Origin: Saccoglossus kowalevskii
Lineage: Eukaryota > Hemichordata > Enteropneusta > Harrimaniidae
Direction: 5' to 3'
DNA length: 42,451 bases
Assembly (NCBI RefSeq): GCF_000003605.2
Contig: NW_003139318.1
Span: 381,048-423,498, forward strand
Part shown: positions 1-42,451 of the stretch, one piece after another
Position numbering within the stretch: position 1 is the first letter of the stretch
How the letters are laid out: each line of letters opens with the position of its first letter
Position numbers and translations under genes: made by a program
Notes under the pieces: generated by a model
The model's database searches: none
Told to the model about the DNA's origin: nothing
The model's input: the letters and a program-made list of their open reading frames with translations, nothing else

Positions 1-1220
1 ACAGTTGGAAATTAATTAAACGACAGGTATTTACTCACAAATACATGGCCAATATTTGTCCAAACTGTTGTTCTCCCAATTTAACAACTTGTAATGGTGG
101 CAATTAATTAAACATGACTTGTTTAATCATTTGACATCTTTCCAACTTACCAGCAGACAGCGCAAAAGAGAGTGTCATTATTGAGCTACAATTGTTAACA
201 GGAATTTGTCTTGGCATTAGGGTTAGGTCAGGTATGGTTAACGCAAATGGCAAACACCAAGTCGGTTCAGACTCAAGATGTACACTAACGGGGTATGGCA
301 TACATACAGTTTACACAAGAATAAAACACCGAATTGGCATTATTATTGACAATTGTGACTCAATAATGGAAATATGTAGTATATCTTTTTATATATACAC
401 ACTATATGTCATGAATAAATTAGCATAATTTAAAAAAATGCATAAAGTGTAGGTACTCCTTCTGGAATTATGCCGAATTGTAATACCATATATCATCGTC
501 GAATTCTGCGTTATCGCGTGGTATTTGAAACAGTTGGCAATTACCCAATTACCCAACCCAGTCACAACTCGGCGTACAAGAAATGTTTTACCAGCATTCG
601 TTTAGGTTTGTGTGGCGAAAGACAATCACCCAATGACCAAAGCTCACACAAGCAATATTATGGGTATATCATTTTTTCAAAATTCAACCACTATATTTCC
701 CTAAAAATCATATAGATGTGTGCATGGAATCATGGAAAGAAACGAGGTGCATTGCCGTGTGATAACTGTCATAAAGGTGATTGACAGGTCATACTTGTTT
801 ACAACTCTGGAAGGACAATTGGAAATCATTTCAACTAAGTATCCTGTGTGTTGCTGCTGTAATATTGTGAGACAAGTGATATAGGCTTCAATCATCATTT
901 TGGGAGATTTATGAAGTGCTCTATGATCCTGCTATCAGCGGTGCCCTCCAGAATAACAGCGTTCCTCTGCAAGCAAGACTCCTGTATTTGTTCGTTGTTG
1001 TGTTGACTGTCATCACTTTTAACATCCTTGAACTGTGACTTATCACCAATGGACACTGCCATAGACAATCCCCTATTTTAGTGAATTTATTCATTGTATT
1101 TTTCTGTGTTTTGTTTCTTGTAATTATTTTGAGAGGTATTAAAGCCACGAAATTTAACTTGATAATTTAGAGTATGTAAATGTCATTTCTAGTACTATTG
1201 TCGTGTTTACCCCATTCTAG
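1..1220. other. Intergenic, no gene seen
   Basis: AT-rich sequence with only short chance reading frames in all six frames. No recognisable protein motif, RNA gene or long repeat was seen. Confidence 0.5.
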
Positions 1221-1222
1221 CA

Positions 1223-1309
1223 GTGACAGATCCCCCTGTCCAGTGTGAGTACTGTGGGTTCCCTCTAAATAGCAATAAGCAGGCCTTACACTGTGACATT
1301 TTGTAGTCA
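1223..1309 (+). pseudogene. Possible Cys-rich (PHD-like) retroelement fragment
   Basis: One frame reads about 27 codons containing CEYC, then NSNKQALHCD, before a stop. A shifted frame continues as CSHKWDCD into the adjacent minisatellite. The C-x2-C ... N-x-x-x-A-x-x-C-D spacing resembles the Cys-rich finger found near the start of some LINE proteins. The stretch is short and already broken, so this is a weak call; chance similarity is a real alternative. Confidence 0.2.
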
Positions 1310-1311
1310 TA

Positions 1312-1400
1312 AGTGGGATTGTGATTTTGATTCGGATTGTGATTGTGATTCGGATTGTGATTTTAATTCGGATTGGAATTCTAATTCAGTATTGATTCTG
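1312..1400. repeat. Short minisatellite (GATTCGGATTGT-like)
   Basis: Five to six imperfect copies of a 12-18 bp unit built from GATTCGGATTGTGATT, decaying to GGATTGGAATTCTAATTC at the right end. Confidence 0.7.
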
Positions 1401-1611
1401 AATTTTGGTTCACTATCTATCTGGATTCTATTGTCAATAATCCTCTGACTAAATTAACTGTTTCATAACTGTTTAAGGCCCGGAGAACACTGTGTTGTCA
1501 AACCAGGTTGTACTGCCTGGTAGACATTAAATTAATTGTCTTATGTAATACAACTGGAACTTGAATTACACCTTTTCAGCATGGATATTGTTAACTCAAA
1601 GAGTATTTGTG

Positions 1612-1740
1612 AGGGTAGGGCGTGTGAGTGAGAGAAGAGTGAGAGAGAGTGTAACAATTTAAGAGAGAGAAAGAACGAGACCGCGGGAGAGAGAAGGTAA
1701 GAGAATATGAAGAAAGAGGGAAAGAGATAGTAAGAAAGCA
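1612..1740. repeat. Purine-rich (GA)n-like low-complexity tract
   Basis: About 130 bp made almost wholly of G and A (GAGAGAGAAGAGTGAGAGAG-type). The Ser/Leu-rich reading frames on the opposite strand are an effect of this composition. Confidence 0.7.
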
Positions 1741-2039
1741 TGAACTGGCGTGTTGAGGTTGCGTGCGGAAGCTAATAGTCAAAATAAAGGTATAGAACAG
1801 AGAAATGGCCGTGTGACAATTGGGTTATGAATCTTAGTGCATTATTGACAGGCAAAGCTTTGTATGTGTTTTCCAAATCGATCACAATGTTGTAAAGGTA
1901 GCTTTGTTGAAGCGTTATGAATGAGGAAGGTTATAGAAAGATTTTGAACTGGTAGGGCAGAAGGTGGAGAGAGCATTTCGCAATTTGCAGCTAGATTAGT
2001 AGTTATTTCGACCGATGGGTTAAGTAGTCTGAAGTTGAT

Positions 2040-2860
2040 AAGAGTTTTACATATATTATGTCTGCTTTTAATAAGGAGTCATCAATGTAACCAATATTGA
2101 CATGTCCCAATTTCCTAAGTGTGACATATGCAGGCTTTAGCAATTTTGTAGCCAATCTTGGCGCACATGTCAATCCATTGGTTTGATTGTTGATTTATCC
2201 AGTAGCTTCTGGATTTAACCTTCAATGCTGGGTTATTCAGGGCCATCAGCAAAGCAAATATGAGCACGACAAACCAAATCCAAAGTATTGTCTCATCACC
2301 TGTAATTGTACTCCACATGCAATGAATGTTTTGTAGTCTGCTTGAAGATCTCTATATTGTTGACGTCTGTAGCTACGTTCTCTTCCTCCTCTGAATCTTG
2401 CACCTCTCATGCCTTTAAATCGAAGGCCTTTTGTGGTTCCACGTGTACCAGTTGTGCTTCCCTGCCTTGTTCACATTCTTTAACCTACCTGATTACATCA
2501 TCTCCATATGCAATGTCTGTAAATAGCACTGATGTGAAGCATAAATAAAAATAGTCAAATAATTTCTCATGCAATCTCGTCTGCATAAATTTAACAAGTA
2601 GTTTGCATGACCTAACATGATCTAGTAAGTTTTAGTGGTTTACATTCATTAAACCATGACAGTTTTCTGGTCTATTATAATTCTTAAGTCATCATATTTC
2701 TCGTCCGAAATTCCTTTACGGAAAAGACCATTAATTACGTCAGCAAGGTCATCATCGACGGCCTCATCACATCTCGCTTTAATCTTTGAATAAACCAGTA
2801 CATACGATAGCGACAACATCGCCGCTGTCCTCCATGTTGGCGTTGTTTTTGTTGTTATTC
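2040..2860 (-). pseudogene. DIRS-type retrotransposon relic (gag + RT)
   Basis: Read on the - strand, three blocks fit the order of a DIRS-family retrotransposon. First is a gag-like stretch of about 46 codons (2786-2649) with LADVINGLFRKGISDEKYDD, ending in a stop. Next is an Arg/Gly-rich stretch (about 2475-2320) with GLRFKGMRGARFRGGRERS, as at the end of DIRS gag. Last is a reverse transcriptase piece (2182-2060) with TNGLTCAPRLATKLLKP and the palm motif YIDDS at 2089-2075. The blocks lie in different frames, have stops between them and are closer together than in a full element, so it is internally deleted and dead. The right end lies within about 30 bp of the homologous promoter of copy A. 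DIRS elements move with a tyrosine recombinase; no recombinase part was recognised here. Confidence 0.7.
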
Positions 2861-2885
2861 AAATCGGAAACTGTCTCTTTGCGCC

Positions 2886-2996
2886 ATGAGTGCATCTATA
2901 GTGCATCTGAAGATGACTATGTGACTGGGGATGTGTGTTCGTTGTACATGACAAATTTACTTATTATATGCTTTCCATACCACAGTATTAAAGAAA
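2886..2996 (+). promoter_or_regulatory. Promoter-proximal/5' UTR block of copy A
   Basis: Sequence from CCATGAG through TAGTGCATCTGAAGATGACTA to the start codon is shared with the equivalent positions of copies B, C and D. Copy A loses the match at about 2886, where the DIRS relic begins, while B-D keep several hundred more bases. A pyrimidine-containing ACAG occurs 9 bp before the ATG (and in all copies just before it), which would fit a 3' splice site of an intron in the 5' UTR. No upstream donor was identified. Confidence 0.5.
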
Positions 2997-5900
2997 ATGA
3001 CTTGTTTCACAAACCCACCACTTACGTACTTCCAACCCCCAGATGGTGGATGGGGATGGTTTGTGACTTGCAGTAGTCTGACAGTTCGTATGCTGACAAT
3101 GGGAGTCTTTGCACATGCCGGTGTACTCATCGTTGCACTGAAATCAACTATGGTCAACAATTCTGTCGTGGAGATTGTTTTAGTCACCTCTTTGTATTTC
3201 GTATTTTTGTTTTTCATGGGTACGTATAAAGTATATTTGTTATTTCTATCGTGGGTGATTTAGGGTAATTTCACACTCTGTCACTATAACCTGGAATTTA
3301 GTATCATAAAGACCAATCATATGGTATTTTGACAGGTCCAATTGGTATTTATTTAAATGACAGATATGGCACAAGGCCTACTATGCTTATAGGGGCTACT
3401 TTATCAACTATTGGGTTGTTGCTGAGTTCCTTTGCTTTCAATATGTATTATCTGTACATATCATACGGGGTCATAACAGGTAGGTAATGTCAGTGTTATT
3501 GTCATCAATTATTCAATTGTTATAATATTTTAGAGAAAACCACTCTTTCTTTACTTAAATATATTGCAGTTTTTGGCAAGTGTATGAATGTATGTAACAC
3601 TATATTGGTTATCTCTGCCATGTCGACAGTTAATGTGCATAGAAAAATGCATATGCAGAAGCGTTGTACCATATTCACTGCACGTTAACCATGATTCTAT
3701 TTGCATTTAAATCCATCATTTCTCTCAGGTAGTACGTTCGGTTCGGTCATATAAAGTTTTAGCACCTAAGATACAAGTTTTCCAGAAGTTCAATGGGTTT
3801 ACTTGTGGTTTGTAAGTGTTCCTATGCAGGTTTAACTAAATCATGGCTTTTATCTGTCTTTCCAATACATTATAGGTACTGGTCATGGATTTTTGAATGC
3901 CACGAGTTTACCGATTCTGTCAAAATACTTCGACAAATATTTTGCTACTGCAACTGGGATTGCCTGTGTTGGGACTGGCCTGGGTTTTTTTATTTTTCCA
4001 CCGATGACTCAGTTTTTTGTTAGTAAATACGGTTGGCGCGGATCGTTTATAATTTTATCTGCGATCAACGCCAATACTTTTGCATGTGCTTCTGTTATGC
4101 GTCCAATCATTGTGACTAGTCAAGAACAAGAAAAGAAAAACACAGGCAAGACAAGTGATGGTCGTTTTGAAAGAATACTTCAAGGCCTTGGGTTTCGACT
4201 GTTGTGTTCAAACCATAATTTTGCTTTGATGATATTGGGCAAGTTTGCGGGAGGCATAGGATTTTTAATTTTACTCTCACTCATCATACCTTATGCAGTT
4301 GATATTGGAACTCCTGAACTGAAAGCATCATTTCTAGTTACATCAGTAGGCATCGCCAGCCTCTCAATCAGACTTGTTCAAGGATGGATTGTGGATAAGG
4401 CATATATACGACCAATTTGCATTCTGCCGATACTTATGCTCACTATGGGAATTGCGCAACTAACAATTGCTTTAACAACGATGTTCCCTGTGTTGATTGT
4501 TGCGTGTGTCTCTATTGGAGCTTGTGATGGGATATACGTTCCTGTTCATTATGTCTGTTTGAAAGTAATGGTAGGAGCAAGAAATTATTCTCTTGCAAAT
4601 TCGATGCCATTGTTAGTAATTGGAGTTGCGGGAGTTCTAGGTTCACAGTTTGGAGGTATGATGTTTTTTTCTCTATTGAATTTAAACAAGTAAGTTCACC
4701 AATTTATTTTTTATGTTCGTTTTCCTAACTGGCATTCTCAATATAAATCTATCCTTTCTTAAAATTAAACATTTTTAATAATAACATTGAATATATTATA
4801 TTTTTAAACAACGATGAGATCTCAACCCACATAATCTATTTTTTTCATGATGCCAATATGCTTCATGACAAATACCGACTCACATTTGAATACTCTATGA
4901 CACAAGTCACGTACCTTGACCTTGATCTATATAAAAGACAACGCTTCCATAGTCTGAATATACTAGACGTGAAAACGCACACCGAGACAACGGAAACATT
5001 TGAATATTTGAAACGTAACTCTTGTCACCCTACATCAGTATTCAAAGGATTTATTAAAGGCGAAACTATTTAGTATGCTCGTACATGTAATAATGTAAAC
5101 GATTTCTTACATAAACGTAATTTATTAATTGAAAAATTGCGTGAAAGAGATCACACAGATAATGATATCAATAGATACTCTTCAATTAATGAACATGACA
5201 ATCGTATCTCACATTTACGTGAAACAATGCCTGATAATGAAAGGCAGGCAATATTCACAACTACGTTCAACACGTATATACAAGGGGACAAGTACAGAAT
5301 AAATGATCAGTTTCTCTGTAACATTTTTTTCAAATCCTCCCCTTATTGCATTTCGTAGAAATACCAAATTGAAAGATAAATTTACAAGTTCTACTCTACG
5401 TACTGACAAGCTCGTGAAAAACGACACACCAAACGACGAAGAATTACTCTCCATGTTAACTAAATTGTTTAATGAAAGTAATAAAGTAAACGTCGAACTC
5501 TCTGAAAGGTAAATAAAACGAACGCTTCGGTCAAGTACTGATCAAGTATTCAACATAAAACCCGAAACAGCACCAGTACACTAGTGAATAATCCAATTAC
5601 GGATAAATTTGAGTGCTGTATCGACATAGGCTTTCATCGTATTCAGTTTCGTATTCCAATATTGTTTCCGTGTTTACTTCTATCACACCTGAAATATTTT
5701 AACACGGAATGATACATCTGTTACGTATTTAGTCAACTAATGCAATACTGCACTTAGTCGGTGAGATGTTCGACAAGTCACCACTCCCATCGATATATAT
5801 ATGTAAAAGATGTTTGTTCTATTTCATTGTGGGCTTCGGCAATGTCAACAAACTTTCTTTTCAAATGTATTTCTCTATAATTCTTTTTTTATAATTTTGA

Positions 5901-6188
5901 TCCAAATTTCCTCCAGGCTCTAGGCTTTGATCAACCTACGTGAAAATCTGGGACATAATTATGTGCGTTTGATTGATAGTGTTTACTTTACTAATAATGT
6001 ATTAAAGAATGCCTTATCATTATTATCTCTGGACAGGTTGGATATATGATAACACGGGCAGTTTTAAGATAGTATTTTATCTCTGCGCCATATGTAATCT
6101 TGTGGCGGCTTTGCTGTACTGTATCATCGCTTTCAGGGAACACAGAAAAGAATCACAAGCAGAGGAAACAATGAAAGTCGATACCTGA
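2997..6188 (+). CDS. SLC16/monocarboxylate transporter-like, copy A
   Basis: Four exons: 2997-3219, 3336-3479, 3876-4655, 6037-6188. All introns are GT-AG in phase 1 (116, 396 and 1381 bp), giving 432 aa without internal stops. The major-facilitator SLC16 family moves monocarboxylates or related small solutes across membranes and normally has 12 TM segments. Family marks are PDGGWGW at residues 15-21 entering TM1, NDRYGTRP after TM2, and YFDKYFATATG at about 140-150. A hydrophilic loop (EQEKKNTGKTSDG, about 206-218) separates the two halves. A membrane Arg at 288 (LSIRLVQGW) matches the TM8 Arg of MCT1, but the Asp found four residues earlier in MCT1 is Ser here. The ATG was chosen because all four copies share MTCFTNP. 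The tail is REHRKESQAEETMKVDT. Intron 3 holds a Penelope-like relic. Substrate cannot be inferred. Confidence 0.92.
4858..5512 (+). pseudogene. Penelope-like retroelement RT relic in intron 3 of A
   Basis: The frame from 4858 reads FEYSMTQVTYLDLDLYK, then THTETTETFEYLKRNSCHP and FKGFIKGE. It stops at a TAG (5071-5073) and resumes in the same frame with YARTCNNVNDF and LIEKLRERDHTDNDINRY. After a frameshift near 5330 it gives NPPLIAFRRNTKLKD, the typical end of the RT region in Penelope-like elements. Homology of intron 3 with copy C stops at about 4850, marking the left insertion edge. The GIY-YIG endonuclease that usually follows is absent. Same strand as the host gene, spliced out with the intron. 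Confidence 0.72.
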
Positions 6189-7395
6189 CTCTGCAACCGG
6201 TTTGGCGGAATATCATTAGTTTGCGGCTCTACGTATGGGTCATAATTTTGCTCCAAAGGGATTCATCTTCCCAGATTAGCCAAATCACAATTTGTGATTG
6301 TCCTGGGTTTTAAAGTTGTATATGTATATGTGTATAATATGAACAGATTAACAGTGATTGCAGAGATTGACATTAAATCAAATGTAATTTTGCTCAACAT
6401 CACATTGACTTCGATATGTAACAATAACCAGTGCGTTCCCATTTAGCTGGTAATTGAATACATAATCATTTTACATGACGTTTCGTGTGGTACTTGACCA
6501 GTAGCATAATTATATAAACTCAATATGAACATGCTTACAAATATTCCAAGAAAAATTTGGATTACAACACGATCTAAATCCCACTTTCCTTTGCATTTAA
6601 TGCTGCAACAGCAAATTTTCCTTTGATGTTTGTGATCTGTCATGCAATTAGTCAGTGCATGAACAGCTCTTCAATTACTGTGATTTATTTCCTGTTAATG
6701 TATGCCCTGTAGACAATAGTATCACTCCGGACTGTAGACAAGTTATGATGGGCACTCAGAAACTTCCAAATGTATTTTTTTTAACACAACTGATTTAGAT
6801 GTTTTGATTACAGTTACAAATTATCTATTCACATTATTGAATACAGGATATGGTAGTTATTTTTATTATTTTGGAATATTTTAATTTAAAAAAATAGAAC
6901 ATTACATCACCGCAACATTTGAAATAATTGCAGGTGCAACTAAAATCCTACGAATGATTATTTTGTATTTCTTGATCACAAATTGAACTTTCCGACAAAA
7001 AATTAAGTCTTTTTCTCATATTGGCGAACCAGGTATTCGCTTTTTTTTCTAATTAAACTATTTCTATATTTATTTACAATTGTTATTTACAATTTAAGAC
7101 TGTTTTATTTCAGTGTACATTTATTAATTGACTGAACAGTTTGTGATTATTTACTGTTTTGTTGATTGATGTTCGTTTGCCCCAAAAGAGCTTGATCCTC
7201 CTATAGGTAACAAATCCTATTATATTTTGACAGAAAGTTCTGTAGGTTTACCGTATTCTGTATCATTGTTTAAACTTTGGTGTGCCTGATTAGCTAACTG
7301 CATTATATGGTCAACATTCTACATTCCGGGCAAATACACACGCCCGCTTGTATCATATTTTTGTTATGTATATTATTCTGTTGAATAAAAACAAT
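6189..7395 (+). other. 3' UTR / 3' flank of copy A
   Basis: No gene. The first part matches the 3' flank of copy B (to about 14440) and more loosely that of C and D. The last part (about 7250-7390) matches the D 3' flank at 31700-31830 on the other strand, including an AATAAA. This suggests the ancestral duplicated unit ended near here and that the 3' UTR may be about 1.2 kb. Confidence 0.5.
7384..7389 (+). terminator. Candidate poly(A) signal of copy A
   Basis: AATAAA in the context TTCTGTTGAATAAAAACAA, retained almost unchanged downstream of copy D (31721-31716 on the - strand). Confidence 0.4.
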
Positions 7396-7769
7396 ATATG
7401 CCCCTGTATCCTTTCTTCAGAACTCTTACAGATACACCCCGCTTAGAAGGCAATGTAAAAACATGAATAGCACGGTTAATTTATACATAGGAAGATATGT
7501 GCTAAATATGGGACTGGCAGACACCCTAAGTTTAATACTGTAAATGAAGGTCAAGTGTGTTTGAATCAGAGTATATTAGCTATATGAGATTCTAGAATAT
7601 AAGATTTTTTGAATAGTGATCACCTATTGGTCTGCATTCAGAGTATAATGTCATGTCATGTCATTATTTAAAGATTCAGTATCATGTGTGTTCATCAAAT
7701 TCATGATTTTAAATAGAGACTTATAATGTTTATAATGTAAACAGACGGTGAACATTTCCAGTGTTGATT

Positions 7770-7772
7770 TAA

Positions 7773-7843
<71 letters not shown>

Positions 7844-7846
7844 AAA

Positions 7847-7880
<34 letters not shown>

Positions 7881-7890
7881 AAATAAATAA
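7770..7890. repeat. (AAAT)n microsatellite
   Basis: About 30 near-perfect AAAT units at the left edge of the duplicated upstream block of copy B. The same repeat sits at the same edge in the C and D blocks. Confidence 0.95.
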
Positions 7891-8750
7891 CAATTATGAA
7901 AAGTATCTCCCATTTAACGCGTGATGGCGCATTTTAATAAAGTGGGTGATCGCAATCCGAAAAAGCCCACAATTTTTTAATTCAAATAATGCATATATGC
8001 TGTTCCATACCCACCTAACAGTAGTAACTGTCATTTACTATCTTGGAATACCATAAACATATACATTACATATACATTTTTATATTGTATTAAACATTTA
8101 ATGATAAAACTCAAGTTGGCAATTAATTATTGCACATTTGTGTAGTTTATTAAAAACTCAATAGTTAGATACATTTTATATACTTAATATAAAAATGAGG
8201 AAACAAAATACGAACTTGCTTGCAATAATACGTCACAAATCAAATGGCCACTCTTTTCTGAACTCGTTTTACAGTCATTTACAATGGATTGTATACAGCT
8301 TCCGTATATCGAATCCTAACCTGGGAAGTGATTGTACACCAGTTGTCTTAGTTGAACTAGGGGTAATTTTGTAGTTCAATCGATTCTTTATAATTATTTA
8401 GTATCTGAAAATAGCAGGAATTCAAAGAGTGATCAAAGTAACATCAACTGAGGGCGCCCGACAATAAGGTCAAACAAGAACAGAGTTCAGTAACCTAGAC
8501 GGTCTTTCACATTGGCGATGGCTACGGAGTGTGTACAGCTCCAGGCAATTACTGAACCAACCGTCTAATTACGATATGTACACGTAGTATAAAGTGAGTA
8601 AGTACCTGGCGTTAGCATTTGTGAAACCATACCATAGAGTGGAGTTTCATGCAAACGAATGAGTAAAGGCTCCACCATGAGTTGACAAGCCTGTTAACTC
8701 GCGGTCGGCATTGTTCGAGTATTTTATAAACAATGGTGGACAAAACTATG

Positions 8751-8797
<47 letters not shown>

Positions 8798-9065
8798 CAT
8801 AAGGGAATAATAATGACTTCTCTCAAATTACAATTAGGGCTGTATTTTCCCTTTCAACTTGGCTGTTATATATTTGCCCAGGTTTTGTATGTGAATACAG
8901 GCTCAAAATACAGATAATCTCCAGTCAGGCTTTCCGGGTTCAATCAAAGGTCGGCTATGCTTAGCTACATTTAAATCAGTCAAACCAAATTTAAAATGAC
9001 AACAAGCACATACTAGTTACTTGTCTCAGTGACCTAGATTCTTTCATCGTATATAACTCTATTAA
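7891..9065 (-). repeat. Duplicated upstream block U, copy near gene B
   Basis: About 1.2 kb homologous, inverted, to 24181-26144 and 38250-39531. Recognisable shared stretches are the GGGCGCCC-containing segment near 8453, the CCAGGTACTTAC segment near 8610, and the segment around ACTAGT...CTCAGTGACCTAGATTCT (about 9014-9043). On the - strand it has a TATA-like TATAAAAT (8728-8721), a 37-codon open frame (8678-8565) and, inside that, CCAG/GTACTTAC, which looks like a splice donor. The orientation is away from gene B. An (AT)n run interrupts it at 8752-8792. Confidence 0.75.
8752..8792. repeat. (AT)n microsatellite
   Basis: Uninterrupted alternating TA run of about 40 bp inside block U upstream of gene B; absent from the C and D versions of the block. 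Confidence 0.95.
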
Positions 9066-9880
9066 ATTTCTACAAAACAGGTTACAAAATAAAAATTTGC
9101 TGGAAAGATATGTATGTGAAATACTTCTGACCAAAAAAGCATGTAAACACATAGATTTGTCCGGGCTTCTGTCAATATTGGGGAATTCAGCAATCGTATA
9201 TTAGCTTTATATGTTGGTAGGCTAGTCCAGTATGTAATAGAGTACATTTTGATAACTAAAGCTTTGTGGGGAGAATGGACGGTTCGCTGTCAGTCCATTC
9301 GACCTGTGCTCCCCTCGTCATCAATCGAGCTGACGTTATTTTCGACTCATACCTCGTTGCTCTGATGTTCCTTCCTACTCAAAATAGTTCTTACCTTACA
9401 TAAACACCAGCAAGCAAATTGCAAAGTTTCTGTTTTTAGATATTTATTCACCTTGTCATGCATCGATCGTGGCTCTACCTTCAGTATTCCCAGAAATGCA
9501 GCCAGTTTTGTGTTTAATCAGGAGTTGCCCAAATCTACAGGTCACTAGTACCTGTCAAAAACACGACGTAATTTCAATACATTCTCACATATCACGTTTC
9601 AGATAAACTCATATAGCAACCATATGATTTGATTGGTGGCATGAGAACTTCAATGGTCCAGGCACTCGATTCTAAGTTTTGACTTATGAAGTGGGACATC
9701 TTAGTCAGCCAGTGTAATTGTTAACTTCGAAGTTAACTCAAACTCTAATCCACACGTATCGTGGATTTAGCTGTAAATGTAACAGACACAGCTGTGTTTA
9801 AAACCAAAAATACTCTTATGTTTTATTGAAAATCGAAAAAGTATCAACTTGTCGGGGATGTGCATCAGAACCACGTAGTT
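9066..9880. other. Intergenic spacer, no gene seen
   Basis: Lies between block U and the conserved upstream flank of copy B. It has no clear match to the spacers found at the same place upstream of C or D, and no protein or RNA gene was recognised. Confidence 0.4.
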
Positions 9881-10027
9881 GAATTACTGGGGTACTGGAA
9901 ACATGTTTACATGGTCATAACGTAACTTGCTGAAACAACAGAAGTCTTACAAGTTTACTTGTACTGTATATTGTACAAACATCCCTATAGCTTGTCCCAA
10001 AATTGTGCACCTCGCATCATGCGTTTT

Positions 10028-10045
10028 CTGTGGATTAATCCACAG
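10028..10045. promoter_or_regulatory. Perfect 18-bp palindrome with GGATTAATCC core
   Basis: CTGTGGATTAATCCACAG is its own reverse complement; a third GGATTAAT follows at 10047. The GGATTA/TAATCC core is the known preference of K50 homeodomain (Otx/bicoid-type) proteins. It lies about 470 bp before the start codon of copy B and is not seen upstream of C or D. Function is inferred only from the motif. Confidence 0.35.
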
Positions 10046-10199
10046 TGGATTAATATTGATTTATTTGTGTTATAAGAAGATTGTGTGTGAGGCGGGTGAA
10101 CCCTACATCACTCGCTACATTATCAGTTCATTGAAAACGTGGTTATGCACGGCTGTAATTTATCGACATCATAGAAATCCGAAATCCTACAACTGACCG

Positions 10200-10512
10200 T
10201 CAGTGCACCCGACTGTGCACGACTTGGTACATTAGTGTGGTGTAAAAACGTGGTGTACACGGCTATTATCTAACTAGTTGATACCGAAGACGTTTGTGTA
10301 TGATTGTGTATGCTGTATGGATAGAAATCGTTGACAAATCCCCACCTACATCCTACAAGTGTCCACCTCACTTCATGAGTTGTATTACCATAGTGCATCT
10401 GAAGATGACTATATGACTGGGGACATGTGTTCTTCATACATAAAAATCCTTCCCTGATTTACAGTTTTGCAGAGTAGGTTTAATGTATGCATTTTATACA
10501 CACAGTAAGAAA
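10200..10512 (+). promoter_or_regulatory. Promoter-proximal/5' UTR block of copy B
   Basis: Shared with the upstream regions of C and D (and the last ~110 bp with A). Common stretches include AACTAGTTG, the ATAGAAATCGTTGACAAATC block, AGTGTCCACCTCACTTCATGA and ACCATAGTGCATCTGAAGATGAC (from 10387). It ends in CACAGTAAGAAA directly before the ATG, which could be a 3' splice site of a 5' UTR intron. Confidence 0.5.
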
Positions 10513-13500
10513 ATGACTTGTTTCACGAACCCACCACAGACGTACGCCCAACCCCCAGATGGTGGATGGGGGTGGATTGTGGTTTGTAGTAGTCTGTTAA
10601 TTCGTATGCTGACATTGGGAGTCTTTGCACATACCGGTGTACTCATCGTTGCACTGAAATCAACTATGGTTAACAATTCTGTCGGGGAGATTGTTTTAGT
10701 CACCTCTTTGTATTTCGGATTTATGTTTTTCACAGGTATGTATACATTATATATGTTATTTCTATTGGAGTGATTTAGGGTAATTTTAAACACTTACACC
10801 ATTTACTTTTACAAATTTTTACTTTTAGTTGAATAAACCATATACTACTTCGACAGGTCCAATTGGTATTTATTTAAATGACAGATATGGCACAAGGCCT
10901 ACTATGCTTATTGGCGCTACTTTATCAACTATTGGGTTGTTGCTGAGTTCCTTTGCTTTCAATATGTATTATCTGTACATATCATATGGTGCCATAACAG
11001 GTAGAGAATGTCAGTGTTATTGTCATCAATTATTCAATTGTTATAATATTTACTGAAATATGTTGCAGTTTACAGTAAGTGTATTAGTTATCAATGTCAT
11101 TGCATTTCAATCCGTGATTACTGTCAATTGATGAAATTCGGTACTTGCGTTTCTGACATGCAATGGTTTAGCACCTGAGATATTAATTCACGGTTTGTAA
11201 CTGTTCTTATACAGATACATCATAACGCATATCTGTCTATCTACACATTCAGGTATTGGTAATGGTTTTTTGCTAGCCACAAGTTTGCCGATTCTGTCGA
11301 AATACTTTGACAAACATTTTGCAACTGCAACTGGGATTGCCTGTATTGGAAGTGGGCTTGCCTTTTTTATTTTTCCTCCGATGACTCAGTTTTTTGTTAG
11401 TAAATACGGTTGGCGCGGATCGTTTATAATTTTATCTGCAATCAACGCCAATACTTTTGCATGTGCTGCTGTTATGCGTCCAATCATTGTTACAAGTCAA
11501 GAACAAGAAAAGAAAAACACGGACAAGACATGTGATGGCCGTTTTAAAAGAATTGTTCAATGCCTTGGATTTCGACTGTTGTGTACGAACCTAAATTTTG
11601 CCTTGATAATATTGGGCATGTTTGCAGCAAACATAAGTTTTTTAATTTTACTCTCACTCACCGTTCCTTATGCAGTTGATAATGGAACCCAAGAACTGAA
11701 AGCAGCATTTCTAGTAACAGCAGTAGGTATTGCCAGCCTCTCAACCAGACTTGTTCAAGGATGGATTGTGGATAAGGCCTATATACGACCAATCTGCATT
11801 CTGCCGATCCTTATGCTTACTACGGGAATTGCGCAACTAACAATTGCATCAACAACCATGTTGCCTGTGTTGATTGTTGCGTGTGTCTTTATTGGAGCTT
11901 GTGATGGTATATACGTTCCTGTACATTATGTTTGTATGAAAATAATGGCAGGAGTAACAAATTATTCACATGCAAATTCAATGACGTTATTAGTAATCGG
12001 ACTTGCGGGAGTTCTAGGTTCACAGTTTGGGGGTAAGATATGTTTTGTTTTCACTCTATCGAAATTAAACACGCAATACACTTTCTCTATTTCATTAATT
12101 TTATTCTGTAATAATTTTTACCTTGCCCGTATCATCAAAGATGAAGGGCAAATGTAAGGGGAAAATATAAGTGAGCGTCGATGTTGTTGTCGTCGGTGTC
12201 GTCGTTGTTAATAATTGTTAATGTGTACGATAACTTGAGTAATTATACTTTGAACTGTATCAACTTAGTCACCTTATTCATCGGTATAAAATATTCCCTT
12301 AGTATGAACGACAGGTGTCCTGTGTGAAAATATCATGCAACGTTTGAGAAAAGGTTGGTCAAAATCTGATAAAGTTATTTGGCCGTTTCTACTTGACTGA
12401 TTACTGGTGATAAACAATAAAAGGTTCCTGGTTCAAGAGGGAATATGCATTGCTGTATGTGTTCAATGAAGTAAATCGTTTATCCTGTAATCAATATCAT
12501 TGGCAATGTATCTCCTGAATCCCATGGGAATACTACACTGGGTTTCATTCCACTCTTGGAGAGAATTGTTACACAGTGCAATACACATTTGCAAACATAC
12601 CAATAAAATACAATGTTATCTTAACAGAAATCAAGATGTCAGGTATAAGCACTCTGAATAATCTCCCGAGTACCAAACTTTTGATCGAGATCTAATCGAG
12701 TACAAATTATGTCTGTTTAGTCCAAAGTTATAAACCACTATATAACAGGCAAAATGTTGAATCCACATTTTGGAAGAAAATATGCACTCAAAAAAATGGA
12801 AACAGTATTTTACATACAGTTCACGTGACAATGAAATGGTTGTTGTTATAACAACAAATTTCTTTGTCAAAGTAAAGAACTTAATGCTAGTTATTGGAAC
12901 ACAATTCTAGAGCTTTTACAATATTAATTTAAAACACACTTCAAAACGTCAATCAAACGTCTCAATTATACATAGTTTGCATTCGATGTTGGCAATTTTA
13001 TTCATGATATTGTAAAGAAATAATTAAAATATTGCTGCCATATTTTGTTATTCACTTGATGCGGTTCTCAAATTATTCCCCAAAATTTAAACATCTATTA
13101 TTTTTCCCCATGCATCTAGTATGTCAAATATGTGAGTGGTGTTTTTTGGTTTTCTGGTTAATAAACAAATTTGATATATATTACTTGTACAGTATTTTGC
13201 TTGATTTCATTGGATTTTTACTTTTAATTCCTGCCCTTGCAATATATCTTCAGCATCAATAGTTCCTATAGTCAGTTGAATTTATGTACAACAAGCTTAG
13301 CCAATAGTTACTTTGCAATCCAACCGCTCGTTCTATTCATTGTTGAGTGAGGAGCCATTTACTAGTGGAAAGGATCTTTTGAATAAATCAGAATTCTGAT
13401 ATTTATGTAATTATTTTTTGTAATTGTGAACCAAATTTCACCCAGGCCTTATGCGTTAATCAACCTACGTTAAAACCTAGGAAATAAGTTTGTGGGTTTG

Positions 13501-13717
13501 ATTGATCATGTTTAGTTTACTAATAATGTATTAAAGAAAGCCGTATTGTTTTTCTCTCTCAACAGGTTGGATATATGATAACACGGGCAGTTTTAGGATA
13601 GCATTTTATCTCTGCGCCATATGCAATCTTGTGGCGGCTTTGCTGTACTGTATTGCCGCTTTCAGGGAACACAGAAAGGAATCACAAGCAGATGAAACAA
13701 TGAAAGTCGATACCTGA
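10513..13717 (+). CDS. SLC16/monocarboxylate transporter-like, copy B
   Basis: Four exons: 10513-10735, 10857-11000, 11253-12032, 13566-13717. Introns are GT-AG, phase 1 (121, 252 and 1533 bp), giving 432 aa and no stops. It has PDGGWGW at 15-21 and the YFDKHFATATG motif after exon 2. TM1 differs most among the copies (SSLLIRMLTLGVFAHTG), but the intramembrane Arg31 is kept. Exon 3 resembles copy D (FAANISF, YAVDNG, LSTRLVQGW, MKIM). Exon 4, ending REHRKESQADETMKVDT, resembles copy A. An in-frame ATG 30 bp upstream would add residues, but it crosses the conserved ACAG splice-site-like sequence, so the shared MTCFTNP start is preferred. It lies head-to-tail with A and converges on C; likely an integral plasma- or organelle-membrane carrier of unknown substrate. 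Confidence 0.92.
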
Positions 13718-14445
13718 CTCTGCAACCGGAATATCATTAGTTTGCGGTTCGACATATGAGTCATAATTTTGCTGCAAAGATATTCATATTCCCAGATTTG
13801 CAAAATCGCAATTTCAAGTTACTGTCATGGGTTTTAAAGTTGTTCTTAACATGGATAGATTTACAGTGATTACGGTGATTGACATTAAGTCAAATGTAAT
13901 TTGTAGATGTTTTGATTACATTCAAATATATATATATATATACATATACAGATTATTGAACTCTCTAACGCACACAATTTACTGTGGTGCAGGGAGATCG
14001 TGGGATAGAAATTTCCGTTTTTGGTTTATATGCACTTCTATTGGAGATGTGCTTCTAATAGTGCAAATACAGAATATTATAAATGATAGTTATTTTTATT
14101 AAATATTTTATTTAAAAAAAATAAGAACATTACATCACTGCAACATTTGAAACAATTGCAGGTGCAACTAAAATCCTATGTATGACTTTTCCCATAGATA
14201 AGCAAAGGAAGTATATTTGTATTGACGTTTTATTTTATTTCTTGTCACAAATTGACCTTTCCGACACAAAATTAAGCTTTTTTCTCATACTGGCGACCCG
14301 GGTAATTGAATTTATTCTAATTAAACTTTTCTTACATTTATTCACAATTGTCTGGATGCTGTACACGAACATCATTGTTGTATTTCAGTGTACATTTATT
14401 AATTGACTGAAACATTTGTGATTACTTTGTTGATTGATGGACTCT
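13718..14445 (+). other. 3' UTR / 3' flank of copy B
   Basis: Matches the A 3' flank through several blocks (TTACATCA..GCAACATTTGAAA, GGTGCAACTAAAATCCTA, CAGTGTACATTTATTAATTG). The match ends at about 14445, close to a perfect 14-bp palindrome CCTACAATTGTAGG (14462-14475). A short (AT)n lies at 13925-13945. No clear AATAAA was found close by. Confidence 0.45.
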
Positions 14446-14479
14446 TGCCCTAGAAGAGTATCCTACAATTGTAGGTATC

Positions 14480-17110
14480 CTACAATATTTGTGTAATCCC
14501 TACTCTCTCCTGGTCCAAGATCATGAAAGGCTGCATACTCGTTTAAATAATCAGTATTCCACCGTGAAAATGTGCGAAGAAAATGAAACATATTCAGAGA
14601 ACTGATTTTTGGTCTTTGACATTTAATATTCTGGTGGGCTCTGGTAAACATTTGATACAAATTCACTATATATTTCATATAATACCTTTGTTGCAGCGTC
14701 AAAACCCCGTGGTCACAGTATGCATACAATAAATGTGTTTGTCGATTGCGGTAAAAATATATTATCATCCATCAATCACTACGTCAAAAGTCGTTAATAC
14801 TCTGTATACACCTTCTAACTGATTGGGAAAAGATTGAGAAATTGGAGAATGATTTTTTGAAGGGGAAATTATATTGACCATAGTGCATAACACGTCAATT
14901 AAATCAGTGAGTGCATAAGTAGCTAACACCACGGGATGTTGGGAAATTGTTTCTCTACGCCTTTGTAACACCCATCTACCCCGTAGAGTTTCCTACACAT
15001 ATTTTCTTAGTTAGAGCGGAACATGTACCATCACGTAGATGGGGCTCTACTCATATGAATCATTTAAAATATTCCCCATATTTAAATATTTAAATAAACA
15101 AATACACGCGGAAACAAAATTTAATTCTTATCACCATTAAATCAATCAATCCAAACAAATTCAGCTAAATCGAGCAGATACAATTAATGTTGATCATCTA
15201 TCATCAAATAACCTCAAAATAGAGATTATGAAAAATTAGCATATTAATCGTTTGAGTGCCTCTCCATGGTTTATCCACCTGGATGATTGTTTCATACTAC
15301 TCTCATAATTCTGCTTGTAAGGGGAGTACTTGTGTAGTGTGTGCTATATGCTTTATTATCATTTCAATGTTGACTGAATTAATGAAAGGGTAATATTTTA
15401 TAGTTAAAATTCTGTATGTCAGTTCTGTCTGCATTATGATAAATGAATATGACCCCACCTAGTCCTAGTAATAAGGTAAATCATACAGAGAAACAGTACA
15501 CGTGCAGCTGTGTAACTATGCTTGTGGGTGTAATTTAATTCTTGTGCCTAATTTATGTCAACCATCCGAATATTGCACTCGACTCGTAAATATCAAAGTT
15601 TTCAGAAATGATGCATATACTCAAAAATTTTTACAAATGAAATTAAAATTACTTGACTAAATTTTATGTACAGTCAATTTGAATATTAATCATTACCTTA
15701 AGTTGGAGATGCAGGTTTGTGGGCACTTGGGAGTGATTTTTTTTTCAAACAGTCATGATTATAGACTGTTAAAATTGTGTAGAATTGTGTATAGTGGAAC
15801 ATACTCAAAAGACGTTTTCAAAATATAGATGACAGGTGCAAACATTCTCTCTTTTGAATGTTTAGCAAGATTTAGCAAGGCTGTGCATAAATAATAAAAA
15901 AGAAACATGGTGAACAAAAGAAATGACGGGATCTCCATATTATGCACAATATTTAAGTTTGTACAAAACGATAATACATTTAAATTTGGAACTGTTACAT
16001 CCATTTCAATTATGAGCATTAGCAAACGTCTTACTGAGTGAATTGTTATGCAAATTAGCAATTATCTCAGCTTCTTTTTAGTGCAAATCCCAGAAATAGC
16101 TCCTAGACAATTTTACCTATTATTTTAAATTTTTCACAAATGATTGACAATGTGTTTATCTTCAAAACGCCGTCGGGGCATTGTTTTTGGTTGAACCGTG
16201 TTACAACAATCGTACAGACAACTAGTCTGGGTGTTAATTTATGCATAAACTTGGAGTAGTGAAATTTGAGCTGCTGCCCTGCAAAATTGACAACTTGTAG
16301 ACAGTTTTCAAGACGGAACTTTCTTCATAGTAAACAGATGTACCCGTAAACCAATTTTGACAGGAAACAGAAGCATGGTTTAGAAGAAAATTCATACAAC
16401 AAGCTTTCCGAAAACATATAGTTTTGTGGACAAGGGAGGTCATCTTGGTTTCCTAATTAACTGATTAAAATACCTGTCAGGTAAACTGCATTTCTACCTT
16501 AAGCAATTTTAACCACGAACAATTAGAACATAGATTGGACCCATAATCGCTCTAATTATCGGATATTATATGATTCCTCTAAAAATGTCCACTATTTCAG
16601 TTGTAACAATAAAACGTCAAACTAAATAGTATGGCTAGGTTATTCAGACTAGTTATAGAAGTTTAATTATTCTTCATGATATCTGTGTACATTTGAAAAT
16701 AGTTGAAATTCGTTTACCATTTAGTTTACCATTCGAATTGATGGGGTGGCTGGAATATTTTTTGACATAAAGGTTGTTTAAGAACTGCTAGGTAAGGTAA
16801 TCAGTAACAAAAACATTTCCATACAAAGCCTTAGTTATTACTGAGGCCAGATTAAACGTACTAATAATTAAGTAAAATTGTTTATACATGATTTTCTAAA
16901 AATCAATCTGTCTATGATTATTATTATTAGAGAATGAGAATTCCAAATATGGAATGATTACGCGCGTAAGCGTCCTTTATGATAAAAACAAACATGACTG
17001 CCATCAGGGTAGGACTGGACTCCACACAGAGAAGTTCGCTGATTCTGTTCTAAACATTTTGGATTTCGGCATTCCGATGATGTGTCCTTGGAAGGAAAAG
17101 ATGTATACTT
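14480..17110. other. Intergenic between B and C, no gene seen
   Basis: AT-rich sequence. The longest frames (14463-14768 and 14765-14971 on the - strand, 15759-16061 on the - strand) show no family motif, paralogous copy or splice pattern that would support a gene. Confidence 0.4.
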
Positions 17111-17112
17111 AT

Positions 17113-17232
17113 ATTACGAGGATACTCCAAAGTATGCACAAAGACAGTGCACCGTCGCATCGACCTCCGCTGTGCATCGGTCGATCCTCCTGATGTACTG
17201 TCTTTGTGCATACTTTGAGGTATCCTCGTAAT
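17113..17232. repeat. Long stem-loop (36-bp arms)
   Basis: Arms 17113-17148 and 17197-17232 are complementary over 36 bp except for the central CTCC/GAGG offset. The 48-bp loop contains its own 7-bp stem (ATCGACC at 17160, GGTCGAT at 17179). It could be a foldback element or the footprint of one. No target-site duplication was identified. Confidence 0.7.
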
Positions 17233-17383
17233 GATCTCATAGTATTACATTTACTATTTATTTGTTACAATAATGTATTAAATTATGTATATGGAGCCGA
17301 CGGTTTGTTCGAGATTAAAAATAGGTTACCATTGACAACTTGTATATTTAGCAATGTGCAATAACTAGATATCTGCGTCTTCA

Positions 17384-18600
17384 GGGTAGATTGTATTGTG
17401 CTTTTATTGATTTCCAGGAAGCGTTCGACACCACACCATGAACCACAACTTATTTTTTTCAAGCTTACAAATTTAGGGTTTAAAGAGCAAACTATTTTGT
17501 GTAATTTACTCAATTTATTACAATGTAAAATCCTGTATCCTCGCATTGAACACTAACACTCAGGAATTTACATTACTGCGTTGTTTTTAGCAGCACAATC
17601 GCACGTCTACAACGCATTTTAAATAACTCGTATTTTTGTGCTTGAAAATGGAAATTAACAGAAAACTAAAATTATCTTTCGGAAAAGCGGGAGGTTAAAA
17701 AACTCTGAAAAGGGTTTTTTAATGGGTCTAAAATAAGCAAATAAGCCATATTTGTTGTAAAACAGTTCTCGTGAAGTTTGGTTGTCTAGATCCAAATATG
17801 ACCTTTAAAATATTTGATGCTAAACTATTACCAATTAGTACTTACGGCGGTGAAATCTGGGGGTTTAATGATGGCAATGACACAATAATTGTTTGTCATT
17901 TTGTCCTCGGGGTTCCTACATATGCTTCAAATGTAACAGTTCGTGGTGAGCTTGGTCGTTATTCCCTTCGCTCTTGCAGACCTTTTAAAATTGTGAAATA
18001 TCCGCTGACCCATTTATCAATGCCTGAAGTCGTATTGTACATTATTGTTATAAGTATGAACGTGATGAGGCAGAAAAGGGGAAACAATGTTGGGCTTTGA
18101 AAGTTGAGTACATATTATTTTGATTAGGATTAAGGGAAGTTTGGATCAATCAAGGGATCGGTAATGCTTTTGTTTTTATTAATTCGTTATGGTAAAGATG
18201 TTGGGATATGGATATACAAGATTGGCAATCTATTGTTCTATCATCGTCCAAATTAAGTACTTATGCCAAGTTTAAATTCAGTTTTGGCATTGAAATCCTG
18301 TGTCTTGATCAAATGCACCTCAGAAAGTCACAGATTTCTGCTCCTTATCTTAAAATAGAGTCAGGTCGCCACCAAAATATTCCCAGGGAGTTCAGAATTT
18401 GTGATTGTTGTAGGCCTATCCATATAAATTGAGGATGAATACAATTTTTGTCTTATATGCTCTTTCTACAGTGACCTTAGAAGTAAATATATTCTAAAAT
18501 ATTATTATGAACATGCATCCCATTTGAAATTTTCTTTGCTGATTCAATCCAAGAACATAATTGATCTGCGCAATCTCGCAAAATTTATCTTGCAATGAGA
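17384..18600 (+). pseudogene. LINE (non-LTR retrotransposon) relic, RT and C-terminal part
   Basis: The RT palm motif region reads YCAFIDFQEAFD (17394-17429), then after a frameshift FFKLTNLGFKEQTILCNLLN. A gap follows where the catalytic YADD-type motif should be, so it is deleted. From 17771 the C-terminal part reads FDAKLLPISTYGGEIWGF, FVLGVPTYASN and VRGELGRYSLR, then IQDWQSI at 18210, IPREFRICDCCRP at 18380-18420 and, in a shifted frame, SFYSDLRSKYILKYYYEHAS up to a stop near 18596. The order and spacing match the RT-to-C-terminus of LINE ORF2. It has several stops and shifts and is inactive. An AATAAA occurs at about 18757. Confidence 0.8.
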
Positions 18601-18789
18601 AAATAACCAAGCATTTTGTTCTAATTGTGGGCGTTTGTACACTACTAACTTAATTATATATTTATTATATAAATATTTGAGTGCCAGATTTTTTTATGTA
18701 CATCATGTATTTATTGTATGATGTAATATTGTTATGATGTAATTGGCTTTAACATTGAATAAAACAATTTTATATGAAAAGAGTAGTAC

Positions 18790-19214
18790 TTTCTAACAGT
18801 TAACATTACTTGAAATTAATTATTTAAAAATAGTTGTTAAAGATCAAAATCAGCGTAAAAGGGTAAATATTAAGGTATAATATTGAAATTTGTTCTCTTT
18901 ATAACGTGATTATTATGCATAATTATATATGCTACATTAAAACTTATGAATGAAAAGAAAAAGGAGAAATAAAATTTGGTAAACAAAACTTTTTTTGACA
19001 GCACGATCCACATTCCATGATACAGACATTAGATGAACTGTATTTCATGATTGGTAAATCACACAGAAGGATGTTGTCACTAGTGCGCAATCTGTGGTGT
19101 CACAAAACGCTGTCAGAGATCAGTATGACACCGTGGTATATAGTATATACACGCCAAGCAACAATGGCGAGAACGCCTCTGCCCAATTGCCTTCAGTTAA
19201 AATATCTAATATCT
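18790..19214. other. Intergenic, no gene seen
   Basis: AT-rich. Ends where homology between the 3' flanks of C and D begins (about 19215). Confidence 0.35.
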
Positions 19215-20083
19215 TAGGAACATTTTTGTAAGGGTGTGATATGAATCTGAGTGACCTAATCCACGTTATATAATCATATACGACTTATGGTATCACACAC
19301 CAGTCCTATTGAAATTGTACATGTGATCTCATGCATTAATACTATAGGACTTCCAATGTAAATCCATCCATGGCCCGTTCGTTCGTCAGAGTGAATCAAT
19401 AAAATTATAACGAGTAATTCGAAAGTGTATAGTCATTTATTTGTAGGCACATTTTTATCATTTTAAACCTTTTTAAAATCCGTCGAACTAAAAACAAATT
19501 TTCCATCCTATGATCTCCGTGAACCACAGTAAATTGTGCATGTTCGATCCCAGCGTTCAATAATCTGTATAAAAAAGTTCACACTGTATTCGAAACATCT
19601 TTGATGTTTCTCAAGGCCTATCACAGCTTTCCCACAGTTTTCGGGACGTAACTCTGGAGTAACATTCTTGTAAACAGGAAGTGGAGTATTTGAAGAGCTG
19701 TTGATAAATTGACGAATCATAGAAAGCTCATAAACACCAATGAAATATTTGATGTTGTACATAACAAAGGAGTTTAGCACTAAACACTGCACTGGAAGAG
19801 TTGTAAGTTGTAGTTAATATAGCTATGCTACTGGTCAAGTACCACACAAAACTTCATGGAAAATGTTTATGTATTTAATTACATACTATGTGGAAACACA
19901 CTGTTTATTGTTACTTATCCAAGTAATTGTCATATCGGGTAAATATGTTCAAATTAAGAACAAAATCAAAACCTGATGACAGTCACAAATTGTGATTTTG
20001 CAAATCTGGGAATATGAATTTCTCTCGAGCAACAGGATGACCAATATATAGAAGGATGTTCAACCGAACTGTGAAAGCAGGCA
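19215..20083 (-). other. 3' UTR / 3' flank of copy C
   Basis: About 870 bp matching the D 3' flank (31905-32833) along most of its length, and in part the flanks of A and B. An AATAAA on the - strand at 19441-19436 is a possible poly(A) signal. An open frame on the - strand (19792-19508) is only partly preserved in D, where it is broken by an insertion and stops, so it is not taken as a gene. Confidence 0.45.
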
Positions 20084-23000
20084 TCAGTTTTCATTGTTTC
20101 CTATCGTGTGATTTGTTCGGCGCTCCCTGAAAGCGACGATACAGTACACAAAAGCAGCCACAAGATTACATACGGCGCATAGATAAAATACTATCCTAAA
20201 ACTGCCAGTGCTATCATATATCCAACCTGTCGGCATAAAAAAAACAATATGGCATTGTCAGATATATCATTAGGAAAACAAACATTATCAATCGAATATA
20301 TAAAGATCTTTTTCACTAGTAAATGGCACGCTCACTCAACAAAAGTAGCGTGCAACTATTGGCTATGGTGGTTGTACATACCACAGGGAATTGGACAAAC
20401 TTATGTATTTTAATAAATTATTAAATAATAAAATGTTATATAACTTTTCTTTTACCCCCCCCCCCTTCCTGGTATCGATTTCAAGTAATCACTGATCTTT
20501 GTTTATGCCACTCTTTCCTTTATCACAACCTTTGTTACGCGCTAATGTTATATGCAAATATTAACGTGCAATGTAGACACATCCTATTATAGTAAAATAT
20601 CCCAAGGGTTAAAACGCGCCAGGACTGTGGCATAAAAAGTTATATAACATTTTATTATTTAATAATTTATTAAAATACATAAGTTTGTACATACATTCAA
20701 ATTACTATAACAAAATTGATGCTGAAGAAAATATTGGGCGGTCAGGTGCGCAGGAATTAATTTTTGCAAGTCTGCTGTTTCGTTGTCATCAGGACGCAGC
20801 CTGATGTTTGTTGCTTTCTTGATTGGTCAATTATGGATACAATTTGTGTGGTGTGTGGAAGATGTGTTGATTGGTTGTTGGTCTATGAGTTCAGAAACAT
20901 GTAGCTTAAAATGATACGTTTTTAGATCATGAGAACTATAGCCATTGAATAGTATGTCAGAGGAAAAAAGCTATGTTGAACAAAATGTATTAATTAATCC
21001 TGGCAATAGTTCAATTTCTTTTGAAAGCAAGTTGTGCCATCAAATCTATTCGTTGTTATGCTTGTAAGGTAAATTCTTGAAATGTATTAAAGCTTAAATA
21101 TAAGAATATAGATTGTAAACTATGAACAAAAGCGTCCAACAATATATATTGTATTTGGTGCAAAGTATTATTGACACTCACTATCTTAGTTTGGGGTATT
21201 CTTTTTTAAAGTAATAGCCAGGGCTCTTGATATGGTGTATTTTAATGTATTTTGCGTTCATTTGTTAATTTACAATTTTTAGAAGCAGAATTTATGCAAG
21301 TGTATTGTAACAACGGCTTAAGTGACTGTCAATTCTGCCATATCTCCTCTCCACTATTGCTACTGATGCAACTATGCTCATTAGTGATTTTTATGAGATA
21401 ATTACATCTGTAATTGAGTGTTTCAGTATTTTTGTGTACAGTGTGTGTATGCCATTGTGGAGAAAAAATCCATCAAGCGAAATATACTATACAAACTATA
21501 AAGCAAATTAGTCATAAATCTGGTGACTTTGCCCTTTGGCAGACACCATTATTTCATTTATTACAGTAACTATAAATTGGATGATAACTAGACATATTTT
21601 CACGACAGGAATGCACGACCCATACCGTTATGTCACATACTGGCTACTCATGAAAAAATAGATTAAAACAGTTTGTGGGTTGAGACCTCATTGTTGTTGA
21701 GTAATATTGCATATTCGATGTTATTAAAATGTTTAATTTCAGGAAAGAATAGATTCATATTGAGATTCACATTGGCAGTTAGGAATAGGAACAGCAAATT
21801 CGTGTACTTGTGTGTTTAAATTCGATCGTATCTTACCTCCAAACTGTGAGCCTAGAACTCCCGCAACTCCGGTTACTAATAACGTTGTTGAATTTGCAAG
21901 TGAATAATTTGTTACTCCTACCATTACTTTCAAACAGACATAATGTACAGGAAAGTATATGCCATCACAAGCTCCAATAAAGACACACGCAACAATCAAC
22001 ACAGGGAACATGGTTGTTGAAGCAATCGTTAGTTGCGCAATTCCCGTAATAAGCATAATGATCGGCAGAATGCAGATTGGTCGTATATAACCCCTATCAA
22101 CAACCCATCCTTGAACAAGTCTGATTGAGAGGCTGGCAATGCCTACTGCTGTAACTAGAAATGATGCTTTCAGTTCTGGAATTCCAATATCAACTGCATA
22201 GGGCATGATGAGTGAGAGTAAAATTATAAAACTTATGCCTCCCGCAAAGATGCCCAGTATCATCAAAGCAAAATTATGGTTTGTACACAACAGTTGAAAG
22301 CCAAGGCCATGAAGTATTTTTTTAAAACGACCATAATGTATTCTGTCCGTGTTTTTCTTTTCTTGTTCTTGACTAGTCACAATGATTGGACGCATAACAG
22401 CAGCACATGCAAAAGTATTTGCGTTGATTGCGGATAAAATTATAAACGATCCCCGCCAACCGTATTTACTAACAAAAAACTGAGTCATCGGTGGAAAAAT
22501 AAAAAAACCCAGGCCAGTCCCAACACAGGCAATCCCAGTTGCAGAAGCAAAATGTTTGTCAAAGTATTTTGACAGAATTGGTAAACTCGTGGCTAGCAAA
22601 AAACCATGACCAGTACCTGTAAGTATTAGAAAAACAAATAAAAGTTATGATTTAAATCAAACCTCCATAAGAACATTTACAAACAGCAAGTAATCCCATT
22701 GGAAAATTGGTATCCTAGGTGCTAAAAATTAACATGACTGAAACGCACGTTCTAATTGAGAGAAATCATGGATTAAAATACAATTATTGTGCAGTGAATG
22801 TGGTACAACAGTTTTGCCTACGCGTCTTTCTACACACATTAATTGTAGACTTGACAGTGTTACATACATGCATTCACTGCAATATATTTAAGTAACGAAA
22901 GAGCGATTTTCTCTAAAATATTATAACAACTGAAATAATCGATGATAATAATAATACAGACAATGCCTACCTGTTATGGCACCATATGATATGTACAGAT

Positions 23001-23448
23001 AATACATATTGAAAGCAAAGGAACTCAGGAACAACCCAATAGTTGATAATGTAGCGCCTATAAGCATAGTAGGCCTTGTACCATATCTGTCATTTAAGTA
23101 AATACCAATTGGACCTGTCAAAATATACCATATGATTGATCTTTATTATACTAAATTGCATGTTATAGTGTGTAAAATTAACCCTAAATCATTCACGAGA
23201 ATTGAAAAATATACTTTATACGTACCTATGAAAAACATAAATCCGAAATACAAAGAGGTGACTAAAACAATCTCACCGACAGAATTGTTGACCATAGTTG
23301 ATTGCATTGCAACGATGAGTACACCGGCATGTGCATAGACTCCCATTGTCAGCATACGAACTGTCAGACTACTACAAATCACAACCCACCCCCATCCACC
23401 ATCTGGGGGTTTGGCGTACGTCTGTACTGGGTTCGTGAAACAAGTCAT
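20084..23448 (-). CDS. SLC16/monocarboxylate transporter-like, copy C
   Basis: Four exons on the - strand: 23448-23226, 23114-22971, 22616-21837, 20226-20084. Introns are GT-AG, phase 1 (111, 354 and 1610 bp), giving 429 aa with no internal stop. The protein starts MTCFTNPVQTYAKPPDGGWGW and keeps Arg31 in TM1 (LTVRMLTMGVYAHAG). Exon 3 shares FAGGIS, YAVDIG, SIRLVQGW and CLKVM with copy A, but exon 4 ends RERRTNHTIGNNEN like copy D. One change unique to C is WVVDRGYIRP instead of WIVDKAYIRP after TM8. Intron 3 carries an inverted-repeat element that D lacks. Convergent with B, head-to-tail with D. Function as a solute carrier is inferred from the family. Confidence 0.92.
20374..20694. mobile_element. 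Inverted-repeat (MITE-like) element with target-site duplication
   Basis: An insertion (20382-20686) in intron 3 of copy C, flanked by GTACATAC direct repeats at 20374-20381 and 20687-20694. Its arms 20397-20448 and 20635-20686 are perfectly complementary over 52 bp; the left end has 13 extra bases (starting CACAGGG). The inside has an 11-C run (20455-20465) and no coding capacity. Copy D has the uninterrupted site GTTGTACATACATTCAAATT. An 8-bp duplication fits hAT-type transposases, which would have to act in trans. Confidence 0.85.
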
Positions 23449-23740
23449 TTTCTTACTGTGGTATAAAAAGCATACAATAAGTATTTTTTTTTTCATGTAC
23501 AAAGAACGCACGTCTCCAGTCGCATGTCATCTTCAGATGCACTATGGTGATACAAGTCATGACGTGAGGTGGACACTTCTAGAATCGGATATAGAGATTT
23601 GTCAACGATTTCTATCTATACAACATACACAACCATACACAGACAACTAGTTAGGTAATAACTGTGAACATCAAGTCGTACACAGTGCGGCGCCATGAAG
23701 GTAATATTTGGTCAACAAACTTATGATGCGAGATGCAACA
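23449..23740 (-). promoter_or_regulatory. Promoter-proximal/5' UTR block of copy C
   Basis: Read on the - strand it shares the ATAGAAATCGTTGACAAATC block, GTGTCCACCTCACGTCATGA and ACCATAGTGCATCTGAAGATGA (23549-23527) with B and D, and ends in CCACAGTAAGAAA before the ATG. Confidence 0.5.
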
Positions 23741-24031
23741 TTTTCCAAATGCAAAATTTTGTGAGATTTTTTGTCTCGGCAAGTTGTGTTATGACTTCTT
23801 CTTTTTAACTTCTTTTTAGGTTTTATAACAAGTAAAAATGCAATAATTACAGCTATTTATAGCCTAGATGGAATGAAATGTAGTACAATTTTAAGTACTT
23901 GGCTGAGCTACGTTTTTTAATATATTTATTATGTACATTTTCTTGGTATTTATTCTTATTTTTCTGTAATTTTGGTGATTTCTATATGAGCTAGTTCTCG
24001 AAATAAAGTATAATAAAAATAAAAAAAAAAT

Positions 24032-24090
24032 ATGTCGTTAATTGTATAACATCTCGTGATATATCTGACTACGGCGGTGGTTTGGTCATT
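24032..24090. repeat. Dispersed repeat, copy 1
   Basis: Starts ATGTCGTTAATTGTATAAC and contains ATCTCGTGATATATC and CGGCGGTGGTTT. It aligns base for base with 30308-30366 at roughly two thirds or more identity, in the same orientation. Possibly the end of an interspersed element. Confidence 0.55.
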
Positions 24091-24180
24091 AAATGATATT
24101 ACATAATTTGTTATATTTATTGTAGCTTCATTTGGTAAACCTATTTTTATTCTGACTGACACCTAGGCCATACATAGGTG

Positions 24181-26144
24181 AACATAAGCAAGTGATCCTA
24201 CTTATATTTAGTGGTTTGCCCTATGGGGAACATTTTTGATTGGTCACTTTTTAATATCTGCAGCCAAATACAAAATTGAATACAATGCAGTTATATATTC
24301 GTGATAATAACAGAATATATGTCACTGAGACCAGCTACTAGTGTGTGCTATGCTGCCAGGGTCCGACTGTATACCGACGATGTATATACAATTGACAGAC
24401 GAAGCAAAATACCTTCTCGAACCCAAAACGCCGCGAAAGCACGGCTACTAGTTTACTTTCCCTTTGACTATTTTATAGACTATTATAAAACACGACAAGC
24501 CTGACTGAACTGTATCCACAGACAAAACTGGGGTTAAGATATAACAGCCAAGTTGAAAGGGAAAAGACAGCCTTAATTGTAATTTTAATGGGGACATTAT
24601 ATATGTCTCACACAGCATAGTTTTGGCCACCTTAGTTTATATAAAATACTCGAACACTGCCGACTTGTCAGGCTTGTCAACTCATGGCGAAGCCTCTACT
24701 CACACGTTTGCATGGATCTTCACTCAATGGTGTGGTTTCACAAATGCTAACGCCAGGTACTTACTTGCCTCAGACTACGTGTACATATCGTGATTAGACG
24801 GTACGGTTGTTACAAGAATCGCCCGGAACTGTACACACTCCGTAGACATCACCAATGTGAAAGGTCATCTTGGTTACTGAACTCTTGTTTTTGTTTGACC
24901 TTATTGTGGGGCGCCCTCAGCCGTCCAATTATAACAGATGTTACTTTTCTCACTCTTTGATGCTGGAATTCCTGCTATTTGCAGATACTAATTACTTATA
25001 TGGAATCAATTGAAACACAAAATAATCCCAAGTCCAACTAATACAACTGGAGTACAATGGGTTTGACATACGGAATCCATGCAAAATATGTGGTAAATGA
25101 CGGCGAAACGAGTTCAGAAAAGAACGCACATGGGATTCGTGACTTTTTATTGCTAGTGTGTTATCTTTTTGTTACCACATTTTATATTAATTAATTATAT
25201 AAAATCTGTCTTACTGCTGAGTTTTTAATAGATTACACTATAGTACAATATTTAATGTTGAGTTTTATCACTGGATGTTAAATGGAAGAGAACAAATGTC
25301 TGAGCCGATGTATATGTTTATGGTATTATCAGGGGGAAATTCTCTTCTCTCGGGGTCTCCACACTTGTCAGGGGGGGGGGGGAACTCGTCTCGTCTCTGT
25401 ATCACGTCCCCTTGAGGTACGGGATCGGGAAAGTCACTTTAACTTTACAGTCAAATAAGACACACACAACGGAATACGTTTCAACTCTCGTCTTAGTCGA
25501 TCTTTTGGAGCACTCTATAAGACACAGCGCCCTGGGGAAAAGTCCCCAAGACTATATCGCAAGGCTGACCCAAGACTCTCTTAGACTGCGTCAAGGCTCG
25601 CCCCAAGTCTCTCCAGGACTGCCCTGTCGTGGAGTATTCGCCAAGACCAACTCAAACTCTCTTTATTCATTTTCAAAACTCTAACCAATTACAAAGCAGT
25701 AAAAAGACTCTAAGGCGTAAACTTCAATCATAAAGCCAATCAAACTAAGTACTGAATACTGATTAATCGTTCACTACATTAATAACTACGGATGTCAGAA
25801 TAGCGACGGTATCTTGTAATTAGTTCCAAACCACTGAGCCAAGTTCCGTCCAAAACTTCAAATAGGCCCACACGATGACAGACATAACACAGCAATTCGC
25901 TAATAATCAGCTAATTAAGTCGGTTAACAGATACGCAAAAACAAATTCATGACAGTATTCCACGAAAGTGAATAACAGTTGAGTGTGTAGGAAACAGCAT
26001 ATATACTTTATTTGTAATTAAAAAGTGCGAATTGCGATCACCCATTTTGTTCATATTCGAAATAAGTTTATTTAAGTTCGCCATCATGCGTTTACTGGGA
26101 GAAACTGTTCATAAATAACATTTTCCTTGGGAGATACTTTTCAT
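24181..26144 (+). repeat. Duplicated upstream block U, copy near gene C
   Basis: Homologous to 38250-39531 (same strand) and 7891-9065 (inverted). It begins TAAGCAAGTGATCCTACTTA and ends at the (TTTA)n array. It contains a TATA-like TATATAAAA (24638-24646), a 37-codon open frame from 24684 to 24797, and CCAG/GTACTTAC within that frame. It is longer than the other copies because of an insertion at 25328-25954. Transcription from the TATA-like box would run away from gene C. Confidence 0.75.
25323..25959. mobile_element. 627-bp insertion in block U with 5-bp direct repeats
   Basis: GTATT at 25323-25327 and 25955-25959 flanks 627 bp (25328-25954) that the B and D versions of the block lack; D reads TTTATGGTATTCCACGAAAG uninterrupted. 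The insert starts ATCAGGGGG, has a poly-G run (about 25373-25382) and a GC-richer first half, and ends in CATGACA. It lacks TG...CA ends, recognisable inverted repeats or a clear protein, so its class is unknown. The 90-codon frame at 25412-25684 has no recognised motif. Confidence 0.7.
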
Positions 26145-26434
<290 letters not shown>

Positions 26435-26439
26435 GTCAA

Positions 26440-29015
26440 ACTGATGACAATAAATATCCTCGAAAATATTCTAACATGATGTACTTGATTGCAGAATCAA
26501 GGGCCCGTTAAAACCCACATGGGTTACTGGAGTGGACAATTTATTGCGTTTGTCTATAACTGGTATGCACCGGAAGTGATCAATACAAGAGTTCATGTAT
26601 AAGTTGTATGTAAGGTTTAAACATTATATATAACAGAATTGGTTCGGTGATATACGTTGTATGAACAAATTAGGTACATATGGGGAGTTTAAAACAATGG
26701 GAATGTGTATCGTCTGTTCATATTGGACAGCACATACGTTCCTCGTCGTTTAATTTGTTCGTCGCATAGTCTCTGAATTCAAACTAACAGAGAACAGGTC
26801 AAGAGAAATCAACGATTCTGTCAACTCTGGAACCACTTTCTTTTAATATGTTATTTTTTCGGGAATTACCAACTTATTTGTATTAGGGGTGAGCCAATAA
26901 AAACTTTTTTTCTTTTTCCCGCACTTGGTATTACACTTATTTTTTCTACTACTTTTTTCTTGAGATTTAGTCGTGCAGGTTTATTACTGTTATTGATATC
27001 GCAAGGTTGTTTTCCCTTGTATGTACCAATGGCCTATTTCAATTTCTCTTTTTGGCTCAACAAAACCACTCTACACAGTTAACATATTCTATATTTTTAG
27101 ATAGTTCGGTACAAATGTTCACGATGACTAAGTAACATAAGATGTAAGCAAAACTTTAGAAATTATTGAGTATATAATGTGCTGGTCATCAGTCAAAATG
27201 TGTGTTCACGACCTGCAATGAATGCGTCAAAGTGACCGTAACTATCATTGACCGCATGGTGATGCCCTTCAAAAAACGAGTTAACGTATAGGAAACGTGA
27301 ACGCATGAACTTTTTAACTCACGTCAAAGCCCAATCAGTGTGAATAAGTTTGGAATTCCTAGTTTAATATATATTACCAACGTTACGAAAGGGTAAATGA
27401 CAGCTTGCGTGTCAAGTCATGAATTATGATAGATTGGATTTTATTTTCAGTAGGTGTATTCAAAGTCAATGCATTTGAGCTATATTAAAAGAATATACAT
27501 CAGACTGAAATGACCGATGGGAATAAGCGAATCAATTGACTTAATTTTTTCTTTCAAATACTGTTTGATTTATATATCTATTGTATTTTGAACAGTGAAC
27601 GTGATGACGGTAGAGAAATGAAAAAAATAACAGTGCTATTGCAGGGTCGAACATATTTTGCATTGTCACATGCGTATAAGCTAAATTCTAATCATTGAAG
27701 TACGATATTTCAACAAACTTGTTTCAAAACACTGTTATCCGATGAGCTACATGAATGGGTTGTTTGGTGATACAATATGGACGAAAAAATATATTTTTGT
27801 TCGATACTCCTCACTGTAGACTAAATCAAAATATGATTTATCATAAAATAAAATAAATCAATACGCATATGCAATGATTGTTATTGTAAGTATCAATTTA
27901 ATTACATGCTAATCTACCATAAAAAAAAATGGTTCCATTGTCTTCAATACTAACCATAATTCAACAAATTGGTTACCATGGTATCTTATTTGATAAACAA
28001 GCTTGAAATACAAGAATGCCATCAGTATTGTTACAAACAAACCACTTATCTAAAGTGCCGTTTTCTGGAAATTTTTTCATTGAACATTGAACAAGACTTT
28101 GTTTTGAACTAGATTACACATTTTCATGTGGAAGCAGAATTATTCATTGACACTTTTTCCAGGCAATGTTACATACATTATTCTACAGTCATTAATAATT
28201 TCGACTGCCAATATCAAATAAAGTAATGGAAATTGTGTGCAAAATGACAAAAAATTGCATTTACGAACAATTACAATAGATATCCATGTAAGGGCATTAT
28301 TTAAAAATCCCAAAATCTTCAAATAATTCATGACAATCAGAGCTTCCCAACTTACACGAACATACTGTTTTTTTACTTCACCGTACGACATTTTCAGATA
28401 TGACGAGATCTTTTTGAAAGTTGCTACCTCGTTTTATAAAACCGTTATAACGTCTTTAGCAGCAATACATTGAAAGTCGTTTATAGTTTAAAGTCATTAT
28501 TACGAGTTTAAAGTTGCTATAATAAGTCATTTTATTTTTTGTTATTGGCATTAATAAGCTACCGTATTTACATGACAAATATTATGACGAATTAAAGGAT
28601 TTGAATTGAAATACCAATGCCCGTTGGAATAGTGCATCACGGTTACTCAACATCGACAATTATAGTTTCAGCGAAGCAATATGACAGTTTATAGTTTCTG
28701 ACTGAGCTTACATACTTATCTCTTCTTAATAATCTTGTCTGAATGAACGCCATCTTCGCATATTCCACACCAACATCGTTGCGTAATATTTCAAGATATG
28801 TCTTCGTTAGTTGATATAAGCCTTTGCAATTCCGTCTATCAAATGGATCATGATATCACACTGCGTTTTACACTCTAATCCCCGTGTGTCAAGTACACGC
28901 CACTACCATCGCCCTTCATCCATAGCTGACCACAGTGGCAGTGGTTAAATAAAAAAAATTGTACAACCTACAATTTTTGCAGGCTATTATTTGCGACATG
29001 TTTTCGTTGTCTGCA
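26440..29015. other. Intergenic between C and D, no gene seen
   Basis: AT-rich, with only short chance frames (longest 28391-28140 on the - strand, no motif). No paralogous match to the rest of the window was noticed. Confidence 0.4.
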
Positions 29016-29019
29016 ACAT

Positions 29020-29653
29020 AGACATGGCCGAGTATCATGTTCGGGAGCTGGAAACACAGGCTAAAATGTATGCTACCGGCGGCGAAAATTGTCCCGTTGA
29101 AGCATTTCAAAATGTATTTGTCCAAATTGCAAAATGCGTTGTTTCAGGGGCCCCGTGTAAATGTAACACCCACTGACACAGTCTGGTATTCGTGAAAATA
29201 AATTGGAATCTATGATGAAAGAGATTTCGATAGCAGCAAATTTGTTGACAATTCATACACATCAACTGCGTGCACTGTGTTCGGAAGGAGTTGAAACCAG
29301 ACACATTTATGTATTTCACGGCACTTAAAAACGAAGCTAGTGTTCGGTCCTACACTAACAAAGTCACCAATAATCAGAGTCAAGGAATATCCAGTATCCT
29401 GTCTCGCAGTTTTTGGTATAAAAACAAATCCTCTGATAGAGAAGTGACCGTAGCGATCGAAGCGGGTGTTTCCGACAACGTCATCCGTACCCCAGAAAAC
29501 ACCGGCGTAGTAGCGTCTGGACCAACTCCCGCAGAATCTGGCACCGCTTCTATTTCTAATACCCACAATCAAAGTACACATGCAGCATCTGCTTTGTTCC
29601 ATAACTGCAGCTTTAGTGGACCAATTAATGTCAGCATAACAAACACAAAATAG
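29020..29653 (+). pseudogene. Crypton-type tyrosine recombinase relic
   Basis: Four pieces in changing frames follow the order of the Crypton-type (DUF3504-like) tyrosine recombinase domain. They are ELETQAKMYATGGENCPVEAF (from about 29047), then FQGPRVNVTPTDTVWYS (about 29140-29195), then LESMMKEISIAANL...HTHQLRAL...VETRHIYVFHG (about 29205-29320), then LKNEASVRSYTNKVTNNQSQ (from about 29325) running open to 29653 with ALFHNCSFSGPINVSI near the end. The catalytic Arg (HQLR), the RHI-x4-HG region and the RSY tyrosine can be picked out. Three frameshifts make it non-functional as read. The last 128 codons are uninterrupted. The same domain has been domesticated in animal genes such as ZMYM2 and QRICH1, so a spliced host gene is a less likely alternative. 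The N gap starts 47 bp downstream. Confidence 0.75.
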
Positions 29654-29699
29654 AAAATTCGACACGATATTAAGTCCACAGCACATGTTTTCAAAATGG

Positions 29700-30085
29700 N
29701 NNNNNNNNNNNNNNNNNNNNNNNNNNNNNNNNNNNNNNNNNNNNNNNNNNNNNNNNNNNNNNNNNNNNNNNNNNNNNNNNNNNNNNNNNNNNNNNNNNNN
29801 NNNNNNNNNNNNNNNNNNNNNNNNNNNNNNNNNNNNNNNNNNNNNNNNNNNNNNNNNNNNNNNNNNNNNNNNNNNNNNNNNNNNNNNNNNNNNNNNNNNN
29901 NNNNNNNNNNNNNNNNNNNNNNNNNNNNNNNNNNNNNNNNNNNNNNNNNNNNNNNNNNNNNNNNNNNNNNNNNNNNNNNNNNNNNNNNNNNNNNNNNNNN
30001 NNNNNNNNNNNNNNNNNNNNNNNNNNNNNNNNNNNNNNNNNNNNNNNNNNNNNNNNNNNNNNNNNNNNNNNNNNNNNNNNNNNNN
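29700..30085. other. Assembly gap (N)
   Basis: 386 undetermined bases. Frames drawn across it are artefacts. Whatever follows the Crypton relic is hidden here. Confidence 1.
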
Positions 30086-30307
30086 AAACTTGCTGTTCTG
30101 TGCGTTTCTGTGTACTAAGCGCGAGTGTGTGATAAGAGATTAAATACTGGTTCCAGGGCCCATTTCATCTAATCACCGTGTCGACCAGCCGATGCTCATT
30201 ACACGTCGTTCGAAAACGACTCTTTCTTCTTTGTAAAAAGGCCGAGAGTGTCGAAAATGCTACAGAAATGAAGTTTATATAATATAATAGCTACCGCTCG
30301 TGCATAT

Positions 30308-30366
30308 ATGTCGTGAATTGTGCAATATCTCGTGGTATACCCGCCTCCGGCGGTGGTTTATTGCTT
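30308..30366. repeat. Dispersed repeat, copy 2
   Basis: Partner of 24032-24090. It contains ATCTCGTGGTATACCCGCC followed by TCCGGCGGTGGTTT, which forms a small CCGCC/GGCGG hairpin. It lies about 150 bp before a minisatellite built on the related word CTCGTGATAGTATC. Confidence 0.55.
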
Positions 30367-30514
30367 AAATAATGTATTGTTGTTGTGAATATGGCAGGCT
30401 TAATTTGTAGTCAAGTTTTCACATATTCACAATTCGATACTTTGATCACCAATACATATCCAGGTTACAGCATGAAAACACAGAATACAAATCTAATCGT
30501 TTTTCGTTATCTCG

Positions 30515-30835
30515 TGAGAGCACCTCGTGATAGTATCACGTTATCTGATAATTTTGTGATAGTATCTGATGATCTCGTGATAGTAACTGGCGATTTCGTG
30601 ATACTATCTGGTGATTCCCGTGATAGTATCATTGTATCTACTGATCTAATGATAGTATTCGGTGAGGTCGTCAGCTCTTGCTTGTTTTTTATGATCTGGC
30701 CATAGTATATGTCGATTATGTCATGGTATAATGTGATAGGGTCTGGTTATCTCGTGATAGTGTATGATGATTTCGTGATAATATCTTGTGATAGTATCTC
30801 GTAATATCATATCGTGAAAGTATATTGTAATAATT
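30515..30835. repeat. Degenerate minisatellite, CTCGTGATAGTATCTGGTGAT-like
   Basis: About 12-15 imperfect copies of a roughly 20-bp unit with the words TCGTGATAGTATCT and GGTGATTTCGTGATA, decaying to the right. It makes an open frame with repeated (D/N)xVIVS-like words (30385-30705) that is judged non-coding. Confidence 0.75.
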
Positions 30836-30859
30836 CGATACTAATATTTGTCATATTAA

Positions 30860-31695
30860 AAACAATTCTACAGCAATGTATTTATGACATCAATTTTATA
30901 TAAAAAACACTGCCATCCTCTTGATAATTTGCTGAGCGAAAGGTTCCGCCAAATATTATATTAAAAACAAATAAATGTATCCACTTACAATAAGTGTCCT
31001 AACTCCAAATTATCAATTTGTATTGATCTAATTATTGATTTTTTGATATTCATTGCAGATATTTTTTGTGAAACCATGACAATACTCTTTGCCAATGAAT
31101 TATGTATATCACTTATTGCAAATCATATTTCTGGTATTATTTTTATTTGACAATCAAATTGTTACGTGCTGTTTATTTAAATCTACTGCTAATTCTTTCC
31201 AGATTGCATAGTGGTTTGTAAATGATTGCCAAATGCACTTTGGTTCAAAACACCTTCCTTGCCCACCAGTATTTGATTCCTCCTTGGACGATGACGAAAT
31301 AGAACACACAGGCTTTTAGAAGAATGATTATCGTACACTAATTTTGTCATAATTGGTAGGTGTTGACTCAACTAAATGCCAAGGTGATTTTTTGCATGAA
31401 TTTGTGAACAAAATAACTGTCTGATATTCAACAGTTTGGATATAAAAAGGACATTCAAATTGTAATTTTCTTTTCAAGTTCTAAATGAACCTTGGGACAT
31501 TATCAAAATATTTTGCGCTTTGACCCATTAAACTTGAAAAGTACTGAAAACAAAATGACCACCATTTATTGAATACTATTAAGTTAAGGAATTATTCTAG
31601 TTTAGTTTATTCTTGTATAATAAGTGAACGTTGACCTCTCATGACCCTGAGAATAGACAAAAATCGAATTGACAACCATGTAACACATAATAAGA
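30860..31695. other. Intergenic, no gene seen
   Basis: AT-rich, no recognised feature. A short frame on the + strand around 31205-31315 (NDCQMHFGSKHLPCPPVFD) looks protein-like but matches nothing I recognise. Confidence 0.35.
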
Positions 31696-32833
31696 ATATA
31701 GGTACATAACTTGTTTTTATTCAACAGAATACTATATGATACAAACATATGATACAAGCGAGCGTATGTATTTGCCCGGAATGTAGAATGCTGAACATAT
31801 AGGGCAGAAAGCAAATCAGGCACACCAAAGTTTAAAGAATGAGATGGGATATGGTTTGAGAGGGTGTGAAGCGGAGATAATGATGTCCACGATGTACAAA
31901 TAGTCATCTTGTAAGGGTGTGATATGAATCTAGGTAACATAATCCACATTGCATTGTATAATCATATAGAAATTAAGGTCTCACACACCAGTCCTATGGG
32001 ACTGGCATTTTAATGTCAAAGAGAAATTGTATTAAAGTACATGCGATCTAATGCATTAATACCATAGTACTTCCAATGTAGATCCATCCATGGTTCAGTC
32101 GTCGGAGTGAATCAATAAAATTCATTAAAATTATAAAGAGTAATTCGAAATTGTATATTCATAGGCAGATTTTTACCATTTTAAACCTTTTGAAAATCCA
32201 TTGAACTGAAACAAATTTCCCATCCCATGATCTCCCTGTACCATAATAAATTGTGCATGTTCGATCCCAGCGTTCAATAATCTGTATAGAAAACTTCACA
32301 ATGTATTCGAAACATCTTGGAAGTTTCTCAGGGCCCATCACAGCTTTCCCACAGTCCTTTGTATGTAACCCTGTAGTAACATTTTTTTCCCACAGGGCCT
32401 AAACAGGAAGGAGATCACAGTATTTGAGAGCTGTTCATAAATTGACGAATCATAGAAAGCTCATCAACACCAATGAAATATTTGATGTTGTACATAACAA
32501 AGGAGCTTAGCACTAAACACTGCACTGGAAGAGTTGTAAGTTGTAGTTAATATACCTATGCTACAGAACTGGTCAAGTACCACACAAAACGTCATGGAAA
32601 ATGTTTATGTATTTGATTACATACTAAGTGGAAACACACTGGTTATTGTTACTTATCCAAGTAATTGTGATATCGAGCGTAAATATGTTCAAATTAAGAA
32701 CAAAATTAAAACATGATGACAGTTACAAATTGTAAATCACAAATCTGGGAATATGAATTTCTCTCGAACAACAGGATGACCAATATATAGAAGCCTAAAC
32801 TAAAGATGTTCAACCAAACTGTTGAAGCAGGCA
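31696..32833 (-). other. 3' UTR / 3' flank of copy D
   Basis: Matches the C 3' flank (19215-20083) from 31905, and beyond that the A flank at 7250-7390. On the - strand AATAAA at 31721-31716, in the same context as in A, suggests a 3' UTR of about 1.1 kb. Confidence 0.5.
31716..31721 (-). terminator. Candidate poly(A) signal of copy D
   Basis: AATAAA in TTCTGTTGAATAAAAACAA on the - strand, conserved with 7384-7389 after copy A. Preservation in two distant copies favours real use. Confidence 0.4.
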
Positions 32834-35800
32834 TCAGTTTGCATTGTTTCCTAGCGTGTGATTTGTTCGGCGCTCCCGGAAAGCGACGATACAGTACAAC
32901 AAAGCAGCCACAAGATTACATACAGCGCATAGATAAAATACTATCCTAAAACTGCCAGTGCTATCATATATCCAACCTGTCGGGATAAAAAACAATATGG
33001 CATTTTCAGATATATTATTAGTAAACCAAACATTATTAATCGAATATATATATATATATATAAATATCAAAAGATCTTTTTCACTAGTAAATGACACACT
33101 CACTCAACAATAAGTGTGGTTGATTACCAAAGTAGCGTGCAACTAAGCTTGGCTAAGCTTGTTGTACATACATTCAAATTACTATAAAAAAATTGATGCT
33201 GAAGAATATATTGGGCAGTCAGGCGTGTAGGAATTAATGTTTGCAAGCCTGCTGTTCTGTTGTCTTCAGGATGCAGCCTGATGTATGTTGCTTTCTTGGT
33301 TGGTCAATTATGGATACAATTTGTATGGCGAGTGGAAGATGTGTTGATTGGTTGTTGGTCTAATTGTTTAGAAACCTGTAGCTTAAAATGGTATGGACAT
33401 AATGTTATGTATTTATTACATTTTTAGATCATAAGAACTATAGCCATTGAATATTATGTCAGAATTTTTTTTTGAAAAAAATGTATTAATTAACCCTGGC
33501 AATATTTCAATTTGTATTGAAAGCAAATTGTGCCACCAAATATATTCGTTGTTATGCTTGTAAAGTAAATTCTTAAAATGTATTGAAGCTTAAATATAAG
33601 GATATGAATTGTAAAATACGAAGAATAGCGTCCAACAATGTAATTTGTATTTGGTAACAGTCAAGTATTATTGACACTCACGATCTTAGTTTGGGGTAGT
33701 CATTTTAAAGTAATAGCAATGGCTTTTGATATGGTGTATGTTAATGTATTTTGCGTTCATTTTACAAGAAGTAGATTTTTAACAACATACAAGTGTATTG
33801 TAACAACGGCTTAAGTGACTGTAAATTCTACCATATCCTCTCTCCACTCCACTATTGCTACTGGTCTACCCCTTACTTGATGCAACTATGCTCATTGGCA
33901 GTATGCCTGTGTATAATGTGTGTATGCCCTTGTAAAGAAAAAATCCAGTGACACCAAGCGAAATATACTATACAAATTATAAAGCAAATTAGTTACAAAT
34001 CTGCTGACCTTGCCCTTTATTATACAATATTTCATTTATCAAGGGTGTTTTGATATGAATATGCATTGTTCTAATTAATTTTGAATACCAACATGTTTTA
34101 GAAATGAAACAGCAGTGGACAAGCAGTCTACAAATAGTCTTACAAAAACATTGTTGCCTAATTTGAACTGATAAAATAGTAAATATAGTTGTCCAGTCTG
34201 AACCCTGTCTACACTATTAAATACTGTCCCACTCATCATCAAAATTATACCATTTACCATCTGGAGCTTTGATCCATGCATAGTAATGAGATGATGTTGA
34301 TTGATAAACTATGACTGCATGCAGGTTAAATACTCTGATACCACAGAGATCACCACTCAATTCGACATACTAGATGGGAAAAATAACTGATGTTTAATTT
34401 GTTGTTCATTGTTGTTTGGTCAAAATTAATTCACGCCGTGGTTCACAAAACACACATTACCAGTATTACAGAACTTTCAAGAATAAGAATAAATTTTGGA
34501 ATAAATTTATGCAACTTAGTAAGTTAATTATCTGTAAACATACGAGCCACTGTCACGTGGCCACGTGTTAATTATAATAAGCTGCTTTTCAGTCGGGAGA
34601 GATAAATGTTCATAAGGTTCATCTTAAACTGGGCCTGTTCAATGACATACAATGCATTTAAATTATTTTAGGTAATATGCCAGAAAGCCGGTAAAACAGA
34701 CATGTTACATAGCCCCAAAAAGGGATGTTGCTTCTGCAGCAAAATGCAATACATGTCAGCACTTTTCAAGCAATTTGCCCTAGAATGTCAGACAACAGAT
34801 AACAATCAATGTCAAGAATTCTCGCCAGGCAAACAAATTTATTGAAATAATAACTATAAATTGGATAGATAACTAGACATATTTTCTCGAAAGGGATGCA
34901 CGACACATAGCGTTATATCACAAACTGGCTACTCAGGAAAAAATAAATTAAAATAATATGTGGGTTGAGATTCGTATTACCAGTTAGAAAAACGAACATC
35001 AAAGAGAATTCGTGTACTTGTGTGTTTAAATTCGATAGGTTGAAAGAAACATATCTTACCTCCAAACTGTGAACCTAGAACTCCCGCAATTCCAATTACT
35101 AATAATGTCATTGAATTAGCAAGAGAATAATTTGTTACTCCTACCATTATTTTCATGCAAACATAATGTAGAGGAAAGTATATCCCATCACAAGCTCCAA
35201 TAAATACACACGCAACAATCAACACAGGGAACATGGTTGTTGAAGCAATTGTTAGTTGCGCAATTCCCGTAGTAAGCATAAGGATCGGCAGAATGCAGAT
35301 TGGTCGTATATAGGCCTTATCCACAATCCATCCTTGAACAAGTCTGGTTGAAAGGCTGGCAATGCCTACTGCTGTAACTGGAAATGATGCTTTCAGTTCT
35401 GGGATTCCATTATCAACTGCATAAGGTATGGCGAGTGAGAGTAAAGTTAAAAAACTTATGTTTGCTGCAAACTTTGCCAATATCATCAAGGCAAAATTAT
35501 GGTTCGTATACAACAGTCGAAACCCCAGGCGTTGAACAATTCTTTTAAAACGGCCATCACTTGTCTCGTTCGTGTTTTTCTTTACTTGTTCTTGACTAGT
35601 CACAATGATTGGACGCATAACAGCAGCACATGCCAAAGTATTGGCGTTGATGGCAGATAAAATTATGAACGATCCCCGCCAACCGTATTTACTAACAAAA
35701 AACTGAGTCATCGGAGGAAAAATAAAAAAACTCGGGCCACTCCCAAGACAGGCAATCCCAGTTGCAGTTGCAAAATGTTTGTCAAAGTATTTTGACAGAA

Positions 35801-36698
35801 TAGGTAAACACGCGGCTATCAAAATACCATGACCAGTACCTGAATGTATGTATTAGAAAGACAGATAACAGCTATGATTTAGTTAAAACTTCATAAGGAC
35901 GCTTAAAAACCGCGAGTAAACCCATTGAACTTCTGTACTTAGGTGCTAAAACTATACATGGCAGAAACGCAAGTACCAATTGAGAGAAAATTATGGATTG
36001 AAATACAATTGCAGTGCAGTGAATGTGGTACAACAGTTTTGCCTAAGCGTCTTTCTACACACATTAATTGGGGACATGGCAGTGTAGACCGATATAGTGT
36101 TGCATACATGCATAGACGTATCATAAACTGCAATATATTTAAGTAAAGAAAGAGCGATTTTCTCTAAAATATTATAACAATTGAATAATTTATGACAATA
36201 ATACAGACATTACCTACCTGTTATCACCCCGTATGATATGTACAGATAATACATATTGAAAGCAAAGGAACTCAGAAACAACCCAATAGTTGATAATGTA
36301 GCGCCTATAAGCATAGCTGGCCTTGTACCATATCTGTCATTTAAGTAAATACCAAGTGGACCTGTCAAAATAGTATATGCATGATCTTTATGTATGATAC
36401 TAAATCCCATGTTATAGTGTAATAGTGTGAAATTAATCCGAATCAATAGAAATAACAAATATACTTTATACGTACCTATGAAAAACATAAATCCGAAATA
36501 CAAAGAGGTGACTAAAACGATCTCACCGACAGTATTATTGACCATAGTTGATTTCAGTGCAACGATGAGTACACCGGCATGTGCAAATACTCCCATTGTC
36601 AGCATACGAACTGTCAGACTACTACAAATCACAAACCACCCCCATCCACCATCTGGGGGTTTGGCGTACGTCAGTGGTGGGTTTGTGAAACAAGTCAT
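32834..36698 (-). CDS. SLC16/monocarboxylate transporter-like, copy D
   Basis: Four exons on the - strand: 36698-36476, 36361-36218, 35839-35060, 32976-32834. Introns are GT-AG, phase 1 (114, 378 and 2083 bp), giving 429 aa and no stops. It has PDGGWGW at 15-21, Arg31 in TM1, and the YFDKHFATATG motif followed by a copy-specific CLGSGPSFF. Exon 3 shares FAANISF, YAVDNG, STRLVQGW and MKIM with B, while the tail RERRTNHTLGNNAN is like C. Copy-specific changes include TGHGILIAACLP at the start of exon 3 and RPAMLIG in exon 2. Intron 3 is the longest because of about 800 extra bases (about 34030-34845) that contain a USP-like fragment. Substrate unknown; membrane carrier by family. Confidence 0.92.
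33043..33063. repeat. Short (AT)n microsatellite
   Basis: About 20 bp of alternating TA in intron 3 of copy D at a place where copy C has only ATATATAAA. Confidence 0.85.
34217..34382 (-). pseudogene. Ubiquitin-specific protease C-terminal fragment in intron 3 of D
   Basis: On the - strand one open frame of about 50 codons reads VFNLHAVIVYQSTSS, then HYYAWIKAPDGKWYNFDDE before a TAA at 34219-34217. This is the His-box end of the USP (C19) deubiquitinase fold: the catalytic His is in HYYAW (34288-34286) and the W-Y-x-F-D-D motif follows. The usual Gly before His is Ser. Only the last part of the domain is visible, with no Cys box, within about 800 bp that copy C lacks. It could be a processed-pseudogene piece, an exon of a decayed gene, or cargo of a mobile element. 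Confidence 0.6.
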
Positions 36699-36990
36699 TT
36701 TCATACTGTGGTGAGAAAAACATACAATAAGTAAATTTGTCATGCACAACGAACACAGTCACATACTCATCTTCAGATGCGCTATGGTAATAGAACTCAT
36801 GGAGTGAGGTGGACACTTCTAGAACCAGATGTGGTGATTTGTCACCGATTTCTATCCATACAACATACACAATCATACAACTAGTTTGACAATAACCGTG
36901 AACATGTCGTACACAGTGGTCGCCCAGAAGGTCAACTTTGGTCAACAAACTAATCATGCGAGATTCACAATAGCAATATACAATACAAGT
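36699..36990 (-). promoter_or_regulatory. Promoter-proximal/5' UTR block of copy D
   Basis: On the - strand it shares the GAAATCGGTGACAAATC region, AGTGTCCACCTCACTCCATGA and ACCATAGCGCATCTGAAGATGA (36790-36769) with B and C. It ends in CACCACAGTATGAAA before the ATG, again a possible 3' splice site for a 5' UTR intron. Confidence 0.5.
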
Positions 36991-37611
36991 TATCTTGTAA
37001 GACTTTTACATTTTCATCTTGTTGAAAACCAGTGGCCTGAGTGCTTTGAAGTTTATTATATGAGTACCCTAGGTGGCTTTCCTCCATATTTGTTCATTTC
37101 TCCAATTTTATTATTTTGATTAATATTTTGTGTAATTTTAGGTCGAATGGATATGTTTGACTCCTTCTCTAATGCCACTACTTAATTTGTTCATTTCGTT
37201 ATGAATTTTCTTGTTTAGTCTGTCGATGAAAAATAAAACTAGATATATTACCAGCACAGACAATTATCTCCCGATTATGATAACATATATTGCTCAAAAA
37301 GTGTGATAAGTTTTTTGAAACAACAGAAAACCAGTTTGATTAAAAAAAATATACACTCCACAGATCTCTGCGTTCTACTCTTAAAATAAATCATTCGTCA
37401 GTGTTAGTCTTGATAGCATTCTATATATGTGTTTTCGTGATTGAACGTAAAGTTCCAGTGTATTATTATAATAACAAGCCATGCATGGTCCAGTCCTCGT
37501 TAGTTATCAAAAACAAGATATATAGTTTTGTTTATAGCAATATAGTTAAAACATAAGCATGTCAAAGATATGGATCGGGAAGTTAATGCTTGATTATAAT
37601 GACTTTTTAAA

Positions 37612-38110
37612 TTAAAATGATTGACATTCAGTCATCTTGTATCTGATCGCCAAACGAGTATTTTTCCATATTGAGAGATATTGCCTTGGAACAGCAATAA
37701 TTAATACATTAATAATTTTTAATACATCTGTATATCCATAACATGATGTATAATGAATATATACAATTTGAACATGATCAGCCAAAGCATGGCAGAGATA
37801 TGACACAATAACCGCATTCATTAAAAGAAAATGGCCGTCAGTCGGCCATTTCAAATCCGATCTGAAAGACAAAATGACATGCATCAAGATGCCATAATAT
37901 ACAATTTATGTACCAAATTTGAACAAAGTCCGTCCAAAAACGATCGGGATCCGGTTTCGGAATGCCAGAAATGCTTGATTTTGATGATTTGTCAACACAA
38001 AAATGACCGCCATTCGGCTATCTTGATGCAGATAGTTAAATAATTTGATGGTCATATGAATGATATTATGTATGAAGTATGTGTAAAGTTTGAATGTAAT
38101 GGTCCAGGCA
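37612..38110. repeat. Three degenerate ~200-bp tandem units with a hairpin head
   Basis: Units start near 37617, 37831 and 38002. Each opens with a short palindrome; the best is ATGGCCG-TCAGT-CGGCCAT at 37831-37849. Each has a later segment of the type ATACAATTTGAACATGATC / CAAATTTGAACAAAGTC / AAAGTTTGAATGTAATGGTC. They lie in the spacer between the D promoter and block U; no such repeat is seen in the B or C spacers. Confidence 0.55.
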
Positions 38111-38249
38111 TGTCTAAGATAAAGATCCAGACGCACGCACACACGCAAGCTGATCTTACCAACATATATTTATTATATCGACACCACGCAGTCGTTTTTT
38201 TTTTTGCACAATAACTCCATATATACACTTATCTGCGGTTCGTGCACTT

Positions 38250-39531
38250 AAGCAAGTGATCCTACTTATATTTAGTGGTTTATTTATATTTAGGGGACAG
38301 TTTTGATTGGCCACTTTTTAATATCTGTAACCAAATACACAATTGAATACAATGCATTTATATATTTGACCTAGTAACAGAATCTAGGTCACTGAGACCA
38401 GTCACTAGTGTGTGCTTTGCTGCCAGTTTATTTTTCTTTGACTATTATATTTACTATTATTAAACACGCCAAGTCTGACTGAGCTGTATCTGTTTTTCGG
38501 GCCTGTATCCACAGACGAAACTTGGGCAAAGATATAACAGCCAAGTCGAAAGAGAAAAGACAGCCCTAATTGTTATTTGGGAGGAGTCATTGTTTGCCCC
38601 TTCGCATATATATGTCTCACATAGCATAGTTTTGGCCACCATTGTTTATATAAAATACTCGGAACACTGCCGACTGCGAGTTAACTAGCTTGTCAACTCA
38701 TGGCGAAGCCTCTCCTCACACGTTTGCATGGATCTTCACTCTATGGTGCTGGTTCACAAATTCCAACGCCAGGTACTTACTTACCTCAGACTACGTGTAC
38801 ATATCGTGATTAAACGGTTGTTTCAAGAATCGCACGGAACTGTGCACACTCCGTAGTAATCACCAATGTGAAAGGTGATCTTGGTTACTGGTTACTGTTT
38901 TTGTTTGACCTTATTGTGGGCGCCCTCAGCCGTCCAATTATAACAGATGTTACTTTTCTCACTCTTTGATGCTGGAATTCCTGCTATTTTCAGATACTAA
39001 TTACTTATATGGAATCAATTGAAATACAAAATAATCCTTCGTCAAACTAATACAACTGGAGTACAATGGGATTTGATATACAGAATCCATACACAATGTG
39101 TGGTAAATGACGGCCAAACGAGTTCAGAAAAGAACGCACATGGGATTCGTGACTTATTATTGCTAGCGTGTTTGCATTTTGTTACGACATTTTATATTAA
39201 TTAATTTTATAAAATCTGTCTAACTATTGAGTTTTAAATAAATTAAACTATAGTGGGATATTTAAAGTCTGCCAACTTTAGTTTTATCACTGGATGTTTA
39301 ATGGAAGATAAAATGTCTGCACCGATGTATACGTTTATGGTATTCCACGAAAGTGAATAACAGTTGAGTGTGTAGGAAACAGCATATATACTTTATTTGA
39401 AATCTAAAAGTGCGGATTCCATCACCCATTTTGTTCATATTCGAAATAAGTTTATTTAAGTGCGCCATCATGTGCTTACTGGGAGAAACTGTTCATAAAT
39501 AACATTTGATTGATTGATTGATTGATTGATT
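38250..39531 (+). repeat. Duplicated upstream block U, copy near gene D
   Basis: Homologous to 24181-26144 without its 627-bp insert. It has the TATA-like TATATAAAA at 38647-38655, the 37-codon frame at 38700-38813, and the donor-like CCAG/GTACTTAC. It ends in (TTGA)n at 39507-39531, then (TTTA)n. Divergent from gene D. Confidence 0.75.
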
Positions 39532-39534
39532 TGT

Positions 39535-39625
<91 letters not shown>

Positions 39626-39653
39626 TTTGTTTATTTATTTATTTATTTATTTA
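39507..39653. repeat. (TTGA)n then (TTTA)n microsatellite
   Basis: About six TTGA units followed by about 30 TTTA units with one TTTG interruption, at the right edge of block U near gene D. Confidence 0.95.
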
Positions 39654-39659
39654 GGAGAT

Positions 39660-41350
39660 TGGTTGATGGCTTGAAATATTCAATTGGGACTATTATTTGC
39701 TTACTTGTTTTCATTCTAATTGTGACTAAATGACTACAAAAAGATCAAGGAAAGTATATATTTTTGGAATCGCCAGACTTCAAGCTTTTCAAAAGTGTGT
39801 TTTTCATGCCCGTATCTGCATTCTACGATGCGTGAGTAACGCAAAGGTAAAAAATTACTTTTTCTGTAAAATAATTACGCATTTCTGCTGGTGATAAGAA
39901 GTTTGTTTTCACTTTTCCTAGTTGTTCAATAGTCTGGTAAATTGATTGTGTCTTGTCAGGTTTATTCAAGCAATGCGTTTTAAAAAGTAGTGTGCTGAAA
40001 ATAATCCACGAAATAGTTTGTCTGGACACATTCAAGTTCCTCTCATTGTCACCTTAAAGCTGTGAAAATTTGGTGTTAATCCGACCACAATAAGTATACG
40101 TTATTTTTTGTTAAAGACCTTGTATTTTGAAAAAAATAAACTCCTAGAAAACGTCCATGAAGTCACAGCAAAGATTTTCAAGCTTGTTTATCGGCACAAT
40201 CGATTTGTTTCCACTGCAAGGTCTGTTTTAACATGTGTAGGGGCATCCAAATGTGTAAGGCTATTGGAAACCCAAAAAAATAACGAAATGGGATAGCTAC
40301 AATTCGATAAAACCGGCAGATAAGAACACCAAAATCAATGATTTTTTTCAGTGGCTGTGTGACCTTGTGTCTGACACATTCATATGCAAATGACTAATAT
40401 GTGAAACAAACAGGGGTGAAGACAAACCACTCAAGTGTTTGGAAACACTCATTGTGTGTCAGAAAGCTACTGATAACACATCCTAAGATTGCTTTGTCTT
40501 GAGTTTATCTTTGAAACTCATAGGCACACAGATTAAACCTGTGTTGTTGATTTTGGAAAACACTACTGAGGCTGCCTTGCTTCCCTTCAGAAAATCAACA
40601 TTGCAACCAACTTACATGACATTCTATGTTATGTTGACTTTATCATATGAAAGTTTATAGTGCATTTCATCAATTAATAAATAAATGTAAAAATCGTAAT
40701 TTTCAACACAAATAATAGTCTCGCCACCTTAATATTGTTGTATATGTCATTGTCGCACTGGTAAAATATAATTGATTAAAATGCATACGGGTTGGGTTAT
40801 CTGATACATGTGAAATGTTTAATATTGTGATTGGTTCAATGGCAGTATGCATTATGAATTGGGTTCCAAGAAACTCTGGGTTCGATGCCATAGATGATTT
40901 TGAGGAAACATTATACACTCAAATAAAATATTGTGCCTGAAATACAAATCTGTCAAGGAGCTGTGTGAAGCAACTGTCACATAAAAACAGGTTTTGGTTT
41001 TCATCTGTCATAGTCTCTACAAAATGAGGAAGTAACGGCTTACTTTCAACAACCTTAAAGTATTTTATTTATTTATTGCGTAACAGTCAAATGACAAAAT
41101 TGAAAATCTGGTATGAGGGAAAGTTCTGTCGTAATCCTCTAATCGTTACGACAAAGATGGTGTTACTGATTACGTGTACTGAGCACAGGTACGGGACACG
41201 GGCCGACAATTTCACGCCCCTCCCGGACTGGTGACCTTCTTCCAAACCCCAAATGCCGCGAGCAACTGTGAACTATGTAATCTGTGTGCTATTGCGTGTG
41301 AAGCCATAAGATTTGTAATCCAATTATATTGGCTCACTGCCGTTTCAACT
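39660..41350. other. Intergenic, no gene seen
   Basis: AT-rich. The small frame 40108-40296 (+) has no recognised motif. No paralogous match within the window. Confidence 0.4.
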
Positions 41351-41367
41351 GTTTCTGATTGTGACCA

Positions 41368-41465
41368 GGGGCGTCGATCATGGGGGGATAGGGGGACACG
41401 TCCCCCCACTTTCTGAAGGGTGGGGGACACAATATCAAATGTCCCCCCCACTTTCGAGACCTACC
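41368..41465. repeat. G/C-tract interspersed repeat-like sequence
   Basis: GGGGCGTCGATCATGGGGGG is followed by GGGGGACACGTCCCCCCACT, GGGTGGGGGACAC and GTCCCCCCCACTTTCGAGAC. The repeated GTCCCCCCACTTT words and the GGGGGACACGTCCCCC palindrome stand out against the AT-rich surroundings. I have seen this style of element in marine invertebrate genomes, but the class is uncertain. Confidence 0.45.
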
Positions 41466-41821
41466 CAAGTATCAATATTAGGCTTATATCATATAGCATA
41501 TAGCCTTTGTGTAAGGCCTTTGGTTCTGTGTACATGTACTGTACTCTTAATGATCAAGAATGAAAATCCCCAGGTGAAAATCTCTTGATTAACAATAGGC
41601 CTATTAAAGTCTTCCTTTACGATAATGGTAGTTTCTTCCCAGCATCGCACGATGGTTTGCAAAACTTTCCTGCACTTCATCAGATAAAAATAACCCGCAT
41701 CCCGCAATATTACTGCTAGTCTCTCCTCAGTCTTTAAAGAGTGTAATGCGGGAGTCGCAAGACCGAGTAGCCGAATTGTAGCAAGTTATGGATACGAGCT
41801 GTCTACGTTAAACCCGCGAAA

Positions 41822-41856
41822 GGTAAATTCAGTCACCCGTGCAATCTGAATTTACC
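41822..41856. repeat. Perfect 11-bp stem hairpin
   Basis: GGTAAATTCAG (41822-41832) pairs with CTGAATTTACC (41846-41856) around a 13-base loop. It lies 100 bp before a larger foldback. Confidence 0.6.
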
Positions 41857-41956
41857 CGGGAATTTACACAAGCCTTTAATTATATCTACCTACGTTGACA
41901 AATCACAGTAAGTATATAACTTCAATTCAGTACTTTCTGCTAACGTAAAATAGGCG

Positions 41957-42183
41957 TTTTTGTGTATGGAAAATTCCCTTGCATACGAACACCTAATTAC
42001 ACGAAGAACATATAACACTTTCATGGGGTATTTGAAACCAAAAATTGTCATTTCAACTCAGTAGCCAATCAGCAACTGCCTTACAGTTGGATGAAATTTC
42101 GGTTTCAAATACCCCGGGAAAGTGTTCTATGTTTTTCGTGTAATTAGGTGTTCGTGTGCAAAGGATTTATCCACACGAAAACT
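41957..42183. mobile_element. Foldback/MITE-like element with ~75-bp arms
   Basis: The left arm (about 41957-42037) and right arm (about 42103-42183) are complementary with scattered mismatches. The best part is CGAACACCTAATTACACGAA on both, then ...AACACTTTC..GGGGTATTTGAAACC. The middle of about 65 bp is unique. No coding sequence is present and no target-site duplication could be fixed by eye. Confidence 0.7.
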
Positions 42184-42451
42184 ATGAATTTGGTAGAATT
42201 TTGTTAGCGGTTGGCTTAATATAACCCCAACGTATTTTTTCCCATATTTGTAGGAATCTCAAAACGCGTTTCACAACTTGTCTCTTATTTAGTTTTATGT
42301 AGTATGTACCCATGTCATATCATATTTATTTTACACTTCCGTGTGCGCCAGCTGACTGTGGCCTGAATTGAGTTCGTTCTGAGGTAAATACATTATATTA
42401 GGCTGAGCCGAAAAAGCTATAGGTCAAAACTCTAACTAGCTCCATTTGGGG

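Follow-up and report, generated by a model that had tools for sequence, protein, structure and literature searches.

Four neighbouring transporter genes of Saccoglossus kowalevskii carry conflicting phylogenetic signals along their length. In most of exon 3, gene A groups with C and B with D; in exon 4 and the sequence around it, A groups with B and C with D. The conflicting trees, the limits of the exon-3 block, its support at synonymous sites and the accompanying distance anomalies are all shown by the analysis. The mosaic is very probably the product of interlocus gene conversion that recurred, in part between copies in inverted orientation.

A quartet of SLC16-like genes

The window, a stretch of 42,451 nucleotides, holds four intact neighbouring genes with four coding exons apiece, A and B on the forward strand and C and D on the reverse (Table 1). 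The gene models, motifs and C-terminal tails reported in the initial annotation are all as claimed there. Judged by their sequences, the four are predicted members of the monocarboxylate-transporter (SLC16-like) MFS family. With gene A alone as the query, Pfam returns MFS_1 (E = 7.8e-43), and the best solved relatives in PDB are MCTs (MCT2, E = 1.4e-43). All four genes (4/4) have PPDGGWGW, and we take the N-terminal DGGWGW to be the SLC16 (MCT) signature motif. As traits of the proton-coupled MCT1-4 subgroup we assume Lys38 together with an Asp and an Arg in TM8. By alignment, MCT2 residues K38, D293 and R297 correspond to His40, Ser284 and Arg288 in all four genes; with the arginine alone kept, and His40 and Ser284 in place of Lys38 and Asp293, we do not file A-D in that subgroup. 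Exon 3 differs by about 8-11% in every pairwise comparison, with pairwise dN/dS of 0.28-0.45. The copies have a homologous core in common, and on either side of it the sequence is unrelated or copy-specific in at least one copy.

Table 1. Coordinates of the four genes and of the segments discussed in the text (positions in the window; CDS, coding-sequence positions).
Feature	Positions	Strand	Details
Gene A	2997-6188	+	coding exons 2997-3219, 3336-3479, 3876-4655, 6037-6188; 432 aa, intact
Gene B	10513-13717	+	coding exons 10513-10735, 10857-11000, 11253-12032, 13566-13717; 432 aa, intact
Gene C	20084-23448	-	coding exons 23448-23226, 23114-22971, 22616-21837, 20226-20084; 429 aa, intact
Gene D	32834-36698	-	coding exons 36698-36476, 36361-36218, 35839-35060, 32976-32834; 429 aa, intact
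AC/BD block in A	3946-4565	+	CDS 438-1057; holds 19/19 exon-3 AC/BD sites
AC/BD block in B	11323-11942	+	CDS 438-1057
AC/BD block in C	21927-22546	-	CDS 438-1057
AC/BD block in D	35150-35769	-	CDS 438-1057
Possible AD/BC patch in A, from late exon 2 into early exon 3	3444-3926	+	CDS 332-418 by phylo-HMM; intron 2 between
Three AD/BC sites in A, end of exon 3	4591-4621	+	CDS 1083, 1101, 1113
Start of intron 3 of A	4656-4860	+	aligns with C, and with D across a gap; identity A-C 76.7%, A-D 71.0%, C-D 86.8%
End of intron 3 of A	5885-6036	+	counterpart in B at 13414-13565; C and D lack about 80 bp of it
Homologous core of the four copies, in A (approximate)	2884-4690	+	from alignments

Conflicting trees along the genes

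We write AC/BD, AB/CD and AD/BC for the three pairings of the copies. RELL and SH values are computed on our own ML fits, and the breakpoint and identical-run tests are our own substitutes for GARD and GENECONV. Trees built separately for each segment conflict, with support: AC/BD in exon 3, and AB/CD from the end of intron 3 onward through exon 4 and the 3' flank.

Exon 3 has 19 informative sites for AC/BD, 3 for AB/CD and 5 for AD/BC among 780 columns. Chance homoplasy on a star tree is rejected: a single class takes 19 of the 27 sites (binomial p = 1.1e-4). AC/BD is the better tree by 29-32 lnL, with RELL support of 0.995 and SH p-values of 0.0032 against AB/CD and 0.0102 against AD/BC. In protein terms, A and C have FAGG, YAVDIG, SIRL and CLKVM where B and D have FAAN, YAVDNG, STRL and CMKIM. 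The pairing that the initial annotation drew from these motifs stands as the majority signal, but it is not uniform along the exon: minority sites favour AD/BC at CDS 388, 734 and 1083-1113 and AB/CD at CDS 531, 803 and 1030. Exon-3 nucleotides 47-703, taken separately, support AC/BD with RELL 0.999.

On the other side, informative sites for AB/CD, AC/BD and AD/BC number 9, 0 and 0 in the last 71 bp or so of intron 3, 14, 0 and 0 in exon 4 (where AB/CD is better by 44 lnL), and 25, 0 and 1 in 330 bp of 3' flank. RELL support for AB/CD in these segments is 0.994-1.0. The protein tails agree, A and B ending in EETMKVDT and DETMKVDT and the tails of C and D containing RRTNHT, and the end of A's intron 3 follows B, as had been noted.

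The switch between the two pairings had been placed inside intron 3, with the first 200 bp or so of A's intron following C. Neither statement is borne out. The AC/BD block ends within exon 3, between positions 4565 and 4591 of A; its last site, CDS 1057, lies 90 nt before the exon end, and beyond it come three AD/BC sites. In the three-way alignable part of the intron start, C equals D at 25 sites, A equals C at 6 and A equals D at 5. C and D are thus nearest each other there relative to A, and the AC/BD signal does not reach the intron. The alignment of A does run on to 4860 against C but stops at 4732 against D, since a stretch present in A and C is missing from D. A stretch inside A's intron 3 has no significant match in Pfam (the best E-value, 0.18, falls short of the cut-off) or NCBIfam (none).

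Upstream, exons 1-2 and introns 1-2 favour no topology by RELL and SH. None of the 10 informative sites in exons 1-2 is AC/BD, and AB/CD and AD/BC are not separated. Far upstream, where A has no homology, identity is 90.2% for C-D, 81.2% for B-C and 81.1% for B-D, and C equals D at 105 sites against 37 and 38 for the other two pairs. With 91.0% C-D identity in the 3' flank, C and D are sisters on both sides of the AC/BD block, on the far upstream side in a comparison with B alone.

The mosaic has a finer grain than two blocks, although each of its small AD/BC patches is weak by itself. The end of exon 3 (nt 704-780) gives RELL 0.905 for AD/BC (the other trees have SH p = 0.11), and exon 2 nt 99-144 joined with exon 3 nt 1-46 gives 0.956 (SH p = 0.07), which is suggestive only. 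A rate-controlled phylo-HMM, applied to the CDS only, beats the best single tree by 52.8 lnL and the two-block model of the initial annotation by 25.9 lnL, where the maximum of 109 simulations is -1.5; in the parametric bootstrap, with two null models, 0 of 109 simulations reach the observed value under either. An HMM with free branch lengths, run across exons as well as introns, mixed local rate with topology. Permuting labels across the CDS for two segments gives p = 0.0007. In segmenting the CDS, BIC prefers only two segments and AIC six. Among the recombination-breakpoint checks proposed earlier, the search for unusually long identical runs is globally significant for one pair, B-D at CDS 860-957 (p = 0.013, or 0.046 with mismatches allowed); the other five pairs are not significant globally (A-C 0.15, or 0.35 with mismatches).

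Distances are also displaced inside the block: those between sister copies are inflated and that of A-C is deflated. Fourfold sites in the block compared with noncoding sites, classes that may differ in rate, give 23/88 against 100/659 for A-B (p = 0.014), 18/83 against 300/2867 for C-D (p = 0.003) and 14/90 against 200/706 for A-C (p = 0.011). Since CDS 631-810 is hypervariable in all pairs, part of the C-D excess there reflects local rate. C-D noncoding differences are 112/704 in the near upstream and introns 1-2, compared with 300/2867 in the remainder (p = 1e-4). A-C and A-D differ by 15-16% in introns 1-2, but by 28-29% when the start of intron 3 is taken with the 3' flank. Synonymous C-D divergence in exons 1-2 (9/86) is not raised over the flanks.

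Probable gene conversion and its alternatives

The initial annotation read the mosaic as gene conversion or unequal exchange between neighbours. We find the first strongly favoured: adjacent segments have different supported trees, the signal includes synonymous sites, sister distances are inflated and A-C is deflated. Unequal exchange is unlikely as stated, because A and B lie opposite to C and D and because C and D are sisters on both sides of the block; a crossover between oppositely oriented copies (A with C, B with D) leaves an inverted or broken chromosome.

The best of the alternatives, though an improbable one, is a reciprocal exchange that swapped segments of B and C or of A and D, by a double crossover or by an inverting crossover between inverted copies. 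A symmetric swap fits the low A-C and B-D distances and the best rooted tree of the block, ((A,C),(B,D)), and we reason that a tail-to-tail crossover of B with C would swap their 3' ends and leave gene order unchanged. A single crossover, however, predicts AC/BD upstream as well, and it is rejected by the nearness of C and D far upstream and by exons 1-2, where no site is AC/BD. The exchange would thus take a second crossover near the first, which amounts to reciprocal conversion. When the block is rooted with one in-genome paralogue, the three best of 15 trees, all within 2.0 lnL, contain a B+D clade, and trees without it lose at least 9.9 lnL; those expected under one-way conversion between B and D are only 1.0-2.0 lnL worse than the best.

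Parallel selection on transporter residues, making B like D and A like C in exon 3, is largely refuted already and very improbable. Several distinguishing residues do fall where the alignment reaches the surroundings of MCT2 D293-R297, and codon 287 (I/T) adjoins the conserved arginine. Yet synonymous and nonsynonymous sites number 9 and 10 for AC/BD (1 and 2 for AB/CD, 3 and 2 for AD/BC), so that convergent selection is not needed. Scaled to the positions available in exon 3, about 187 synonymous and 590 nonsynonymous, the AC/BD counts yield a ratio of about 0.35, comparable with the pairwise dN/dS. Least probable of all is an assembler that swapped exon 3 among copies: the source is a draft assembly of 4830 contigs with an N gap at 29700-30085, but A-C and B-D are 8-9% apart in exon 3, too far for any copy to be a near-duplicate, the four frames are intact, and the gap separates C from D without touching any gene.

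Under repeated conversion, duplication from one SLC16-like ancestor would have given the four genes, in an order (A,B),(C,D) recorded by the flanks, intron 3 and exon 4. Later, breaks in one copy would have been repaired from another, repeatedly and in tracts of tens to hundreds of bases, within a core that opens shortly before the start codon and closes with exon 3. Conversion would have left its strongest mark in exon 3 at CDS about 438-1057, where the version in B matches that in D and the version in A that in C. Exon 4 and the 3' side probably escaped because long copy-specific stretches in intron 3 block pairing. The mechanism and this barrier to pairing are inferred from the pattern, and any count of the events, or direction given to them, would be so too. 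In the block, fourfold differences are 14/90 for both A-C and B-D and 16/84, not much higher, for A-D, so transfer in any one direction fails to account for the distances; A-C and B-D together (28/180) against the other four pairs (80/340) reach only p = 0.040, and the pairs are not independent. By alignment with MCT2, the middle block would encode most of the membrane helices in exon 3 and the stretch around the conserved arginine. There is a small chance that conversion reassorts this block among the four genes, that the intron-3 insertions insulate the C-terminal exon, and that substrate sites and tails thereby enter new combinations which selection keeps.

Comparison with other gene clusters

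For such paralogues one single tree is wrong, and whole-gene selection tests could mislead. The quartet is also a small natural example of exchange that apparently halts close to the onset of intron heterology, inverted copies included. Its block sizes fit published interlocus conversion tracts, described as mostly 50 to several hundred bp (PMC3924818). None of the papers listed by one literature search names gene conversion, monocarboxylate transporter and tandem in its title or abstract. Bivalve MCT genes are likewise a lineage-specific SLC16-type expansion made partly by tandem copies, in a paper whose main text does not use the term 'gene conversion' (PMC11939762). Tandem sodium-channel paralogues of newts, where nonallelic conversion is tied to toxin resistance in a comparison of several species, also have short coding tracts in common between neighbours, and the newt tracts include functional residues (PMC8476164); unlike them, our case is one species, known from sequence only, with half the copies inverted. 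The LWS opsins of livebearing fish form a similar small cluster with a tail-to-tail pair and part-gene conversion, and in a related fish the 3' portion of one copy resembles another subtype; two of the opsin copies, however, are 99% identical in coding sequence, and the transporters are about 8-11% apart in exon 3 (PMC3087554). Interlocus gene conversion in small clusters is a well known process, of which this quartet is a clean but ordinary example.

Conflicting pairings along four neighbouring genes

The window holds four neighbouring SLC16-like (monocarboxylate-transporter) MFS genes, arranged as A+, B+, C-, D-, all intact and with a matching structure of four coding exons. Gene A matches Pfam MFS_1 (E 7.8e-43), and among solved structures monocarboxylate transporters are its best relatives (MCT2, E 1.4e-43). 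At codons 40 and 284, all four copies have His and Ser where proton-coupled MCTs have lysine and aspartate, and at codon 288 all four keep the arginine of those transporters. An assembly gap (a run of N) lies at 29700-30085, between C and D. Searching the animal's own genome (572 Mb, 4830 contigs; DNA-match counts are lower bounds) with the DNA of A exon 3 gives at least five matches, the four window copies and one more distant paralogue elsewhere, which the search matches to A at 72% DNA identity; in alignments its exon 3 has 69-71% DNA identity and ~60% protein identity to the copies. Beyond the window, neither the adjoining 8.0 kb on the left nor the 7.5 kb on the right yielded an additional copy.

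For the three possible pairings of the copies, AB/CD, AC/BD and AD/BC, we counted informative columns, those that split the four copies into two pairs, in segment-by-segment alignments (see the table). The counts differ between exon 3 and exon 4 (Fisher p 1.8e-7). In ML fits, exon 3 favours AC/BD (RELL 0.995; SH p 0.0032 and 0.0102 for the other trees), and AB/CD has RELL support of 0.994 at the end of intron 3 and 1.0 in both exon 4 and the 3' flank. RELL/SH single out no tree upstream (110 bp), in the first two exons and introns, or where intron 3 begins. Because site counts and RELL/SH favour different trees by segment, the conflict is real: the separate segment trees differ with support, and the initial annotation was right that exon 3 pairs A-C and B-D while exon 4 pairs A-B and C-D.

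The same annotation placed the switch inside intron 3, with A following C over the first ~200 bp, which the data do not support. The 19 AC/BD sites span CDS 438 to 1057 and are followed by three AD/BC sites (CDS 1083, 1101 and 1113), all within exon 3, so that the AC/BD block terminates within exon 3. Where intron 3 starts (its first ~200 bp), a three-way alignment of A, C and D shows 25 sites at which C and D agree with each other, against 6 with A=C and 5 with A=D; therefore A does not follow C there. B is not placeable at this point, because its homology to the other copies stops at most ~50 bp into the intron. The last 150 bp of A's intron 3 do match B, as had been noticed, in both self-comparison and alignment.

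Segments, informative-site counts for each pairing, and phylo-HMM partition of the CDS
Feature	Coordinates	AB/CD	AC/BD	AD/BC	Tree or remark
110 bp upstream		0	0	3	
Exon 1		2	0	2	
Intron 1		2	2	1	
Exon 2		3	0	3	
Intron 2		4	3	1	
Exon 3		3	19	5	
Start of intron 3		1	0	0	
End of intron 3		9	0	0	
Exon 4		14	0	0	
3' flank		25	0	1	
Phylo-HMM	CDS 1-32				AD/BC
Phylo-HMM	CDS 33-331				AB/CD
Phylo-HMM	CDS 332-418				AD/BC
Phylo-HMM	CDS 419-506				AC/BD
Phylo-HMM	CDS 507-621				AB/CD, weak
Phylo-HMM	CDS 622-636				AD/BC, posterior 0.38, without real support
Phylo-HMM	CDS 637-906				AC/BD
Phylo-HMM	CDS 907-1038				AB/CD, weak
Phylo-HMM	CDS 1039-1068				AC/BD
Phylo-HMM	CDS 1069-1135				AD/BC
Phylo-HMM	CDS 1136-1257				AB/CD
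Distant paralogue	L008:4385-6650 (another contig)				exons 2-4 match; used as outgroup

Fineness of the mosaic

The phylo-HMM on the CDS (rates set by codon position, terminal branches shared by all trees and a single internal branch for each) gains 52.8 lnL over the best single tree, 25.9 over the two-block model of the initial annotation and 10.4 over an exon-by-exon model. Simulated gains under the latter two models (n=109 for each) reach at most -1.5 with the two-block and -3.6 with the exon-by-exon null. On the other side, for the number of CDS segments, BIC favours two and AIC six. With exons 1-3 divided into two large blocks and permutation confined to each, p is 0.34, 0.015, 0.002 and 0.016 for 3, 4, 5 and 6 segments, the boundaries having been picked after viewing the data. 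None of the three AD/BC patches reaches 0.05 when tested alone (SH p 0.07, 0.11 and 0.14). We regard the AC/BD block and the AB/CD 3' side as firm, and the AD/BC patches as likely collectively and weak one by one.

Signals of probable transfer between copies

The probable explanation of the mosaic is gene conversion between the copies. Since 9 of the 19 AC/BD sites are synonymous (10 are nonsynonymous), there is no need to invoke selection towards similar residues; this share is consistent with the exon 3 pairwise dN/dS of 0.28-0.45. At fourfold sites of the block, differences relative to noncoding sequence are raised for the sister pairs A-B (23/88 versus 100/659, p 0.014) and C-D (18/83 versus 300/2867, p 0.003) and lowered for A-C (14/90 versus 200/706, p 0.011); the other pairs differ at 14/90 (B-D), 16/84 (A-D) and 23/85 (B-C). 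Comparing A-C and B-D with the other four pairs, which are not independent, gives only p 0.040. C and D show excess synonymous divergence in exon 3 (p 0.007) and none in exons 1-2 (9/86, p 1.0). Their noncoding difference is 15.9% in the near upstream and introns 1-2 versus 10.5% elsewhere (p 1e-4); this excludes a middle upstream stretch, 34.7% different over 637 aligned sites, which does not seem to be homologous along its whole length. Between A and either C or D, the difference is 15-16% in introns 1-2, against 28-29% when the beginning of intron 3 and the 3' flank are taken together. CDS 631-810 (A 4139-4318), the central loop and following part by MCT2 alignment, is hypervariable compared with adjoining sequence in all pairs, at 9 to 20 differences per 90 nt, a caveat for block distances.

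A GENECONV-like permutation, akin to a test proposed in the initial annotation, detects only B-D, at CDS 860-957 (global p 0.013; 0.046 with mismatches); A-C (0.15; 0.35) and all remaining pairs are not globally significant. With the off-contig paralogue (exons 2-4) as outgroup, the best of 15 rooted trees of the AC/BD block is ((A,C),(B,D)). The trees expected after D to B transfer, (A,((B,D),C)), and after B to D transfer, ((A,(B,D)),C), are 1.0 and 2.0 lnL worse, and those without a B+D clade lose 9.9 lnL or more. A single B-D transfer would thus suffice to explain the tree; the short distance between A and C, however, points to more than one event. Of the 19 AC/BD sites, the outgroup agrees with A and C in 9, with B and D in 5 and with neither pair in 5.

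Flanking heterology and known conversion

The core common to the copies begins ~100 bp ahead of the start codon and extends to where intron 3 starts, interrupted in B by a gap in intron 2. Outside this core, the upstream side of A matches none of the other three copies, and long intron 3 stretches in A and B match nothing else in the window. Such heterology could block pairing and repair synthesis, sparing the 3' side. Crossovers between opposite-orientation copies (A/B versus C/D) rearrange the chromosome, and for this reason non-crossover conversion would be the natural route.

Far upstream, B (8040-8960), C (24450-25330) and D (38440-39345) have in common ~0.9 kb at 81-90% identity, near long tetranucleotide arrays (7771-7889, 26144-26431 and 39534-39625) and with no counterpart upstream of A within the window. 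The A-specific part of intron 3 contains a 66-codon open frame (4867-5064), which we take to resemble a Penelope-type or similar retroelement fragment; the stretch is without Pfam or NCBIfam support. The segments 17113-17232 and 41956-42182 each align to themselves in reverse complement, with 78-79% identity over 121 and 238 positions, and are possible foldback elements.

Published studies give mean tracts of interlocus gene conversion of mostly 50 to several hundred bp (PMC3924818), and describe conversion in newt sodium-channel paralogues (PMC8476164), conversion of parts of genes in opsin clusters that contain tail-to-tail copies (PMC3087554) and bivalve MCT expansions that arose partly through tandem copies (PMC11939762). 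Among the papers listed by our literature search for gene conversion in tandem monocarboxylate transporters, none names these subjects in its title or abstract. The four-gene mosaic is a fresh case of an already known process.
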